This document shows, piece after piece, positions 1 to 64,000 of a stretch of DNA of 64,000 nt (within the stretch, counting starts at the first letter, position 1; each line of letters opens with the position of its first letter). Made by a program: the position numbers and the translations under genes. Origin of the DNA: Aquamicrobium lusatiense (lineage in GTDB: Bacteria; Pseudomonadota; Alphaproteobacteria; Rhizobiales; Rhizobiaceae); contig NZ_JACHEU010000001.1 in NCBI RefSeq assembly GCF_014201615.1, positions 329,631 through 393,630 of the forward strand, read 5' to 3'. The notes under the pieces are model-generated. The model saw only the letters and a list, made by a program, of their open reading frames with translations, ran no database searches and was not told the origin of the DNA.

Positions 1-1102
1 TGCCCCTGGCGACCGCCGCAACGGCGCGCAGGTCTTCGATACGGCCATTGGTGCAGGAGCCGATGAAGACACGGTCGATCTCGATGTCGGTGATCTTCGT
101 GCCGGCCGTCAGCCCCATATATTCCAGCGCGCGCTTCTTGGAATTGCGCTTGTTCTCGTCCTCGATCAACTCCGGATCGGGAACCGTTCCGGTGACGGAC
201 ACCACGTCTTCCGGGGATGAGCCCCATGTGACGATCGGCGGCAGCGAGGCTGCGTCCAGCACCACGACCTTGTCGTAATGCGCGCCCTCGTCGGTCTTCA
301 GCGTCTTCCAGTAATCGACCGCCATGTCCCACGCCTTGCCTGTCGGCGCGCGGGGCTTGTCCTTCACATAGTCGAAGGTGATCTCGTCGGGCGCGATGAG
401 GCCGGCGCGGGCACCACCTTCGATCGACATGTTGCAGACCGTCATGCGGCCTTCCATGGACAGCGAGCGGATCGCCTCGCCGGCATATTCGATGACATAG
501 CCGGTGCCGCCGGCCGTGCCGATCTCACCGATGATGGCGAGGATGATGTCCTTGGCGGTGACGCCATCGGGCAACTGCCCGTCGACGCGCACCAGCATGT
601 TCTTCGCCTTCTTCTGGATCAGCGTCTGGGTGGCGAGCACATGCTCCACCTCCGAGGTACCGATGCCGTGCGCCAGCGCGCCGAAAGCGCCGTGCGTCGA
701 GGTGTGGCTGTCGCCGCACACGATGGTCATGCCGGGAAGGGTAAAACCCTGCTCGGGACCGATGATGTGGACGATGCCCTGCCGGCGGTCCTTCTCGGAG
801 TAGTATTCCACGCCGAAGTCGGCGGCATTGCGGGCCAGAGCCTCGACCTGAATGCGGCTTTCCTCGTTCTTGATGCCGTTGACGCGGTCGGGCGAAGTCG
901 GAACGTTATGATCGACCACGGCCAGCGTGCGCTCGGGATGGCGGACCTTGCGGCCAGCCATGCGCAGCCCTTCGAAGGCCTGCGGGCTGGTCACTTCATG
1001 CACGAGATGGCGGTCGATGTAGAGCAGGCAGGTGCCGTCGTCCTGGCGATCGACCACGTGATCGTCGAAAATCTTGTCATAGAGGGTGCGCGGTGCGCTC
1101 AT
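1..1102 (-). CDS. leuC: 3-isopropylmalate dehydratase large subunit (partial)
   Basis: LeuC isomerises 2-isopropylmalate to 3-isopropylmalate in cytoplasmic leucine synthesis, together with the small subunit LeuD. The reverse strand translates without interruption from an ATG at 1102 and begins [17 protein letters not shown], the usual LeuC start. Aconitase-family landmarks follow: [17 protein letters not shown] in the first half and GSCTNGR near the edge, with Cys350 as the first [4Fe-4S] ligand. About 367 codons are inside the window; the remaining C-terminal part, with the other two cluster cysteines, lies beyond position 1, so this is an edge truncation and not a pseudogene. leuD is not visible. 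Confidence 0.97.
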
Positions 1103-1168
1103 TTGCGTAAATCCGTCGACAATGGAAAGGGAGGCCCTCAAGCCGGGCCGATGGCGATCAGGCGCGCT

Positions 1169-1315
1169 TTAGCGAAGTCGGCTTGTCGCCGAGCCTGAGA
1201 CCCACGCAAAGAACCGTGCCGGCAGACGCTTCTTGTCCTGCAGCACGAACCCTTTGTAGCACGGGTCTCCAAACAGTTCTTCCATCACCCCTAGATACCA
1301 ATCTTTTGCCGACAC
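1169..1315 (-). CDS. candidate 48-residue protein upstream of leuC
   Basis: A short reverse-strand frame runs from a GTG at 1315 to a TAA at 1169-1171 and ends 66 bases before leuC. I do not recognise the product. Its composition is unlike a chance frame in GC-rich DNA: it has aromatic, acidic and lysine residues (for example KDWYLGVMEELFGDPCYKGF) and few runs of Arg/Ala/Pro. The same frame stays open and protein-like upstream to about 1378, including NRRAHWPQGARAWAIA, but offers only an ATT start there, so the true start is uncertain. It could be a real small gene, a remnant, or a leader of the leuC transcript. It lacks the leucine run expected of an attenuator peptide. Confidence 0.4.
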   Translation of the reverse strand: MSAKDWYLGVMEELFGDPCYKGFVLQDKKRLPARFFAWVSGSATSRLR

Positions 1316-1416
1316 GGCAATTGCCCACGCACGCGCACCCTGCGGCCAGTGCGCGCGTCGGTTGATGGGGTCCGCAATGACGGCGCTTGCCGCAGATGAT
1401 CGGGACGGGCCGCAGA

Positions 1417-2235
1417 CTACACGCCGCGCCCCTTGCGCATGCGCCGCTCCAGCGCCCTCAGCGCGAGCGAAAGGCTCAGCGTCAGCACGAGATAGATATA
1501 GGCCACGATCGCATAGGTCTCGAAGAAGCGGAACGAACCGGTGGCGTAGACCTTGCCCATCTGGGTGATATCGGCCACGCCAAGCACCGAGACCAGCGAG
1601 GAGTCCTTCACCATGGCGACGAAATCATTGCCGAGCGGCGGCAGGATGGTGCGGATCGCCTGCGGCAGGACGATCAGGCGAAAACGCTGGAAACGGCTCA
1701 GACCGAGTGCCTTCGCCGCCTCGATCTGCCCCGCCTCGACCGACTGGATGCCGGCACGGAACACTTCGGCGATGAAAGCCGAATAGCCGATGGTGAGAGC
1801 CATGATGGCGCGCCACAGCAGCGAAACGTCGCGCACATGCAATGGCTTCAGCAATCCGGCGTCCTGAAGGGAGGCCGTCAGCGCATTCCACCCTGCGACA
1901 AAGGCAGGTGCGCCGACAAAGGCGATCCAGAACAAAAGGACGAGGATCGGCACCCCACGGATCACCTCGACATAGAAGCGCGAAATCTGGCGAAGCCATA
2001 TCGATCCCGAAAGCCCCATCAGGGCGACGAGCAGCCCCAGGGTCGAAGCAAGGCTGAAACCGACCAGCGTGACGAATATGGTGATCCCGAGGCCCTGTAT
2101 GACGGTCGAAAAGACCTGCGCATAAAGGTCGTTGGTGGCAACGAAAACCGCAACAGCGACTGCAATCGCAGCAGCGACTGCAAGCCACCAGGGAAAATCA
2201 GCTTTCGTGCGCGAAGCGGTCGGGGGAACCTGCAT
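1417..2235 (-). CDS. polar amino-acid ABC transporter permease
   Basis: 272-residue inner-membrane permease of the HisM/GlnP type. A membrane segment is seen near residues 17-33, then TVIQGLGITIFVTLVGFSLA, typical of the start of the BPD_transp_1 domain. The cytoplasmic EAA loop that contacts the ATPase is present as EAAKALGLSRFQRFRLIVLPQA. The C-terminus ends in basic residues. The binding protein gene lies 60 bases upstream on the same strand. No ATP-binding gene is adjacent, so the transporter must borrow an ATPase encoded elsewhere or lack one. The substrate cannot be read from the sequence; amino acids are inferred from the family. Confidence 0.9.
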   Translation of the reverse strand: MQVPPTASRTKADFPWWLAVAAAIAVAVAVFVATNDLYAQVFSTVIQGLGITIFVTLVGFSLASTLGLLVALMGLSGSIWLRQISRFYVEVIRGVPILVLLFWIAFVGAPAFVAGWNALTASLQDAGLLKPLHVRDVSLLWRAIMALTIGYSAFIAEVFRAGIQSVEAGQIEAAKALGLSRFQRFRLIVLPQAIRTILPPLGNDFVAMVKDSSLVSVLGVADITQMGKVYATGSFRFFETYAIVAYIYLVLTLSLSLALRALERRMRKGRGV

Positions 2236-2257
2236 CTCGAAAATGCGGGAACCGGGC

Positions 2258-2275
2258 GTCCGGCATGAACCGGAC
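2258..2275 (-). other. intercistronic hairpin between binding protein and permease
   Basis: A 6-bp perfect inverted repeat, GTCCGG / CCGGAC with a 6-base loop, lies in the 60-base gap between the binding-protein gene and its permease gene. Hairpins at this point in ABC operons commonly hold the downstream transcript at a lower level than the binding protein. There is no T-run, so it is not a complete intrinsic terminator. The role is inferred. Confidence 0.4.
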
Positions 2276-2295
2276 AGCCGGCCCTGCCTGATCCG

Positions 2296-3093
2296 TTACT
2301 GGCCCATCCTGTAGTCGAGGAACCATTTCTTGTTCAGGGCATCGAGAGTGCCATCGGCCTTCATCGCGGCGATCACCGCATTGATGGGCGCAACGAGATC
2401 GGACCCTTTCTGGAAAATGAAACCGAACTCTTCATTGCCCAGCGGGCCGCCGATGATCTTCAGCTTGCCCTCCGAAGTATCGACATATCCCTGGGCGGCA
2501 ACACCATCGGTCAGCACCAGATCGACGTCGCCGGCCTTGAGGGCCTGCACGGTCGCACCGAACGTTTCCAGCAGCTTGATGCGCGGATTCTGTTCGTTGC
2601 CGTCGAGAATATCGTAGACTGACACGAAAAACGGCGTGGTGCCGGGTTGCGCTGCGATCAGCCCGTCCTCGAAAGCGGCGAAGGACTTCTCGTCGGAAAA
2701 GCGGTCTTCATCGGCCCGAACCAGCATCCGCATTTCCGAATGCATGTAGGGGTCGGAGAAGTCCACCTTCTGCTTGCGCTCTTCCTTGATGGTGATGCCG
2801 GTCATGCCGATATTGTATTCGCCATCGGCAACGGCCTGCATCATCGCGTCCCACGACGTGTTCTGATATTCGACCTTGAAATTCAGGCGCCTGGCCATTT
2901 CGGCCATGGCGTCATATTCCCAGCCGATCTTCCCACCCGTCTTGGGATCCACGAACTGCAGCGGCGGATAGGCATTTTCCGTCACCACCGTGATCGTTCT
3001 GCCGCCAAGATCGGGAAGCGACTGCGCCACGGCCGTCAGGGGCGAGAGAACACAGGCCAGCAAACCCGCCAATGCGATGGTAAACCTGTTCAT
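2296..3093 (-). CDS. periplasmic amino-acid-binding protein of an ABC transporter
   Basis: 265-residue family-3 solute-binding protein (SBP_bac_3). The first about 23 residues form a signal peptide ([19 protein letters not shown] then TAVAQ), giving a periplasmic mature protein. The fold begins [20 protein letters not shown], the standard start of lobe 1, followed by [14 protein letters not shown] and [21 protein letters not shown], the region that closes on the amino-acid ligand. It is the first gene of a two-gene unit with the permease at 1417-2235. Ligand specificity is not assignable from these motifs. Confidence 0.92.
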
Positions 3094-3236
3094 GCGGCGC
3101 TCCGGTGTAGGAAAATTTCAGGTGAAATGGCTGGTATCAGCCAAGATTAGCCAACTGCCGGCCGCTTGCAAGACACGTCGTTCGCCGAAACGGTCGGCAG
3201 GCGAAAAAGCTCCGAAAGCTTCTGCATGGCAGTTAC

Positions 3237-3261
3237 GAAAAAGGCGGCCGAAGCCGCCTTT
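3237..3261 (-). terminator. intrinsic terminator of rplS
   Basis: Perfect 8-bp stem AAGGCGGC / GCCGCCTT with a 4-base TTCG-type loop. On the reverse strand it is followed directly by a run of T residues. It starts about 26 bases after the rplS stop codon, correctly oriented to end that transcript and separate it from the amino-acid transporter genes. Confidence 0.85.
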
Positions 3262-3286
3262 CCGATATTTTCTGCTGAAAAACAGC

Positions 3287-3820
3287 TTACTCGGCCGAAG
3301 CAGCCTCGGCGGCAGCAGCTTCCGCGGAGGCCTTTTCAGCGGCTTCCTGAGCGGCCTTCTCGGCAGCCAGAGCCTGCGCTGCGGCGACCTTCTCGGCCTC
3401 GATGCGGGCCTTCTCGGCGTTCAGCGCCTCGCGCTCGGCATCGTTGAGCTTGCGGGCGCGAACGCCCGTGTTCTCCGAGATGCGCGCGGACTTGCCGCGA
3501 CGGTCACGCAGGTAATAGAGCTTGGCGCGGCGAACCTTGCCGCGACGCACGACGTCGACGCTTTCGACCATCGGCGAGTAGATCGGGAACACGCGCTCCA
3601 CGCCTTCGCCGTAGGAAATCTTGCGGACGGTGAAATTCTCATGCAGGCCCGAGCCCGAACGCGCGATGACGACGCCTTCATAGGCCTGAACGCGGGTACG
3701 GCTGCCTTCCGTGATGCGCACATTGACGCGCACGGTATCGCCGGGCTGGAATTCGGGAAGCTTGCGCTTTTCTTCGATCTTTGCGGCCTGCTCGGCCTCA
3801 AGCTGACGGATGATATCCAT
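3287..3820 (-). CDS. rplS: 50S ribosomal protein L19
   Basis: L19 sits at the interface of the ribosomal subunits. The core (residues about 1-120) is typical: [33 protein letters not shown], the [20 protein letters not shown] segment and [23 protein letters not shown]. The 177-residue length exceeds the roughly 115-120 of most bacteria because of a C-terminal tail of about 50 residues rich in Ala and Glu ([20 protein letters not shown]), which looks helical. Extended L19 tails occur in Rhizobiales. trmD, its usual upstream neighbour, is not adjacent here; a small membrane-protein gene is. Confidence 0.97.
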
Positions 3821-4046
3821 CTTTCAATCCACTTCTTGTTCTTCCGACAGCCAGAGCGCCCTGCACTCGCCGCAGCAGTACCATGACCGCTGGGCTATGC
3901 CGCCGACCGTGAAGGCCTTTGGCAGGGGCGGCTACACCGTCCTGTATTGACGGGTGACCCGGACCGGAAGACCCATTTCTCCGATCCGGTCGGGGCGATA
4001 CACCATTCCGGCCGCTTTGTCACGGGGCAAGGCCCCCAATCTGCAC

Positions 4047-4208
4047 TCAGCGACCGTGACTGGCTGCCGCAGCCAGAGCCATCAGCCCCAGCGCCAGCAC
4101 CGCCAGCTTCCAGAAATCCGCGCGTCGCCTCAGGCCGGGCAGGCCGAGCGGCTTGATCAGGTGAAACACCATCATCGCAAGGATCAGGAAGGCGAGGATC
4201 TTCGTCAT
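4047..4208 (-). CDS. small 53-residue inner-membrane protein, function unknown
   Basis: The reverse frame from ATG 4208 to TGA 4047 encodes MTKILAFLILAMMVFHLIKP, then a short basic loop (LRRRADFWK), then a second hydrophobic stretch (LAVLALGLMALAAAA) before SHGR. The two predicted membrane helices with a positively charged linker and the regular codon usage support a real gene. I do not recognise a named family. It lies upstream of rplS on the same strand, 226 bases away, and may share its transcript. It faces away from prpE, so 4209-4361 is a divergent promoter region. Confidence 0.65.
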   Translation of the reverse strand: MTKILAFLILAMMVFHLIKPLGLPGLRRRADFWKLAVLALGLMALAAAASHGR

Positions 4209-4361
4209 GCCGCTTTTGAGCAGCCCCGGCCCGTTCTGTCAAAGCACTTGCACCTGCGGCAGTCCGTCTCCCCAATCCGGCCATTGGCCCTTAGTCAGAT
4301 GGACGCCCCCCCTTCGCAGGGGTTACAAACCTGTCGAGGAGAATTGGGAGGTTCTTGAAAC

Positions 4362-6269
4362 ATGGTATCGCGTTATCATCAGGTCTATGCCGACTGGAAG
4401 CGGGACCCTGAAGCATTCTGGTCGCAAGCCGCGCGCGACATCGACTGGTTCACGCCCTTCGATAAAGTGTTCGACGCCGACGCCGGCGTCTATGGAAGCT
4501 GGTTTCCCGGCGCAACCTGCAACACCTGCTACAACGCGCTCGACCGGCACGTCGCCAATGGCCGCGCCGACCAGACAGCGGTGATCCACGACAGCGCCAT
4601 CACCGGCACGAAGCAGAGCCTGACCTATGGCGAACTGCTGCGCGAAGTTGTGGCGCTTTCCGCCGTTCTCGCCAATCATGGCGTGACCAGGGGCGACCGG
4701 GTGATCATCTACATGCCCATGATCACCGAGGCTGTGGTGTCGATGCTGGCCTGCGCCCGTCTCGGCGCCATCCATTCCGTGGTCTTCGGCGGTTTCGCAG
4801 CGCGCGAACTGGCCACCCGCATCAATGACGCCCGTCCGAAACTGGTCATCTCCGCATCCTGCGGGCTGGAGCCCAACCGCATCGTGGCCTACAAGCCGCT
4901 GCTCGATGAGGCGATCGCGCTTTCGGAACACCGCCCGCAGCATTGCGTCGTGTTCCAGCGCGAGCAGCTTGGCTGCGACCTGATCGAAGGCCGCGACATC
5001 GACTATGCTGAAGCCGTTGCTCGGGAAAAGGAAGCCGGCACGCAAGTGCCCTGCGTGCCCGTCGCCTCCACCGATCCGCTCTATGTGCTCTACACCTCCG
5101 GCACCACCGGCCAGCCCAAGGGCGTGGTGCGTGACAATGGCGGCCACATGGTCATGCTGAAATGGTCCATGGAAAACGAGTTCGGCATCAGGCCGGGCGA
5201 AGTGTTCTGGGCTGCTTCCGACGTCGGCTGGGTGGTCGGCCATTCCTATATCGTCTATGCGCCGCTGCTGCATGGCTGCACCACCGTCGTCTTCGAGGGC
5301 AAGCCGGTCGGCACGCCCGATGCCGGCACCTACTGGCGCGTCATTTCCGATCATGGCGTGGTCGCCCTGTTCACCGCGCCGACCGCCTTCCGCGCCATCA
5401 AGGGACAGGACCCGCAGGGCGAATTCATCGGCAAATACGACCTGTCGACCTTCCGCACGCTGTTCCTCGCCGGGGAGCGCGCCGACCCCGAGACCATCAA
5501 ATGGGCCGAGCAGCGCCTCGGCATTCCCGTCATCGACCACTGGTGGCAGACGGAGACCGGCGCCCCGATTACCCAGAATCCGGTCGGCCTCGGCATGCTG
5601 CCGGTCAAATATGGCTCGCCCGGCGTTCCCATGCCCGGCTACGACATCAGGGTGCTGGACGAGGCCGGCCACGAGGTGCCGCCCGGAACGCTCGGCAATG
5701 TCGTTCTGAAACTGCCTCTGCCACCCGGCTGCCTGCCGACGCTGTGGGAGGCGGAAGATCGCTTCCGCAAATCCTATCTCGATGCCTTCCCCGGCTTCTA
5801 CAACACCGCCGATGCCGGCATCCTCGACGAAGACGGCTATCTCTTCGTCATGGCGCGCACCGACGACATCATCAACGTCGCCGGCCACCGCCTCTCCACC
5901 GGGGCGATGGAGGAAGTTCTGGCCGCCCATCCCGATGTGGCCGAATGCGCGGTGATCGGCGTTTCCGACACGCTCAAGGGCCAGTCGCCGCTGGGATTCG
6001 TGGTGCTCAATGCCGGTGTCGCCCGCGACACGGTCGCCATCGAGCAGGAAGTGGTGACGCTGGTGCGCGAGCGCATCGGGCCGGTCGCCGCCTTCAAGAC
6101 GGTGCTGACCATCAAGCGCCTGCCCAAAACGCGCTCCGGCAAGGTGCTGCGCGCCACCATGCAGAAGATCGCCGACCGGCAGGAATGGAAGATGCCGGCC
6201 ACCATCGACGATCCGGCCGTTCTCGACGAGATCGACGCAGTGCTGAAGTCGCGCGGAATAGGCCATTGA
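4362..6269 (+). CDS. prpE: propionyl-CoA synthetase (acyl-CoA synthetase, PrpE type)
   Basis: 635-residue AMP-forming acyl-CoA synthetase that activates propionate (possibly also acetate or butyrate) to its CoA thioester. The start HQVYADWKRDPEAFW and the GATCNTCYNALDRHV segment are PrpE-like. The adenylate motif TSGTTGQPKGV begins at Thr245, WWQTETGAPI forms the acyl pocket region, and the catalytic lysine is in KTRSGK (Lys594). The start is supported by GGGAGG ten bases upstream. The gene stands alone: no methylcitrate-cycle genes are adjacent, so it probably salvages propionate. A strong terminator follows. Acetyl-CoA synthetase is the main alternative. Confidence 0.9.
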   Translation: MVSRYHQVYADWKRDPEAFWSQAARDIDWFTPFDKVFDADAGVYGSWFPGATCNTCYNALDRHVANGRADQTAVIHDSAITGTKQSLTYGELLREVVALSAVLANHGVTRGDRVIIYMPMITEAVVSMLACARLGAIHSVVFGGFAARELATRINDARPKLVISASCGLEPNRIVAYKPLLDEAIALSEHRPQHCVVFQREQLGCDLIEGRDIDYAEAVAREKEAGTQVPCVPVASTDPLYVLYTSGTTGQPKGVVRDNGGHMVMLKWSMENEFGIRPGEVFWAASDVGWVVGHSYIVYAPLLHGCTTVVFEGKPVGTPDAGTYWRVISDHGVVALFTAPTAFRAIKGQDPQGEFIGKYDLSTFRTLFLAGERADPETIKWAEQRLGIPVIDHWWQTETGAPITQNPVGLGMLPVKYGSPGVPMPGYDIRVLDEAGHEVPPGTLGNVVLKLPLPPGCLPTLWEAEDRFRKSYLDAFPGFYNTADAGILDEDGYLFVMARTDDIINVAGHRLSTGAMEEVLAAHPDVAECAVIGVSDTLKGQSPLGFVVLNAGVARDTVAIEQEVVTLVRERIGPVAAFKTVLTIKRLPKTRSGKVLRATMQKIADRQEWKMPATIDDPAVLDEIDAVLKSRGIGH

Positions 6270-6324
6270 AACATGATGCCGCTTGACATGGGCATCGCGG
6301 CATAATCTTTCCCTGTTCAGACGG

Positions 6325-6350
6325 AAAACGCCGCCATGCGGCGTTTTTCT
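6325..6350 (+). terminator. intrinsic terminator after prpE
   Basis: Perfect 10-bp stem AAAACGCCGC / GCGGCGTTTT with a 3-base loop, followed by T residues, 55 bases after the prpE stop. It separates prpE from the SLC13 permease gene, whose start at 6370 lies only 20 bases beyond, so the permease transcript probably begins inside or just before this hairpin or uses read-through. Confidence 0.85.
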
Positions 6351-6369
6351 TTGTCGATCGGGAAAAATC

Positions 6370-8136
6370 ATGCTGACACTGCCGCAGACCCTGTCATTTG
6401 CCGTCATCATCCTGATGATGGCGGCCTTCATATGGGGGCGCCTGCGTTACGATCTGGTCGCGGCCCTGTCGCTGCTGGCCGCCGTGGCGGTCGGCGTGGT
6501 GCCGTTCGACGAGGCGTTTTCCGGCTTCAGCGACGACATCGTCATCATCGTCGGCAGCGCGCTGCTGGTGAGCGCCGGCGTCGCCCGCAGCGGCATCATG
6601 GAATTTGCGCTGCAGCGCTATGCGCCCGGCGTCACCTCGGTGCGCGCGCAGCTTGCCCTGCTGGTCGTCACCGTCGCCATACTGTCCGCCTTCGTGAAGA
6701 ACATCGGCGCGCTGGCGATCATGATCCCCATCGCCTTCCAGTTCGCCCGCCGCTCCGGTGTGTCGCCGTCCACCTTCCTGATGCCGATGGCCTTTGCCTC
6801 GCTGCTCGGCGGGCTGATGACGCAGATCGGAACCTCGCCCAACGTGGTGGTGCCGCGCCTGCGCGAGGAACTGACCGGCACGTCCTTCACCATGTTCGAC
6901 TTCACCCCGGTCGGGCTGGCGCTGACGGCGGCCGGCTGCGTGTTCCTCACCCTGTTCTATTTCCTCGTGCCGGCGCGCGAGCGCAACGACAATGGCCTGA
7001 ACGCGGCACTTGCCATCGAGAACTATTCCGCCGAAGCGCGCATCACCGCCACCTCAACGGTGGCGGGAAAACCCCTGTCGGCCCTGCTCAGGATTTCCGC
7101 CGGCGAAGCTGCCATAACCGCGATATTGCGGGCTGGCGGATTGCGGATCGCGCCGCTGCCGGACGCCATATTGCACGAGGACGACATCGTGCTGATCGAG
7201 GGCGGACAGGAAGCGCTCGACCGGCTGGTCGCGCAGGCCAAGCTCGAAGTGGGCGCAGGACGTGGCAAGGGCGCCGGGCCCGAGACCATGGCCGTGGAAG
7301 CCGTGGTCACCCAGAATTCCAGCCTCATCGGCTGGTCGGCCCAGCATCTGATGCTCTACGACCGCTTCAATGTGAATCTGCTCGCCGTCTCCCGCAAGGG
7401 CACGAGGCTCAACCAGCGGCTCGGCAGCATCACCCTCAATTTCGGCGACATCGTCATGCTGCGCGGCGACAGCCAGACCCTGCCGCAGTTCCTCAAGGAT
7501 TTCGAGCTCCTGCCGCTTGCCGAAAGGCAGGTGCTGCTGGGCTCCGTGCGGCGCGGGCTGGTGCCGGTGTCGATCCTCATCGCCGCCATGGGCGCGACCG
7601 CGCTCGGCCTGCTGCCGGTGGCGCTGGCCTTCTTCGCCGCCGCTGTGGCCATGGTGCTGTTTCGCGCCATTCCGCTGCGCGAGGCCTACGATGCGCTGGA
7701 TGGCCCCATCCTGGTTATGCTCGCCGCCCTCATTCCGGTCAGCGAATCGCTGCGCACCACCGGCGCAACCGATGTGATCGCGGCCGTTCTCGCCGATCTC
7801 GGCCACATGCTGCCCGGCGAAGGCGCGCTGGCGCTCATGCTGATCGCTGCGATGATGGTGACGCCCTTCCTCAACAATGCCGCGACGGTTCTGGTCATGG
7901 CGCCGATCGCCGCAAGCTTCGCCGCCAATCTGGGCTACCGGCCGGAAGCCTTCCTGATGGCTGTGGCGATCGGCGCCGGCTGCGATTTCCTGACCCCCAT
8001 CGGCCACCAGTGCAACACGCTGGTGATGGGCCCCGGCGGCTACCGCTTCTCGGATTATCCGCGGCTCGGCCTGCCGCTTTCGTTCATGGTCGTCATCGTG
8101 GCCGTTCCGATGCTGATGCTGGTCTGGCCGCTATAG
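6370..8136 (+). CDS. SLC13-family permease with two TrkA-C (RCK-C) domains
   Basis: 588-residue inner-membrane transporter of the divalent anion:sodium symporter superfamily. The start at 6370 (MLTLPQTLSFAVIILMM) is chosen over an in-frame codon at 6283 that would read through the prpE terminator. N-terminal helices lead to QIGTSPNVVVPRLREE, an SLC13-type motif. Two cytoplasmic RCK-C domains occupy about residues 217-298 and 307-383. The C-terminal membrane half has PFLNNAATVLVMAPIAASFA and ends GHQCNTLVMGPGGYRFSDY. Proteins of this layout are annotated as sulfate, citrate or thiol-compound carriers; the substrate here is unknown. Confidence 0.88.
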   Translation: MLTLPQTLSFAVIILMMAAFIWGRLRYDLVAALSLLAAVAVGVVPFDEAFSGFSDDIVIIVGSALLVSAGVARSGIMEFALQRYAPGVTSVRAQLALLVVTVAILSAFVKNIGALAIMIPIAFQFARRSGVSPSTFLMPMAFASLLGGLMTQIGTSPNVVVPRLREELTGTSFTMFDFTPVGLALTAAGCVFLTLFYFLVPARERNDNGLNAALAIENYSAEARITATSTVAGKPLSALLRISAGEAAITAILRAGGLRIAPLPDAILHEDDIVLIEGGQEALDRLVAQAKLEVGAGRGKGAGPETMAVEAVVTQNSSLIGWSAQHLMLYDRFNVNLLAVSRKGTRLNQRLGSITLNFGDIVMLRGDSQTLPQFLKDFELLPLAERQVLLGSVRRGLVPVSILIAAMGATALGLLPVALAFFAAAVAMVLFRAIPLREAYDALDGPILVMLAALIPVSESLRTTGATDVIAAVLADLGHMLPGEGALALMLIAAMMVTPFLNNAATVLVMAPIAASFAANLGYRPEAFLMAVAIGAGCDFLTPIGHQCNTLVMGPGGYRFSDYPRLGLPLSFMVVIVAVPMLMLVWPL

Positions 8137-8151
8137 ACATTTGCCTCCGCG

Positions 8152-8177
8152 GCTGCTGACAGAGAGCTGTCAGCAGC
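8152..8177 (+). promoter_or_regulatory. operator A for the WYL regulator
   Basis: Perfect inverted repeat with 11-bp arms, GCTGCTGACAG / CTGTCAGCAGC, separated by 4 bases. It lies 41 bases upstream of the 99-residue DUF1127-like gene. The core CTGCTGACA-N6-TGTCAGCAG recurs exactly at 8545-8568 in front of the adjacent WYL regulator gene, so both genes are probably controlled by that regulator. Confidence 0.7.
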
Positions 8178-8218
8178 TCTGTGCGATGTTGCTCCCTTCA
8201 GATTGCAAGGAGAGCCAC

Positions 8219-8518
8219 ATGACCCGCACCGGCATTTTTTCCGCGCTCGCGCGCTACGTCGCATGGTCGCGCCTCCGTCGCAGACAGGTGCGAACCATAC
8301 GCCTGCTGGCATCCCTGCCACCGGAAATCCAGGCCGACATAGGCTGGCCCGATTTCCATGTCGCAATGGACGGTTTCGTCCGCCTGCCTCCCGGCATAGG
8401 CCAGCCCGACTCCGCCGTGGCGCGGTTGCGCCCGCGCACCGCCCTTCCCGGCCCAGCCGCGCAACACCAGCAAGCGAGCTGGAAACTGCCCTCGCTGCCG
8501 CCAAGGCGCGCCGCCTGA
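8219..8518 (+). CDS. DUF1127-like small basic protein with Pro-rich tail
   Basis: 99-residue protein starting at ATG 8219 behind a good AAGGAGA ribosome binding site. The N-terminal half, WSRLRRRQVRTIRLLASL followed by PPEIQADIGWPD, fits the DUF1127 pattern of an arginine-rich helix and a terminal (A/R)DIG motif. The C-terminal half is low-complexity and rich in Pro, Arg and Ala. The function is unknown; some alphaproteobacterial DUF1127 proteins bind RNA or affect phosphate and carbon metabolism. It is preceded by an operator identical in layout to that of the WYL regulator directly downstream, so the pair probably forms a small regulatory unit. Confidence 0.65.
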   Translation: MTRTGIFSALARYVAWSRLRRRQVRTIRLLASLPPEIQADIGWPDFHVAMDGFVRLPPGIGQPDSAVARLRPRTALPGPAAQHQQASWKLPSLPPRRAA

Positions 8519-8544
8519 CCGCGCCGTGTGCAGGGAGCCGGTGG

Positions 8545-8568
8545 CTGCTGACACCATGCTGTCAGCAG
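8545..8568 (+). promoter_or_regulatory. operator B for the WYL regulator (autoregulation)
   Basis: CTGCTGACA-N6-TGTCAGCAG: 9-bp perfect arms with the same 6-base spacing as the site at 8153-8176, but with different spacer and flanking bases. It lies 112 bases upstream of the WYL regulator start. Conservation of the arms while the spacer differs argues for protein binding and not for simple duplication. Confidence 0.7.
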
Positions 8569-8679
8569 GGCTGTGGCAAAAGCAGCCGGGCCAGATAATG
8601 CTTGGCACGAGCCGTCCGAAGGGAGATTGTCAGGAATTGGCAGCAAGGGCTCGGGGGACAGACGCCGAGGGAGCGAACA

Positions 8680-9396
8680 ATGCGCAGGGCCGACAGGCTT
8701 TTCCAGATCGTGCAGCATCTGCGCGGTGGCCGGCTGGTCACCGCCCGCAAGCTGGCGACCTGGCTGGAAGTGTCCGAACGCACCATCTATCGCGACATAG
8801 CCGACCTGCAATCGACCGGCGTGCCGATCGACGGCGAGGCCGGCGTCGGCTATCTGATGCGGGAAGGTTTCGACCTTCCGCCGCTGATGTTCACGCGTGA
8901 CGAGATCGTGGCGCTGGTCGCCGGAGCCCGCATGGTGCGCGCCTTCGGCGGTGCAGCCATGGCCCGCGCCGCCGACGAGGCGCTGGTGAAGATCGGCGCA
9001 GTTCTGCCGCAGACCGAGCGAGAACGCATCGCCCGCACGGAAATCCATACCCCTTTGTGGGTGCTCACCGACAGCGCCCGCGAAGCCATCGACATCATCG
9101 AGCGCGCCGTCGAAAAGCGGCAGGTGCTGACCCTCGACTACAGCGACGAGGCAGGGCGCGCCACGATGCGCGACATCCGCCCGCTTGGCCTGTGGTTCTG
9201 GGGAAAGGTGTGGACGCTGATCGCATGGTGCGAAATGCGCAACGACTTCCGCGCCTTCCGCATCGACCGCATCAGCTCCCTGGTCAGAGCCGGGCGGGCT
9301 TTCAGGCCCGAGCCCGGCAAACAGTTGACGGATTTTTACCGCGCCGTGGAAGACAGCGAGACCTACGGCACCGGGCCGACGGCCCGGGGCATGTAA
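8680..9396 (+). CDS. WYL-domain transcriptional regulator (YafY type)
   Basis: 238-residue regulator. An HTH_11/DeoR-like winged helix occupies residues 1-60 (MRRADRLFQIVQHLRGGRLV, then LEVSERTIYRDIADLQSTG). A WYL domain covers about residues 115-205, ending in RIDRISSL, the usual ligand-sensing region. The start at 8680 follows GAGGGA; an upstream in-frame codon at 8602 would overlap operator B. The C-terminal motif FRIDRIS is typical of this family. Two identical-core palindromes, one before this gene and one before the neighbouring small gene, are its likely binding sites, giving autoregulation. The inducing ligand is unknown. Confidence 0.88.
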   Translation: MRRADRLFQIVQHLRGGRLVTARKLATWLEVSERTIYRDIADLQSTGVPIDGEAGVGYLMREGFDLPPLMFTRDEIVALVAGARMVRAFGGAAMARAADEALVKIGAVLPQTERERIARTEIHTPLWVLTDSAREAIDIIERAVEKRQVLTLDYSDEAGRATMRDIRPLGLWFWGKVWTLIAWCEMRNDFRAFRIDRISSLVRAGRAFRPEPGKQLTDFYRAVEDSETYGTGPTARGM

Positions 9397-9407
9397 GCGC
9401 CACCAAA

Positions 9408-9608
9408 GCGTGTCGCGATCTTTCAGATTCGCTCCTTACGCTTTAAGTTCCTGTTCTTACGCATGTCGTTATCTTGAAACCGGTTCCCACTTTCGCGCGG
9501 CATGCTTTATAGCCGTTCAGCGTTTCACGGAATCGCTGAACGGCTATAAGTCTTTGTTTTGGCGCGTTTCCGAACCGGAAACGTGTTTCCACTTTTCCTG
9601 GAAACGCT
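9408..9608. repeat. Rhizobiales-type intergenic palindromic repeat, copy 1
   Basis: A non-coding block between the WYL gene and the polyamine permease (convergent). It starts GCGTGTCGCGATCTTTC and is related, in opposite orientation, to 49779-49877. Inside it is a perfect 15-bp stem (9508-9522 with 9534-9548, 11-base loop) and a further imperfect repeat built on CGTTTCC / GGAAACG near 9570-9606. Such composite elements are dispersed in Mesorhizobium/Brucella-type genomes. The long stem could also terminate transcription from either side. Confidence 0.7.
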
Positions 9609-10409
9609 TTAGGCTTCCGCCGGCTGCTTCAGCCGTTCGGTGCGCCGCCTGACCAGCACCGCCACCGCCGCGATCAGCAGCGTGCCGATGATGAACAGGA
9701 AGGCGGCAGCGGCAATCGCCGGGCTGATGTTCTCGCGGATCGAGGAAAACATCTGCCGCGCCAGCGTGCGCTGGTTGGGACCGGCGACGAACAGCGTCAG
9801 CACCACCTCGTCGAGCGATGTGGCAAAGGCGAACACCGCGCCCGACAATATGCCGGGCAGCGCCAGCGGCAGGGTCACGCGCCGGAACACGGTCAGCGGC
9901 CCCGCGCCCAGACTGGCAGCGGCTCGCTCGACCCGCCTGTCGATGCCGGCGAGCGAAGCCGTTACCGAAACCACGACAAAAGGCACCGCCACCACCGAAT
10001 GCGCCGCGATGACGCCGGCATAGGAGTTGGCGAGGCCCAGATGCACGAAGAACACCTGCATGCCGACGCCCAGCACCACCGCCGGCACCACCATCGGCAG
10101 CAGGAAGGCGGTGCGGAACAGGCCCGGAAGCACCAGCCCCGCATTGCGCAGCCCCAATGCCGCCAGCGTTCCCAGCGTTCCCGCCAGCAGCGTCGTTCCC
10201 GTGCCGATGATCAGGCTGTTGACGATCGACATGCGCCACACATCGGCGCTGGCCAGTTCATCGAACCAGCGCATCGAATAGCCGGGAATGGGATAGGTCA
10301 GAAACACGCTTGAGGTGAAGGCAAGCGGCAGGATGGCGATGAGGGGCGCGATCAGGAAAACCACCGCAGCGATCGCGAACACCAGCCTGACGAGGTTCGA
10401 CGCGCGCAT
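9609..10409 (-). CDS. polyamine-type ABC transporter permease (PotC/PotI-like)
   Basis: 266-residue inner-membrane permease with about six helices. The first helix is LVFAIAAVVFLIAPLIAILP. A periplasmic loop before the core carries YPIPGYSMRWFDELASADVW, typical of PotC-like subunits. The EAA loop reads ERAAASLGAGPLTVFRRVTL. Its start overlaps the stop of the upstream permease by one base (TGATG), so the two are translationally coupled. It is the last gene of a four-gene operon (binding protein, ATPase, two permeases). The polyamine class is by family resemblance; other cations or opines are possible. Confidence 0.9.
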   Translation of the reverse strand: MRASNLVRLVFAIAAVVFLIAPLIAILPLAFTSSVFLTYPIPGYSMRWFDELASADVWRMSIVNSLIIGTGTTLLAGTLGTLAALGLRNAGLVLPGLFRTAFLLPMVVPAVVLGVGMQVFFVHLGLANSYAGVIAAHSVVAVPFVVVSVTASLAGIDRRVERAAASLGAGPLTVFRRVTLPLALPGILSGAVFAFATSLDEVVLTLFVAGPNQRTLARQMFSSIRENISPAIAAAAFLFIIGTLLIAAVAVLVRRRTERLKQPAEA

Positions 10410-11590
10410 CAGCGGCCTCCCGTACGGTCAGCGGAAAGGCGGCCATACACCGTGTAGAGCGCCAGCGTGGCGACCAGCAGGATGGCGCCCAGCGCGCCCG
10501 CCATGCCCCAGTTGGCCGAGCCGATGGCGTAGAAGGCGATGACCGAGGAGATCATCTGGTCCTGCGCGCCGCCGATCAGCGCTGGCGTGATGTAGTAGCC
10601 GATGGCGGTCATGAAGACGAGCAGCGAGCCCGACACCACCCCGCGCAGCGACAGCGGCAACAGCACGCGCAGAAAGGCCCGCCACGGCGGCGCACCCAGC
10701 GAGGCAGCCGCCGGCATAAGGTTGCGCGGGATCGACAAGAGCACCGAATAGATCGGCAGCACCATGAAGGGTAAGAGCACATGGGTCATGGCAATGACCA
10801 CGCCCAGCCGGTTGAAGATCAGCGGCAAGGGTCCGCTGATGAGGCCGAGCGACATCAGCGTGTCGTTGATCAGCCCCTTCTCCTGCAACAGGATGAACCA
10901 TGCGGCGGTGCGCACCAGAAGCGACGTCCACAGCGGCAGAAGCACCGCGCCGAGCAGGAGCTGGCGTTTCCATCCGTCCACGGACGCCACAAGCATCGCA
11001 TAGGGCAGACCGATCAGCGCGCAGGCCAGCGTCACGATGGCGCCGATGCCGAGCGTGCGCAGAAGGATTGCGCTGTTGGCGGAAGCTTCCGTCGGCAGGG
11101 CCGTGATCTTGCCGCTGGCATCGCGTTCATAATCCAGCGCCGCCAGCAGATAGCGGTCGGTGTAGGGATTGGTTGAATCGGCCACAGCGCGCCAGAAACG
11201 GATATCGGACCAGCGCTTGTCGACCGCGACCAGATCGACCGGCCCCTGCGGCTGATCTTCCAGCGCCCGCGTGGTGCGGCTCATCAGCGTGCGGAAGCCG
11301 TTCTGGGCGCTGTTGAGGCGGCGCACCGCATCGCCCAGCAATTGCTGGTCGTCAATGGCCCGCAGATCATCGACGAAAGCCTGCTTCAGCTCTTCGGGCG
11401 GATCGGACTGCCGGTCCCAGTCACCCGCCACCTCAGCGGTGAGCGGAAAGGCGCGCGAACCCACCGGATCGGAAACCGATTCCTTGAGCATCGTGGCCAA
11501 TGGCCAGGCGAAGAAGATCGCCAGGAACAGCACCAGAGGCGCGACCAGCGCGAGTGCCGTCAGGCGTCCCTTGAACGAGGTCTCGCTCAT
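10409..11590 (-). CDS. polyamine-type ABC transporter permease with large periplasmic insert (PotB/PotH-like)
   Basis: 393-residue permease. The start at 11590 gives an ATGA overlap with the ATPase gene upstream and a better N-terminus ([20 protein letters not shown]) than the codon at 11608. After the first helix come about 140 mostly polar residues (residues about 38-185) before the five-helix core starting ANSAILLRTLGIGAIVTLAC. Ordinary PotB proteins are about 285 residues, so this is an insertion in the first periplasmic loop. The EAA motif PAAASLGAPPWRAFLRVLLP is intact. It works with the permease at 9609-10409 and the ATPase at 11587-12654. Confidence 0.88.
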   Translation of the reverse strand: MSETSFKGRLTALALVAPLVLFLAIFFAWPLATMLKESVSDPVGSRAFPLTAEVAGDWDRQSDPPEELKQAFVDDLRAIDDQQLLGDAVRRLNSAQNGFRTLMSRTTRALEDQPQGPVDLVAVDKRWSDIRFWRAVADSTNPYTDRYLLAALDYERDASGKITALPTEASANSAILLRTLGIGAIVTLACALIGLPYAMLVASVDGWKRQLLLGAVLLPLWTSLLVRTAAWFILLQEKGLINDTLMSLGLISGPLPLIFNRLGVVIAMTHVLLPFMVLPIYSVLLSIPRNLMPAAASLGAPPWRAFLRVLLPLSLRGVVSGSLLVFMTAIGYYITPALIGGAQDQMISSVIAFYAIGSANWGMAGALGAILLVATLALYTVYGRLSADRTGGR

Positions 11591-12654
11591 GCCGGCAGCA
11601 TCCAGCAATCGGACGGGGCGAAGGACACGACGACCTTGTCGCCGGGATTGAATTCGGCCGTCTTGCGGTCTGCCTTGGCGATGAAGCCGAAAGCGCCGTC
11701 ATCGAGCTGGATGCGCAGATGATCGCCATGGTAGACGGCGTCGGCAACGGTCGCCGGATAGGCGTTCTGCGAGCCGGCATCCGTGCCCAGCCGGATGCGC
11801 TCCGGCCGCACCGACACGAGGATCCGGCCAGCGTCGGCACGAATATCGGAGGGCTGCACGCGGATGGTGCCGCCGCCGTCCAGCTTGACCGTCGCACCGG
11901 CATCGCCGGCCTCGGCGAGCGTTCCCTCGACGAGATTGGTCTCGCCGATGAACTGCGCCACGAAGCGCGACCGCGGCTGATCGTAGATTTCGCGCGGGCT
12001 GCCGATCTGCTCGATCTTGCCGCGGTTGAACACCGCGATGCGGTCCGACATGGTCAGCGCCTCCGACTGGTCGTGGGTCACGAACACGATGGTGAGGCCG
12101 AGCCGCTTGTGCAGGGCGCGGATGTCGAGCTGCATCTGTTCGCGCAACTGCTTGTCCAGCGCGCCGAGCGGCTCGTCCATCAGCACGACGGAGGGCTCGA
12201 ACACCAGCGCCCGGGCCAGCGCCACGCGCTGCTGCTGGCCGCCGGAGAGCTGCACCGGGCGGCGGTCCTTCATGGCGCCGAGCTGCACCATGTCGAGCGC
12301 GCGCGTGACCTTCTCCTCGATCTCTGATCGCGCAACACCGCGCATTTCCAGCGGAAAGGCCACGTTGGCCGCGACGCTCATATGCGGAAAGAGCGCATAG
12401 TTCTGGAAAACCACGCCCATATTGCGCTTGTGCGGCGGCAGATGGTCGACGCGCCGGCCGCCCACCGAAATGGTGCCGCCGCTCGGCGCCTCGAAGCCCG
12501 CCAGCATCATCAGGATGGTGGTCTTTCCCGACCCCGAGGGACCGAGCAGGCTGAGGAACTCACCCTGAGCGATGTTCAGGTCGAGATCGTCTACGACGCG
12601 CAGCGTGCCATAGGCCTTGCTGACTTTTTCAAAGCGGATGTCCGACTGGCTCAA
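11587..12654 (-). CDS. polyamine-type ABC transporter ATP-binding protein (PotA-like)
   Basis: 355-residue ATPase energising import at the cytoplasmic face. Walker A is GPSGSGKTT (near residue 39), the signature is [15 protein letters not shown], Walker B is [14 protein letters not shown], and the switch histidine is in [10 protein letters not shown]. After about residue 240 there is a TOBE domain ([29 protein letters not shown]), usual for PotA/MalK-type subunits. The only sensible start is TTG at 12654, with a weak ribosome binding site. The stop overlaps the next gene by ATGA. Confidence 0.92.
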
Positions 12655-12747
12655 GGATGATCACCGCTCAGGAAAGCGGCCCTCTGCAAAAAGGGAATGG
12701 GACACGGGACCATAGCAGTCCCGTGCCGTCTCTCATCGAAGTGGCCG

Positions 12748-13797
12748 TTACTGGGCCAGCCAGGCGTTGAAGCGCTGGGTCAGGGCCTCGGCATTGTCGA
12801 TCCAGAAATCGACATCGATCGCCAGAGCGTCCTTCATGTTTTCAGGCTCGGTCGGCAGGTCGGCCTTGTATTCGTCCGGCACGATCGCCGCCGCATCCTT
12901 TGCCGGCAGACCATAGGCCACATATTGCGGCAGCTTGGCCTGGTTTTCCGGCTGGCTGGCGAAGGCGATGAAATCCATGCCGGCTTCCTTGTTCTCGGCA
13001 TCCTTGAGGATCGCCCAGCTGTCGACGGCATAGATCGAGCCCGGCCACACCACCTTGAACTTGCGGTTTTCCGAACGGTTGATGCCGGTGATGCGGCCAT
13101 TATAGGCGGAAGCCATCGCCACCTCGCCGGATGCCAGGAATTGCAGCGGCTGGGCGCCGGCTTCCCACCACACGATGTTGGGCTTCAGCTCCTCAAGCTT
13201 TTTGAACGCGCGGTCCACACCCTCGTCGGTGGCGAGCGTGTCGTAGACGTCGGCGGGGGCAACCCCATCGGCCATCAGCGCGAATTCGAGCGTGTATTTG
13301 GGCCCCTTGCGCAGCGAGCGCTTGCCCGGGAACTTCTCCACGTTCCAGAAATCTGCCCAGGACTGCGGCCCGTCGGCGATCTTCTCGGAATCATAGGCGA
13401 TCGCCGTCGACCAGACGATCGCGCCGACGCCGCATTCGTTCACGGCCGAGGGAATGAACTTGTCCTCGCCGCCCAGCTTTGCCCAGTCGATCTTTTCATA
13501 GAGGCCGTCGGCGCAGCCCAGCGCCAGCTCCTCGACCTCGACCTGCACGACATCCCAGTTCGGGTTGCCGGCTTTCACCTTCGCCTGCAGCACGCCGATG
13601 CCGCCATCCCATGCCTCGTCCAGAAGCGGCTTGCCGGTCTTTTCCGCATAGGGCTTGAAATAGATTTCGCGCTGCGCGTCCTGATAGGTGCCGCCCCATG
13701 ACACCACGGTGAGGTCGCGGGCCTGAACCGGCGACATCATGCCCATCGTTGCCGCCATCAGGCCGCTGATTGCCAGAATTCCCGTCAATTTACGCAT
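12748..13797 (-). CDS. polyamine-type periplasmic binding protein (PotD/PotF-like)
   Basis: 349-residue extracellular solute-binding protein. The ATG at 13797 follows GGGAGA and gives a clean signal peptide (MRKLTGILAISGLMAATMG, ending SPVQA), so the mature protein is periplasmic. It begins RDLTVVSWGGTYQDAQREIY, the PotD/PotF-like opening; WGGTY is characteristic. Pocket-type residues include YNGRITGINR and SWAILKDAENKEAGMDF. It is the first gene of the operon that continues with the ATPase and two permeases. Whether the ligand is putrescine, spermidine or something else is not evident. Confidence 0.9.
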   Translation of the reverse strand: MRKLTGILAISGLMAATMGMMSPVQARDLTVVSWGGTYQDAQREIYFKPYAEKTGKPLLDEAWDGGIGVLQAKVKAGNPNWDVVQVEVEELALGCADGLYEKIDWAKLGGEDKFIPSAVNECGVGAIVWSTAIAYDSEKIADGPQSWADFWNVEKFPGKRSLRKGPKYTLEFALMADGVAPADVYDTLATDEGVDRAFKKLEELKPNIVWWEAGAQPLQFLASGEVAMASAYNGRITGINRSENRKFKVVWPGSIYAVDSWAILKDAENKEAGMDFIAFASQPENQAKLPQYVAYGLPAKDAAAIVPDEYKADLPTEPENMKDALAIDVDFWIDNAEALTQRFNAWLAQ

Positions 13798-14239
13798 GCT
13801 ATCTCCCATTTTGGCCAGGTTGTTGTTTTCGTATGCCTGAAGCCGTCAGCGACAATCCAAAGACCGTCGCGGAAAACTGTCAAGCTTTTCGGATCAGATA
13901 AGGACGGCCGGACAGGACCCGACCGCTTTTCGCTCTGTTGCGGAAGAAGGCGCAGCGCCCCCTGGCGCATCACCAGATGAAAGGATGCGGCCGGCCCGGA
14001 CCAAAGCACCGCTCTGCACGAGGCAGACCGTTTGCGACGGCATTTCACCATGCTTTGCAATCAACGCAGTCGTCTCCTCAGCCTGCCTTGCAGGGCCCGG
14101 CTCCGGATATGCCGCGATGCAGGCCTCCATTCCTGCCGCGCCCCAGATGCCGCCATATCGGCGACCTTGCCCCTGCGGAATTCCTAACACCGTTCAAAAT
14201 TTTGCGCAACATACCGCTCAATATATTGAGCGCCATTAG
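13798..14239. other. 442-base intergenic region upstream of the polyamine-type operon
   Basis: No convincing gene. Both strands contain open stretches rich in Pro/Arg/Gly or with irregular composition, without ribosome binding sites. The region must hold the promoter of the operon that starts at 13797. Its only obvious structure is the palindrome at 14215-14232, next to the stop codon of the XRE-cupin regulator gene. Confidence 0.5.
14215..14232. promoter_or_regulatory. 18-bp perfect AT-centred palindrome, possible regulator site
   Basis: CGCTCAATATATTGAGCG is fully self-complementary. It lies 7 bases beyond the stop of the XRE-cupin regulator gene and about 420 bases upstream of the transporter operon. 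It resembles a dimeric repressor site more than a terminator, since no loop is left and no T-run follows. The adjacent regulator is the natural candidate to bind it; this is inferred. Confidence 0.5.
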
Positions 14240-14824
14240 TCAAAGGTAGGGGGGTGTGCAGGCTGAGATGACGATGGTGACGCCCTCGGAGGCATTGCGA
14301 AACCGGTGCGGCAGGCGGCTGTCGAACAGATAGGATTCGCCCGCTTTCAGAACCCGCACATCGTCGCCGACGGTGAGCTCCAGTTCTCCCTCCACCACAT
14401 AACCGCCCTCGGTCGAGAAATGCGCCAGCATGGCTTCGCCGGTATCGGCGCCCGGCTCATAGATCTCGTGCAGAATCTGGAGGTTATAGGCGCGCGCATC
14501 GCCGATCTGGCGCAGCGTCAGGCGGCCCTCCCCTTTGTCGATAGCCCGCGCCGTGACACGCGAGGTGAGGTCCTTGAGATCGTCGGCGCCGAAGAAGGGG
14601 CCATGCCGCTGGCGCTGGTCGTCCTCGAAAAAGTCCGACATCGACACGTCGAGCCCGCCCAGTATCTTGCGCAGCGTGGCGATGGAAGGGCTCGACTTGT
14701 TCTTCTCGATGATCGAAATCTGGGCATGCGGAACACTCGCGCGCGCCGCCAGTTCGCGCTGCGACAGGCCAGCGGCTGCGCGCAGCGCCTTGAGCCGCGC
14801 GCCGATATCGAATTCCTCTGTCAT
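14240..14824 (-). CDS. XRE-family regulator with C-terminal cupin (PuuR-like)
   Basis: 194-residue transcription factor. The N-terminal HTH (residues about 8-62) reads GARLKALRAAAGLSQRELAA, then VPHAQISIIEKNKSSPSIAT. The C-terminal cupin (about residues 110-190) contains HFSTEGGYVVEGELELTVGD and SRLPHRFRN, the layout of PuuR-type sensors that bind small amines or amino acids. The ATG at 14824 is preferred to an upstream TTG at 14863. It lies upstream of the polyamine-type transporter operon on the same strand, which fits a role in its control. The inducer is unknown. Confidence 0.87.
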   Translation of the reverse strand: MTEEFDIGARLKALRAAAGLSQRELAARASVPHAQISIIEKNKSSPSIATLRKILGGLDVSMSDFFEDDQRQRHGPFFGADDLKDLTSRVTARAIDKGEGRLTLRQIGDARAYNLQILHEIYEPGADTGEAMLAHFSTEGGYVVEGELELTVGDDVRVLKAGESYLFDSRLPHRFRNASEGVTIVISACTPPYL

Positions 14825-14986
14825 GCCTGTCCCGATCCCGGCAGATTGTTCCACTCCGGTCAAAATATAGAACAGTTCGGGACCGGGAAAAAGAGCAGGC
14901 GAGCCACTTTGACAGCACAGGCAGCAAAAGGGCCCGCACAGTCGGCCCGGTCAGCCCGGCCATCGGGCGGGCGGCAGGCGAGCCGC

Positions 14987-15436
14987 TCAGTCCGGGATAA
15001 CCGCCGTCGCCTGTATCTCGACCAGCGCCTCGTCCTCAATCAGGCCCGACACCTCAACCACGGCCATGGCCGGGAAATTGCGTCCCATCGTGGCCTTCCA
15101 CGCAGCGCCGATTTCCTTCAGCGAAGCCGAATATACCTTCTTGTCGGTGACGTACCACGTCATGGTGGTGATGTGCTCGGGACCCGCGCCGCCTTCGCGC
15201 AGGATGGCGAGCACGTTTTCCAGCGTCTGCCTGATCTGGCCCGGCAGATCGTGCGCCTCGAACTTCATCTGGCCGTTCCAGCCGATCTGGCCGCCGACAT
15301 AGATGGTGCGTCCGCGCGCATCGATGCCGTTGGAATAGCCGACAGGCTTGTCCCAGCCTTCCGGGTGCAGAATGCGATGCGGGGTACGGGGCAAGGTTGC
15401 GGGCGGGGCCTGCTCTGCGGGCTTGGTCTCGCTCAT
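14987..15436 (-). CDS. RidA/YjgF-family protein of the aminobenzoyl-CoA operon
   Basis: 149-residue RidA-family protein. RidA enzymes hydrolyse reactive enamine/imine intermediates. Family features include [42 protein letters not shown] and [20 protein letters not shown]; the last segment carries the E-x-x-A pattern of the pocket, although the strict Arg of archetypal RidA is not obvious. It is the last gene of the operon running from 21107, overlapping the acyl-CoA dehydrogenase stop by ATGA. After ring hydroxylation/reduction of aminobenzoyl-CoA the product is an enamine, so loss of ammonia by this protein is a plausible role (inference). Confidence 0.88.
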
Positions 15437-16662
15437 GACGACTCCTGTCTCGATAGTTTCACCAGCTCACGGCCGATGATCAGCTTCTGCACCTCGGTGG
15501 CGCCTTCGTAGATTCTGAGCGCCCGGATCTCGCGATAGAGCCGCTCCGTGATGTTGCCGACCTGCACGCCGCGCCCGCCGAACATCTGCACGGCCTGGTC
15601 GATTACCCATTGTGCGTTCTCGGTGGCGGTCAGCTTGGCCATGGCCGCTTCCTTCGTCGCAGGCAGCTTCTGCACGTCGCGCCGCCATGCGGTGCGCGCC
15701 ACCAGAAGTGCCGCCGCGTCGATGGCCGTCGCCATTTCACCCAGCGTGCTCTGCGCCGTCGGAAGATCGGCCAGCGTGGCCCCGAACATCGTTCGCGAAC
15801 CGGCATGGGTGACGGCTTCCGCAAGCGCGCGGCGTGCGAAACCGAGCGCGGCAGCGGCTACCGAAGGCCGGAAGATGTCGAGCGTGCGCATGGCGATCTT
15901 GAAGCCCTCACCCGGCGCTCCCAGCAGGCGCCCTGCCGGAATGCGGCAGTTCTCGAAACGGATCAGCGCCAGCGGATGCGGGGCGATGGTCTCGATGCGC
16001 TCGGCGATTATGAAGCCGGGCGTATCGGCATCGACGACAAAAGCCGAAATGCCGCGCGTGCCGGGTGCCTCGCCGGTGCGGGCAAAGACCGTGTAGACAT
16101 CGGCGATACCGCCATTGGAGATGAAAATCTTCTCGCCATCGAGCACATAATGGTCACCGTCGCGGCGGGCAGAGCAGCTCATTGCCGCCACGTCCGACCC
16201 GGCGTCGGGCTCTGTCAGCGCGAAAGCCGAAATCAGTTCGCCCTTCGCGATCTTCGGCAGGATCTTCTGTTTCAGGTCCTCGCTATCCGAAAGGCTGATG
16301 GCCCCCGTGCCAAGCCCCTGCATGGCGAAGGCGAAATCGGCCAGCCCATCCTCATGGCCCAGCGTCTCACGCAGAATGCACAGCGAGCGGCTGTCGATCT
16401 CCGGCGAAATGCCGCCATAAGCCTCAGGCACGCAATGGCGCAGGAAACCGGCAGCGCCGAGTTTCTTCACCAGCGCCCTGCAGGCCGCGTCAGCATCGCC
16501 ATGGTCGATCTCGCCAAGCCCGCCGGCAGCGATGAACGCGTCTGCCTCCGCCGCCAGCGCCCGATGCCCGTCGCCATAGAAGGGCCAGTCGAGATGGTCG
16601 CGGGGTGGCGGCTTTGCCGGGGTTGGGGCCGGGGTCGAGGCCGGGGTCGAGGAATGCGCCAT
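15433..16662 (-). CDS. acyl-CoA dehydrogenase of the aminobenzoyl-CoA operon
   Basis: 409-residue FAD-dependent acyl-CoA dehydrogenase. Motifs are [20 protein letters not shown] (FAD/substrate signature), [20 protein letters not shown] and, near the C-terminus, [20 protein letters not shown] followed by [18 protein letters not shown]; the glutamate of YEGATE is the usual catalytic base position. It would oxidise an alicyclic CoA ester after ring reduction. The N-terminus carries a low-complexity Thr/Pro/Ala stretch ([16 protein letters not shown]) encoded by a GGGGCC-like tandem repeat; an alternative start just after it is possible. The gene is 3 bases after the enoyl-CoA hydratase gene. Confidence 0.9.
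16619..16646 (+). repeat. G-quadruplex-capable G-run cluster at the 5' end of the acyl-CoA dehydrogenase gene
   Basis: Four runs of GGGG on the plus strand separated by 2, 2 and 8 bases (runs at 16619, 16625, 16631 and 16643). They are part of a short imperfect tandem repeat based on GCCGGGGTCGAG that encodes the Thr/Pro/Ala stretch of the protein. The G-rich strand is the template strand for the operon. Quadruplex formation is a prediction from the run pattern. Confidence 0.55.
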
Positions 16663-16665
16663 GGC

Positions 16666-17508
16666 TCAGTTCCCCTTGAAATCGGGCTTGGCCTTGGCCG
16701 CGAACGCCTCGAAGGCGCGACGAAAATCGCCGGTCGCCATGCAGATCGCCTGCGCCTGCGCTTCCGATTCCAGCATTTCCTCGATGCCCATCGCCCATTC
16801 CTGATCGAGCATCTTCTTGGTCATGGAATGGGCGAACCACGGACCGTCCGCCAGCCTGCGGGCGAAGGCCTGCGCCTGCCCCAGAAGCGCATCGCGTTCG
16901 GCAATCTCATTGTAAAAGCCCCAGTTATGGCCTTCCGCCGCCGTCATCACCCGGCCGGTGAACAGAAGCTCCGCTGCCCGGCCCTGCCCGATGATGCGCG
17001 GAAGAATGCCGCAGGCGCCCATATCGGCCCCGGCCAGCCCGACGCGCGTGAACAGGAAGGCGGTTTTCGCCTCAGGCGTGGCAAGGCGATAGTCGGATGC
17101 CATGGCGAGGATCGCGCCCGCCCCGGCACAGATGCCGTCCACCGCGGCGATCACCGGCTGCGGGCAGGCGCGGATCTGGCGCACCAGATCGCCGGTCATG
17201 CGGGTGAAGGCCAGAAGGTCCGGCATCTTCATGACCGTCAGCGGCTCGATGATCTCGAACACGTCGCCGCCGGAGCAGAAATTGTTGCCCTCGCCGGTCA
17301 GCACCACGCAGCGCACATCGCTGGCGCGCGTCAGCGCCCGGAACAGATCGCCCAGCTCCTCGTAGCTCTCGAAGGTGAGCGGGTTCTTCTTGTCCGGCCG
17401 GTTGAGCGTGATCGTTGCCACGCCCCCGTCCTCATCCGTCTCAAAGCGAAAATGCTTCGGCTGGAAATCCCGGAACGGCCGGAGCTTGGCCTGCATGGCA
17501 TTGGTCAT
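16666..17508 (-). CDS. enoyl-CoA hydratase/isomerase family protein
   Basis: 280-residue crotonase-fold enzyme. The oxyanion-hole segments are [20 protein letters not shown] and [20 protein letters not shown]; Asp/Glu residues follow in [20 protein letters not shown], the usual catalytic stretch. The start [20 protein letters not shown] is longer than in E. coli homologues. It lies between the cupin gene (30 bases upstream) and the acyl-CoA dehydrogenase gene in the operon that starts with 2-aminobenzoyl-CoA monooxygenase. In that pathway a hydratase or ring-opening hydrolase of this fold would act on the alicyclic CoA intermediate; the precise step is inferred. Confidence 0.9.
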
Positions 17509-17538
17509 GACAAACTCTCTTCCTCTTGTCCGGCCCGC

Positions 17539-17997
17539 TCAGTCGTTGGCGGAAGGCGGCAGAAAATCCACATCGTGTTCAGCCGAGACCTTCACCACCT
17601 CGTCGGTGTCGGTCATGTTGTGCAGCTTCTCAAAAAGCTCTTTCAGCCGCCCGGCCGGCGACACCCAGAACAGGGCGCGGGCAGGCTTGTCGGTTTTGTT
17701 GAAATAGCCATGCGGGACACCGCGCGGCATGCGCACGAGATCGCCGGCGGAAGCGGTGAACCACTTGCCATCCAGCTTCACCTGCAACTCGCCCTCCTGA
17801 ACGAGGATGAACTCATCCTGCGTCGGGTGAACATGCACCGGAACGAACTGACCGGCCGCACTGTTGGTCTCGAACGCAAAGCTCGAAGCGCCGACGGATT
17901 TGGGGAAATAACGCTGGCCGAGAATGTTCCACTCCACATTCCCGTAGCCTTTGCCGTTCGCGGTGATCCCGCCTTCGACTTCATCTTTTTCTGCCAT
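17539..17997 (-). CDS. cupin-domain protein of the aminobenzoyl-CoA operon
   Basis: 152-residue single-domain cupin, function unknown. The second ATG (17997) has the better spacing to GGGAGG. The metal-binding motif is FVPVHVHPTQDEFILVQEGE (HxH, then E), followed by the second cupin motif PRGVPHGYFN. The residues match a mononuclear metal site, so an enzymatic or ligand-binding role is possible. It is embedded between the SDR gene (12 bases away after its stop) and the enoyl-CoA hydratase gene, so it probably takes part in processing an aminobenzoyl-CoA intermediate. Confidence 0.85.
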   Translation of the reverse strand: MAEKDEVEGGITANGKGYGNVEWNILGQRYFPKSVGASSFAFETNSAAGQFVPVHVHPTQDEFILVQEGELQVKLDGKWFTASAGDLVRMPRGVPHGYFNKTDKPARALFWVSPAGRLKELFEKLHNMTDTDEVVKVSAEHDVDFLPPSAND

Positions 17998-18012
17998 CAT
18001 GTCCTCCCGGTT

Positions 18013-18786
18013 TCAGTTCATCACTTCACCGCCGGCCACCGCGATCGCCTGCCCGGTGACGGCGCCGGCCCCTTCGCCGGCCAGCCACAGCACGGCATCG
18101 GCGACCTCCTGCGGCGTGACCAGCCTGCCCTGCGGGTTTGCCCGCGCCAGCGCCGCCCGCGCATCGTCGGCGCTGCGCCCGGTCTTGCCGGTGATGTTGT
18201 CCACTGCCGCATCGAGCAGCGGCGTATCGGTGAAGCCGGGGCAGACGGCATTGACGGTGATGCCGGTGCGCGCCAATTCCAGCGCCAGCGACCGCGTCAG
18301 CCCGACCACGCCATGCTTGGCCGCGCAATAGGCGGAAACGTAAGCGTAGCCGGTCATGCCGGCGGTGCTGGCGATGTTGATGATGCGCGCCGAGCCGGCC
18401 TTGCGCAGCGAGGGCAGCAGCGCGCGCGTGACCAGATAGGTGCCGGTGAGATTGACCGCGACGACGTGGTTCCACAGCCCAGGATCGGTTTTTTCAAAGG
18501 GCGCGGACGGCGCTTCGCCGGCACAATTGACCAGCACCGAGACCTCGCCCAACGCCGAAATTGCCTGCGCAGCGCCAGCGGCAACTGCCTGCTCGTCGAT
18601 CACGTCGAAACCGTCGACCACCAGCGCCTTGCCGCCCAAAGCCACGATTTCGGCGGCAACCGCCTGAAGCGGTCCGGCCCGCCGCCCCGCCAATGAGACG
18701 GCAAAACCCTTGCCCGCCAGCGCCAGCGCGATGGCCCGGCCGATGCCGGTGCCCGCCCCGGTGACGAAGGCGTGTTGCGCGCTCAT
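18013..18786 (-). CDS. short-chain dehydrogenase (3-hydroxyacyl-CoA dehydrogenase-like)
   Basis: 257-residue SDR. The NAD(P) motif [20 protein letters not shown] is at the N-terminus, NCAGEAP (in place of NNAG) in the middle, and the active site is present as [22 protein letters not shown] (Ser, Tyr-x-x-x-Lys). The first cofactor-discriminating strand ends AGRRAG, which favours NADP(H). The start at 18786 overlaps the monooxygenase stop (ATGA). In the aminobenzoyl-CoA pathway an enzyme of this class would act on a ring hydroxy or keto group in the beta-oxidation-like phase. Confidence 0.9.
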
Positions 18787-21107
18787 TTCCGGCCTGCCGC
18801 TTCTGCGGCCGCGCGGGCCAGATTGTTTTCGTACTGCGAACGCGCCGACAGATATTGCTTCGGCCATTCCACGCCGGAAAAACCGATCTTCGCCGCCTCA
18901 TGCAGAACGAAGGACGGATCGGCCAGATGCGGGCGGGCGACGGCGCACAGGTCGGCACGGCCGGCGGCAATGACGGAATTGGCATGATCGGCCTCGGAGA
19001 TCGCGCCGACCGCGATGGTCGCAACGCCGACCTCGTTGCGGATCTTGTCCGACATCGGCGTCTGCCACAGCCGCCCGTAAACGGGGCTGTCGTCGGTCAC
19101 CACCTGCCCGGTCGAGCAGTCGATGAGATCGGCGCCGGCCTCCCTGAACATCCGCGCAAAGATGGCGGCATCCTCCGGCGTGTTGCCGCCCTCGTGCCAG
19201 TCGGTGGTCGAGAGGCGCACCGAGATCGGGCGATCCTGCGGCCATGCCGCGCGCACGGCGCGAAACACCTCCAGCGGGAAGCGGGCGCGGTTCTCATGAC
19301 TGCCGCCATACGCGTCATCACGCCGGTTGGTCAGCGGCGACAGGAAGGACGACAGCAGATAGCCATGCGCGGCGTGGATTTCAAGAATGTCGAAACCGGC
19401 CGCTGCGGCACGTTTCGTGGCCGCGACGAAATCGGCAACGACGCGGTCCATATCGTCCCGTGTCATGGCGCGCGGCACCTGCGACTGCGGCAGATAGGGA
19501 ATGGCGGAAGCCGAAAGAAGCGGCCAGTTCTCTTCATCAAGCGGCTGGTCCATGCCTTCCCAGCCGCGCTTTGTGGAACCCTTGCGGCCGGCATGGCCAA
19601 GCTGGATGCCGATTTTCGCCGGCGTCTGGCCATGCACGAAATCGACGATGCGTTTCAACGCCGCAGCCTGCTCGTCGTTCCAAAGGCCAAGACAGCCCGG
19701 CGTGATGCGGGCATCCGGCGAAGTGCAGGTCATCTCGGGGAAGATGAGGGCTGCCCCACCCATGGCGCGTGCGCCGAGATGCACCATGTGAAAATCGTCG
19801 GCCAGCCCGTCCGTGGCGGAATACATGGCCATGGGCGACACGATGATGCGGTTGCGCAGGGTCAGGCCGCGCACCGTGTAGGGCGTGAACATGGGCGGCG
19901 GCACGCTGCCGTCGGCTGCCGGCTCCACGCCGGCCCGTTTCGCGAACCAGCGCTCGTAGCCTTCCAGCCATTCAGGGTCGCGCAGGCGCAGGTTTTCGTG
20001 GCTGATGCGCTGCGAGCGGGTCAGCATGGAATACATGAACTGTTCGGGTTCAAGCCGGTCGGCATAGCGATGCCCAACGACCTCGAACCATTCCATGGCG
20101 TTGCGGGCCGCGTTCTGGATGCGCGCGACATCGATGCGGCGCACCTCCTCATAAGCGTCCAGCACGGCCGGGATATTTTTCGCATCGTGGCCGAAGGCGT
20201 TGAACTGGCGGGTCAGCTCGATGGCGTCGTCGATGGCGAGCTTGGTGCCCGAGCCGATGGCGAAATGGGCGGTGTGAGCGCTGTCGCCCATCAGCACGAC
20301 ATGGCTTTTGCCGTTGAAATGGCTCCACTTCTCGCAGATCAGCCGGCCGAAATTCAGCCATGCGGAGCCGCGCAGATGGCGCGCATTGCTCATCAGGCGC
20401 GAGCCGCCCAGCGTATCCGCGAACAGCTTTTCACAGAAGGCGATCGACTGGTCCTGATCCATCTCGCCGATGCCGTGGGCGTTGAACACGTCCTCGGTGG
20501 TCTCGACGATGAAGGTCGAGGTGCTGTCGTCGAACTTGTAGATATGCGCCTGAAACCAGCCATGCTCGGTGCGCTGGAAATCGAAGGTGAAGGCATCGAA
20601 GGCCTTGTCGGTGCCGAGCCAGATATAGCGGTTGGGCCGCATCAGCATGTCGGGCCGGAACACGTTTTCATAGCGGGTGCGGATGCGCGAATTGACGCCG
20701 TCCGAAGCGATGATCAGGTCGGCATCGGCGAATTCCTCGTCGCTCTGCACATCCTGCTCAAACACCAGCTCGACGCCGAGTTCGAGGCAGCGCTCCTGCA
20801 ATATGTTGAGCATCTTCTTGCGGCCGATGCCGACGAAGCCGTGGCCGGTGGTGCGGATCTTGCGACCCTTGAACACCAGCTCGATGTCGTCCCAGTGGTT
20901 GAAGGCGTCCTCGATGGTGGCGGCCGTCTGCGGGTCCCACTCGCGCATCGACTGCATGGTGGCATCGGAAAACACCACGCCCCATCCGAACGTGTCGAAG
21001 GCCCGGTTGCGCTCGACCACGGTCACCCGATGCGCGGGATTCTGCTTTTTCATCAGCAGGGCGAAATAGAGACCGGCCGGCCCGCCTCCGATGCAGACAA
21101 TGCGCAT
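18783..21107 (-). CDS. 2-aminobenzoyl-CoA monooxygenase/reductase (bifunctional salicylyl-CoA hydroxylase/oxidoreductase family)
   Basis: 774-residue two-domain flavoprotein. The N-terminal half is a class-A monooxygenase: [20 protein letters not shown] (FAD Rossmann motif, residues 7-12), a DG motif in [15 protein letters not shown] and [14 protein letters not shown] at about 274-287. The C-terminal half from about residue 405 is an Old Yellow Enzyme domain ([39 protein letters not shown]). This fusion is known from Azoarcus evansii, where it hydroxylates and then reduces 2-aminobenzoyl-CoA to an alicyclic enamine using O2 and NADH. Salicylyl-CoA 5-hydroxylase is the alternative; kynureninase and a CoA ligase nearby favour anthranilate. 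It is the first gene of its operon, and an operator-like motif lies 77 bases upstream. Confidence 0.9.
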
Positions 21108-21183
21108 GATCGTTCCTCCCGTCATCGGCATGGCGGAGCCTGAACACCACCTTTGCCGCTCTCAAGAAAGAGCATTCCGAAAA

Positions 21184-21206
21184 AAACTTCAAGCTTAAAG
21201 TTTCTT
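21184..21206 (-). promoter_or_regulatory. putative MarR operator upstream of the aminobenzoyl-CoA operon
   Basis: AAACTTCAAGCTTAAAGTTT (21184-21203) is a 20-bp palindrome with one mismatched pair. The 19-base string from 21188 to 21206 recurs with a single substitution at 35457-35475, in the promoter region of the CoA ligase and kynB genes. Position and symmetry fit a site for the adjacent MarR regulator. Confidence 0.7.
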
Positions 21207-21280
21207 GGAGTGACGCAAAAATCGCAACTCTCCCGCCGGGCGAACTGGCGGGAACCATGCACCAGCCGGCGAAAAGGGGG

Positions 21281-21802
21281 TTAGGTGACCGACAGTGCCT
21301 GACGGATCGAACCCTTGAGCCGGCCCAGTGCATCCATCAGCAAGGCTTCGTCATTGCGCGACAGATGGCCGAACAATTCGCCGATCCATTCGCCATGGCG
21401 GTCCGCCATGGTGCGGAATGCGGCACGTCCCTCATCGGTCAGGGCGATGATCTGAACGCGGCGATCCTTCGGCGAGACAGTGCGGCTGACATAGCCCATC
21501 TCCACCAGCCGCTCGACCAGCGCGGTAAGATTGCCGGCCGAAACCATCATGCGCCGCGAAACCTCGCCCAGCACCATGCCGTTTTCGGCGCGTTCGAGCT
21601 GCGCCATCAGGTCGAAGCGCGGCAGGGTGAAGTCGAACTCCTCGCGCAACCGCCGCCGGATCTCGGTCTCAGCCAGCGTCGCGCAGGTCAGGAGCCTGAG
21701 CCACAGGCGAATTTCCGCGCCATGGTCGCCCGGCGCCTCCAGCACCTTGGTCTCCCCGTCCAGCCATTCGGCCTGACGCTCGTCGTCCCTGATCTCGTTC
21801 AT
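21281..21802 (-). CDS. MarR-family transcriptional regulator
   Basis: 173-residue winged-helix regulator. The DNA-binding region is FDLMAQLERAENGMVLGEVS, then MMVSAGNLTALVERLVEMGY (recognition helix), and the wing is VSPKDRRVQIIALTDEG with the conserved D-x-R pattern. MarR proteins near CoA-dependent aromatic pathways usually release DNA when they bind the aryl-CoA intermediate. This gene lies directly upstream of the monooxygenase operon on the same strand, with the palindrome at 21184 between them. The second copy of that palindrome near kynB/ligase suggests a two-site regulon. The effector, perhaps aminobenzoyl-CoA, is inferred. Confidence 0.88.
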   Translation of the reverse strand: MNEIRDDERQAEWLDGETKVLEAPGDHGAEIRLWLRLLTCATLAETEIRRRLREEFDFTLPRFDLMAQLERAENGMVLGEVSRRMMVSAGNLTALVERLVEMGYVSRTVSPKDRRVQIIALTDEGRAAFRTMADRHGEWIGELFGHLSRNDEALLMDALGRLKGSIRQALSVT

Positions 21803-21888
21803 CTCCGGCCCGGTCGTCCTCCAGCAATCCGGCTCTTGTAGAGCCGTTTAGCCGGTCTGGACAAGCCGCAGCTTGCATCGGCAGGGCG

Positions 21889-22857
21889 TCAGGGCCGGGG
21901 AATGCCGCCTGCAAGCACCGTCGCATAGGCGTCCGCATCGATGTTGCCGCCGGAGATCACGCACACCACATTGCCTTGCGCGCGCGGACTGGAAAGGGCG
22001 GCGGCAAGCGAAGCAGCACCTGCACCCTCCGCCACCACCCTGGCCCGCGAAAACAGAAGCCGCATGGCATCCGTCACCTGCTCGAGGCTGACGGTCTCGG
22101 CGCCGTCGATCAGCTCGCGCGCCACGGGCCACAGCTGCGGCACCAGCGAAGGTCCGCCTATGCTCTTGATGAAGGACGGCTTCGTTTCGATATCCACGAT
22201 GCGGCCGGCGGCGAGAGCCGCGGTGACCGGCGCGGCATTCTCGTCCTCGACGGCCAGAATTTTTGTGTCCGGCTTCAGCGCCCGCATAGCGCTGGCGACA
22301 CCCGTTGTCATCGAGCCCCCGCCATAGGGAGTGAAGACCACATCGACCTCAGGCAGCGCCTCGACGATTTCGAGCCCGATGGTGCCGTTGCCGTCCAGCA
22401 CGGCCTGATCGGTGACCGGATTGATCAGCAACTCGTCAAGCTGCGGACGGTCGGCATCGGTGATGTAGCGCCACCAGTCGTCCATGCCTATGAAACGCAC
22501 CTCGCCGCCGAGACCCCGCACGCCGTCGATCTTGGTCTGCGGCGCGCCTTCATACATGTAGGCGGCCATCTTCACGCCGAGCGCGTGGGCCGCCCACGCC
22601 ATGCCATAGGCCATGTTGCCGGAACTGACCGTGGCGACGCCGCTGGACAGCTCCGCCTGCTTTCGCGACAGCAGCGCATTGAGCGCCGGCCGCAGCTTGA
22701 AAGCGCCGATGGGCGAGAGCGTTTCCAGCTTCAGGAAAATGCGCCGGTCCGGAAGCCCGAGATCGAGCGGCACCAGCGGAGTCGGCTGCATATAAGCGAC
22801 GAGGCGTGCTTGCGCCGCCTGCATCGCTGCAAGCACCGGTCTTTGCGGGGCGTTCAT
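21889..22857 (-). CDS. PLP-dependent serine/threonine dehydratase-like enzyme
   Basis: 322-residue fold-type II PLP enzyme. The PLP lysine lies in PIGAFKLRPALNAL; in canonical threonine dehydratases this reads GSFKxRGA, so the context is altered. The phosphate-binding loop is FTPYGGGSMTTGVAS and an asparagine lies in SSGNMAYGMAWAA. The C-terminal regulatory domain of biosynthetic IlvA is absent, so this is a catabolic type (threonine/serine dehydratase, racemase or hydroxy-amino-acid ammonia-lyase). Its start overlaps the GntR gene stop (ATGA), so the two form an operon. A function in the tryptophan region is not established. Confidence 0.85.
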   Translation of the reverse strand: MNAPQRPVLAAMQAAQARLVAYMQPTPLVPLDLGLPDRRIFLKLETLSPIGAFKLRPALNALLSRKQAELSSGVATVSSGNMAYGMAWAAHALGVKMAAYMYEGAPQTKIDGVRGLGGEVRFIGMDDWWRYITDADRPQLDELLINPVTDQAVLDGNGTIGLEIVEALPEVDVVFTPYGGGSMTTGVASAMRALKPDTKILAVEDENAAPVTAALAAGRIVDIETKPSFIKSIGGPSLVPQLWPVARELIDGAETVSLEQVTDAMRLLFSRARVVAEGAGAASLAAALSSPRAQGNVVCVISGGNIDADAYATVLAGGIPRP

Positions 22858-23666
22858 TCCACAGCGGCCTTTCTGCTCCCGGCCTTGTCCGACCTTTTGC
22901 GGCGCCCCGCTTCTTCCCCGGCCTGAATATAGGCATGGAGCGTGTAGCCGATATGCTCTTCCATCAGCCGGCGCGCCCGCTCCATGTCGCGGTCGAGCGC
23001 CGCCTCCATCAGCGCCGTGTGATGCTCGATCCCCATTGCTTCGCGCAACGCCGTCACCGCTGCCTCATAGCCTTCCTGCCGCCCTTCAGCGGCGCGCAGG
23101 GTAGGTGCCAGACCCAGAAAGCGATGGTGCCGGCGCAACTGATCGGAGATCGTGGCGTGGAAGCGCAGCAGCCAGCTTGATCGCGCAGCGCTCAGCAGGG
23201 CATCATGGAAAGCACTGTGCTTTTCATCCCATTCGTCAACCGCAGCTTCTGACGGATCGTCGGGCGCGATCTTGCAGCGCGACAGACGGAAATGGCTGGT
23301 GACGACCGCCGCCTCCCACGCCTCATCACCGTTGGCGATCGATTCCAGCAACAGCGGTAACTCCACCACCATGCGCGCTCGCGCCAGATCCTCAAGCTCG
23401 CCCTTCGACACCGGCGCCACCGCGAAACCGCGATTGGAGATGGCTGTGACCAGCTTCTCCGCCTCCAGCCGCGACAACGCCTCGCGCAGCGGCGTCCAGC
23501 CGACGCCATAGGCATCGCGCAACGCGCCCAGTTTCAGCGCCGCCCCCGGTTTCAGCCGGGTGGCCAGAATATCGCGCCGCAGCAGGCTGTAGGCTGCTTC
23601 CGTCTTGCTCTGTCGGGTTTCTTCCTGCATCGTGCCATCCGCTTGCATCAGGCCGTCTCCGGCCAT
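22854..23666 (-). CDS. GntR-family regulator (FadR/FCD type)
   Basis: 270-residue regulator. The winged helix (about residues 20-90) includes RRDILATRLKPGAALKLGAL and GVGWTPLREALSRLEAEKLV. The C-terminal all-helical FCD domain contains EKHSAFHDALLSAARSSWLL and MERARRLMEEHIGYTLHAYI, with the Asp/His residues that coordinate a metal in this class. The ATG at 23666 follows GGGAGGA; an upstream GTG at 23693 is weaker. It diverges from the TrpX-like transporter operon and probably controls it through the AT-rich sites at 23695-23764. Confidence 0.88.
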   Translation of the reverse strand: MAGDGLMQADGTMQEETRQSKTEAAYSLLRRDILATRLKPGAALKLGALRDAYGVGWTPLREALSRLEAEKLVTAISNRGFAVAPVSKGELEDLARARMVVELPLLLESIANGDEAWEAAVVTSHFRLSRCKIAPDDPSEAAVDEWDEKHSAFHDALLSAARSSWLLRFHATISDQLRRHHRFLGLAPTLRAAEGRQEGYEAAVTALREAMGIEHHTALMEAALDRDMERARRLMEEHIGYTLHAYIQAGEEAGRRKRSDKAGSRKAAVE

Positions 23667-23694
23667 GATCGCGTCTCCTCCCCGGCTCCGCACG

Positions 23695-23764
23695 AATTAT
23701 ATATGAAATGGCTCCAGAGCCAAATTATATATCATCCGCTGCATTCCTCCGATCTATATATATA
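23695..23764. promoter_or_regulatory. AT-rich operator cluster between GntR gene and TrpX-like operon
   Basis: Two direct copies of AATTATATAT (23695-23704 and 23723-23732, 28 bases apart) flank a perfect palindrome TGGCTCCAGAGCCA (23709-23722); a third AT-rich element, CTATATATATA, ends at about 23764, just before the -35 box. In a GC-rich genome these stand out. Helical-phase spacing and location in the divergent promoter suggest binding sites for the GntR regulator. Confidence 0.6.
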
Positions 23765-23767
23765 CGT

Positions 23768-23795
23768 TTGACAAGACTTCCGAAGCCGGTATGAT
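23768..23795 (+). promoter_or_regulatory. sigma-70-type promoter of the TrpX-like transporter operon
   Basis: TTGACA (23768-23773), a 16-base spacer, then TATGAT (23790-23795): near-perfect -35 and -10 hexamers. The start codon of the first gene follows 54 bases after the -10 box, and the AT-rich repeats end at the -35 box. Confidence 0.75.
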
Positions 23796-23849
23796 CACGC
23801 CCCAAGGCGAAAATGAAAACGCCGATGGTCGATGTCTCGGGAGGTTACA

Positions 23850-24836
23850 ATGAACATGTCGAAATCCGGCTGGCTGTCCGGAATTGTTGTCGCCGGCGCC
23901 ATGCTGGCAAGCGCCATGACGGCGGCGGCGGATCCTGTCCGCATCGGCATCGCCAATTTCGGTGAGCACTCGCAGCTCAACATTGCCATTGCAGGCTTCA
24001 AGCGCGCCATTTCCGACGCCGGCTACGAAGACGGCAAGGATGTCGTCTACACCGAAAGCCACACCAATTTCGACGCTTCGCTGGTGCCGCAGATGATCGC
24101 CAAGCTGCAGGCCGAGCAGCCGAAGCTGATCTACACCGTCACCACCCCGGTTTCGCAGATCGCCCAGAAGGCGCTCGCGGGCTCCGGCATTCCGATCGTC
24201 TTCACCGCCGTTACCGATCCGGTCGCCGCCAAGCTGGTGCCGTCCTGGGATGAAGGCGGCGAGGGCATCACCGGCTCTTCCGACCTTCAGGATCTGGCCG
24301 CCGTGATGAAGTTCACCAGGGAGCTGATGCCCAACGCCACGCGCTTCGGCATTCCCTACAATCCAGGCGAGGCCAATGACGTGGCGCTGGTCGACAGCGC
24401 CCGCGAACTGGCGAAGGATGCCGGTCTGGAGATCGTTGCCGTCGGCGTCGACAACGTCAACGACATCCAGCAGCGCGTTGCCTCCTTCGCCGGCAAGGCC
24501 GATGTGATCTACGTTCCGACCTCGAACCTGTTGCAGCCGGCCGTTGCCGCCGTGGCCGCCGCCGCCCGCCAGGCCGGCATCCCGATCGTCAACTCCGACG
24601 ACGGTGCTGTCCGCGAGGGTGTGGTTCCGGCAAGCTTTGCCGTCAACTACGACAAGGTCGGCGAGAACGCCGGCAAGATCGCCGTGCGCATCCTCAAGGG
24701 CGAGGATCCGAAGTCCATCGCCCCCTCCAAGCCTGCTTACGAGGACCACGTCATGGTGATCTCGAAGAAGTCCGCCAAGGAGTTCGGCCTCGAAATCCCG
24801 GCCGCCCTCGATGATTGCGGATGCTTCGTCGACTGA
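23850..24836 (+). CDS. TrpX-like ABC transporter substrate-binding protein
   Basis: 328-residue periplasmic binding protein of the ABC_sub_bind family (PF04392 type). The ATG at 23850 follows GGGAGG. The signal peptide MNMSKSGWLSGIVVAGAMLA ends ASAMTAAA before DPVRIGIANFGEHSQLN, the standard opening. GYEDGKDVVYTESHTNFDAS and SGIPIVFTAVTDPVAAKLVP match the family. In Gram-positives the equivalent protein TrpX imports tryptophan. Here the operon leads straight to kynureninase, so tryptophan or kynurenine is the likely ligand, but this rests on context. A hairpin separates it from the ATPase gene. Confidence 0.85.
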   Translation: MNMSKSGWLSGIVVAGAMLASAMTAAADPVRIGIANFGEHSQLNIAIAGFKRAISDAGYEDGKDVVYTESHTNFDASLVPQMIAKLQAEQPKLIYTVTTPVSQIAQKALAGSGIPIVFTAVTDPVAAKLVPSWDEGGEGITGSSDLQDLAAVMKFTRELMPNATRFGIPYNPGEANDVALVDSARELAKDAGLEIVAVGVDNVNDIQQRVASFAGKADVIYVPTSNLLQPAVAAVAAAARQAGIPIVNSDDGAVREGVVPASFAVNYDKVGENAGKIAVRILKGEDPKSIAPSKPAYEDHVMVISKKSAKEFGLEIPAALDDCGCFVD

Positions 24837-24859
24837 CGAATATCTCCATCGCCGGAAAT

Positions 24860-24888
24860 GGCGGCGCTCTGAAAGCGCCGCCTTTTTC
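24860..24888 (+). terminator. intercistronic hairpin with T-run after the binding protein gene
   Basis: Perfect 9-bp stem GGCGGCGCT / AGCGCCGCC with a 5-base loop and TTTTTC after it, between the binding protein and ATPase genes. It has all features of an intrinsic terminator, so most transcripts probably end here, leaving the binding protein in excess over the membrane components by read-through. It is not a leader attenuator. Confidence 0.8.
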
Positions 24889-24921
24889 TTAAGTTCTTTT
24901 GGAAACGCGCAGGAGGTGCGG

Positions 24922-25701
24922 ATGCTGGAAGTCCGGTCCGCGCGCAAGGTCTTCTATCGGGGTCAGCCCGACGAGAAGGTCGCGCTCGACAATCTCAATC
25001 TGACGCTCGCCACCGGCGAATTCGGCGTCGTCATCGGCTCCAACGGCGCCGGCAAGAGCTCCATGCTCAACGCCATCTCGGGCTCGCTGGTGCTCGATTC
25101 CGGCAAGATCCTCATCAACGGCGCCGACGTCACCTCGATGCCAGTTCACAAGCGCGCCGCACGGCTGGCGCGCGTGTTTCAGGACCCGATGCGCGGCACC
25201 GCCGCCTCGATGACGGTGGCCGAGAACATGCTGCTGGCCGAACTGCGCGCCAAAAGCCGCACGTTCCGGCCCGGCCTGAATGCCGGCCGTCTGGCTGAGT
25301 ATCGCGAGCGCCTTTCGGTGCTCGGCCTCGGCCTTGAAAACCGCCTCGACACCAAGGTCGAGCTGCTTTCCGGCGGCCAGCGCCAGTCGCTGTCGCTGAT
25401 CATGGCGGTGAGCGACCGGCCGGATGTGTTGCTGCTCGACGAGCACACCGCAGCGCTCGACCCGCGCACCGCCGACATCGTCATGCAGGCCACCATCCGC
25501 ACCGTTTCCTCGCTGAAGCTGACCACGCTGATGGTGACCCACAACATGCAGCACGCCGTCGACTTCGGCGACCGTGTCATCATGCTGGATGCTGGCAAGG
25601 TGAAGCTGGAAATCGCCGGCGAGGAAAAGAAAAACGTGACGGTGGTGGACCTGATCGGCCACTTCTCCGTCAAGACCGACCGCATGCTGCTGGCGAGCTG
25701 A
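24922..25701 (+). CDS. TrpZ-like ABC transporter ATP-binding protein
   Basis: 259-residue ATPase. The ATG at 24922 follows AGGAGG. Walker A is GSNGAGKSS, the signature is LSGGQRQSLSLIMA, Walker B is PDVLLLDEHTAALDP (Glu replaced in its usual context by DEH, as in this subfamily), and the switch histidine is in MVTHNMQHAVDFG. The DEHTAALDP form is typical of ATPases paired with TrpX/TrpY-like proteins. It lies between the binding protein and permease genes, the latter starting 4 bases after its stop. Confidence 0.9.
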   Translation: MLEVRSARKVFYRGQPDEKVALDNLNLTLATGEFGVVIGSNGAGKSSMLNAISGSLVLDSGKILINGADVTSMPVHKRAARLARVFQDPMRGTAASMTVAENMLLAELRAKSRTFRPGLNAGRLAEYRERLSVLGLGLENRLDTKVELLSGGQRQSLSLIMAVSDRPDVLLLDEHTAALDPRTADIVMQATIRTVSSLKLTTLMVTHNMQHAVDFGDRVIMLDAGKVKLEIAGEEKKNVTVVDLIGHFSVKTDRMLLAS

Positions 25702-25705
25702 CATC

Positions 25706-26629
25706 ATGGGCTTCATCGAAACCACCCTGTCGAGCTTCGTCTCGCTCATTCCCGTCACGCTGGCGCAGAGCCTGATCCTGAGCTTTGTCGTGCTCGGCAT
25801 CATGATCCCGTTCCGCATGCTGAGCTTTCCCGACCTGACCAGCGAAGGCGCCTTCCCGCTGGGCGGCAGCGTCTGCGGCGTGCTGATGATCGCCGGCGCT
25901 TCGCCGGTCGTCGCCATTGCCGGCGCTCTGCTCGCCGGCTTCGTGGCCGGCTGCTGCACGGCCTTCATCCATCTGCGCTTCCGCATCCACACGCTTCTGG
26001 CCGGCATTCTGGTCATGACCATGCTCTACAGCGTCAATCTGCGCATCATGGGCCGCTCCAACCTGTCCGTGTTCGGCAACGCCACCGTCTTCGACTGGGT
26101 GCCGGGCCTGCAGGGCGGGTTCCCGGCCTCCAAGATCGTGGTCGCCGGCATCGTCGTTCTGGCGGTGTTTTGCCTGCTCTACTTCTACTTCAAGACCGAG
26201 AAGGGCACCGCCATGCGCGCGGTCGGCTCCAATCCGGATATGGCCGAAGCGCAGGGCATCAATGTCTGGGCGGCCACCATCGGCGGCATTGGCCTCGCCG
26301 GCGCCTTCTCGGCCACCGGCGGCGCGCTGATGGTGCAGAGCCAGGGCTTTGCCGACGTCAACATGGGCATCGGCGTGCTGATCAACGGTCTGGCCGCGCT
26401 GATGATCGGCGAGGCGATCACCGGCAAGCAGACCGTGCTGCGCCAGCTTCTGGCCCCGTTTGTCGGCGCCATCGTCTACTACCAGCTCGTATCGCTGTGC
26501 CTTGCCGCCGGCATGCCGCCGCCCGACCTGAAGCTGGCCACCGGCCTCTTCGTGCTGATCATGCTGGCGCTGCCCAGCATCAAGCGCGGCCGCGGCCCCG
26601 CCGCCGCCAAGGAAACGTTCCGCGAATAG
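25706..26629 (+). CDS. TrpY-like ABC transporter permease
   Basis: 307-residue inner-membrane permease of the branched-chain-amino-acid permease superfamily, with about eight helices. It reads FRMLSFPDLTSEGAFPLGG, the conserved start of this subfamily, then GCCTAFIHLRFRIHTLLAGI and the cytoplasmic motif EKGTAMRAVGSNPDMAEAQG, which contacts the ATPase. It completes the XYZ-type importer. The next gene downstream, 218 bases away on the same strand, is kynureninase, suggesting co-transcription or at least common purpose. Confidence 0.88.
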   Translation: MGFIETTLSSFVSLIPVTLAQSLILSFVVLGIMIPFRMLSFPDLTSEGAFPLGGSVCGVLMIAGASPVVAIAGALLAGFVAGCCTAFIHLRFRIHTLLAGILVMTMLYSVNLRIMGRSNLSVFGNATVFDWVPGLQGGFPASKIVVAGIVVLAVFCLLYFYFKTEKGTAMRAVGSNPDMAEAQGINVWAATIGGIGLAGAFSATGGALMVQSQGFADVNMGIGVLINGLAALMIGEAITGKQTVLRQLLAPFVGAIVYYQLVSLCLAAGMPPPDLKLATGLFVLIMLALPSIKRGRGPAAAKETFRE

Positions 26630-26651
26630 GGAGTACGCTCCGCAAAAAGCT

Positions 26652-26677
26652 CCGGCGAAGCCTCAGCGCTTCGCCGG
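26652..26677. other. perfect hairpin between transporter permease and kynU
   Basis: 10-bp stem CCGGCGAAGC / GCTTCGCCGG with a 6-base loop, 22 bases after the permease stop. No T-run follows on the plus strand, so it is not a full terminator for the transporter operon; it might pause transcription or protect the 3' end. The remaining sequence to kynU holds no recognisable gene. Confidence 0.5.
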
Positions 26678-26847
26678 CAGCCCGTAACCCACACAATCGG
26701 GCAATGCCTCTGCTCCCACGGCGTGGCCCGCCTTAGCAATTCCAGCAAAAGTGCGAAGCGGCTTTGCGTTCAGAATTGCGCCAGAACAAGGGGCTGGAGC
26801 TTTTCTCCGAATGCGGAGAAAAGCAGAAAAAGCCCCCGGAGGTTTAC

Positions 26848-28095
26848 ATGTCCGCTCTTCCCGATCTTTCCGCTATCGAGGCGCTTGATGCGGCCGATCC
26901 GCTGCGCGCATTCCGCGATCGGTTCGTGCTGCCCGAAGGCGTGATCTATCTCGACGGCAATTCGCTGGGTGCTGCCTCGCATGCCGCACTTGCGGAGCTC
27001 GAAACGGCTGCCCGGCAGGAATGGAGCCAGGACCTGATCCGCTCATGGAACACGGCCGGCTGGTTCGACATGCCGGTGAAGCTCGGCGACCGCATCGGCC
27101 GGCTGGTGGGTGCCGCCGAGGGCCAGATCGTGGTCGGCGACACCACCTCGGTCAACATCTTCAAGGCCCTCCATGCCGCACTCGCCCTGCGTCCCGGCCG
27201 CAACACCATCGTCGCCGAAAGCGGCTCCTTCCCGACCGATCTCTATGTCGCCGAAGGCGTCGTCTCGACCCGTCCGGGCACGTCGCTGAAACTGGAAGGC
27301 ATCGATGCGCCGGCGATCGAGGATCTCATCGACGAGACGGTGGCCGTGGTGCTCGTCAACCACGTCAACTTCAAGAGCGGCACCCTGCGCGACATGGCGG
27401 CGCTGACCAAGCGTATCCACGATGCCGGCGCGCTCGCCGTCTGGGACCTGTGCCACAGCGCCGGCGCCCTGCCGGTGGAGCTCGACGCCGCCGGGGCCGA
27501 CTTCGCCGTCGGCTGCACCTACAAATACCTCAATGGCGGCCCCGGCGCCCCGGCCTTCGTCTACGCGGCCCGCCGGCATCACGACAATATCGTACAGCCG
27601 CTTTCCGGCTGGTGGGGTCATGCCCGCCCCTTCGCCATGGAAACCGGATTTGCGGCGGCTGAAGGCATACGCCGTTTCCAGTGCGGCACCCAGCCGATCC
27701 TGTCGATGCGGGCACTCAAGGGCGCTCTCGACATCTGGGACGAGGTCGACATGCAGGCGCTGCGGGAGAAGAGCCTCGCCCTGACCGACCTGTTCATCGA
27801 ACTGGTCGAGTCCCGCTGCGGCCAATATGGCGTTTCGCTGGAAACCACCTGCGCCCGCACCAGCCGGGGAAGTCAGGTGCCGTTCGTGCATGACCATGCC
27901 TATGAGGTGATGCAGGCGCTGATCGAGCGCGGCGTGATCGGCGATTTCCGCGCCCCGTCCACACTCCGCTTCGGCTTCACGCCGCTCTACACCAGCTATC
28001 GCGATGTCTGGGATGCGGTGGCCGTTCTGGAAGACATTCTGGCGAGCGGCGTGTGGAAAGAGCCACGCTTCGCCGTGCGCGCCGCGGTGACCTGA
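26848..28095 (+). CDS. kynU: kynureninase
   Basis: 415-residue fold-type I PLP enzyme that cleaves L-kynurenine to anthranilate and L-alanine. The ATG at 26848 follows GGAGG and gives the usual family length. Landmarks are YLDGNSLGAAS near the N-terminus, VVGDTTSVNIFK (PLP phosphate), NHVNFKSGTLRDMAAL, VWDLCHSAGALPVEL (Asp contacting the PLP nitrogen) and GCTYKYLNGGPGAPAF with the PLP lysine at Lys226. With KynA and KynB encoded 5-9 kb away, the set converts tryptophan to anthranilate. No kynurenine monooxygenase is in the window, so the anthranilate branch is favoured over 3-hydroxyanthranilate. Confidence 0.96.
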   Translation: MSALPDLSAIEALDAADPLRAFRDRFVLPEGVIYLDGNSLGAASHAALAELETAARQEWSQDLIRSWNTAGWFDMPVKLGDRIGRLVGAAEGQIVVGDTTSVNIFKALHAALALRPGRNTIVAESGSFPTDLYVAEGVVSTRPGTSLKLEGIDAPAIEDLIDETVAVVLVNHVNFKSGTLRDMAALTKRIHDAGALAVWDLCHSAGALPVELDAAGADFAVGCTYKYLNGGPGAPAFVYAARRHHDNIVQPLSGWWGHARPFAMETGFAAAEGIRRFQCGTQPILSMRALKGALDIWDEVDMQALREKSLALTDLFIELVESRCGQYGVSLETTCARTSRGSQVPFVHDHAYEVMQALIERGVIGDFRAPSTLRFGFTPLYTSYRDVWDAVAVLEDILASGVWKEPRFAVRAAVT

Positions 28096-28121
28096 CCTTT
28101 CCCAATCATCCGGCCCATGAA

Positions 28122-28154
28122 CCGGGAAGCCATCGCATGGCGACGGTTTCCCGG
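28122..28154. terminator. hairpin between convergent kynU and branched-chain-type transporter genes
   Basis: CCGGGAAGCCATCGC pairs with GCGACGGTTTCCCGG (13 of 15 pairs standard, two G-U type) across a very short loop. It sits between the stops of kynU and the reverse-strand ATPase gene, where a bidirectional terminator is expected. No strong T-run. Confidence 0.5.
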
Positions 28155-28174
28155 ATGAGAACGAGGCTCAGGGC

Positions 28175-28857
<683 letters not shown>

Positions 28858-28861
<4 letters not shown>

Positions 28862-29607
28862 GCCCCATCTCCGAGATAGGCGCGCCGGACCTCCGCATCG
28901 GAGCGGATTTCGGCCACGGTGCCGGTGGCGATGATGCGGCCATAGACCAGCACCGAGATGCGGTCGGCAAGCGCGAAGACGGCATCCATGTCGTGCTCGA
29001 CCAGCAGGATCGGCGCTTCGTGACGCAGGCCATCGAGAAATCCGGTCAGCCGTTTCGAGCCTTCCGGCCCAAGCCCCGCCATCGGCTCGTCGAACAGGAA
29101 GGCTTTCGGCCCCAGCGCCAGTGCAATGGCGATCTCGAGCTGGCGACGCTCGCCATGCGACAGTTCCGCCGCTGGCACCTTCGCCCGCGCCTCAAGCCCG
29201 ACACGCTCCAGTATCGCCATGGCGGGCCCGGTCAGGCTGCCATCGCTCGCCACCGGGCGCAGGAAGCGGAAGCTGGACCCCTGCCTTGCCTGCACGGCCA
29301 GCATGACGTTGCGCACAGCGGAAAATTCCGACGCCAGCGAGGAGATCTGGAAACTGCGCCCCAGCCCCTTGCGCACCCGCGCCGCCATGTCGAGCCCGGC
29401 CATATCCTCGCCGAGAAAGCGGATGGTGCCGCTGTCGGGCCGGATCGACCCGCAGATCTGGTGGATCAGCGTGCTCTTGCCGGCCCCGTTGGGGCCGATC
29501 AGCGCATGGATTTCGCCCGCGCGCAGGTCGAGGCTCACGCCGTCGGTGGCCTTGAGCGCGCCGAAGTTCTTCCGCAGATCGGAAAGCTGGAGGACGGGCT
29601 CAGCCAT
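28858..29607 (-). CDS. branched-chain-type ABC transporter ATP-binding protein (LivG-like)
   Basis: 249-residue ATPase. The start at 29607 (MAEPVLQLSDLRKNFGALKA) is preferred to an upstream frame extension into livM. Walker A is GPNGAGKST, the signature is LSHGERRQLEIAIAL (the SHGE variant common in LivG), Walker B is PKAFLFDEPMAGLGP and the switch histidine is in LLVEHDMDAVFAL. It pairs with the LivF-like ATPase downstream to drive the LivHM-like permeases. Confidence 0.92.
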
Positions 29608-30580
29608 GGCGCGCCTTTCCGGCCAGAAGTCCGAGAAGTCCCCCGCGCGCGAACAGCACCACGCCAAGCAGGATCAGCCCGAGGAAGAACTGCCAGCGCT
29701 CGGTGATGCCCCCCAGCGCATATTCAAACAGGACATAGACCATCGCCCCGGCCAGCGGACCGAACAGCCGGCCCTTGCCGCCAAGGATGATGAGCACGAT
29801 CAGCTCGCCCGACATGTGCCAGGACAGCATGGAGGGGCTGACGAAGCGGTTGAGATCGGCAAACAGCGCGCCGGCCAGCCCCGTCACCATGGCCGAAACG
29901 GCGAAGGCGACCAGCCGGATGGCGAACGGTGCGATGCCGACGGCCGCAAGCCGCGTCGGGTTCTGCCGCGAGGCTTCCAGCGCCGTGCCGAAGCGCGAGC
30001 CCTTGATGAGCTGGAACAGCACGAGCCCCGCCGCCAGAACGCCGAGGCAAAGCAGGAAATAGGGCAAGGGTTGCGCCGTATTCAGGCCCGGAAAGCCGTT
30101 GCGCACATAGATCGACAGCCCGTCCTCGCCGCCATAGCTCGGCCAGGAGACGGCGAAATAATAGATCATCTGGGCGAAGGCCAACGTGATCATGATGAAA
30201 TAGACGCCCGAGGTGCGCAGGCTGATCGCCCCGATCGGCAGCGCCACAAGTCCGCACAGCGCCATGGCGCTCAGCCAGATCACCGGCATGGAGGTGGTCG
30301 CCGTAAGGCCGAACGGCAGCGGCTCGCCATTGAAGGCGTGGGTGGCGAAGATGCCGGCGACATAGCCGCCAAGGCCGAAGAAGGCGGCGTGTCCGAACGA
30401 CACCAGCCCGCCAAGGCCGAGCGCGATGTTCAGCCCCACCGCCGCCAGCGCCAGAATGGCGATGCGGGTGGCAAGCGTCACGTAGAACGGCTCGCCCGCC
30501 ATCGTCGCCGCCACGGGAATGGCGACCAGCAGCACGAGCAGCAGCGCGCTGACCAGCGTTCCGCGCGACAGAGCCATCAT
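29600..30580 (-). CDS. branched-chain-type ABC transporter permease (LivM-like)
   Basis: 326-residue inner-membrane permease. Features are ALNIALGLGGLVSFGHAAFF preceded by VG, the LivM hallmark (GLxSFGHAAFFGLGGY), and FGTALEASRQNPTRLAAVGI, the cytoplasmic coupling region. The start at 30580 overlaps the LivH-like stop by ATGA; a second in-frame ATG lies three bases further on. Its stop overlaps the LivG-like start. Confidence 0.92.
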   Translation of the reverse strand: MMALSRGTLVSALLLVLLVAIPVAATMAGEPFYVTLATRIAILALAAVGLNIALGLGGLVSFGHAAFFGLGGYVAGIFATHAFNGEPLPFGLTATTSMPVIWLSAMALCGLVALPIGAISLRTSGVYFIMITLAFAQMIYYFAVSWPSYGGEDGLSIYVRNGFPGLNTAQPLPYFLLCLGVLAAGLVLFQLIKGSRFGTALEASRQNPTRLAAVGIAPFAIRLVAFAVSAMVTGLAGALFADLNRFVSPSMLSWHMSGELIVLIILGGKGRLFGPLAGAMVYVLFEYALGGITERWQFFLGLILLGVVLFARGGLLGLLAGKARHG

Positions 30581-31497
30581 GCCTGCCCCGCGAACAGGCC
30601 GCGCGGCCGCAATGCCAGGATCAGCGCCATGAGAATGTAGATGAGCATCGAGGCAAGGGCTGCCCCCACCAGATTGGCCTGCGAAGCGGGCATGGTCAGC
30701 GCCAGCAGCTTGGGCAGCAGGAAACGGCCCATCGTATCGACCACCCCGACCAGAATGGCCCCGACCAGCGCGCCCTTGATCGAGCCGATGCCGCCAATGA
30801 CGATGACCACGAAGGCAAGGATCAGCGCCGGCTCGCCCATACCCACCTGAACAGATTGCAGCGCGCCGACCAGCGCGCCGGCAAGACCGGCAAGGGCAGC
30901 ACCTAGCGCAAACACCACCGTGTAGAGCGTGCGGATGTCGACGCCGAGCGCGGCGATCATCTCGCGGTCGCTTTCGCCGGCGCGGATGCGCATACCGAGC
31001 CTTGTGCGCGAAATCAGCAGGTAGAGACCCACCGCCACGACGATGCCGACGCCGATGATCGCCAGCCGGTAAAGCTGGTATTGCCCGCCACCCGGCAGCG
31101 GCACCGCGCCCTGCAACAGCGGCGGAATGTCGAGATAGAGCGGGAAGGAGCCGAACATCCAGCGCGTGCCTTCCGACAGGATGAGGATCAGCGCGAAGGT
31201 CGCCAGCACCTGATCGAGATGATCGCGCTCATAAAGCCGGCGGATAATGGCCATTTCCATCAGTGCCCCGGCGGCGGCGGCGGCGGCAAGGCTCGCCGCC
31301 AGCCCCAGCCAGAACGAGCCGGTCGCCGCGGCGACGGCCGCACAGGCAAAAGCCCCGATCATGTAGAGCGAGCCATGGGCGAGGTTGATCAGCCCCATGA
31401 CGCCGAAGATCAGCGTCAGGCCGGCCGCAATCAGGAACAGCATGACGCCGAGCTGCAATCCGTTCAGCAATTGCTCGATGATGAGGGCGATGGACAA
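30577..31497 (-). CDS. branched-chain-type ABC transporter permease (LivH-like)
   Basis: 306-residue inner-membrane permease. The N-terminus EQLLNGLQLGVMLFLIAAGL and FGVMGLINLAHGSLYMIGAF are diagnostic of LivH. The coupling loop is GMRIRAGESDREMIAALGVD. The start codon is TTG at 31497, the only candidate in frame before the conserved region, with GGAAG about 10 bases upstream. A 165-base gap with imperfect inverted repeats separates it from the binding-protein gene. Confidence 0.9.
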   Translation of the reverse strand: MSIALIIEQLLNGLQLGVMLFLIAAGLTLIFGVMGLINLAHGSLYMIGAFACAAVAAATGSFWLGLAASLAAAAAAGALMEMAIIRRLYERDHLDQVLATFALILILSEGTRWMFGSFPLYLDIPPLLQGAVPLPGGGQYQLYRLAIIGVGIVVAVGLYLLISRTRLGMRIRAGESDREMIAALGVDIRTLYTVVFALGAALAGLAGALVGALQSVQVGMGEPALILAFVVIVIGGIGSIKGALVGAILVGVVDTMGRFLLPKLLALTMPASQANLVGAALASMLIYILMALILALRPRGLFAGQA

Positions 31498-31662
31498 AAG
31501 CGAAAGCTTCCGGCTGGATTTTCAGATGGATCCACCTGTTGCGGGGTTCACATCCCCTGCAGGTTTTCCGACTCACAGGAAGACGGGAAACCGGCAGCGG
31601 GATAAACCCGTTCAGGCAGCGGAAACAAGAAGAGGCTTCATTCTCCCGCAGGAGAGAAAAGG

Positions 31663-32799
31663 CTACATCTTGCACTGCTCGACATAGGCGTCGCCATGCT
31701 TCTCGAAGGCGGTGGCGATGATCTTGTTGGTCAGCACATCGCCTTCCTTCACCACCTCGCGCACATAGATGTTCTGGATCGGGTGCTGGTTGGTATTGAA
31801 GGTGAACTCGCCGCGCACCGACTTGAAATCCGCTGCCTTAAGCGCCGCGCGGAAGGCGTCCTTGTCCTTGACGTCGGCCTTGGCGAGCGCCGACAGGATG
31901 AGGTTCGCCGTATCCCAGCTTTGCGCCGCATAGATGGACGGCAGGCGACCATATTCGGCCTGGAAGGCTTCGACGAACTCCTTGTTGGCCTCGTTGTCGA
32001 GGTCCTTCGACCAGCTCGCCGAGTTCTTCACGCCGAGCGCGGCATCGCCCACGGCCGGCAGAACGTCCTGAGAGAAGGAGAAGCCCGGACCAAGCACCGG
32101 CAGGCCGACGCCCGACTGCGCATATTGCTTCATGAAGGCGATGCCCATGCCGCCGGGCAGGAAGAAGAACACCGAATCCGCGCCCGCAGCGCGGATCTGC
32201 GCAATCTCGGCCGCATAGTCGGTCTGGCCGACCTGCGTGTAAAGTTCGCCGGCCAGCTCGCCCTTGTAGTAGCGCTTGAAGCCGGTCAGCGAATCCTTGC
32301 CGGCCGGATAGTTGGGCGCGAGGATGAAGGTCTTCTTGTAATCCTGATTGGCGTACTGCCCCATCGCCTCGTGGAAATTGTCGTTCTGGTAGGCGACGTT
32401 GAAATAATTCTTGTTGCAGTTGGCGCCAGCGAGCGCCGAGGGGCCGGCGTTGGGCGAGAGATAGATCACGTCCTGCGCCACAGTGTTCGGGACCACCGCC
32501 ATGGCAAGGTTCGACCAGATGATGCCGGTCATCAGATCGACCTTGTCGCTCTGGATCATCTTTTCGGCGATCTGCACGGCGAGTTCCGGCTTCTGCGCAT
32601 CGTCCTCGATGACCAGCTCGACATCCGTGTTGCCGGACTTCCTGAATGCCAGAACGAGGGCATCGCGCGTGTCGACGCCAAGTCCGGCACCGCCGCCCGA
32701 AAGCGTGGTGATGACGCCGATCTTGACCGGATCAGCCAGTGCTGCGCCGGCCGCCGTCATTGAAAGCGCGAGCAGGCTCGCCGTCAGAATTCTTTTCAT
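31663..32799 (-). CDS. periplasmic binding protein of the branched-chain-type transporter (LivK-like)
   Basis: 378-residue type-I periplasmic binding protein. The signal peptide MKRILTASLLALSMTAAGAA ends near LADPVKIGVITTLSGGGAGL, the standard start of this family. YLSPNAGPSALAGANCNKNY and FILAPNYPAGKDSLTGFKRY match members annotated for aromatic or aromatic-acid substrates; true LIV-binding proteins differ in this pocket. It lies between kynA and the LivH-like gene in one operon, so an aromatic ligand from the kynurenine pathway is the best inference. Confidence 0.88.
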   Translation of the reverse strand: MKRILTASLLALSMTAAGAALADPVKIGVITTLSGGGAGLGVDTRDALVLAFRKSGNTDVELVIEDDAQKPELAVQIAEKMIQSDKVDLMTGIIWSNLAMAVVPNTVAQDVIYLSPNAGPSALAGANCNKNYFNVAYQNDNFHEAMGQYANQDYKKTFILAPNYPAGKDSLTGFKRYYKGELAGELYTQVGQTDYAAEIAQIRAAGADSVFFFLPGGMGIAFMKQYAQSGVGLPVLGPGFSFSQDVLPAVGDAALGVKNSASWSKDLDNEANKEFVEAFQAEYGRLPSIYAAQSWDTANLILSALAKADVKDKDAFRAALKAADFKSVRGEFTFNTNQHPIQNIYVREVVKEGDVLTNKIIATAFEKHGDAYVEQCKM

Positions 32800-32838
32800 C
32801 TTGTTCTCCTCCCAGAGTTCCCCGTCCGCAGACGTTTT

Positions 32839-33678
32839 CTACAGCCGTGTCCGAACTTTCCAGAGTTCCGGAAACAGTTCAACCTCAAGCATCCGTTTCA
32901 GGTAGGAAACGCCGCCGGTGCCGCCCGTGCCGCGCTTCAGGCCGATCACCCGCTCCACCGTGGTGACGTGGTTGAAGCGCCAGCGGCGGAAATAATCCTC
33001 GAAATCGACCAGCTTCTCGGCCAGCTCGTAAAGCTCCCAGTAGCGGTTCGGCTCGTGATAGACCGCCCGCCACGCCTCCAGAACGGCTTCGCTTTCCGTG
33101 CGCGTTTCGCGCCAGTCCGTGCGCCGGCCGTCCGCGCCGATGTCGAAGCCGCTGCGCCCAAGCAGCAGGATCGCCTCGTCATAGAGCGAGGGCTGGCTAA
33201 GAATTTCCTCAAGCTTCGCCACCACATCGGGGCGATGGTTGTGCGGCCCCAGCATGGCGAGGTTGCGGTTGCCAGCGAGGAACTCGATCGCCCGATACTG
33301 CCACGACTGGAAGCCGGAAGACTGGCCGAGCGAATCGCGGAACTCGGTGTATTCGCTGGGCGTCATGGTGCGCAGCACGTCCCAGGCGCTGTTGAGCTGC
33401 TCGAAGATGCGCGCCACCCGCGTCAGCATCTTGAAGCAGGGCCGCACCTCGCCGCGCCGCACGCAGGCAATGGCCGAACGCAGTTCGTGCAGCGCCAGCT
33501 TCATCCACAATTCGGAGGTCTGGTGCTGGATGATGAACAGCATCTCGTCATGCGCGGCCGAAAGCGGCTCCTGCGCGTCGAGCACCTTGTCCAGCCGCAG
33601 ATAGTCGCCATAGGACATGCGCCCCCGAAAGGACATCTGCGCGCCCTCGGCGGACGGATCGTAGGGCTTGTCGCTCAT
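32839..33678 (-). CDS. kynA: tryptophan 2,3-dioxygenase
   Basis: 279-residue cytoplasmic heme enzyme that opens the indole ring of tryptophan with O2 to N-formylkynurenine. The start at 33678 overlaps the CoA-ligase stop by ATGA, and the length is normal for bacterial enzymes. Conserved elements are [20 protein letters not shown] (distal His52), [20 protein letters not shown] (substrate-binding Arg), YWELYE, and [20 protein letters not shown] with His237 as the proximal heme ligand. It is the second gene of the ligase-kynA-transporter operon; kynB is divergent from that operon. Confidence 0.97.
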
Positions 33679-35297
33679 TGGCGCTCCACTCTGAGCCTGA
33701 AGCGCTGAATCTTCCCCGTCTGCGTCTTGGGCAGGGCATCGAGAAAGCGGATCGAGCGCGGATATTTGTAGGGAGCGATAGTCGCCTTGACGTGATCCTG
33801 CAAGCGCCTGACCATCTCCGCATCGCCCGCCATGCCGCGCGCCAGCACCACATAGGCTTCCACGATCTGGCCTCGCTCGGTGTCGGGCGCGCCGATCACC
33901 GCGCATTCGGCCACATCGTCATGGGCAAGCAGCGCGGCTTCCACCTCCGGCCCGGCAATGTTGTAGCCGGCCGAGACGATCATGTCGTCGGACCGGGCGG
34001 CGAAGTGGAAAAAGCCGTCCTCGTCCTGCACGAAGGTGTCTCCGGTGAGGTTCCAGCCATCGCGGACATAGGCGCGCTGGCGCTCGTCCGCCATGTAGCG
34101 GCAGCCGGTCGGGCCGCGCACGGCGAGCCGGCCCACCGTGCCGCGCGGCACCTCGTTCATGTCATCGTCGACGATGCGCGCCTCATATCCGCCCACGGGC
34201 CTGCCCGTTGAAGCGGCGCGCATGTCGCCGAAGCGGTTGGAAATGAAGATATGCAGCATTTCGGTCGCGCCGATGCCGTCGAGAATGGGCTTGCCGGTCT
34301 TTTGCACCCATTCCTCGAAGACGGGCCCCGGCAGCGTTTCGCCAGCGGACACCGCGACACGCAGCGACGACAGGTCCGCCCCCTCATCCATCGCCTTCAT
34401 CATCGCCCGGTAGGCGGTGGGCGCGGTGAAGGAAATGGTCGCCTTGTAGGTTTCGATGATCTCGATCATGTTGGGCGGCGAGGCGTTTTCAAGCAGGGTG
34501 GCCGTCGCCCCGAAACGCAGCGGAAACACCGCCAGCCCCCCAAGGCCGAAGGTGAAGGCCAATGGCGGCGAGCCGACGAACACATCGTCCGGCGTCACGT
34601 CCAGAACCTCCTTCGCATAGCCGTCGGCGATGATCAGCAGGTCGCGGTGGAAATGCATGGTCGCCTTCGGCACGCCGGTGGTGCCCGAGGTGAAGCCGAG
34701 CAGGGCGACATCGTCGCGGCCGGTCTTCACCGCCTCGAAGCGCACGGATTTGCCGAGCGCGATGCGGTCCAGCTCCGCGTCATGGTTGGCGGTGCCGTCG
34801 AAGCCGATCACCTTCTTCAGGAAACGGCTGTCCTTGGCGCAGGCCACCATCTCGTCCATCAGCCGCGTGTCGCACAGCGCCAGCGAGATTTCCGCCTTGT
34901 CGACGATCTGCGCCAGTTCCCCTGCCCGCAGCATCGGCATAGTGTTGACCACAACAGCGCCCGCCTTGGTCGCAGCCAGCCAGCAGGCCACCATGGCCGG
35001 ATTGTTGGCGGAGCGGATCAGCACCCGGTTGCCGGGCTGCAGGCCGTAGTCCTCGACCAGCGCATGGGCGAGGCGGTTGGTCCAGTCCGACAGTTCCTTG
35101 TAGGTGCGCCGCCGACCGTTGCCGATCAGCGCCGTATGATCGCCAAAACCCTGCTCGACCAGCCGGTCGGTGAGTTCGTGGCCCGCATTGATGAATTCGG
35201 GATAGTCGAACCCGTCGAGCAGGAAATCCGGCCACTCTTCCTGCGGGGGAAGGTTGTCACGGGTGAAGGTGTCGATATGTGCCGTAGGCCCAAGCAT
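33675..35297 (-). CDS. 2-aminobenzoate-CoA ligase (benzoate-CoA ligase family)
   Basis: 540-residue AMP-forming ligase that would convert anthranilate, ATP and CoA to 2-aminobenzoyl-CoA. The adenylate loop [10 protein letters not shown] spans residues 203-212, followed by TMHFHRD as in aryl-CoA ligases. Other family motifs are [40 protein letters not shown] and the C-terminal lysine in KTQTGK (Lys529). The adjacent kynureninase pathway and the aminobenzoyl-CoA monooxygenase make anthranilate the likely substrate; benzoate or salicylate are alternatives. It is the first gene of the operon ligase-kynA-LivKHMGF-like. Confidence 0.9.
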
Positions 35298-35452
35298 GCG
35301 CGTGATGTCCTCCCTGCGACGACTGCCGGGGCCCGCTCAGCATGGAGCGCCGGATCGTTGCCGGCCGGTTCCTCCCCCGGCCCGGCATCCGCGCTTCCCG
35401 GAAGGGGCACGCCGGCATCGTCGACAGAAGAAAAAATGACACCGGCCGAAAA

Positions 35453-35475
35453 TTATTTCAAGCCTAAAGTTTCTT
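35453..35475. promoter_or_regulatory. second copy of the putative MarR operator
   Basis: The string from 35457 to 35475 (TTCAAGCCTAAAGTTTCTT) matches 21188-21206 at 18 of 19 positions. It lies in the 262-base divergent region, 85 bases before kynB and 156 bases before the ligase gene, so it could control either or both. The symmetric left arm is less well kept than in the first copy. Confidence 0.65.
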
Positions 35476-35559
35476 CGCTACGATGATTGCGACGGGAATT
35501 GACTTCGCCGCCCTGCGCAGGGCTTTCTGCACAGATACCGAAAGACCGGAGAACCGACC

Positions 35560-36390
35560 ATGCTGAGCCGCCATATCGAGGACTGGAGCGACGCCTACAC
35601 CAATGGCGCGCATATACCCGGCGGCGACCGCTGGCCCGCGGCATGGGTGGAGCCGGCACAGAGCTTCCGCGAGCAACTGGCGGCGCAGGGACGCGCGAAA
35701 ATCGACCTCGCCTATGGCGATGCCGCCCGCAACCGGCTCGACCTGTTTCTGCCGGAAGCCAGCCCACGCGGACTTGTGGTCTTCGTGCATGGCGGCTACT
35801 GGATGGGGCTCGACAAGAGCTACTGGTCGCATCTGGCGGCCGGGCCGCTCGCCCATGGCTATGCGGTGGCGATGCCCTCCTACACGCTGTGCCCGGACAT
35901 CCGCATTTCCGGCATCACCCGCGAGGTCGCATCCGCCATCGCCTTCGCCGCCGGCGAGATCGACGGCCCGCTGATGCTCACCGGCCATTCCGCCGGCGGC
36001 CATCTCGTGTCGCGCATGGCAAGCGCCAGTGCGCCAATGCCGGAAGCCGTACAGGCCCGCATCCGCCATGTCGTGTCGATCTCCGGCGTGCACGACCTGC
36101 GACCGCTGATGCGCACCGGCATGAACGCAACGCTGCACATCTACGAGGCCGAGGCGCTGGCCGAGAGCCCCGCCCTGCTGCAGCCGCGCGAAGGCATCCG
36201 CCTCACCTGCTGGGTCGGCGCCGCGGAGCGAGCGGAATTCCTGCGCCAGAACGCGCTTCTGGCCAACATCTGGACCGGACTTGGCGCGCGCACCGCCGCC
36301 GTGGCGGAACCCGACCGGCATCACTTCAACGTTATCGACGGTCTTGCCGACCCCGATCATCCCCTGACCAGAACCCTGCTCGGCGACTAA
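35560..36390 (+). CDS. kynB: arylformamidase (kynurenine formamidase, alpha/beta-hydrolase type)
   Basis: 276-residue hydrolase converting N-formylkynurenine to kynurenine and formate. The oxyanion motif HGGYWMG is at residues 77-83, the nucleophile elbow TGHSAGGHL has Ser144, and the catalytic histidine is in DRHHFNVIDGL near residue 251. This eukaryote-like alpha/beta-hydrolase form differs from the cyclase-like KynB of Pseudomonas, so the symbol is functional. ATG 35560 is preceded by CGGAGA. It is transcribed away from the ligase-kynA operon; a shared operator lies between them. Confidence 0.88.
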   Translation: MLSRHIEDWSDAYTNGAHIPGGDRWPAAWVEPAQSFREQLAAQGRAKIDLAYGDAARNRLDLFLPEASPRGLVVFVHGGYWMGLDKSYWSHLAAGPLAHGYAVAMPSYTLCPDIRISGITREVASAIAFAAGEIDGPLMLTGHSAGGHLVSRMASASAPMPEAVQARIRHVVSISGVHDLRPLMRTGMNATLHIYEAEALAESPALLQPREGIRLTCWVGAAERAEFLRQNALLANIWTGLGARTAAVAEPDRHHFNVIDGLADPDHPLTRTLLGD

Positions 36391-36446
36391 AACGCCGCCT
36401 TGTTTTTCCGGCCGACCACCTCTGGTCTTTGTTTCTTCAAGATAAC

Positions 36447-36466
36447 GATTGCATTTTTTTGCAATC
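36447..36466 (+). promoter_or_regulatory. AT-rich inverted repeat upstream of the persulfide-metabolism operon (putative BigR site)
   Basis: GATTGCA / TGCAATC arms of 7 bp around six T residues, followed by CATATTTATGCAAAT. It lies 64 bases upstream of the hydrolase start. BigR-type ArsR repressors bind AT-rich inverted repeats in front of exactly this kind of operon, so this is a good operator candidate; it may overlap the -10 region. Confidence 0.6.
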
Positions 36467-36529
36467 ATATTTATGCAAATATCAAGATGTGACCGGATGA
36501 ACCATCCGGCAAGCCAGAGGAAACATCGC

Positions 36530-37411
36530 ATGAGCCAGAAACCGGACGTCACTGCATTCTTCGATCCGCGCACATGGTCGGTGCAATATGTCGTGGCCGA
36601 CCCGGCCACCGGCAAATGCGCCATCATCGACCCGGTCTATGACTACGATGAAAAGTCCGGGCAGACCGCCTCCACCAATGCCGACCGAATCCTGGATTTC
36701 GTGCAGGAAAAGGGCCTCACGGTCGAATGGATCCTCGACACTCACCCCCACGCCGACCATTTCTCGGCCGCGCACTATCTGAAGCAGAAGACCGGCGCCC
36801 CGACGGCCATCGGTGAAAAGGTGGTCGACGTCCAGAAGCTCTGGAAGGGTTTCTACAACTGGCCCGATTTCCCGGCCGACGGCTCGCAATGGGACCGGCT
36901 GTTTGCCGACGGCGACACCTTCATGATCGGCTCGATCCCCGCCCGCGTGATGTTCTCGCCCGGCCATACACTCGCTTCCATCACCTATGTGATTGGCGAC
37001 GCGGCCTTCGTGCATGACACGCTGTTCATGCCCGACAGCGGCACGGCCCGCGCCGATTTCCCCGGAGGCAGCGCTGCGGCCCTGTGGGCGTCGATCCAGG
37101 CGATCCTCGCTTTGCCAGACGACACGCGCATCTTCACCGGCCACGACTACCAGCCGGGCGGGCGTGAACCGCTGTGGGAATCGACCGTGGCCGAGCAGAA
37201 GGCGAAAAACAGCCACATGTCGAAATATCTGACAGAGGCCGACTATGTCGCCGCCCGCGAGGCGCGCGACGCCACCCTGCCGATGCCGAAGCTGATCCTG
37301 CACGCCCTGCAGGTGAACACCAATGGCGGCCGGCTTCCCGGGCCGGAAGCCAACGGCACCCGCTACCTGAAGATCCCGCTCGACCTGCTCAAGGGCGCAC
37401 CATGGGGGTGA
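36530..37411 (+). CDS. metallo-beta-lactamase-fold persulfide dioxygenase-like hydrolase (Blh/ETHE1 type)
   Basis: 293-residue protein. The metal motif is LDTHPHADHFSAAHYLKQKT (HxHxDH), with further ligands in FSPGHTLASITYVIG and FTGHDYQPGG. The start FFDPRTWSVQYVVADPATGK is typical of the Blh/ETHE1-like proteins, which use iron and O2 to oxidise glutathione persulfide to sulfite. The ATG at 36530 follows AGAGGA; earlier in-frame codons lie inside the likely promoter. With the BigR-like repressor and YeeE/YedE genes this matches the bigR operon of Agrobacterium and Xylella. Confidence 0.88.
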   Translation: MSQKPDVTAFFDPRTWSVQYVVADPATGKCAIIDPVYDYDEKSGQTASTNADRILDFVQEKGLTVEWILDTHPHADHFSAAHYLKQKTGAPTAIGEKVVDVQKLWKGFYNWPDFPADGSQWDRLFADGDTFMIGSIPARVMFSPGHTLASITYVIGDAAFVHDTLFMPDSGTARADFPGGSAAALWASIQAILALPDDTRIFTGHDYQPGGREPLWESTVAEQKAKNSHMSKYLTEADYVAAREARDATLPMPKLILHALQVNTNGGRLPGPEANGTRYLKIPLDLLKGAPWG

Positions 37412-37418
37412 ACCGGAC

Positions 37419-37736
37419 ATGACCACATCGGAAAAGCTGTCCTGCGAGGCCGCCAATCTTCGCGCCAATGTCGACGAGGCGTCCGCCTTCCTGAAGAAGG
37501 TGTCCAACCCGGATCGCCTGATGGTGTGCTGCGCGCTGGTCGATGGCGAGCATTCGGTTCGCGAGCTGGAGGACCTGCTCGGCATCCGCCAGCCGGGCCT
37601 GTCGCAGCAGCTCGCCGAATTGCGCGAGGCCGGCCTCGTTGCCAGCCGCAAGGAGGGCAAGCAGGTTTTCTACCGGCTTGCCGACCCCCGCATCGCGACC
37701 TTCATCCACACCATGCATGCCCTGTTCTGCAAATAG
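37419..37736 (+). CDS. bigR: ArsR-family repressor, BigR-like sulfide/persulfide sensor
   Basis: 105-residue winged-helix repressor. It has a cysteine at residue 6 (LSCEAANL) and another in SNPDRLMVCCALVDGEHSVR, the pair positions used by BigR/SqrR to form a disulfide or polysulfide on exposure to sulfide. The recognition helix is IRQPGLSQQLAELREAGLVA. Metal-site residues of ArsR/SmtB are not obvious. It lies 7 bases after the hydrolase gene and should repress the operon through the AT-rich repeat at 36447. Confidence 0.85.
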   Translation: MTTSEKLSCEAANLRANVDEASAFLKKVSNPDRLMVCCALVDGEHSVRELEDLLGIRQPGLSQQLAELREAGLVASRKEGKQVFYRLADPRIATFIHTMHALFCK

Positions 37737-37766
37737 GGCAGTGACCGCTTCACAGGAGAAAACTCC

Positions 37767-37991
37767 ATGACCGCCAATATCGGAACCCCGGAGCGCATCG
37801 TCAGGATCGTCGCCGGTGTCCTGCTCGTTGCCCTGCCCTTCATGTCCGGCTGGGCCTTCTTTGAAAGCGCACTGTGGACGTGGCTGTCGGTCATCGTCGG
37901 CCTTGTCCTCGTCATCACCGGCATCCTGCGCTTCTGTCCCGCCTACTGCATGCTGGGCTGCTCCACCAACGGAAAGGCCTGCAGGAGATGA
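37767..37991 (+). CDS. DUF2892 (YgaP-like) inner-membrane protein
   Basis: 74-residue protein with two membrane helices (VRIVAGVLLVALPFMSGWAF and WLSVIVGLVLVITGILRF) and a cysteine-containing end (FCPAYCMLGCSTNGKACRR). DUF2892 domains accompany rhodanese and sulfur-carrier systems, which fits its place in the persulfide operon. Its stop overlaps the next start (ATGA). RBS AGGAGA. Confidence 0.87.
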   Translation: MTANIGTPERIVRIVAGVLLVALPFMSGWAFFESALWTWLSVIVGLVLVITGILRFCPAYCMLGCSTNGKACRR

Positions 37992-38416
37992 CCGAATTCA
38001 CGCCTTTGACGTCGCTCGCCGGTGGTGCGCTGATCGGTCTGGCCGCCGTGCTGCTCATGGCGCTGCATGGCCGGATCGCCGGAATATCGGGCATCATCGG
38101 CGGAATCCTGCCGCCAGCGGCCGCCGACTGGGGCTGGCGCGCTGCCTTCCTTGCCGGGGCGATCGCCGCACCTGCACTCATCATCGCGCTGACCGGCCAT
38201 GACATCGCCTTTGCCAGCACCACGCCGACATTCTGGCTGATCGTCAGCGGCCTGATCGTCGGTGTGGGCGTCACCCTCGGTTCCGGCTGCACCTCGGGTC
38301 ACGGCGTGTGCGGCATGGCGCGCCTGTCCGTGCGCTCCATCGCCGCCACGCTGACCTTCATGGCAACGACCGGCATCACCGTCTATGTCGTGCGTCACAT
38401 CGTGGGAGGGCTGTGA
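37988..38416 (+). CDS. YeeE/YedE-family membrane protein, first half-transporter
   Basis: 142-residue membrane protein with about four helices. The conserved motif GVTLGSGCTSGHGVCGMARL contains the cysteine of the YeeE/YedE (sulf_transp) family, implicated in moving thiosulfate or other sulfur species. The start at 37988 is coupled to the DUF2892 stop; its own stop overlaps the next start (TGATG). It probably pairs with the following half-protein. Confidence 0.9.
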   Translation: MTEFTPLTSLAGGALIGLAAVLLMALHGRIAGISGIIGGILPPAAADWGWRAAFLAGAIAAPALIIALTGHDIAFASTTPTFWLIVSGLIVGVGVTLGSGCTSGHGVCGMARLSVRSIAATLTFMATTGITVYVVRHIVGGL

Positions 38417-38826
38417 TGTCGCGCATGATCACCGCCCTGCTGATCGGCCTCGTGTTCGGAACCGGCATCGCGCTTTCCGGCATGATCAATCCGGCCAAGG
38501 TGCTGAATTTCTTCGATGTCGCGGGGACATGGGATCCCTCGCTCGCCTTCGTAATGGGCGGCGCACTGATCGTCACGGCCATCGGCTACCGGCTGGTGCT
38601 GAAAAACCCGGCGCCACTGCTCGATACAGCTTTCCACCTGCCGGCCCGCAAAGACATCGATCTGCCGCTGCTGGCAGGCGCCGGCTTGTTCGGCGTCGGC
38701 TGGGGCATCGCCGGTTTCTGCCCCGGCGGTTCGATCCCGGCGCTCGGACTGGGCCAACCCGCCGCACTGATCTTCGTCGCCTCAATGGTTTGCGGCATTG
38801 CCGTCACCCGGCTGATCCGCCGCTGA
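38416..38826 (+). CDS. YeeE/YedE-family membrane protein, second half-transporter
   Basis: 136-residue partner of the preceding gene. It starts MSRMITALLIGLVFGTGIAL and carries GMINPAKVLNFFDVAGTWDP and GVGWGIAGFCPGGSIPALGL, the second conserved cysteine motif of the family (FCPGG). The two halves together equal one full-length TsuA/YeeE protein. A strong terminator follows the operon. Confidence 0.9.
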   Translation: MSRMITALLIGLVFGTGIALSGMINPAKVLNFFDVAGTWDPSLAFVMGGALIVTAIGYRLVLKNPAPLLDTAFHLPARKDIDLPLLAGAGLFGVGWGIAGFCPGGSIPALGLGQPAALIFVASMVCGIAVTRLIRR

Positions 38827-38836
38827 AACCGCAACA

Positions 38837-38865
38837 AAAAAGCGCGGGTCAGGCCCGCGCTTTTT
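38837..38865. terminator. bidirectional intrinsic terminator
   Basis: 12-bp perfect stem, AAAAAGCGCGGG / CCCGCGCTTTTT, with a 5-base loop and T residues on both strands. It lies 10 bases after the YeeE/YedE operon and 23 bases beyond the trcR stop, so it serves both convergent units. Confidence 0.9.
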
Positions 38866-38887
38866 CTAAATGACTATAAGGCGAGGC

Positions 38888-39580
38888 TTATTCCTCGTCG
38901 TCCTCTTCCGGCTCCACGCCCTTGAGCGCCGAGAGCTTGGCGAACACGGCATCCGCGTCCAGCTCCGCATCCTCGTCGCGCGGTGCATCGGCCTGCGGGT
39001 CCAGGCGCTCGGTGAGGGAAGCCGGCAGCAGCGTATCACCGGTGGGCTGAACCTCGCGGTTGCGGGAAGCGCGCTGCACCTCGATGTCGAGGTCGATCTG
39101 CGAGGTCAGCCCCAGCGTCACCGGATCCATCGGCACCAGATTTGCTGCATTCCAGTGGCTGCGGTTGCGGATCTGCTCGATGGTCGACTTGGTGGTTCCG
39201 ACCAGACGCGAAATCTGCGCGTCCTTCAGCTCGGGATGGTTGCGCACCAGCCACAGGATCGCATTGGGACGATCCTGACGCTTGGACAGCGGCGTGTAGC
39301 GCGGGCCCTTGCGCTTGGTCTCGGGCACCCGCACCTTCGGCTCGGAAAGCTTCAGGCGATGGTTCTGGTCCTGCTCGCCGCGCGCGATCTCCTCGCGGCT
39401 GAGCTGGCCGGTGATCACCGGGTCCATGCCCTTGATGCCCTGCGCCGATTCGCCATCCGCGATCGCCTTCACCTCAAGCGGATGCAGGCCGCAGAACTGG
39501 GCGATCTGGTCGAAGGAAAGCGCGGTGTTGTCGACCAGCCAGACGGCGGTCGCCTTCGGCATGAGAAGCGTATTTGCCAT
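38888..39580 (-). CDS. trcR: cell cycle transcriptional regulator TrcR (formerly DUF1013)
   Basis: 230-residue protein. The start at 39580 gives MANTLLMPKATAVWLVDNTA, the invariant N-terminus of the family. It continues LSFDQIAQFCGLHPLEVKAI, VPETKRKGPRYTPLSKRQDR and PNAILWLVRNHPELKDAQIS, then LVGTTKSTIEQIRNRSHWNA, which looks like a helix-turn-helix. The end is strongly acidic (EPEEDDEE). TrcR in Caulobacter is a conserved alphaproteobacterial transcription factor linked to cell-cycle genes. The frame upstream of the chosen start (to 39730) has no matching homology and is not included. Confidence 0.9.
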   Translation of the reverse strand: MANTLLMPKATAVWLVDNTALSFDQIAQFCGLHPLEVKAIADGESAQGIKGMDPVITGQLSREEIARGEQDQNHRLKLSEPKVRVPETKRKGPRYTPLSKRQDRPNAILWLVRNHPELKDAQISRLVGTTKSTIEQIRNRSHWNAANLVPMDPVTLGLTSQIDLDIEVQRASRNREVQPTGDTLLPASLTERLDPQADAPRDEDAELDADAVFAKLSALKGVEPEEDDEE

Positions 39581-39814
39581 CGAATAAAATCCTCTCGTTC
39601 GCCCGCGTCCCGTTACGCGGGCGGTGGTTTTACAAGCCACCGAAAAAGGGAAAATCCGCTTTCCTATAACCGCGTTCGTGCCCGAGAGCAAGAAAATCCC
39701 GGCCGAAAGAAGCACGCTCCGGAACGTCATGCTTGTGTCGCGAAACCGTCATCGGGCTGAAATACCGATGGCACAAAGGGAATGCGCATTCTTCTCATGA
39801 GGGAAAGAGATCCC

Positions 39815-42016
39815 ATGCGCACCCGTTCGTCACTCGTCGCGGCCATGGCCGCACTTGCCGCATCCGTTTCCCTGCCGGCTCACGCCGATCAGGTCTTCAA
39901 CCGCATCGCCACGTTCCCGGTCGCCTCCAACCTGCCCGAAGGCACCGATCCGGCCACGGCGACATCCTCCGAGATCATCACCGCCACCGAAGACGGCAAC
40001 ACGCTCGTCTATTCCGACAGCCCGCTGGGCGCAATCGGCTTCATCGACATCACCGACCCGAAAGCCCCGAAGGCCGGCGGCATCGTAAGGATCGACGGCG
40101 AGCCCACCTCCGTCGCCGTCATCGGCAACAGGGTTCTGGCCGGCGTCAACACCTCGAAGAGCTACACCGAGCCTTCCGGAAACCTGACGGTCATCGACAT
40201 CGCCTCGAAGACGATCGAAGCATCCTGCGATCTCGGCGGCCAGCCGGATTCGGTAGCGGTGAGCAAGGATGGCCGCTTCCTCGCCGTCGCCATCGAGAAC
40301 GAGCGCGACGAGGACCTCAACGACGGCGAGATCCCGCAGCTTCCCGCCGGCAACCTTAAGATCGTCTCGCTGAAGGATGGCGCGCCCGACTGCGCCACCA
40401 TCCGCACCGTCGACCTGAACGGCCTTGCCGAGATCGCTCCGGAAGATGCGGAACCTGAATTCGTCGACTTCAATGAGGCCGGCGAGATCGCCGTGACCCT
40501 GCAGGAGAACAACCACATCGCCATCGTCAATGCCGAAACGGGCGAGATCGTCTCGCATTTTTCGGCCGGATCGGTGTCGCTCGAAAACGTCGACACCAAG
40601 AAGGACGGCAGGCTCTCCTTCACGAGCAAGGTCGAGAATGCTCCGCGCGAGCCCGACGCCGTGCAATGGCTCGACAATGACCGCCTCGTCATCGCCAATG
40701 AGGGCGACTACAAGGGTGGCTCGCGCGGCTTCACCATCTTCTCGAAGACCGGCGAAGTGCTCTACGAATCCGGCCCTTCATTCGAATACATCGCGGCGCA
40801 GCTCGGCCATTACCCCGAGCACCGCAACAAGAAGGGCATCGAACCCGAGGGCATGGAGGTCGGCACCTATGGCGACCAGAAGCTGATCTTCGTCGGCGCC
40901 GAGCGCGCCTCGCTGGTCGGCGTCTATGAGGACACCGGCGCGGAGCCGAAATTCCTTCAGGCGCTGCCCTCCGGCATCGGCCCGGAAGGCCTGCTGGCGC
41001 TTCCCGCCCGCAACCTCTTCGTCACCGCCAACGAAACCGATCTGGTCGAGGATGGCGGCGCCCGCTCGCATGTGATGATCTTCGAGCGAGCCGAAGGCCA
41101 GCCGATCTACCCGATGATCCGGTCCGACACCGACGCCAACGGCCTGCCGATCGGCTGGGGTGCGCTGTCGGGCCTCGCCGCCGATTCCGAGGCGCCCGGC
41201 AAGCTCTACGCCGTATCCGATTCGGTCTATGGCGCGGAACCGGCGATCTTCACCATCGATGCCACCCAGTCCCCGGCCCGTATCACAAGCAAGACCGTGA
41301 TCACGCGCGGCGGCAACCCCGCCCAGAAGCTCGACCTCGAAGGCATTGCTTCGGACGGCGAAGGCGGGTTCTGGCTGTCCAATGAAGGCGACGTCGCCAA
41401 GCTCGTTCCGCATGCCATCTTCCGCGTCGACGCCAAGGGCGAGATCAAACAGGAAATCGCCCTGCCGGCCGAGCTGGTCGCGCATCAGACCCGCTATGGC
41501 CTCGAAGGCATCACCACCATTGGCGAAGGTGACGAGCTGACGCTGATCGCCGCCGTGCAGCGCGAATGGGGTGACGATGCGAAGGGCGAAGTCAAGCTGC
41601 TCGCCTACAAGCCGAAGGCAAAGGAATGGTCGGCCGTGCGCTATCCGCTGGAGAAGGCCGAAAGCGGCTGGATGGGCCTGTCGGAAATCACCGCTCATGA
41701 CGGCAAGCTCTACATCGTCGAGCGCGACAATCTGATCGGCGATGCTGCCAAGGTGAAGCGCATCTACAGCGTGGCGCTCGATGGCTTCACGCCGGCGGAA
41801 CTGGGTGGCGACCTGCCGCTGGTGGAAAAGACGCTGGTGCGCGACCTGGTGCCTGACCTCAAGGCCGCCACCAACGGCTATGTGCTCGATAAGGTGGAGG
41901 GCTTCACCATCGACAAGAACGGCGAAGCCTTCGTCGTCACCGACAATGACGGCGTCGCCGATTCGTCCGGCGAAACCCTGTTCCTGCGGCTCGGCAATGT
42001 CGCCGCGCTCAACTGA
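39815..42016 (+). CDS. secreted esterase-like phytase-domain protein
   Basis: 733-residue protein with a signal peptide (MRTRSSLVAAMAALAASVSL, ending PAHA). Most of the mature protein has beta-propeller character: repeated short strands such as PDSVAVSKDGRFLAVAIENE and GIGPEGLLALPARNLFVTAN. The C-terminal half (from about residue 430) matches the esterase-like activity of phytase domain (PF13449 type): LIGWGALSGLAADSE-like wording, KLDLEGIASDGEGGFWLSNE and EGFTIDKNGEAFVVTDNDG. It is probably periplasmic or outside the cell and could hydrolyse phosphate esters; substrate unknown. It stands alone, divergent from trcR. ATG 39815 follows GAGGGAAAGAG. Confidence 0.85.
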   Translation: MRTRSSLVAAMAALAASVSLPAHADQVFNRIATFPVASNLPEGTDPATATSSEIITATEDGNTLVYSDSPLGAIGFIDITDPKAPKAGGIVRIDGEPTSVAVIGNRVLAGVNTSKSYTEPSGNLTVIDIASKTIEASCDLGGQPDSVAVSKDGRFLAVAIENERDEDLNDGEIPQLPAGNLKIVSLKDGAPDCATIRTVDLNGLAEIAPEDAEPEFVDFNEAGEIAVTLQENNHIAIVNAETGEIVSHFSAGSVSLENVDTKKDGRLSFTSKVENAPREPDAVQWLDNDRLVIANEGDYKGGSRGFTIFSKTGEVLYESGPSFEYIAAQLGHYPEHRNKKGIEPEGMEVGTYGDQKLIFVGAERASLVGVYEDTGAEPKFLQALPSGIGPEGLLALPARNLFVTANETDLVEDGGARSHVMIFERAEGQPIYPMIRSDTDANGLPIGWGALSGLAADSEAPGKLYAVSDSVYGAEPAIFTIDATQSPARITSKTVITRGGNPAQKLDLEGIASDGEGGFWLSNEGDVAKLVPHAIFRVDAKGEIKQEIALPAELVAHQTRYGLEGITTIGEGDELTLIAAVQREWGDDAKGEVKLLAYKPKAKEWSAVRYPLEKAESGWMGLSEITAHDGKLYIVERDNLIGDAAKVKRIYSVALDGFTPAELGGDLPLVEKTLVRDLVPDLKAATNGYVLDKVEGFTIDKNGEAFVVTDNDGVADSSGETLFLRLGNVAALN

Positions 42017-42035
42017 TTTCCAGAAAGGCGGGCCG

Positions 42036-42467
42036 TCAGCAGGGCGGCCCGCCAACCTTCACGCCGGCATAGGCATCACCAACGATGTCCGTGCACAATC
42101 CCGCCCATTCGCACCCCACGCAGGCAGTGCGTGTCAGCCCGGCGGCAAAACCCGACCGCAGCTTTTCCAGCAAGATCGCGTCAAGTGCGATCCGTTCGCC
42201 GGCACCGATGCGCCGGCCAAGCAGATCTCCGACATCGCGGGCGGCCTGCGCATCCCGTTCCAGAACGCTTGCGTTGAGGCAATGCGCTTCCGGATCTGAC
42301 AGCAGAGGGGCGCAGACATCGTCCGGCCCCTCCACGATCACGATGTCCTCGCCACGGCTCAGCCGCCCGGCGATCACGTCATAATTGGCTGTGAAGGCAG
42401 GCGTGTACCCCTTGCCGACATAGGTGAGCATGCACAGAAGGTGATGCGCCCTCAGCCTGATGGTCAC
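42036..42467 (-). CDS. DUF1284-domain protein
   Basis: 143-residue protein starting with GTG at 42467, overlapping the bioY stop (GTGA). It begins MTIRLRAHHLLCMLTYVGKG, the DUF1284 hallmark (RxHHLLC). Cysteines recur in DDVCAPL, AHCLNAS, TACVGCEWAGLCTDIVG and VGGPPC; the CxxC pattern near the end suggests a metal or Fe-S site. Coupling to bioY hints at a biotin-related or metal role, but none is known. Confidence 0.85.
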   Translation of the reverse strand: MTIRLRAHHLLCMLTYVGKGYTPAFTANYDVIAGRLSRGEDIVIVEGPDDVCAPLLSDPEAHCLNASVLERDAQAARDVGDLLGRRIGAGERIALDAILLEKLRSGFAAGLTRTACVGCEWAGLCTDIVGDAYAGVKVGGPPC

Positions 42468-43063
42468 GAAGCCTGCCGCTCCGTCTTTGCGCGGGGGAAC
42501 AGCCGCAGCGTGGCGGCAGCGAGTGCCGACTTCAGCACGCCGCCAACAATGAAGGGCGTGACGCCAAGCGCCACCGCCTTTTCAAATCCAACGAGGCCGG
42601 CCAGCCACAGCGCGCCGATGACAAGGCACAGACCGTTGCCGATCAGCATGGCCGCGAAGGCCATGAACACGCGATCCCCGTTCCAGCCGCGCTCGACCAG
42701 CCAGCCGACAAGGGCGGCGATGATAGGGAACGAGGCCAGATAGCCCGCAGTCGGACCGACGAAAGGCGCCAGGCCGCCTGAGCCTCCGGCTAGCACCGGC
42801 ATGCCGATCGCCGCTTCGCCAAGCCATGCCAGAATGGTGAGCGCACCAAGCCGCCAGCCATAGAGCGCGCCGACCAGCGTGACCGCGAAGGTCTGCATGG
42901 TGATCGGCACCGGAATCATCGGCACTTCGATTCGCGACGACAGCGCAAGCAACAGCGTACCGATGGCAATAGCAGCCACCTGCCACAGCAGGGGTCGCTC
43001 CTGCAGGCGAAGCGGGCTGAGGGAGGGCGTTACGGTGGGGATTTCTGACTGCGACACTGGCAT
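42464..43063 (-). CDS. bioY: biotin transporter substrate-specific component
   Basis: 199-residue S-component of an ECF-type biotin importer, six membrane helices. Conserved stretches are EVPMIPVPITMQTFAVTLVG, then GWRLGALTILAWLGEAAIGM and GPTAGYLASFPIIAALVGWL. No bioM or bioN genes are adjacent, so it acts alone or with a remote ECF module. The start at 43063 follows GGAGA. A BioR-type box overlaps the ribosome-binding region, 8 bases upstream of the ATG, so expression is probably repressed when biotin is sufficient. Confidence 0.95.
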   Translation of the reverse strand: MPVSQSEIPTVTPSLSPLRLQERPLLWQVAAIAIGTLLLALSSRIEVPMIPVPITMQTFAVTLVGALYGWRLGALTILAWLGEAAIGMPVLAGGSGGLAPFVGPTAGYLASFPIIAALVGWLVERGWNGDRVFMAFAAMLIGNGLCLVIGALWLAGLVGFEKAVALGVTPFIVGGVLKSALAAATLRLFPRAKTERQAS

Positions 43064-43071
43064 TCTCCAAA

Positions 43072-43081
43072 TTATAGATAA
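43072..43081 (-). promoter_or_regulatory. BioR-type operator of bioY
   Basis: TTATAGATAA fits the alphaproteobacterial BioR consensus TTATMKATAA exactly (established from comparative genomics of biotin regulons). It sits immediately upstream of the bioY start, where bound repressor would block transcription. Confidence 0.8.
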
Positions 43082-43325
43082 TTTTTGATTCTGATCTATT
43101 ATCGAATCCATATTTTCAATCCGGAGGCAAGTGCTTTTGATCTGATCAGACAAAAACCGGCTCTCCGGCGCTGGAAAAACCCACGCAGAATCCGAAATTT
43201 CATTTTGATTTCAATGACTGGTTCAGGGGCATCGCCCGCCATGCGCGCACAACGCATCAAAGCGCGGGATCGAAACGGCACCCGCGACACAGACCGCCGA
43301 TTCGTCCGTTCCCTCGACGGCAACG

Positions 43326-43994
43326 TCAGCCGACGATTGTGAAAGCCTCGCGGGTGGCACCGGACTGCATGCGCACCGGGCGCTGGCCGATCCACTGGAC
43401 ATGCCGGGCAAGAATTGAGGCCGCCGTATCCACCTGCCCCTGCCGCAGGGCGCTGAGGATTGCCCGGTGATCGTGATCGGTGCGGGTTTCCCACTCCGAA
43501 CGCCATGCAGCAAACAGGAAGCGGGCGCTGGCGGCATGAAGATCGTCTATGGCAGCCAGCAGGCGGGGCATGCCGCAGGGCGTCAGGATCAGGCGGTGGA
43601 AGGTACGGTTGGCCTCTTCCCATGAGCGCACATCGCGCGAACGGTCGCCGGCGTGCGTCGCCTCCTCGGCCTTGTCGAGGATCGCGGCCGTCAGATGCGG
43701 TGCCGCATGCTTCAGCGCAAGAACCTCCAGGGCAGCGCGCATCTCCGCCACCTCTTTCACCTCATCGAGGTCGAAAGCCGCGACCCGCACACCCCGGCGC
43801 GCCTCGCTCACGGCAAGGCCCTGCGCCTCCAGCCGCCGGAACGCCTCGCGCACCGGCACATGGCTGGCACCGAATTCCTCCGCAACATGGTCCTGACGCA
43901 AACGCGCACCCGGCTCGATCGCACCCGAAATGATGCGCTCGGCCAGAGCCTTTGCGATTCGCACCGCGATTGTGTCGTCCTTGCCCGATTCCAT
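43326..43994 (-). CDS. GntR-family regulator (FCD type)
   Basis: 222-residue regulator. The HTH reads LAERIISGAIEPGARLRQDH and FGASHVPVREAFRRLEAQGL; the FCD helical domain contains EMRAALEVLALKHAAPHL, EANRTFHRLILTPCGMPRLL and ILSALRQGQVDTAASILARH. The start at 43994 gives MESGKDDTIAVRIAKALAER. Its neighbour bioY carries a BioR box, and BioR is also a GntR protein, but this gene has no such box in its own promoter (it has a different palindrome at 44066). It may therefore be BioR or an unrelated regulator. Confidence 0.85.
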   Translation of the reverse strand: MESGKDDTIAVRIAKALAERIISGAIEPGARLRQDHVAEEFGASHVPVREAFRRLEAQGLAVSEARRGVRVAAFDLDEVKEVAEMRAALEVLALKHAAPHLTAAILDKAEEATHAGDRSRDVRSWEEANRTFHRLILTPCGMPRLLAAIDDLHAASARFLFAAWRSEWETRTDHDHRAILSALRQGQVDTAASILARHVQWIGQRPVRMQSGATREAFTIVG

Positions 43995-44065
43995 GGAGGA
44001 CAGATAAGGGGGAGATACTGCCGATGTCGAGAAGGCCACAGGCCGACAGGCTCGAAATGATCTTA

Positions 44066-44092
44066 TTATGTGCAGTGCAACATAATGCACAT
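44066..44092 (-). promoter_or_regulatory. nested inverted repeats upstream of the GntR gene
   Basis: TTATGT-N8-ACATAA (44066-44085) overlaps ATGTGCA-N11-TGCACAT (44068-44092). They lie 72 bases upstream of the regulator start, between it and the DUF1127 terminator. The arrangement is typical of an autoregulatory operator; the binder is presumably the GntR protein. Confidence 0.55.
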
Positions 44093-44101
44093 CTGGCAGG
44101 C

Positions 44102-44136
44102 ACAAAAACAAAACCCGCCGGACGAGGTCCAGCGGG
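44102..44136 (-). terminator. intrinsic terminator of the DUF1127 gene
   Basis: 10-bp stem CCCGCTGGAC / GTCCGGCGGG (one mismatch) with a 3-base loop on the reverse strand, followed by TTTTGTTTTTG. It starts 62 bases after the DUF1127 stop codon. Confidence 0.8.
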
Positions 44137-44197
44137 CTCGGAGCCGGAGGCACTTTCTCAAGTGCCAGACATCAGCTCTGCTTGGGCGCTCTCAGGC

Positions 44198-44338
44198 TTA
44201 GAGAGCGGCGCGGGCAACCGAAGGAATGTCGGCGCGGTTGATGCCGAGATCCTTGAGCTCGCGGGTGTTCAGGCGGTTCAGCGCACGAACGGTTTCGTTG
44301 TAACGGCGCCAGTTCTTGTAAGATTGGATCAGGTTCAT
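44198..44338 (-). CDS. DUF1127 small basic protein
   Basis: 46-residue protein from ATG 44338 to TAA 44198. It begins MNLIQSYKNWRRYNETVRAL, continues NRLNTRELKDLGINRADIPS and ends VARAAL, a complete DUF1127 domain (the R-x-L-x-x-L pattern, then DLGINRADI). An AGGAGG-like site (TTAGGAGGCAAAC) precedes the start. DUF1127 proteins in Agrobacterium and Rhodobacter are abundant small proteins that influence RNA turnover and phosphate or carbon metabolism. It has its own terminator and forms a single-gene unit. Confidence 0.92.
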   Translation of the reverse strand: MNLIQSYKNWRRYNETVRALNRLNTRELKDLGINRADIPSVARAAL

Positions 44339-44474
44339 GTTTGCCTCCTAAGGGTGTATGAATTCGATGCCCTCTAGATAGGCTGTCCTGCCCAATTATT
44401 GAACAGACGCTTTTGCATAGCGGCAATGCGTTTGTGCATTGCAGCATAAATGAAAGGTTAAGCGAACCTTTCAC

Positions 44475-45485
44475 TCATGCGACGTCGAGAACGATCTTGC
44501 CGATCGCCTCGCCGCTTTCCAGTCGCTCATGCGCGCGCCAGGCCTCCCGAAGCGGGAAGATCATGTCCATTACCGGCGCGACACGGCGACTGGCAAGAAG
44601 CGGCCAGACCTCCGCCTCCAGCGCCTGCGCGATCCTGCCCTTGAACTCGTCGCTGCGCGGCCTGAGCGTGGAGCCGGTATGCACCAGCCGCTTGGCCATC
44701 AGCCGGGCGAAATTGGCCGTCGCAGTCATGCCGCCCTGCACGGCAATCTGCACGATGCGGCCCTCCTCGGCTGCCGCCATGTAGTTGCGGTCGACATAGT
44801 CGCCTCCCACCATGTCCAGAATGACGTTGACGCCCTTACCGTCCGTGACCTCCCTGACGACCTTGACGAAATCCTCTTCGCGATAGTTTATCGCGCGCAT
44901 GGCGCCAAGCTTCACACAGCTCTCGCATTTTTCCGCCGAACCGGCGGTGACGATCACCTGCGATCCCCGTGCGGTGGCAAGCTGGATCGCCGTCGTGCCG
45001 ATGCCGGAGGTGCCGCCATGCACCAGCAGTGTCTCGCCGGACTGAAGGCCGCCACGCTCGAACACATTGTGCCAGACCGTGAAATAGGTCTCCGGCACGG
45101 CAGCAGCCTCGGTGAGGGTGAAGCCGGAGGGCACCGGCAAGGCATGGCTGGCGTGGACTTTCACATATTCGGCATAGCCGCCGCCCGGCGTCAGCGCGCA
45201 TACCTGATCACCAACACGCCAGCGCGCAGCACCGTCTCCAAGGGCCGCCACCTCGCCGGCCACCTCCAGCCCCGGCAGATCGGAAGCGCCCGGTGGCGGC
45301 GGATAGGAACCGCTGCGCTGGGCGATATCAGGCCGGTTGACGCCGGCGGCACGCACGCGGATCAGGATTTCACCCGGCCCCGGCTGCGGCAAAGCACGCC
45401 GCTCCGGCTTGAGCACGGCCGGCCCGCCCGGTTCCGAAATGGCGACTGCCGTCATGGTTTCCGGCAAATTTTCGGTCCTCGTCAT
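44475..45485 (-). CDS. NAD(P)H-quinone oxidoreductase, zinc-free MDR family
   Basis: 336-residue medium-chain reductase. The start at 45485 follows GAAGAGG; the longer frame to 45533 lacks a ribosome binding site. The GroES-like half reads GPGEILIRVRAAGVNRPDIA and DLPGLEVAGEVAALGDGA; the Rossmann half has LVHGGTSGIGTTAIQLATAR. The cysteines that bind structural zinc in alcohol dehydrogenases are missing, which identifies the PIG3/TP53I3-like quinone oxidoreductases. It diverges from the DUF1192 gene and shares a 135-base promoter region with it. Confidence 0.88.
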   Translation of the reverse strand: MTRTENLPETMTAVAISEPGGPAVLKPERRALPQPGPGEILIRVRAAGVNRPDIAQRSGSYPPPPGASDLPGLEVAGEVAALGDGAARWRVGDQVCALTPGGGYAEYVKVHASHALPVPSGFTLTEAAAVPETYFTVWHNVFERGGLQSGETLLVHGGTSGIGTTAIQLATARGSQVIVTAGSAEKCESCVKLGAMRAINYREEDFVKVVREVTDGKGVNVILDMVGGDYVDRNYMAAAEEGRIVQIAVQGGMTATANFARLMAKRLVHTGSTLRPRSDEFKGRIAQALEAEVWPLLASRRVAPVMDMIFPLREAWRAHERLESGEAIGKIVLDVA

Positions 45486-45620
45486 GCGACCTCTTCCTTT
45501 CCCGTCTCTGACAGCCCTGTTTGCACAGGACACCTGCCCTATCTATGCTTCTATCTATTCGGATTGACGGCGCAGGCAAACTGTCGATGCCGTACACAAA
45601 AGGATTTCCGGGGAACGACC

Positions 45621-45815
45621 ATGGCGATCTTCCACGACGAACCGGCAAGAAAAAACACCCCTCATGAAATCGGCCAGGATCTGAGCCGGCTCTCGATTGA
45701 CGATCTGCGGGCGCGCATCGACATGCTGCGCGGCGAGATCACACGCGTCGAGACAGAGCTGCACAGCAGAGGATCGACACGCTCGGCAGCCGAGGCGCTC
45801 TTTCGCCGCAGCTGA
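45621..45815 (+). CDS. DUF1192-family small protein
   Basis: 64-residue protein starting MAIFHDEPARKNTPHEIGQD and ending in AAEALFRRS. The central segment LSRLSIDDLRARIDMLRGEI is the DUF1192 hallmark and is predicted to form a short coiled coil. The ATG at 45621 follows a GGGGAACG site. A much longer frame in the same phase upstream is antisense to the quinone oxidoreductase and is not part of the gene. Function unknown; the family is confined to alphaproteobacteria. Confidence 0.88.
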   Translation: MAIFHDEPARKNTPHEIGQDLSRLSIDDLRARIDMLRGEITRVETELHSRGSTRSAAEALFRRS

Positions 45816-45938
45816 CAGGCGGTGAAAAGCAGCACATCGCGACGCGGCATGGTCGCCAACCGGGGAGACGGCCACCGAAAAGCCTGAAACAATCTGCCGA
45901 GATACCCAGCAGACCTGATTCGACGCCGGACCCGCCAG

Positions 45939-47186
45939 ATGCTTGCAGCCTACAGACCGATCCTGTCCCTCCTGCGTGGCACGGCCTTTCTCCTTGCCGC
46001 ATCCGGTCTGCATGGTCTTCTTCTGCCCCTGCGCGGTCAGATGGAAGGTTTTTCGACCACCTCTCTCGGCCTGATCGGCACGGCATGGGCGGCCGGCTTC
46101 GTGCTTGGCTGCTATTTCGCCCCGCGCATCGTGCGCCGCGCCGGCCATGTGCGCGCCTTCGGCACCTTCGCCGCCTGCGGCGCCATCATCGCCCTGCTCA
46201 CCGGTCTCGTCATCAACGAGGCAGCTTGGATCACGCTGCGCGCCTTCACCGGCTTCGTCATGGCCGGCGCATTCATGGTCATCGAGAGCTGGCTGAACGA
46301 AAAGTCCACCAACGAGAACCGCGGCACCGTCTTCGGCCTCTATATGATGGTCACCTACGCCTCGATCATGGGCGGGCAGATGATCGTCGCCGCGGGCGAT
46401 GTCGGCTCGGCCTCGCTGTTCATGATCACCGGCATCTTCTTCTGTCTGTCGCTCATTCCCACGGCAGTCTCCACCGCTTCGCACCCGCAGCCTTTGCAGG
46501 ATGTGTCGCTCGACCTGAAGGGGCTTTACGCCAACTCGCCCGTGTCAGCGCTGGCCTGCCTTCTGGTCGGCGTGGCCAATGGCGCATGGGGAACGCTCGG
46601 CGCCGTCTACGGCGCACGCATCGGCGTTTCCACCGCCGAAATCGCGCTGATGATGAGCCTCGTCGTCATTGCCGGCGCCTTCATGCAGCTTCCAGCCGGC
46701 CGCCTCTCCGACCGCACCGACCGCCGTTATGTTCTGGCTGCCGCCTCTCTTGGCGGCACGATCGTGGCCGTGCTGATCTTTCTGGTCCAGCCACGCTCCG
46801 GCATTTTCGTGCTGATCATGACTGCCGCCTATGGCGCCTTCGCCTATACGCTCTATTCGATTGCGGTCGCCCACGCCAACGACCACGCAAAGGCCGAGGA
46901 ATTCGTCAAGGTATCCGGCGGGCTGCTGATTCTCTACGGCTTCGGCACCATGATCGGCCCCATGCTGGCGGCGGGCATGATGGAATGGTGGCGACCGGAG
47001 GGGCTGTTCCTCACCACCGCGCTCGCCCATCTTCTGATCGCGGGCTACACCATGCTGCGGATCAGGCGCCGGGCTCCGGTCCCGATCGAGGATCGTGAGG
47101 CTTTCAACACCCTTCCGGTGGAGCGGTCGATTACGCCGCAGTCTCTGACCCTCGATCCCCGCACAAAAAATGAAACCGACGGTTGA
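45939..47186 (+). CDS. MFS transporter (YcaD-like)
   Basis: 415-residue inner-membrane carrier with 12 predicted helices. The N-terminal half has FSTTSLGLIGTAWAAGFVLG and the loop RIVRRAGHVRAFGTFAACGA, an MFS motif A variant; the centre carries MVIESWLNEKSTNENRGTVF, conserved in YcaD-type members; the second half has QLPAGRLSDRTDRRYVLAAA, the second motif A. The polar tail after helix 12 is about 45 residues. The substrate is unknown. It follows DUF1192 by 123 bases without a clear terminator. Confidence 0.88.
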   Translation: MLAAYRPILSLLRGTAFLLAASGLHGLLLPLRGQMEGFSTTSLGLIGTAWAAGFVLGCYFAPRIVRRAGHVRAFGTFAACGAIIALLTGLVINEAAWITLRAFTGFVMAGAFMVIESWLNEKSTNENRGTVFGLYMMVTYASIMGGQMIVAAGDVGSASLFMITGIFFCLSLIPTAVSTASHPQPLQDVSLDLKGLYANSPVSALACLLVGVANGAWGTLGAVYGARIGVSTAEIALMMSLVVIAGAFMQLPAGRLSDRTDRRYVLAAASLGGTIVAVLIFLVQPRSGIFVLIMTAAYGAFAYTLYSIAVAHANDHAKAEEFVKVSGGLLILYGFGTMIGPMLAAGMMEWWRPEGLFLTTALAHLLIAGYTMLRIRRRAPVPIEDREAFNTLPVERSITPQSLTLDPRTKNETDG

Positions 47187-47218
47187 GAATTAAGCAAGTT
47201 TGACGCACTACTAGCATC

Positions 47219-47482
47219 ATGATGCTTGCAGATGCATTCATGGCAATTGCCGATCCGAACCGGCGCTATATTCTGGAGGAACTCCGGCGTGGCCCGAAAA
47301 CCGTTACTGAACTTGCATCGGGGCTTCCCGTCTCGCGGCCGGCCGTTTCCCAGCATCTGAAGGTGCTTCTGGACGCCGGGCTGGTCAGCGCGCAGGCGGA
47401 AGGAACCCGTCGCGTCTACAGTGTCAGCAACAATGGCTTCGTCAGCCTGAACCTGTGGCTTGACCAGTTCTGGGCCGTTTGA
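47219..47482 (+). CDS. ArsR-family transcriptional regulator
   Basis: 87-residue winged-helix protein. The opening LADAFMAIADPNRRYILEEL and the recognition helix VSRPAVSQHLKVLLDAGLVS, then AEGTRRVYSV in the wing, match the ArsR/SdpR group without metal-binding cysteines. Start codons are doubled (47219 and 47222); no good ribosome binding site is seen and a TTGACG lies close by, so the message may be nearly leaderless. It follows the MFS gene by 32 bases and could regulate it. Confidence 0.85.
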   Translation: MMLADAFMAIADPNRRYILEELRRGPKTVTELASGLPVSRPAVSQHLKVLLDAGLVSAQAEGTRRVYSVSNNGFVSLNLWLDQFWAV

Positions 47483-47500
47483 GGCCCGGGTCCGTTTCTC

Positions 47501-47542
47501 CGCGCGGTAGTGGCGGGTTGCGCGCGCGGTAGTGACAGGTTG
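47501..47542. repeat. short tandem repeat, two 20-bp units
   Basis: CGCGCGGTAGTGGCGGGTTG and CGCGCGGTAGTGACAGGTTG, 22 bases apart, differ at two positions. They lie between the ArsR gene and the rpmF terminator. No function is evident; a paired protein site or a replication-slippage product are both possible. Confidence 0.6.
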
Positions 47543-47549
47543 CAGAAAC

Positions 47550-47573
47550 GAAAAGACCGCCCGGAGGCGGTCT
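47550..47573 (-). terminator. intrinsic terminator of rpmF
   Basis: Perfect 8-bp stem AGACCGCC / GGCGGTCT with a 4-base loop; on the reverse strand it runs into TTTTC. It starts 29 bases after the rpmF stop codon. Confidence 0.85.
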
Positions 47574-47601
47574 CTTCAAAATTCTTGCCGATCCTGAAGG
47601 A

Positions 47602-47784
47602 TCAGCCTTCCTTCGGCGTCAGAACCTGACGACCGCGATACATGCCGGTCTTCAGGTCGACGTGATGCGGACGACGCATCTCGCCGGAGTTCTTGTCCTC
47701 GACATAGGTCGGCGCCTTGATCGCGTCGGCCGAACGGCGCATGCCGCGCTTGGACGGGGAGGTTTTTCGCTTCGGTACGGCCAT
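47602..47784 (-). CDS. rpmF: 50S ribosomal protein L32
   Basis: 60-residue protein: [20 protein letters not shown], with [19 protein letters not shown] at the C-terminal part. The zinc-binding cysteines of some L32 proteins are absent, as usual in alphaproteobacteria. It has its own terminator and lies next to mtgA and ispA, an arrangement common in Rhizobiales. Confidence 0.98.
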
Positions 47785-47918
47785 GGATATGCTCCGCTCA
47801 TGTTCGACAGCCCGCTTCGCCCTTGATCAAGGGCCGCCTGCAGGGCCAAATTCCAGATGAAAGTGGCGTGCCTATACACGTCCTGCAGCCTTTTGGCCAG
47901 CGGGGGGAGCTAAGTTTT

Positions 47919-48692
47919 TTAGCTGCGCGCCGATTTGAGGCAGCCGACATAGCTGCCCGAGCGGGCCGCGCGCCGCTCTATCAGGTTGGCGAGCCGGCGC
48001 AGGCCAGGACCAGGCTTTGCCGGATTGCGGGCCTCGGGATTGGGCAGCGTCACGGCCAGAAGCGCCGCCTGCCGGCGCGTCAGCTTCGAGGCGGAGACGC
48101 CGAAATGGTGCTGCGCAGCCGCCTCGATGCCATAGATGCCAGGCCCCCATTCGGCGATATTGAGATAGATTTCCATGATGCGCCGTTTCGACATCACCAG
48201 ATCGACATAGACCGCAAGCGGCAGTTCGACGCCCTTGCGCAGCGTGGTGAGCGGCCTGTGCCACAGATAGAGGTTCTTCACCATCTGCATGGTGATCGTC
48301 GAAGCGCCCCGCGCACCGCCGCCGGACATCGCATCGGTGACAACCGCACGCAATTCACCCAGATCCACCCCATGATGCGAGCAGAACTGCCCGTCCTCGG
48401 ACATGATCACGGAATGGGCGAGCACAGGCGCGATGTCGTCCAGCGGCACCCAGCGGCGATCGTAGCCCGAAAACGTGGCGAGGTCCTTCAGCATCAGCGT
48501 GGAAACCGGATGCACGAAGGACGGCAGGTAAAGCAGGGTCAGCACCGCCGGCACCAGTGCGATGACCACCGCAACCCGCACGAACGAGCGAATCCATCCC
48601 CGACGACCGCCTCTCGCCCGGGATCGGGAAGCCCTGCTCCGTTGCCGATGGACCAGCCCCTCGGTCTCCTGCTCTATGATCGGTTCCGACAC
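47919..48692 (-). CDS. mtgA: monofunctional biosynthetic peptidoglycan transglycosylase
   Basis: 257-residue glycosyltransferase (family GT51) that polymerises lipid II at the periplasmic face. The start codon is GTG (48692). A basic N-terminus ([17 protein letters not shown]) leads to one membrane anchor (about residues 37-57). The catalytic glutamate Glu99 is in [16 protein letters not shown]. Other motifs are [40 protein letters not shown] and [16 protein letters not shown]. No transpeptidase domain follows. It diverges from the prenyl synthase gene. Confidence 0.95.
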
Positions 48693-48775
48693 CCGGCCGC
48701 TCCCGCCTTCTCCCTTCCCGCATAAAGGTGGTTGGCTTCTTGCGCAATGTCTGCGCGTCGGCTACCGCTCCCGGC

Positions 48776-49714
48776 ATGGAAAACGATGCCCGAATTCGCT
48801 TCGAAACCCTGCTCGATGAACGCGCTCAGGCCGTAGAGACGCTGCTGCGCAGCATTCTCGATCAGAACCCGCTGCCCGGCGAGATCGTACGCCCGGAACG
48901 CCTGATCGATGCCATGCGCCATGGCGCGCTCAACGGCGGCAAGCGCCTGCGGCCCTTCCTTGTCATTGAAAGTGCCGCCCTGTTCGGTGCGAAGGCACGT
49001 CAGCCTGAAGCGGCGCGCGTGGCGGCCGCACTCGAATGCGTGCATTGCTATTCGCTGGTTCATGACGATCTGCCGGCGATGGATGACGACGACATGCGCC
49101 GGGGGCAGCCGACGGTCCACAAGGCCTTTGACGAGGCGACCGCCATTCTGGCCGGTGACGCGCTGCTGACGCTGGCCTTCGATATCCTCTCCGACGATGC
49201 CCATGACCGGGGCCCGGCAGCCGTGCCGCCAGCGGCGCGCCTTGCACTGGTGCGCGGCCTTGCCCGCGCCTCGGGGCCAGGCGGCATGGTCGGCGGCCAG
49301 ATGCTCGATCTTTCCGCTGGGCAGGAAAAACCCGACGAAGCCGGCATCATCCGCCTGCAGGCGATGAAGACCGGCGCACTGTTCCGCTATGCCTGCGAGG
49401 CAGGCGCCATCGTGGCCGGCGCTGGCGAAGGCGACCGCGAGCGGCTGGCCGAATTCGGCTCGGCCATCGGGCTTGCCTTCCAGCTTGCCGACGATCTTCT
49501 CGACCTGACCGCCGACGCCAGCCAGCTTGGCAAGGCGACAGGCAAGGATGCCGCCGCCGGCAAAGCGACCCTTGCCGCGCTGCATGGGCCGGACTGGGCC
49601 CGCAGCCAGCTTCACGGCCTTGTCGAACAGGCATCCAGCCTGCTCGAACCCTTTGGCGAAAACGCCGCGATCCTCAGGCAGGCCGCCCGCTTCGTGGCCT
49701 ATCGCGACAGGTGA
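48776..49714 (+). CDS. ispA: short-chain polyprenyl diphosphate synthase (farnesyl type)
   Basis: 312-residue prenyltransferase condensing isopentenyl diphosphate with allylic diphosphates to geranyl and farnesyl diphosphate. The start at 48776 is chosen because the longer frame lacks homology at its N-terminus. The first Asp-rich motif is HDDLPAMDDDDMRRGQPT; the second is LADDLLDLTADASQLGKATG; GGKRLRPFL and HCYSLVHDD are the expected substrate-contact regions. FARM-adjacent residues suggest C15, but chain length is not certain. It feeds quinone, hopanoid and undecaprenyl synthesis. Confidence 0.92.
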   Translation: MENDARIRFETLLDERAQAVETLLRSILDQNPLPGEIVRPERLIDAMRHGALNGGKRLRPFLVIESAALFGAKARQPEAARVAAALECVHCYSLVHDDLPAMDDDDMRRGQPTVHKAFDEATAILAGDALLTLAFDILSDDAHDRGPAAVPPAARLALVRGLARASGPGGMVGGQMLDLSAGQEKPDEAGIIRLQAMKTGALFRYACEAGAIVAGAGEGDRERLAEFGSAIGLAFQLADDLLDLTADASQLGKATGKDAAAGKATLAALHGPDWARSQLHGLVEQASSLLEPFGENAAILRQAARFVAYRDR

Positions 49715-49778
49715 TCCCGCCGGTCCGGCCCGCAACGGAATGTTAATGGTATATGGAGCGTAATCCCGGCCACTGACG

Positions 49779-49877
49779 CATGTCGCCCGAAAGTGCGAAC
49801 CGCCGCTTTCGGGACAACGACCTGCGCAGAACAAGACCAGAAGCGTAAGGCGCGAATCCGAAAGATCGCGACACGCT
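49779..49877. repeat. Rhizobiales-type intergenic palindromic repeat, copy 2
   Basis: Read on the reverse strand it begins AGCGTGTCGCGATCTTTC and continues GATTCGCGCCTTACGCTT, closely matching 9408-9445 on the plus strand. An internal inverted repeat CCGAAAG / CTTTCGG is present. It lies between ispA and the hybrid kinase gene, just before the kinase start, and does not interrupt either gene. Confidence 0.7.
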
Positions 49878-49909
49878 CTGGAATTGCGTAGATGGGTTGG
49901 GGACTGCGC

Positions 49910-52225
49910 ATGCCGGAATATTCGTCGTTCATCCGGTCGGTCCGGATCAGATATCTTTCCGGCCTCACCGTGCTGGCGCTGTCGGTGATCGGCCTCATCG
50001 CGGCCCTCAACCATATCAACACCTACCGCAACCGCGTCGACATGCTGAGCGCGCTCATCGCCAGCTTCGGCACCAGCCTCGACAACGCGGCGAACTTTGC
50101 TGAAAACGCCGCATCCGCATGGCACGTCACGGCGAAGGAAGAATTTACCGGATCGGCCGGCCTGCATGCCCGCAAGCTGATGCAGGGCATCGAGGAAATT
50201 ACCGACGATCTGGCGGAACTCACGCCCCGGATGACGCAAAAAACGACCGACGCGCTTGCGGCGGCCTCGGTCAATCGCGATCTCATGTGGTCGGCGCGCG
50301 ACATGGCCCGCAACCTCGCGCTGATGACGCAGGCAAAAAGCCTCGACGACTGGAACCACCGCGACATCCTCAACCAGAACACCCTGTTTGCGCAGCCCCT
50401 GCTGATGCGGGCGCGCGTCGCGCTGGATGGCGAGCGCCGGCTGGCCGATGCCCGCTCATCAAACCTGCTCATGTGGGGAACGATCGTCTTCGCGCTGACG
50501 CTGGCGGGCGTCACCTTCTGGATCTTCCGGCCGATGGAAAAGGCCATCCGGCGCGCCTTCGCCCGCACGGCGGAATCGCTCAAGCGCGCCGAGGAAGCCG
50601 ACCGCGCCAAATCCGAGTTCCTCGCCAATATGAGCCATGAGATCCGCACGCCGATGAATGGCGTTCTCGGCATGGCGGAACTGCTGGCCAACACCGACCT
50701 GACCCCGCGCCAGAAGACCTTTACCGACGTGATCGTGAAATCCGGCCATGCGTTGCTGACCATCATCAACGACATTCTGGACTTCTCCAAGATCAACGCA
50801 GGCCAGCTGACGCTGAGCCCCGCGCCCTTCCGGCTGAGCGAAGCCGTGGAGGACGTGGCCACGCTGGTTTCGGCGCGCGTCGCCGAGAAGAACCTCGAAC
50901 TGATCGTGCGTGTCGATCCCCGCCTGCCGCATTTCATGGTGGGTGATGCCGGCCGCCTGCGCCAGATCATCACCAACCTGCTCGGCAATGCCGTGAAATT
51001 CACCGAGAAGGGCCATGTCCTGGTCGATGTCAGCGGCGAGGTTGTGGACGGCATCGCAATGCTGAAGGTCAGCGTCGAGGACACCGGCATCGGCATTCCC
51101 GCGGAAAAGCTGGAAAGCGTGTTCGAGAAATTCGCGCAGGTGGACGCCTCCTCGACCCGCCGCCATGAGGGCACCGGCCTCGGCCTTGCCATCGGAGCCC
51201 GTCTGGTGGAGCTGATGGGCGGCGAGATGGGCGTGAGCAGCGAGCCGGGCCGCGGTTCCATCTTCTGGTTCAGGGTGCCGATGCCGGTCCACGACACCCA
51301 TGTAGACGACGAGAACGTCCCCGGAGACGTGACCGGCGCGCGGGTGCTGATCATCGACGACAATCCGGTCAACCGCGACATCTTGCTGGAACAGCTGCGG
51401 AGCTGGGGCTTCGATTGCGCAGCCGCCGAAAGCGGCGCCGTCGGCCTCGCCTTCCTCGAACGGGCAAGCCAGCTCGGCGCCTGCGTCGACTGCATCATCC
51501 TCGACTACCAGATGCCGGGCATGAACGGCGCGGACGTGGCGCGCGCGCTTGCCACCGACAGCCGCTTCTCCTCCATACCCGTGGTGCTCCTGACATCGGT
51601 CGATCAGGTGGATTTCGGCCGTCTGGTCATCGATTACGGCATCGCCGCGCACCTCACCAAGCCGGCCCGCTCGGTCGTGCTCCTGGGAACCATCATATCG
51701 ACCATCCAGAAGGCGCGCATGCAGCCGGGTGCGACACAGTTCGTGCGCGAACCGCCACGGCCTTTACAGGCCGTGCGGAAGATCGAGAAGCCGGTCCTCG
51801 TTTCGGTTTCAGGCAATGATATGGCTGACGGATCGATCGACATCCTGATTGCCGAGGACAATGAGGTGAACCAGCTGGTGTTCAGCCAGATCCTCAATGG
51901 GCTCGGCCTCAGCTATCGCATCGCCGGCAACGGCCGCACTGCGATCGACATGCACCGGGCGCTGAACCCGAGGCTGATCCTCATGGATGTCTCGATGCCC
52001 GACATGAACGGATATGAGGCAACCCGCGCCATCCGGGCCTCGGAAGCTGTCAGCGGCCACCGCATCCCGATCATCGGCGTGACGGCACACGCCCTCAAGG
52101 GCGACCGCGAGAAATGCCTCGATTCCGGGATGGACGATTACCTGCCCAAGCCCGTATCGCCCGACCGGCTGGCCGCCAAGATCGGCAACTGGCTGGGCGA
52201 GACGCTGACTGCCAGAACAGGCTGA
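49910..52225 (+). CDS. hybrid sensor histidine kinase with two receiver domains
   Basis: 771-residue membrane kinase. Two helices (about residues 16-36 and 187-206) enclose a 150-residue periplasmic sensor of unknown ligand. HisKA follows with SEFLANMSHEIRTPMNGVLG (phospho-acceptor His243), then HATPase (ITNLLGNAVKFTEKGHV, DTGIGIPAEKLESVFEKF, GTGLGLAIGARLVEL). Receiver 1 has IIDDNPVNRDILLEQLRSWG with Asp532 in LDYQMPGMNG; receiver 2 has IAEDNEVNQLVFSQILNGLG with Asp693 in LMDVSMPDMNG. The usual Hpt domain is absent, so phosphate must pass to a separate Hpt protein. The start at 49910 is preferred; an in-frame ATG at 49892 also exists. Confidence 0.92.
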   Translation: MPEYSSFIRSVRIRYLSGLTVLALSVIGLIAALNHINTYRNRVDMLSALIASFGTSLDNAANFAENAASAWHVTAKEEFTGSAGLHARKLMQGIEEITDDLAELTPRMTQKTTDALAAASVNRDLMWSARDMARNLALMTQAKSLDDWNHRDILNQNTLFAQPLLMRARVALDGERRLADARSSNLLMWGTIVFALTLAGVTFWIFRPMEKAIRRAFARTAESLKRAEEADRAKSEFLANMSHEIRTPMNGVLGMAELLANTDLTPRQKTFTDVIVKSGHALLTIINDILDFSKINAGQLTLSPAPFRLSEAVEDVATLVSARVAEKNLELIVRVDPRLPHFMVGDAGRLRQIITNLLGNAVKFTEKGHVLVDVSGEVVDGIAMLKVSVEDTGIGIPAEKLESVFEKFAQVDASSTRRHEGTGLGLAIGARLVELMGGEMGVSSEPGRGSIFWFRVPMPVHDTHVDDENVPGDVTGARVLIIDDNPVNRDILLEQLRSWGFDCAAAESGAVGLAFLERASQLGACVDCIILDYQMPGMNGADVARALATDSRFSSIPVVLLTSVDQVDFGRLVIDYGIAAHLTKPARSVVLLGTIISTIQKARMQPGATQFVREPPRPLQAVRKIEKPVLVSVSGNDMADGSIDILIAEDNEVNQLVFSQILNGLGLSYRIAGNGRTAIDMHRALNPRLILMDVSMPDMNGYEATRAIRASEAVSGHRIPIIGVTAHALKGDREKCLDSGMDDYLPKPVSPDRLAAKIGNWLGETLTARTG

Positions 52226-52235
52226 TCTTCAGTCC

Positions 52236-53087
52236 TCAGCGGTTGCGCAGCACCACGCAGGAGCCGCCGGAGCCGCGCAGCTTCTGGCAGATCGTGTCGG
52301 CTTGCGAACGGCTTTCCGCACCGATGCGCACCGCATAGATGCCACGCCGTCCGCGCGGCGAGCGCACCCGGCTTACCACCGGATCATGCCCTTCGAGCAC
52401 GCTGGAATGGCGCGCCTGCAAGCGCTGCCACTGCCGGATCACCGCCGCCCGGTTGAAGCCGCCGGCCACCTGCACGCCCCATGGCTGGACCGTCACCGTC
52501 GCCATGGCGATGGTCGACGGCGCGGAAACCGGCAGGCGCCGGCAGGCCGGGCCGAAGCCGAGCGCGGTATGCAGCGGCTGCACCTTGCCGGCATAGGCCC
52601 TGTCCGAAAACACATCGGCCGGTTCGCCCATGATGTCGAGCACGTAGTTTTCCGTCTCCAGCGGCAGGAAACCGCCGGAGGAGAGCCATCGCGCCACCCG
52701 GTTCTCGCCGGCATTGTAGGCAGCGGCAGCCAGTCCCAGATTGCCGAAACTCCGCTTCAGTTCGCCCAGATAGGCGGCCGAGGCCGGGATTGCCTGCTCG
52801 ATGTCGAAGGAATCGGCCAGTCCGCGAATTTTCGCGGTGCCCGGCATGAACTGGGCGATGCCTTCCGCGCCCACCGGGCTCACCGCGTTGGGATCGAAGC
52901 GGCTTTCCTTCCAGATCAGCCGCGCGAAGAAATCACGCGGCAGCCCGGCACGATCCGAATGAAACTCGATGAGGTCACATACCCGATCGATCAGCCGCTC
53001 CCGCGCCGGCTTCGGCGGATCTGCACAGGCGGCATTGGCGGCACAGGCGCCGATCAGGACAGCGATCAGCGGCGCGGCCAGACGCAT
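52236..53087 (-). CDS. lytic transglycosylase with C-terminal SPOR-like domain
   Basis: 283-residue secreted enzyme. The start at 53087 yields a signal peptide (MRLAAPLIAVLIGACAANAA). The goose-type SLT domain has the catalytic glutamate Glu61 in IWKESRFDPNAVSPVGAEGI, then AQFMPGTAKIRGL and AAAAYNAGENRVARWLSSGG. After about residue 200 a linker leads to a SPOR-like end (YAVRIGAESRSQADTICQKL, SCVVLRNR), which binds denuded peptidoglycan at septa. It is convergent with the histidine kinase gene and lies 4 bases after the ispG stop, so they may be co-transcribed. Confidence 0.88.
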   Translation of the reverse strand: MRLAAPLIAVLIGACAANAACADPPKPARERLIDRVCDLIEFHSDRAGLPRDFFARLIWKESRFDPNAVSPVGAEGIAQFMPGTAKIRGLADSFDIEQAIPASAAYLGELKRSFGNLGLAAAAYNAGENRVARWLSSGGFLPLETENYVLDIMGEPADVFSDRAYAGKVQPLHTALGFGPACRRLPVSAPSTIAMATVTVQPWGVQVAGGFNRAAVIRQWQRLQARHSSVLEGHDPVVSRVRSPRGRRGIYAVRIGAESRSQADTICQKLRGSGGSCVVLRNR

Positions 53088-53091
53088 GGCT

Positions 53092-54366
53092 TCACTCGGC
53101 AGCTCTGGCCGTGATCCCCATGCCGAAACGGTTTTCGATGTATTCGGAAACCATTTTCTCGAAATCGGCGGCGATGTTGGGTCCGCGCAGCGTCGCCGCC
53201 TTCTGGCCGTCGATGAACACGGGTGCGGAGGGCGTCTCGCCGGTGCCGGGCAGAGATATGCCGATATCGGCATGCTTGGATTCGCCCGGTCCGTTGACGA
53301 TGCAGCCCATGACGGCCACCTTGAGCTGTTCCACGCCCGGATATTTCGTGCGCCACACGGGCATGTTGCGGCGAATGTCCGCCTGGATGTTCTGCGCCAG
53401 TTCCTGAAACACGGTCGAGGTCGTGCGTCCGCAGCCCGGACAGGCGGCGACGATCGGCACGAACTGGCGAAAGCCCATGGTCTGGAGCAGTTCCTGCGAC
53501 ACCTGCACCTCGCGCGTGCGGTCGCCGCCGGGCTCAGGCGTCAGCGAGATGCGAATGGTGTCGCCGATGCCCTGCTGGAGCAGGATGCCCATCGAGGCCG
53601 AGGAGGCGACAATGCCTTTCGATCCCATGCCGGCTTCGGTGAGGCCAAGATGCAGCGCATGGTCGCAGCGCCGTGCCAGCTCGGCATAGACGGCGATCAG
53701 GTCCTGCACGCCGCTGACCTTGGCCGAAAGGATGATGCGGTTGCGGCCAAGACCGATCTCTTCCGCCATATGCGCCGACAGGATGGCCGACTGCACGATC
53801 GCCTCGCGCGTCACCTGCTGCGCGGTCATCGGAAAGCCGTTGGCCTGGTTCTCGTCCATCAGCCGCGTCAGCAGTTCCTGATCGAGCGAGCCCCAGTTGA
53901 CGCCGATGCGCACCGGCTTGTCGTAGCGGATCGCCATTTCCACGATATCGGCGAACTGTTTGTCCTTCTTGTCCTTGAAGCCGACATTGCCGGGATTGAT
54001 GCGGTACTTGGCCAGCGCTTCGGCGCAGGCCGGATGGTCGGCCAGAAGCTTGTGGCCGATGTAGTGGAAATCGCCGACCAGCGGCACGTTGATGCCGAGC
54101 CGCGCCAGCCTGTCGCGGATCTTCGGCACGGCCGCAGCGCTCTCGTCGCGGTCCACCGTGATGCGCACCAGTTCGGAACCGGCCCGATGCAGGGCGGCCA
54201 CCTGCGCGACCGTGCCGTCGATGTCGGCCGTGTCGGTATTGGTCATCGACTGCACCACGACAGGCGCATCGCCGCCGACCATGACGCCGCCGACATCGAC
54301 GCCGACCGAGGCGCGGCGCGGGAACGGAGAGGAAAAATACCCGGTCATACCGGCTGCCTCTGACAT
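53092..54366 (-). CDS. ispG: 4-hydroxy-3-methylbut-2-enyl-diphosphate synthase (flavodoxin)
   Basis: 424-residue Fe-S enzyme of the MEP isoprenoid pathway, converting MEcPP to HMBPP. The start at 54366 ([20 protein letters not shown]) removes a non-homologous extension. Landmarks are [54 protein letters not shown] and the [4Fe-4S] cysteines in [10 protein letters not shown] and [20 protein letters not shown]. With the prenyl synthase at 48776 it places two isoprenoid genes within 6 kb. Confidence 0.97.
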
Positions 54367-54703
54367 TATTCCATGGACTTGTCCGCATCCCGCGGGACGC
54401 GTCGCAAACCCTGCTGCAACACATTCTGCATACCGGTCCGGGATAGCGCGACCGGCAGAACAGGCACCGGCACGCGCAGACCAGGCACGCGAAACTCTGC
54501 CATGAGGTGGAGGACGCAACCGATCTTGTCAATGCCGCCAATGCACACGGCTGCCATGTGATGGAAAATCACATCAAGCGCGGGCGCCCACAGACATCGT
54601 CAGGATGCGGCTGATTGTCGATCCGGCAAAACGGCTGACCAGCCAGCGGCCTGACGCCGCTGACCGGGTCTGCCTTGTTTCCGGCTGTCAGGCCGGCGGA
54701 AAT
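54367..54703. other. 337-base region upstream of ispG without a recognised gene
   Basis: Open frames here are antisense to real genes or of irregular composition. It should hold the ispG promoter. A weak hairpin CCGGC / GCCGG near 54680-54696, just after the DUF465 stop, may end that transcript; no T-run follows. No tRNA-like or riboswitch-like fold was recognised. Confidence 0.4.
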
Positions 54704-54883
54704 TCAGTGAGAGGTTGGTTGGGACTTGAGTTTCTCAATCTCGTCCTTGAGGGCCAGCTTGCGTCGCTTCAGGTTGGCGATTTCGAGAGCATCGATGGAT
54801 GGATGCAGCATCGCCGCGTTGATCTGCCGCTCGATATCGCTGTGCTTCCTGCTGAGTTCGTCAAGATGGGATGCAAGAGACAT
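54704..54883 (-). CDS. DUF465 (YdcH) family small protein, copy 1
   Basis: 59-residue protein from ATG 54883: MSLASHLDELSRKHSDIERQ, then MLHPSIDALEIANLKRRKLA and LKDEIEKLKSQP. The KRRKLALKDEI segment is the DUF465 signature. It is a short helical hairpin by sequence. The RBS is GGGAGA. The gene is divergent from a second DUF465 gene 248 bases away, and faces ispG. Function unknown; members of the family are often stress- or phase-regulated. Confidence 0.9.
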   Translation of the reverse strand: MSLASHLDELSRKHSDIERQINAAMLHPSIDALEIANLKRRKLALKDEIEKLKSQPTSH

Positions 54884-55131
54884 GATTGGTTCTCCCTTTC
54901 ATGGTTTCCTCGATTGCGGCCGCCACCGATGTTGCCAGTCCACATTTGTGACGGCTGCATGACACTGTGCCATCAACGGCGGCGGTTGTCGAACGCATAA
55001 GGGTTGCATTCCACCCTTGGCCAAAATGTGGTAGTGATTTGCCAGCGAGCGGTTTTTTCGAGCCTCTCCCCCTCCTAATCGGATACCCGTTGCAGCATGC
55101 GGCGGGCGTCGAATTTTATATATGGTAGGTA

Positions 55132-55335
55132 ATGTCCGAGCAGGAACAGGCCGAGATTCGACTCGAATTTGCGCGTTTGAAGCAGGACCATGCCGATTTC
55201 GACGCCGCGATAAACGCCATGATCGCCACGGGCTGTGATCCGTTGCAGATCCAGCGCATGAAGAAGAAGAAGCTGGCGCTGAAAGACAGGCTGCGCACGC
55301 TGGAAGATCGCATCATTCCCGACATCATCGCCTGA
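55132..55335 (+). CDS. DUF465 (YdcH) family small protein, copy 2
   Basis: 67-residue paralogue: MSEQEQAEIRLEFARLKQDH, then DAAINAMIATGCDPLQIQRM and KKKKLALKDRLRTLEDRIIP. The KKKLALKDRL motif aligns with KRRKLALKDEI of copy 1. No strong Shine-Dalgarno is evident before the start (TGGTAGGTA is weak). The 248-base divergent region between the copies contains AT-rich runs near 55110-55130, probably the promoter. The following M48 protease gene is convergent. Confidence 0.9.
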   Translation: MSEQEQAEIRLEFARLKQDHADFDAAINAMIATGCDPLQIQRMKKKKLALKDRLRTLEDRIIPDIIA

Positions 55336-55385
55336 GGCAGACGGCATAGCCGACGCGACGACACGGAAGAACGCCGTGGCGGCAC

Positions 55386-56987
55386 CTACCTGTCGGTGAC
55401 GATCTTGACCTTGTCTCCGGCTGAAAGCGTCGCTCCCGGCGCCAGCGCATTCAGCACCCGAAACAGGTCGAGCTTGCGATCGACGCCTACCATCTGCGCC
55501 GCCAGCATGCCCATGGTCTGGCCGGGCCTGACGGTCACGACCCGGATGCGAAGCGGCTTGAGGGCATCCTTCTCCGCCTGCGTAAGAACCCGGAAGGAGC
55601 CGCCGACCGCCCTTGCCACGCTGTCGAGCGACGTGCTGGCTGCGGGTGCCGCGGTCAAAAGCCGGTAGACCTGACTGCCGGCCCGGATCACGGTGACGTC
55701 GAACTGCCAGCCTTCGGCCCGCGCCCGCGCGGTTGCCGCCGGGCTGCCGTTGATGGTCGTTTCACGCACACTGTCCGTTTCGAGGCCCGCCACCCAGCCG
55801 CTGCGGATATAGTCTGACAGCGAGCGGTTCGGATCGAGCGACACGCCATCGAAGCGCACCGCCATGTCGCCCGGACCCGTAGCGGTCACGGCGGCGGCCG
55901 AATTGTCGATCATGAAGCCATCCGGCACGGAGAAGGAGATGCCGAGCTTCGGATGCAGGAAATTGTTGCCGCGCACATAGCCTTCATCGGGCGTGTCGCC
56001 ATAGAGCAGACCGTCTATGCCGGCCAGATAGCTGTCGCGATCGCGCGTACCGGTGCCCGGCTGGCCGAACTGGCGCGCGTGGCGCAGCGCCAGTTCGATG
56101 CGCTGCGGTGTATTCGGATGTGTCGCGAGAAAATCGAGACTGGCGTCGGTCGCTCCGCTGACCGAGCGGAAATCGGTGTAGGCCGACATGGATTGCAGGA
56201 AGCGGCTCGCCGCATAAGGATCATAGCCCGCCTCACCCACCGACCGGATGCCGATGACGTCGGCTTCCAGTTCCTGATTGCGCGAGAACTGGGCGAGCCT
56301 CAGCTTGCCGCGGATGAGGGCTGCCTTGGCGGTCGGGCTGTCGCCCAGAACGTCGGAGACGACCTTGGTGGCCAGTCCCTCTTCCGCTTCCAGCCGCTGC
56401 CTCTGGAGCCCGTGATTGGCGGTGACGTGGCCCATCTCATGCGCCACCACAGCCGCCAGCTCCGATGAATCATTGGCGAGCGCCAAAAGCCCGCGCGTGA
56501 TGTAGAGATAGCCGCCCGGCAGCGCGAAGGCGTTGACGTTGGGCGAATTGAGAATGGTGATGCGGTAGTTCTGGGTCGGATTCGCCGAAACCGTGGTCAG
56601 GCTGCCGATGACCTTGGCCACCATGCGCTCCAGCTTGGGATCGGAATATTCGCCGCCATAGGTCGCCAGAATTCTGGGATGCTGCGCGCGCGCCAGTTCC
56701 GCCAGCTTATTGTTGGCGGTGACGTTGTCCACCGTCACGGGCTTCGCGGATGGCCGGAACGCCGATTCCTGCATGTCCGGAGGCACGATGGCCTGACATG
56801 AAGCCAGCGCCAGAGCGACGCCCGCGAGCAGGAAAGCTCGGGCCGGGAACTGCTTGCGTTCGGGCTTGACGACGGACGACAGTTGAACTTCCTTTCCACG
56901 GCTGTGGCGCCGGCCGCACCCGCCCGGATCTGACCATACCGGACCTGACCAGGCACCAAACGGCCACGATTCGGCCAGTCCTGCCAT
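55386..56987 (-). CDS. M48-family metalloprotease lipoprotein with C-terminal LysM domain
   Basis: Up to 533 residues. The zinc motif HEMGHVTANH (HExxH) is followed by ELEADVIGIRSVGEAGYDPY, the third ligand region of M48 proteins. A middle domain of about 180 residues precedes a LysM domain at the end (VTVRPGQTMGMLAAQMVG, ALAPGATLSAGDKVKIV). The lipobox AFLLAGVALALASC lies near residue 64 of the longest frame. From the ATG at 56987 the N-terminus before it is too long for a signal peptide. A CTG at 56882 with AAGGAAG at ideal spacing would place the Cys 29 residues in, so the true start may be non-canonical. It is probably anchored in the periplasm and acts in envelope quality control. Confidence 0.85.
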   Translation of the reverse strand: MAGLAESWPFGAWSGPVWSDPGGCGRRHSRGKEVQLSSVVKPERKQFPARAFLLAGVALALASCQAIVPPDMQESAFRPSAKPVTVDNVTANNKLAELARAQHPRILATYGGEYSDPKLERMVAKVIGSLTTVSANPTQNYRITILNSPNVNAFALPGGYLYITRGLLALANDSSELAAVVAHEMGHVTANHGLQRQRLEAEEGLATKVVSDVLGDSPTAKAALIRGKLRLAQFSRNQELEADVIGIRSVGEAGYDPYAASRFLQSMSAYTDFRSVSGATDASLDFLATHPNTPQRIELALRHARQFGQPGTGTRDRDSYLAGIDGLLYGDTPDEGYVRGNNFLHPKLGISFSVPDGFMIDNSAAAVTATGPGDMAVRFDGVSLDPNRSLSDYIRSGWVAGLETDSVRETTINGSPAATARARAEGWQFDVTVIRAGSQVYRLLTAAPAASTSLDSVARAVGGSFRVLTQAEKDALKPLRIRVVTVRPGQTMGMLAAQMVGVDRKLDLFRVLNALAPGATLSAGDKVKIVTDR

Positions 56988-57050
56988 ATTCCCTAATGTC
57001 GCATTGATGGCAAATTATGTCCGCATGCGGGCAAACCTGCGCGCCACCCC

Positions 57051-57779
57051 TCAGGAAAACCCGATATAGCGCCGAAACGCCTCCGGTCCAGCCTCGCCGA
57101 AGAAGTCGCCGATCGGGCCGCTCGCCACGGGTTTGCCGGCTTCGATGAAGGTCATGTCGTGAGAAATGCGCCGTGCATCCTCGGGCTGATGGGTCACGAA
57201 CAGAACCGTCATGTTGCGCTCGGCCTGCAAACCGGCCACCAGATCCAGCATGTCCTCCCGCAGGGCCGGTCCCAGCGAAGCGAAGGGCTCGTCGAGCAGC
57301 AGCACCGGCCGCTCGCGCACCAGAACCCGCGCCAGCGCCACCCTCTGGCGCTCGCCGCCCGACAGTTCGCGCGGCAGCCGCCGCCCCTTGCCGGAAAGCC
57401 CGGTGCGCTCCAGCGCCTGCGCCACCGCCGCGCGGTCGGCATCGGTGAGGCGCAGCGACGGCGAGCGGCCGAGCCCGACATTCTGCTCCGCCGAAAGATG
57501 CGCGAACAGATTGTTTTCCTGAAACACCATGGAGACGGGCCGGGACGCCGGCGGATCGCCGGTCACGTCGCGCGCGCCGATCAGCACCCGGCCGCTCTGC
57601 GGCATCTCGAAACCGGCCACCAGATTGAGAAGCGTGGATTTGCCCGATCCGCTCGGCCCCATGATGGCGGTGATGCAGCCCGGCCGGAACGTCACATCGA
57701 AGGCGAATGCCGTCTCGCCATAGCTGAACGCCACCTTGTCCAGACGGACCTCCACGCCGGATGCTGCCGGTTGGGTCAT
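57051..57779 (-). CDS. thiQ: thiamine ABC transporter ATP-binding protein
   Basis: 242-residue ATPase. The start at 57779 overlaps the thiP stop (ATGA). Walker A is GPSGSGKST, the signature [15 protein letters not shown], Walker [15 protein letters not shown] and the switch histidine is in [34 protein letters not shown] is a common ThiQ stretch. It is the last gene of thiBPQ, under the TPP riboswitch at 60464-60563. Confidence 0.95.
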
Positions 57780-59404
57780 GGCTTCGTCTCCCTCGCCAGC
57801 CGGGCGGACAGGAACATCAGGGCGAGACAGGCGAGCCCGAGAAGCAGCGCCAGCCCCGCCGCGTCCGCAGTACGGTAGCTGCCCATGCGCGCCAGAAGCA
57901 GATAGGGCAGCGTCTGCACCGCATCGGAGCCGAACAGCGCGATGACGCCCAGATCGCCCAGCGACAGCGCCATGGCGAAGGCGGCGGCGGTGGCCAGAGG
58001 CCGGCGCAGCGAAGGCCAGTCGATCAGCCGAAACCGCGTCCAGCCGCCGATGCCGAGCTGTGCGCACAGCCGCTCGTGACGGGCGCTTGCCGCATCATAG
58101 GCCGGGCGCAAAGCCCTCAGCGCAAAGGGCATCGCCATCACCGCATTGACGGTGACGACCAGCACCGGCGCGAAAGCGAACACATCGGCCACATGGCGTA
58201 GCAAGATGAACCAGCCCGCCCCGACGACGATGGGCGGCACCACCAGAACGAAGCCTGCTCCCGTATCGGTGAGATATTCGAGCAAGGGCCTACGCGCGCC
58301 GGCGCGGTGCAGGGCAAGCGCCTGCCTTGCCATCACCAGCGCCATGGAAAGGGCTGCCGCCAGCAACGCCGACAACAGCGCCAGAACGAGGCTGGTCAGC
58401 GCGGCGCGCTGCACGGCGGGCTCCATAACGAGACGGCCAAGCTCGGCCTGCAGCCCCGCCGCCACGGTGGCCGCCATGGGTCCGGCCACGAACAGCAGGG
58501 CGAGCAGGATCAACGCGCCGTTCAGCGCCGTCTCCCCGCCGCTCACCGAAACGAACCGCCGTGGTGCCACCGAGAGGCTGGCCTCGGCCACGGTGCCGGC
58601 CCCGAAACGGCTGAGAACGAAGACGATGGCGAGCGTCAGCACGATCTGCAAAGCGGTCAGTGCCACGGCGCGCGCGGGATCGAAATCGAAGCGCAGCGCC
58701 TGATAGATCGCCACTTCCAGTGTGGTGGCGCGCGGGCCGCCGCCGAGCGTCAAAACGATGGTGAAGGAGGTCACGCACAGCATGAACACCAGCCCGGCGA
58801 CACCCGGCAGCGCCTGCCGCAGCACCGGCCATTCGATCAGCCTGAAGCCGGCGCGCGCGCCCATGCCAAGCTGGCTCGCCAGCCGCCACTGGTCCGCCGG
58901 CACTGTCTGCAAGGCCTCGACGAACAGGCGCGTCGCCAGCGGCAGATTGAAGAACACATGCGCTACGAGGATACCGGAAAGCCCGTAGATGCCCGGCCAC
59001 GTCTCGCCACCCAGCATCGAAAGAAAGCCGGCGAAATAACCGGCCCGACCATAGAGCGCCAGCACGCCAAGTGCGGCCACGAGTGCCGGCAGAGCCAGCG
59101 GCACCGCAAAAAGCTGAAGGATCAGGCCCCGCCCCGGAAAATCCGGATGGCGCACGAAAGCCCGCGCCACGAACAGCGCCGGCACGACCGACAAAAGCGT
59201 AGACAACAGCGCCTGCCACAGCGTGAAGCGGGCAACCCTGAACAGGTAGGGGTCGAAAGCGGCAATCGCTCCGGAAAGATCGCGCATGCCCTCCACGATC
59301 AGCCCGGCGAAGGCCCCGCCGATCAGCAGCGAGATCGCCGCCAGCGCCACGATGCCGGCGGCGACGCGCGGATCCCTGTATTCGGAGGCGACGCGATCGG
59401 CCAA
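57776..59404 (-). CDS. thiP: thiamine ABC transporter permease
   Basis: 542-residue fused permease with two six-helix halves, as expected for ThiP. The EAA-type loops are [20 protein letters not shown] and [20 protein letters not shown]. The N-terminus [20 protein letters not shown] precedes the first helix. The gene starts 6 bases before the thiB stop region on the same strand and overlaps thiQ. It transports thiamine and its phosphates inward with ThiB and ThiQ. Confidence 0.95.
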
Positions 59405-59410
59405 GTTTTC

Positions 59411-60409
59411 TTACCGGCCCATCACGGACAGCCACTCGTCCACCCATGCCTTGCGGTTGTCGGCGACCTCCTGCGGGCTGAATTGCAGGGCCTTTGCCGG
59501 CTTCACGAGCTTGTCGAAGGCAGGGTCGAGCGGCTTGTCGGTCTTCGCCGCCGGATACATCCACTGCGTTTCCGGCACCGCGTCCTGGAAACCCGGACCG
59601 GTCATGAAGGCGAGGAACTTTCCGGCCAGCGGATTCTTCGCTCCGGTAACGGTGATGCCGGCCACCTCGACCTGAAGATAATGCCCTTCCGCAAAGGCGG
59701 CGGCCTGATAGCGGTCGCTCTTGTCGGCGATCATGTGATAGGCGGGCGAGGTCGTGTAGGAGAGCACCATCGGCGCCTCGCCCTTGGTGAACAGCCCATA
59801 GGCCTCGCTCCAGCCCGGCGTGACCGTCAGCACGCGGTCCTTGAGCTTCCCCCATGCCGCACCCGCCTCGTCGCCATAGACCGAGCGCACCCACAGAAGC
59901 AGGCCGAGCCCCGGCGTCGAGGTGCGCGGGTCCTGGATGACGATTTTTTGCTTCGCGTCGCCTTCGACCAGTTCCTTGAGGCTGGCCGGCGGGTTGGGCA
60001 GCTTTTCCGTGTCATAGACCACGGCGAAATAGCCGTAGTCGTAGGGCACGAACATGTCATCGTCCCAGCCGCCCGGAACGTCGACCCGCGGCGTCGCACC
60101 ATTGGCGACGAACAGGCCTGTGCCCCGCGCCTCGGCGGTGAGATTTGTGTCGAGACCGAGCACGATGTCGGCCTTGGTGGACGCGCCTTCGAGCTTCACC
60201 CGGTTGAGCAGGGCGACCCCGTCGGCCACCGAGACGAAATCGACCTCGCAGCCGCATTCGGCCTCGAAATTCGCCTTCACCTGTGGGCCGGGGCCCCATT
60301 CGGCGGTGAAGCTGTCATAGGTGTAGATGGTGAGCCTGCCTTCCGCCGAAGCCGGTGCGGCGGCCAGCACGGCTGCGACCGACAGAAAGGATAAGAGCAT
60401 CGTGCGCAT
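59411..60409 (-). CDS. thiB: thiamine-binding periplasmic protein
   Basis: 332-residue binding protein. The signal peptide [20 protein letters not shown] ends ASA before [20 protein letters not shown], the ThiB opening. Pocket-type residues include [18 protein letters not shown] and [13 protein letters not shown]. The ATG at 60409 is preceded by AGGAGG 5 bases upstream; an 8-bp complement to this site lies 25 bases further on in the leader, just after the TPP riboswitch. Confidence 0.95.
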
Positions 60410-60410
60410 C

Positions 60411-60451
60411 GGCGCCTCCTTGGTTGCGTTTCAGGGGGTCGAGGCGCCGGA
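60411..60451 (-). promoter_or_regulatory. ribosome-binding-site sequestering element of thiB
   Basis: In the transcript, GGCGCCTC (complement of 60441-60448) can pair perfectly with GAGGCGCC (complement of 60411-60418), which contains the thiB Shine-Dalgarno sequence. The element overlaps TCCGGCGC (complement of 60444-60451), which can alternatively pair over 8 positions with GTGCCGGA inside the TPP aptamer (complement of 60546-60553). This is the switch layout expected of a translational riboswitch. Confidence 0.65.
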
Positions 60452-60463
60452 TGTCCGACAGCT

Positions 60464-60563
60464 TCTAATCCCTCCGCCGGTACAAACCGGATCAGGTTCA
60501 GCGGGTTGGCGTGGTCTCGCCTCTCAGCCGGGCCGCAATGACGCGTCCGGCACCCCGTTAGAG
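60464..60563 (-). promoter_or_regulatory. TPP (THI-box) riboswitch controlling thiBPQ
   Basis: On the reverse strand the leader contains the conserved aptamer parts in order: ACGGGGTGCC at the 5' side, GGCTGAGAGGCGAGACC (the CUGAGA motif, plus-strand 60522-60527), GCTGAACCTGATCCGG (60487-60498) and GCGGAGGGATTAGA at the 3' side. It lies 54 bases upstream of thiB. Bound thiamine pyrophosphate would fix the aptamer and, with the downstream element, hide the thiB ribosome binding site. Confidence 0.95.
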
Positions 60564-60654
60564 CATCTTCAGAAATAGGCCCCCATGCGGCGGGAAGCAA
60601 GAGCGATGCCCCGCCCTTCCGTTCCTCCGGCGGGACTGCTAATGCCCTGATCCC

Positions 60655-61302
60655 ATGAGCCGATACACCATCCTTCTCGGCGGCGAGCTTGTCCGCACCC
60701 CCGCCCTCGATCGCCAGATCGCCGGCACGCGCTTCATCGCCGCCGATTCCGGCATCCGCCACGCCGAGACGCTCGGCATCGTTCCCGAGCTGTGGGTGGG
60801 CGATTTCGATTCCGCGCCGCCGGACCTGCCGGATCATCTGGCATCGGTGCCGACGCAGAAATTCCCTGCCGACAAGGACAGCACCGACGGCGAACTGGCG
60901 GTAGACATCGCCCTTGAACAGGGCGCGACCGCGCTGGTGCTGGCCGGCGCTTTCGGCGGCGCGCGCGCCGACCACGCGTTCCTGCACCTTGCGCTGGCGC
61001 TGCGGCTGGCAGAGGCGGGAACCGAGGTGCTGCTGACGAGCGGCACGCAGGAAGGCCGCCCGCTCCTCCATCGCAAGACCACAGTCTTCGATTATTCGGA
61101 CGGCACGCTGTTCTCGATCCTCGGCTTTTCGGAGCTGACCGGCCTGACCGTGCACGGCGCGAAATGGCCGCTTGAAGCCGTGCGCGTCCCGTTCGGTTCG
61201 TCGCTGACGATGTCGAACGAGGTGCGCGGCCGGCTCGGCGTCGGGCTTGAACAGGGCCGCGCCCTGCTCGTCGCCCATCCACTTACTTCAAAAGAGGGCT
61301 GA
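60655..61302 (+). CDS. thiamine pyrophosphokinase
   Basis: 215-residue enzyme that pyrophosphorylates thiamine to TPP. Motifs are AADSGIRHAETLGIVPELWV, GDFDSAPPDL (DxDS), FPADKDSTDGELAVDIALEQ (DKDxTD) and GAFGGARADHAFLHLALALR, the ordered set of the TPK catalytic domain. The C-terminal B1-binding part ends RLGVGLEQGRALLVAHPL. It is divergent from thiBPQ: imported thiamine would be converted to the riboswitch ligand by this enzyme. Its stop is 1 base before the ABC-F start codon. Confidence 0.92.
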   Translation: MSRYTILLGGELVRTPALDRQIAGTRFIAADSGIRHAETLGIVPELWVGDFDSAPPDLPDHLASVPTQKFPADKDSTDGELAVDIALEQGATALVLAGAFGGARADHAFLHLALALRLAEAGTEVLLTSGTQEGRPLLHRKTTVFDYSDGTLFSILGFSELTGLTVHGAKWPLEAVRVPFGSSLTMSNEVRGRLGVGLEQGRALLVAHPLTSKEG

Positions 61303-61303
61303 C

Positions 61304-63121
61304 ATGGCTCCCCCGCTTCTCAATCTCGCCGGCATCCGCCTGACCTTCGGCGGCACACCACTACTCGACGGCGCTGACCTCACCGTCGCGCCCGGCGACC
61401 GCATCGCGCTGGTCGGGCGCAACGGTTCGGGCAAGTCGACACTTCTGAAGATCGCGGCCGGTCTGGCCGAGGCGCAGGACGGCGAGGTTTTCCGCCAGCC
61501 GACAGCCACCATCCGCTATCTGGCGCAGGCGCCCGACATGGACGGCTTCGCCACGGTGCGCACCTATGTCGAGGCAGGTCTCGGCCCCGCCGATGATCCC
61601 TACCGCGCCACCTATCTGCTCGAACATCTGGGCCTCAGCGGCGATGAAGCACCGGGCGAGCTTTCGGGCGGCGAGGCCCGCCGCGCCGCACTTGCCCGCG
61701 TCATGGCCCCGGAGCCCGACATTCTGCTGCTCGACGAGCCGACCAACCATCTCGACCTCAATGTCATCGAGTGGCTGGAAGAAGAGCTGATCCGCTCCTC
61801 TTCGGCGCTCGTCATCATCTCGCACGACCGCCGCTTTCTCGAGCGCGTCTCGCGCGCCACCGTCTGGCTCGATCGCGGCCAGACAAGGCGGCTCGACCGG
61901 AGCTTTGCCCATTTCGAGGAATGGCGCGACCAGATTCTCGAGGAAGAAGAGCGCGACCAGCACAAGCTTGGTCGCCAGATCGCGCGCGAGGAACACTGGC
62001 TGCGCTATGGCGTCACCGCCCGGCGCAAGCGCAATGTGCGCCGCCTCGGCGAATTGCAGACCCTGCGCCAGCGCCACCGCACCTATCGCGGCGCGGAAGG
62101 CGCTGCCACCATGGTGGCGAGCGACGCGGCGGAATCCGGCAAGCTGGTGATCGAGGCGAAGTCGATCTCGAAGAGCTTTGGCGAGCTGACCGTCGTCAGC
62201 GACTTCTCCACCCGCATCCAGCGCGGCGACCGCATCGGCCTCGTCGGCCCCAATGGCGCCGGCAAGACCACGCTGCTGAAAATGCTGACCGGCGAGCTGA
62301 AGCCGGACGCGGGCAATGTGCGCCTCGGCGTCAATCTGGAGATCGCGACCCTCGACCAGAAGCGCGAGGCCGCCGACCCGAACGAGACGCTCGCCCATTA
62401 TCTCACCGACGGGCGCGGCGAGAGCCTGATCGTCAATGGCGAGCAGCGCCATGTCGTCTCCTACATGAAGGATTTTCTGTTCAAGCCGGAGCAGGCGCGC
62501 ACGCCGGTGCGCGAGCTTTCGGGCGGCGAGCGCGCCCGCCTGCTTCTGGCGCGCGTGCTGTCGCGTCCGGCCAATCTTCTGGTGCTGGACGAGCCGACCA
62601 ACGACCTCGACATGGAGACGCTGGAATTGTTGCAGGAGCTCGTCGCGGGCTTTGCCGGCACGGTCATCCTCGTCAGCCATGACCGCGATTTCCTCGACCG
62701 CACCGTCACCAGCGTGATTGCTCCTGAAGGAAACGGGCGCTGGATCGAATATGCCGGCGGCTATTCCGACATGCTCTCGCAGCGCGGGACCTCGAAGCTG
62801 GACGACCGCAAGCTACGCGCGCGCAGCTCCGGCGATGACGACAAGCCCGCCGCCAGATCGCAGGAAGCCGCGAAGGCCGCCTCGAAAAAACTGTCCTTCA
62901 AGCAGAAATTCGCGCTCGAAAACCTGCCGAAGAAGATCGAGGCCGCGACCGACACGATCAACCGGCTGGAAGACCAGATCGCCGATCCGGGGTTTTACGA
63001 CCGCGACCCGACAGGCTTCCAGAAAACCATCGCCGCCCTCGACAAGGAGCGCGCGGCACTCGCCGCCTTCGAGGAGGAATGGCTGGAACTGGAAATGCTC
63101 CGCGAAGAGCTGGAAGGGTAA
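61304..63121 (+). CDS. uup: ABC-F family ATPase (Uup type)
   Basis: 605-residue soluble protein with two ABC domains and no membrane part. Domain 1 has GRNGSGKST, LSGGEARRAALARVM and LLLDEPTNHLDLNVIEWLEE; domain 2 has GPNGAGKTT, LSGGERARLLLARVL and LVLDEPTNDLDMETLELLQE. Between them is the charged linker (DQILEEEERDQHKLGRQIAR) that enters the ribosomal E site in related proteins. A C-terminal coiled coil (about residues 535-605) identifies the Uup group, connected with ribosome function and suppression of transposon excision. It follows the kinase gene by one base, so the two are co-transcribed. Confidence 0.9.
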   Translation: MAPPLLNLAGIRLTFGGTPLLDGADLTVAPGDRIALVGRNGSGKSTLLKIAAGLAEAQDGEVFRQPTATIRYLAQAPDMDGFATVRTYVEAGLGPADDPYRATYLLEHLGLSGDEAPGELSGGEARRAALARVMAPEPDILLLDEPTNHLDLNVIEWLEEELIRSSSALVIISHDRRFLERVSRATVWLDRGQTRRLDRSFAHFEEWRDQILEEEERDQHKLGRQIAREEHWLRYGVTARRKRNVRRLGELQTLRQRHRTYRGAEGAATMVASDAAESGKLVIEAKSISKSFGELTVVSDFSTRIQRGDRIGLVGPNGAGKTTLLKMLTGELKPDAGNVRLGVNLEIATLDQKREAADPNETLAHYLTDGRGESLIVNGEQRHVVSYMKDFLFKPEQARTPVRELSGGERARLLLARVLSRPANLLVLDEPTNDLDMETLELLQELVAGFAGTVILVSHDRDFLDRTVTSVIAPEGNGRWIEYAGGYSDMLSQRGTSKLDDRKLRARSSGDDDKPAARSQEAAKAASKKLSFKQKFALENLPKKIEAATDTINRLEDQIADPGFYDRDPTGFQKTIAALDKERAALAAFEEEWLELEMLREELEG

Positions 63122-63126
63122 ATCGG

Positions 63127-64000
63127 TCAGGCCCCGTCCGCGGGCGGCGGCACGCGTCGCCCGGCCAGCGCCCGCCACAGCCTTCCGTCGATCGCGGCGA
63201 GGCCGAGGCCGATCAGCGCCATGCCGGCCAGATGGCGCGGCAGCAGCACCTCGTTGAGAAACAGGAAGCCAAGCAGAATGGCGCTGACCGGCACAAGGAA
63301 GGTGACCAGTGCCAGATTGCTGGCTCCGGCTGATGCCAGCAATCTGAAGAACAGCACATAGGCAAGCGCCGTCGAAAGCACCGCAAGCCCCGCCACGGCG
63401 CCGATTGCCGCCATTGACGGCATCGGCAGTTCCCACGGCCTGTCCACCACCAGCATGACCGGTACCAAAAGGATGCTGGCGGTCACCACCTGCCCGGTCG
63501 CCGTCACCAGCGGCGCCACGCCCATGGTGCGGAAGCGCCGCCCGTAAATGCTGGCCAGCGCATAGGACACCGTGGCCGACAGGCACATCAGCTGCGCCGT
63601 GACATGGCTGCCCAGATCCTGCACCGCATCGATGCCGACCATGACGGCAACGCCCAGAAAACCGATGACCACACCGATGAAGCGGTTGCCCGTCATCTTT
63701 TCGTCCGCAGTCAGGAAATGCGCGAATAGCACGGTGAACAGCGGCGTCGCCGCGTTGAGGATGGAGGCGACGCCGGCCGCGATATGCTGCTGGCCGCCGA
63801 CGATCAGCGAAAAGGGAATGGCGTTGTTGGCAAGGCCGATGACGAAAAAGGCCGCCCATATGCGCCTGCCGGTCGGCAGTTTCAGCCCCGTCGCCCTCAA
63901 CAGGACAAGCATCAGCACCGCCGCCACCACCACGCGCCCCACCACGACGGTGAACACCGGCAGTTCCCGCACCGCGATGGCGTTGAAGAAGAACGACCCG
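63127..64000 (-). CDS. EamA/DMT-family transporter (partial at window edge)
   Basis: Reverse-strand frame open to the window end, where FFFNAIAVRELPVFTVVVGR is readable, i.e. beyond the GTG at 63972; the true start lies outside. About 290 residues are visible. Membrane-spanning stretches alternate with short loops: VVVAAVLMLVLLRATGLKLP, AAFFVIGLANNAIPFSLIVG, SILNAATPLFTVLFAHFLTA and, in the second repeat, VTFLVPVSAILLGFLFLNEV, typical EamA repeats. It is convergent with the ABC-F gene (5 bases between stops). Likely an exporter of metabolites; substrate unknown. Confidence 0.9.
   Translation of the reverse strand, partial: GSFFFNAIAVRELPVFTVVVGRVVVAAVLMLVLLRATGLKLPTGRRIWAAFFVIGLANNAIPFSLIVGGQQHIAAGVASILNAATPLFTVLFAHFLTADEKMTGNRFIGVVIGFLGVAVMVGIDAVQDLGSHVTAQLMCLSATVSYALASIYGRRFRTMGVAPLVTATGQVVTASILLVPVMLVVDRPWELPMPSMAAIGAVAGLAVLSTALAYVLFFRLLASAGASNLALVTFLVPVSAILLGFLFLNEVLLPRHLAGMALIGLGLAAIDGRLWRALAGRRVPPPADGA

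Follow-up and report, generated by a model that had tools for sequence, protein, structure and literature searches.

How a kynurenine route and an aerobic 2-aminobenzoyl-CoA route may be joined in one gene island, and which proteins could release the nitrogen and open the ring, is the question raised by positions 14987–36390 of the window—the whole 64,000-nucleotide stretch of Aquamicrobium lusatiense DNA analyzed here. The original prediction described this region as a complete catabolic island with two dedicated transporters, and all of the genes that it named are there as intact ORFs where it had placed them (ORF list). Profile scans covered 20 of the 21 island proteins, LivM being taken from the ORF list only. 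The predicted completeness is overstated: neither a 3-hydroxyacyl-CoA dehydrogenase nor a thiolase has a match among the 20 scanned proteins. The scheme as a whole—uptake of tryptophan or kynurenine, formation of anthranilate, CoA thioesters, enamine hydrolysis by a Rid protein, and lower steps by a short-chain dehydrogenase/reductase (SDR), a crotonase, and an acyl-CoA dehydrogenase—is considered probable on balance.

Kynurenine branch and importers

The island resembles the KynABU pathway in its tryptophan 2,3-dioxygenase KynA (32839–33678, minus strand; TIGR03036 419.7, cut-off 390.7) and kynureninase KynU (26848–28095, plus strand; TIGR01814 348.4, cut-off 246.4), both above the curated cut-offs. 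The protein between them in the route was predicted as KynB but is of another family: an α/β-hydrolase (35560–36390, plus strand) that matches PDB 2pbl, the kynurenine formamidase PDB 4e11 (E 4e-16), and NF058665 (HaHSL_fam; 383, cut-off 320). A metal-dependent KynB was rejected for this role, as PF04199 has 0 matches in the whole genome, whereas 8 of 14 control genomes match. Homologues of the hydrolase adjoin KynA in Ruegeria and lie near it in Aminobacter, and the protein is probably the N-formylkynurenine formamidase, hence KynB by function and not by family. By family assignment, the three enzymes would convert tryptophan to anthranilate and alanine. Apart from the formamidase, which is not of the PF04199 cyclase type, the difference from the KynABU pathway would be the fate of the product, which is expected to enter CoA thioesters and not catechol. 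The genome carries no match to 3-hydroxyanthranilate dioxygenase, a family matched in 21 of 190 relatives, and its best match to anthranilate 1,2-dioxygenase scores 115 bits against a curated cut-off of 671.9, a cut-off below which all control genomes fall as well, so that this second negative carries little weight.

Tryptophan or kynurenine would be imported by two ABC systems. The TrpXYZ-like set consists of a TrpX-like substrate-binding protein (23832–24836; NF041285 180.6 bits, cut-off 390), an ATP-binding protein (24925–25701, start approximate), and a permease (25706–26629), all on the plus strand and the latter two assigned by ORF list and profile scan. The LivKHMGF-like set, of the branched-chain type, lies on the minus strand and comprises LivF, LivG, LivM, and LivH (28175–31497; LivM from the ORF list, the others by profile scan) and a LivK-type substrate-binding protein (31663–32799; profile scan). 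The two sets differ in how dedicated they are, as judged by 80 loci from the most similar relatives (at least 74% identity, not independent of each other): trpX accompanies kynU in 15 of 16 loci and is absent from the 64 loci that lack kynU, whereas the corresponding counts for livH are 11 of 16 loci and 10 of 64. The Liv importer is thus commoner with kynU, yet also found beside abm genes lacking it, so that the predicted dedication holds better for the TrpXYZ-like set.

The ligase gene overlaps kynA by 4 bp, and the same overlap is present in Aminobacter. The island is not unique: Aminobacter shares its gene order, and more loosely arranged counterparts are found in Ruegeria, Thalassospira, Ensifer, and Shinella. 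Operon-like arrangements are abmA-sdr-marR-ech-acad-ligase-kynU-kynA-thioesterase-Rid in Thalassospira and sdr-marR-ech-acad-abmG-kynA-kynU-Rid in genome G154, and kynA-kynU stands beside the abm cluster in G029 and G160. The survey of co-occurrence that had been proposed bears this out in 190 alphaproteobacterial genomes: kynureninase is present in 19 of 30 genomes with the fusion protein and 13 of 160 without (p 1e-10, Fisher, genomes treated as independent), and tryptophan 2,3-dioxygenase in 16 of 30 and 9 of 160. On the fusion-protein tree, kyn linkage changes six times. That the cluster serves external anthranilate and other aromatic acids, with kyn genes nearby by chance or shared regulation and tryptophan not the main substrate, would suit the absence of kyn genes within 10 kb from most abm loci (kynU is missing in 64 of 80) and the Liv importer beside such loci (livH, 10 of 64); against the repeated linkage, the ligase–kynA overlap, the co-occurrence, and the confinement of the TrpX-like importer to kynU loci, this reading is decidedly unlikely. 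Genomics gives good support to a kynurenine route feeding the 2-aminobenzoyl-CoA route, as originally predicted. There is some precedent for the association: annotations of kyn as well as abm genes exist for Cupriavidus metallidurans (PMC8879955), although strain CH34 is described as unable to use tryptophan (PMC2842291).

CoA ligase and fusion protein

The aryl-CoA ligase of AbmG type (33675–35297, minus strand) scores 366.9 against TIGR02262, slightly below the cut-off of 375.25. Its best PDB match is the anthranilate-CoA ligase 4wv3 (292 bits), followed by a benzoate-CoA ligase (269 bits); the sequence does not fix the substrate, which is predicted to be anthranilate, converted to 2-aminobenzoyl-CoA. 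The AbmA-type fusion (18783–21107, minus strand) consists of a flavin monooxygenase and an old-yellow-enzyme reductase in 774 aa, scores 1350 bits against NF006101 (cut-off 1078), and its gene overlaps that of the SDR by 4 bp. In Azoarcus evansii, the corresponding enzyme converts 2-aminobenzoyl-CoA to 2-amino-5-oxocyclohex-1-ene-1-carbonyl-CoA, and by homology the same reaction would take place here. The island is similar to the aerobic 2-aminobenzoate pathway of that organism in its CoA ligase, fusion, and β-oxidation-type genes; in addition, kynA, kynU, the formamidase, and the TrpXYZ-like importer are joined to it, and a cupin, a PLP enzyme, and a GntR regulator are extra. A YjgF/Rid protein was reportedly already listed in the Azoarcus cluster by Schuhle et al. 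in 2001, along with MarR and an ABC binding protein, as in the island. The Azoarcus pathway of Schuhle et al. 2001 is cited in PMC4539516 and PMC3534580.

NCBI names NF006101 salicylyl-CoA 5-hydroxylase, and fusion homologues stand beside gentisate-dioxygenase-like genes in Caballeronia pSBC1_4 and Cupriavidus taiwanensis; the island could accordingly be read as degrading salicylate via gentisate, with the kyn genes as passengers. This is highly improbable. No gentisate dioxygenase is found among the 20 scanned island proteins, whereas loci L089 and L096 carry one; the window fusion belongs to a clade of 15 Rid-cluster rows (support 100/100) that leaves the two gentisate-type rows outside; the top ligase match among solved structures is of the anthranilate type, by a modest lead over the benzoate type; the fixed partner of the fusion is a candidate nitrogen-releasing protein; and, by reasoning, conversion of salicylate to gentisate needs no old-yellow-enzyme domain. 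The public label would mask a 2-aminobenzoyl-CoA pathway.

Two further plasmids resemble the island. Aminobacter sp. MSH1 pUSP1 (locus L087) shares gene content and order from the α/β-hydrolase to Rid, except that the cupin is absent, a thioesterase precedes Rid, and a FadJ-like gene, absent from the window, directly follows it. Arthrobacter sp. Rue61a pAL1 (locus L097) carries a ligase, a fusion 49% identical to that of the window, and a Met-type Rid (38%). It derives anthranilate from quinaldine, its cupin is unlike that of the window, and in the 50 kb read the island-type SDR, crotonase, and acyl-CoA dehydrogenase were not detected, FAH and TesB-like genes being present instead. Anthranilate-CoA activity was measured for the pAL1 ligase, as described in PMC3534580.

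Rid protein and proposed nitrogen release

The Rid-family protein (14987–15436, minus strand; PF01042 70.9 bits; TIGR00004 46.7, cut-off 106) was predicted as RidA, a label that fails in alignments: Arg105, which binds substrate carboxylates and defines the deaminating RidA/Rid1–3 proteins, is replaced by Met124. The protein shares with RidA, Rid1–3, and AmnE the family PF01042 and the Tyr and Glu residues (Y34 and E140, equivalent to Tyr17 and Glu120). AmnE, the 2-aminomuconate deaminase, also strips an enamine nitrogen in aromatic catabolism but has Arg117, a conserved residue of its cleft (PMC6742747). In alignment A1 of 14 rows, Met occupies the Arg site in 14, Tyr is kept in 13, and Glu in 14; among the 77 Rid proteins of the 80 loci, the site is Met in 76, as it is in the window, and Ile in one. 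The replacement places the window Rid with the Arg-less Rid proteins, to which the literature assigns no function. The criteria for Rid4–7 are the absence of Arg, with Trp present in Rid4 and Rid7 and variable in Rid5 and Rid6; the Arg-less, Met-bearing window protein is compatible with Rid5, Rid6, or another group. The activities of Rid4–7 are called completely unknown in PMC4433059.

Rid is the most constant partner of the fusion: 77 of 80 loci have it no more than 10 kb away, and the other three carry it elsewhere in the genome. Among the 190 genomes, 28 have both, 2 the fusion only, 6 Rid only, and 154 neither (p 2e-25, Fisher, genomes treated as independent), with Rid scores split at 112 versus 80 bits. 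A Rid of this group, Met-type or Ile-type, is present in 6 of the 160 genomes that lack the fusion. Within the stretch retrieved, 7 of the 28 genomes that have both (G001, G044, G082, G105, G122, G128, G157) show Rid apart from the genes for the fusion, the SDR, the crotonase, and the ligase. Fusion and Rid also share a record in Deinococcota, Gemmatimonadota, Actinomycetota, and Betaproteobacteria, and a Rid match is absent from the plasmids of the two gentisate-type control records (plasmids only).

The Arg-less Rid is proposed to hydrolyze the enamine product of the fusion to ammonia and 2,5-dioxocyclohexane-1-carbonyl-CoA; a substrate that has no carboxylate next to its imine carbon would be consistent with the missing Arg. 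In anthranilate-grown Rue61a, and only in that condition among those tested, PMC3534580 describes a CoA ester of C7H8O4, which its authors interpret as possibly cyclohexanedione-carboxyl-CoA. This matches the product predicted for Rid but may be an artifact, because the enamine loses stability under pH 5, and the procedure involved quenching the cells in formic acid and a run at pH 3.5 (PMC3534580). Chromosomal paralogues still allow growth on anthranilate in a Rue61a mutant lacking the plasmid (PMC3534580).

Two other roles for Rid have to be weighed. As general damage control—for instance against 2-aminoacrylate from the neighboring PLP enzyme, a fold-type II, threonine dehydratase-like protein (21889–22857, minus strand; PF00291)—it would act as RidA proteins do, which cluster with dehydratases (PMC4433059). 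However, the dehydratase is present in 12 of 80 loci and Rid in 77, and the Arg required for imino acids is missing, which makes this quite unlikely. Alternatively, Rid may belong to the pathway without being its deaminase: it could bind or channel the unstable CoA intermediate, isomerize it, or act after spontaneous deamination. The conserved Met and Trp might serve to bind a hydrophobic ring, the enamine can lose its nitrogen without an enzyme, at least in acid (PMC3534580), and for the Arg-less Rid7 of Salmonella PMC4433059 reports imine hydrolase activity as not detected, its authors holding Rid4–7 to be most likely not imine hydrolases. On the other side, nitrogen must be removed, and the other scanned island proteins offer no obvious candidate; the protein retains Tyr and Glu, for which a role in positioning the substrate and the hydrolytic water has been suggested in RidA, yet their replacement in Salmonella RidA had little effect (PMC4433059). 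Such a non-deaminating role appears unlikely.

Proposed ring opening and lower steps

The crotonase-superfamily protein (16666–17508, minus strand; NF006107) was predicted as an enoyl-CoA hydratase, an identity rejected on alignment with three FadJ/ECH controls from related loci: both catalytic Glu are kept in 3/3 controls and missing in 5/5 abm crotonases, whose columns hold Ile (Met in Limnohabitans) and Arg. BadI- and PaaG-type crotonases are a ring-opening hydrolase and an isomerase, respectively. The window protein shares with them the family and the lack of the hydratase Glu pair, and its Asp162 aligns with the PaaG Asp; NF006107 is a separate subfamily, and its activity is putative, so that the protein may be a ring-opening enzyme or an isomerase. 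After Rid, the SDR (18013–18786, minus strand; PF00106) would reduce the 5-oxo group, the crotonase would open the ring next to the newly formed ketone, as a β-ketoacyl hydrolase does, and the acyl-CoA dehydrogenase (15433–16662, minus strand; PF00441/02770/02771), whose gene overlaps that of Rid by 4 bp, would perform the first β-oxidation step on a C7 dicarboxylyl-CoA—the order of these steps not being fixed. The three genes are clustered in the island, which marks the Abm pathway, and occur in 73 (SDR), 61 (crotonase), and 67 (acyl-CoA dehydrogenase, within 10 kb of the fusion) of 80 loci. The small cupin (17539–18000, minus strand; PF07883 69 bits) is present in 9 of 80 loci and, with 73% identity, in the Ruegeria cluster, and the MarR-family regulator (21281–21802, minus strand; PF12802/PF01047) in 44 of 80. 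The PLP enzyme is confined to kynU-bearing loci (12 of 16, against none of the other 64); a GntR/FCD regulator (22854–23693, minus strand; PF00392, PF07729) lies next to it.

Taken together, it is tentatively proposed that the Arg-less Rid serves the aerobic 2-aminobenzoyl-CoA pathway as its dedicated deaminase, with a cyclic enamine CoA thioester as substrate, that the hydratase-dead crotonase opens the ring and completes the lower pathway, and that the whole forms a recurrent tryptophan-degrading unit in Alphaproteobacteria. This addresses the gap in nitrogen release and ring opening of the pathway. One Arg-less Rid group has a single dominant pathway context over several phyla, with a predicted substrate that can be made. 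If true, Arg-less Rid proteins would gain a function, the loss of the Arg would be explained by the absent carboxylate, and the nitrogen-release step would be supplied. The proposal also offers a possible catechol-free route of tryptophan use for alphaproteobacteria from soil and sea, the model strain Ruegeria pomeroyi DSS-3 among them.

Gene content of the island and its formamidase candidate

The genes that the original prediction had named between window positions 14987 and 36390 are, as judged by the ORF list, all present and intact. They fall into five groups: marR followed by fusion-SDR-cupin-crotonase-ACAD-Rid (minus strand); gntR-PLP enzyme (minus strand); trpX-trpZ-trpY-kynU (plus strand); ligase-kynA-livK-H-M-G-F (minus strand); and a single α/β-hydrolase gene (plus strand). 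Family scans covered 20 of the 21 island proteins, with Pfam run on 10 of them. The fusion of an AbmA-type flavin monooxygenase with an old-yellow-enzyme reductase, KynA and KynU exceed curated cut-offs. The AbmG-type ligase lies 8 bits below its own subfamily cut-off, and the solved structure closest to it is that of an anthranilate-CoA ligase (292 bits), followed by that of a benzoate-CoA ligase (269 bits). By coordinates, four gene pairs share a 4-bp overlap: fusion and SDR, ACAD and Rid, gntR and the PLP enzyme, and ligase and kynA. The last overlap is retained in Aminobacter and would couple tryptophan oxidation and anthranilate activation on one transcript. The G+C content of the island equals that of the remaining window and, hence, composition gives no sign of foreign origin. 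With a fusion that shares 97% identity with its A. defluvii counterpart, the genome is Aquamicrobium-like.

Bordering the island, the ORF list holds polyamine-type ABC importer genes and an XRE-cupin regulator (11587–14863) and, straight after it, a metallo-β-lactamase-fold protein, an ArsR-type regulator and YeeE-like membrane proteins (36449–38873). The latter look like a sulfide/persulfide set.

The gene called kynB in the original prediction is there, and its product is an α/β-hydrolase related to kynurenine formamidase 4e11 and the putative esterase 2pbl; no KynB of family PF04199 was found in the A. lusatiense genome. A homologue adjoins the TDO (kynA) gene in Ruegeria (51% identity), another lies within the Aminobacter island (76% identity), and in Thalassospira the homologue is divergent from the fusion gene. 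The protein is a candidate formamidase by homology—worded as such because its NCBIfam family bears the name "hormone-sensitive lipase."

Spread of the fusion and its link to the kynurenine route

A scan of one genome per species (84,980 species) yielded at least 591 confirmed fusion relatives. The best 80 of these, each at least 74% identical, were kept with flanks of up to 10 kb. A separate fusion homologue search scored 7998 of 7999 candidates, and the breadth that it shows is a minimum. Counted from 40% identity upward, the flanks of the best 80 loci contain Rid (77), SDR (73), ACAD (67), crotonase (61), MarR (44), ligase (26), livH (21), kynU (16), gntR (16), trpX (15), PLP enzyme (12), cupin (9), α/β-hydrolase (3) and kynA (2), counts in which the 10-kb flanks cut off more distant genes. 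All 15 trpX genes and all 12 PLP-enzyme genes are confined to the 16 loci with kynU; from this we infer that the TrpXYZ-like importer and the PLP enzyme are part of the tryptophan half of the island. The gene livH is commoner with kynU but not bound to it (11 of 16 loci versus 10 of the 64 others), and a restriction of the Liv importer to the CoA half was dropped on this ground. Its substrate may be anthranilate, tryptophan products, or both.

The PLP enzyme (21889–22857) is threonine-dehydratase-like and occurs in 12 of the 16 abm loci—those of the 2-aminobenzoyl-CoA pathway—that carry kynU versus none of the 64 without it. It stands beside kynU-trp genes in Ensifer, adjoins GntR in Aminobacter, and its role is perhaps linked to alanine or another kynureninase by-product. 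The small cupin (17539–18000; 9 of 80 loci) recurs in the Ruegeria cluster (L091:14538-14990; 73% identity), and its conserved His and Glu suggest a predicted metal site. A record titled Bacillus subtilis SK6B4 (L054) carries a rhizobial-type abm cluster with a 75% identical fusion and is probably mislabelled or contaminated.

The fusion family is named salicylyl-CoA 5-hydroxylase by NCBI and anthraniloyl-CoA monooxygenase by JGI; for most of the members studied, the cluster contexts favor the JGI name. Fusion clusters of a second kind (L089:8448-13452; L096:9001-13533) feature gentisate/5-aminosalicylate dioxygenase-like and FAH genes, with no Rid or SDR detected. A salicylate/gentisate reading of the island was considered and is disfavored.

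Linkage of kynurenine and abm genes was found in Aminobacter sp. MSH1, in Ruegeria pomeroyi DSS-3, where the TDO and hydrolase genes are divergent from the abm cluster, and in Thalassospira marina, where kynU-kynA lies inside the abm gene run. Within a class sample of 190 alphaproteobacterial genomes (168 genera), kynA and kynU stand beside the abm cluster in G029 and G160, and kynA in G178, and G154 has the run sdr-marR-ech-acad-abmG-kynA-kynU-Rid with the fusion not nearby. Linkage was mapped as a label on a tree of 56 fusion proteins, hand-set for 11 rows from the genes in the fetched stretch. It requires 6 changes, a number that the starred branches force by themselves (bootstrap range 6 to 6), so that gain or loss of the linkage took place several times.

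A co-occurrence survey like the one that the original prediction proposed for Rhizobiales was run on the class sample and bears out the association: kynureninase occurs in 19 of 30 fusion genomes versus 13 of 160 others, and TDO in 16 of 30 versus 9 of 160, with p values that ignore kinship. The 30 fusion genomes comprise 27 above the cut-off plus G154, G064 and G007, whose fusions are below it or broken at contig ends. Thresholds were set after the scores had been seen (at least 112 bits for Rid, 238 for kynureninase, 288 for TDO and 127 for 3-hydroxyanthranilate dioxygenase, 3-HAO), and the kynureninase of G131 is counted although below its curated cut-off. Twelve of the 19 genomes with kynureninase and fusion have no strong 3-HAO match, which leaves the CoA route as a likely outlet there. 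Mutual exclusion of the CoA and 3-hydroxyanthranilate routes was rejected, since 3-HAO occurs in 10 of 30 fusion genomes (6 of 160 others), and several genomes may thus use both. The Azoarcus-type pathway and the kynurenine route are each known already; PMC8879955 annotates both in Cupriavidus metallidurans.

A Rid group without arginine beside the fusion

The small island protein first labelled RidA can be aligned with RidA but carries Met (Met124) at the position of RidA Arg105. According to PMC4433059 (Niehaus et al.), this Arg binds substrate carboxylates and its exchange for Ala nearly abolishes imine hydrolysis; the Rid4–7 subfamilies are without it—with Trp in Rid4 and Rid7 and a variable residue in Rid5 and Rid6—and their functions are described there as completely unknown. 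In the Rid proteins of the 80 loci, the site is Met in 76 of 77 and Ile in one (L056), and the proteins retain the RidA-site Tyr and Glu. Row L048 is among those read at the site (Met), and L214 is not. Scored with a profile of this group, the class sample divides cleanly: 39 places reach at least 112 bits, and no other exceeds 80.

Fusion and Rid occur together in 28 of the 190 genomes, fusion only in 2, Rid only in 6 and neither in 154; with the 27 above-cut-off fusion genomes alone, Rid is present in 26. The fusion-only genomes are G025 (86% complete) and G064 (68% complete), and the three of the 80 loci without a nearby Rid have one elsewhere in each genome. A strict limitation of the group to fusion genomes was rejected because of the six Rid-only genomes, two of which (G067 and G095) have Ile in place of Met. 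Strict adjacency was rejected as well: the genes lie within about 12 kb in 17 of 28 genomes, Rid stands with the ligase, SDR or other lower-pathway genes and not with the fusion in four (G007, G035, G154, G159), and it is accompanied by no detected abm-pathway genes in seven. SDR, crotonase and ACAD are not near the class-sample fusion genes L138–L140, L146–L150 and L155, and these genomes have a Met-type Rid, except G025. Outside Alphaproteobacteria, a Met-type Rid lies on the fusion record in Deinococcus, Gemmatirosa, Arthrobacter, Limnohabitans, Comamonas and two Caballeronia records.

Two plasmid-borne fusion clusters, in Caballeronia (pSBC1_4) and Cupriavidus taiwanensis, include a gentisate-dioxygenase-like gene, and no Rid match was found on either plasmid. 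These clusters may serve a 5-hydroxyanthranilate route; the absence of Rid from them—two records only—is consistent with Rid serving nitrogen removal. At loci L186, L187, L191, L192 and L196, an Arg-less Rid (Ile in L196, otherwise Met) stands beside a more distant acyl-CoA dehydrogenase and apart from the fusion; a second pathway may employ this Rid group. At L200, in a genome without a full fusion (G093), a Met-type Rid lies approximately 3 kb from a gentisate-dioxygenase-like gene.

Proposed chemistry of Rid and the crotonase

The fusion product would be an enamine on the CoA-thioester-bearing ring, and its hydrolysis would give 2,5-dioxocyclohexane-1-carbonyl-CoA (acid C7H8O4). PMC3534580 reports a C7H8O4 CoA ester in anthranilate-grown Arthrobacter sp. 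Rue61a and under none of the other growth conditions tested; according to its authors, the ester might be cyclohexanedione-carboxyl-CoA. Two encoded ligases showed anthranilate-CoA ligase activity in the same study. On the Rue61a plasmid pAL1, a Met-type Rid gene lies close to those of the ligase and the fusion. The same paper describes acidic extraction (formic acid, then pH 3.5) and an enamine unstable below pH 5, so that the ester may be an extraction artefact.

The original label of enoyl-CoA hydratase is doubtful for the crotonase, since 5 of 5 abm crotonases lack both hydratase glutamates, with Ile and Arg in those columns (Met for the Ile in Limnohabitans); both glutamates are kept in 3 of 3 FadJ/ECH homologues from related loci. 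An Asp (Asp162 in the window protein) is conserved among the abm crotonases and lines up with one in PaaG. BadI is a ring-opening enzyme, and the crotonase would likewise open the ring adjacent to the new ketone; alternatively, it would be an isomerase.

For Rid as the proposed enamine hydrolase, the loss of Arg is in keeping with the substrate: with no carboxylate next to the imine carbon, the Arg would have no use. In contrast to Rid with its Met, the aromatic-pathway deaminase AmnE, with a dicarboxylate substrate, keeps Arg117 (PMC6742747). Rid proteins active in aromatic catabolism are described in PMC6449761, whose accessible text makes no tie to the abm pathway. Rid in aromatic catabolism is thus known in kind; the novelty would lie in the substrate class and in the Arg-less site. 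A YjgF-like protein was reportedly listed in the Azoarcus cluster in a 2001 study. In the literature searched, which left most subscription journals outside, no report was found that links Rid to the abm pathway or notes the absence of Arg in this group. The proposal gives an orphan Rid group without Arg a testable assignment.
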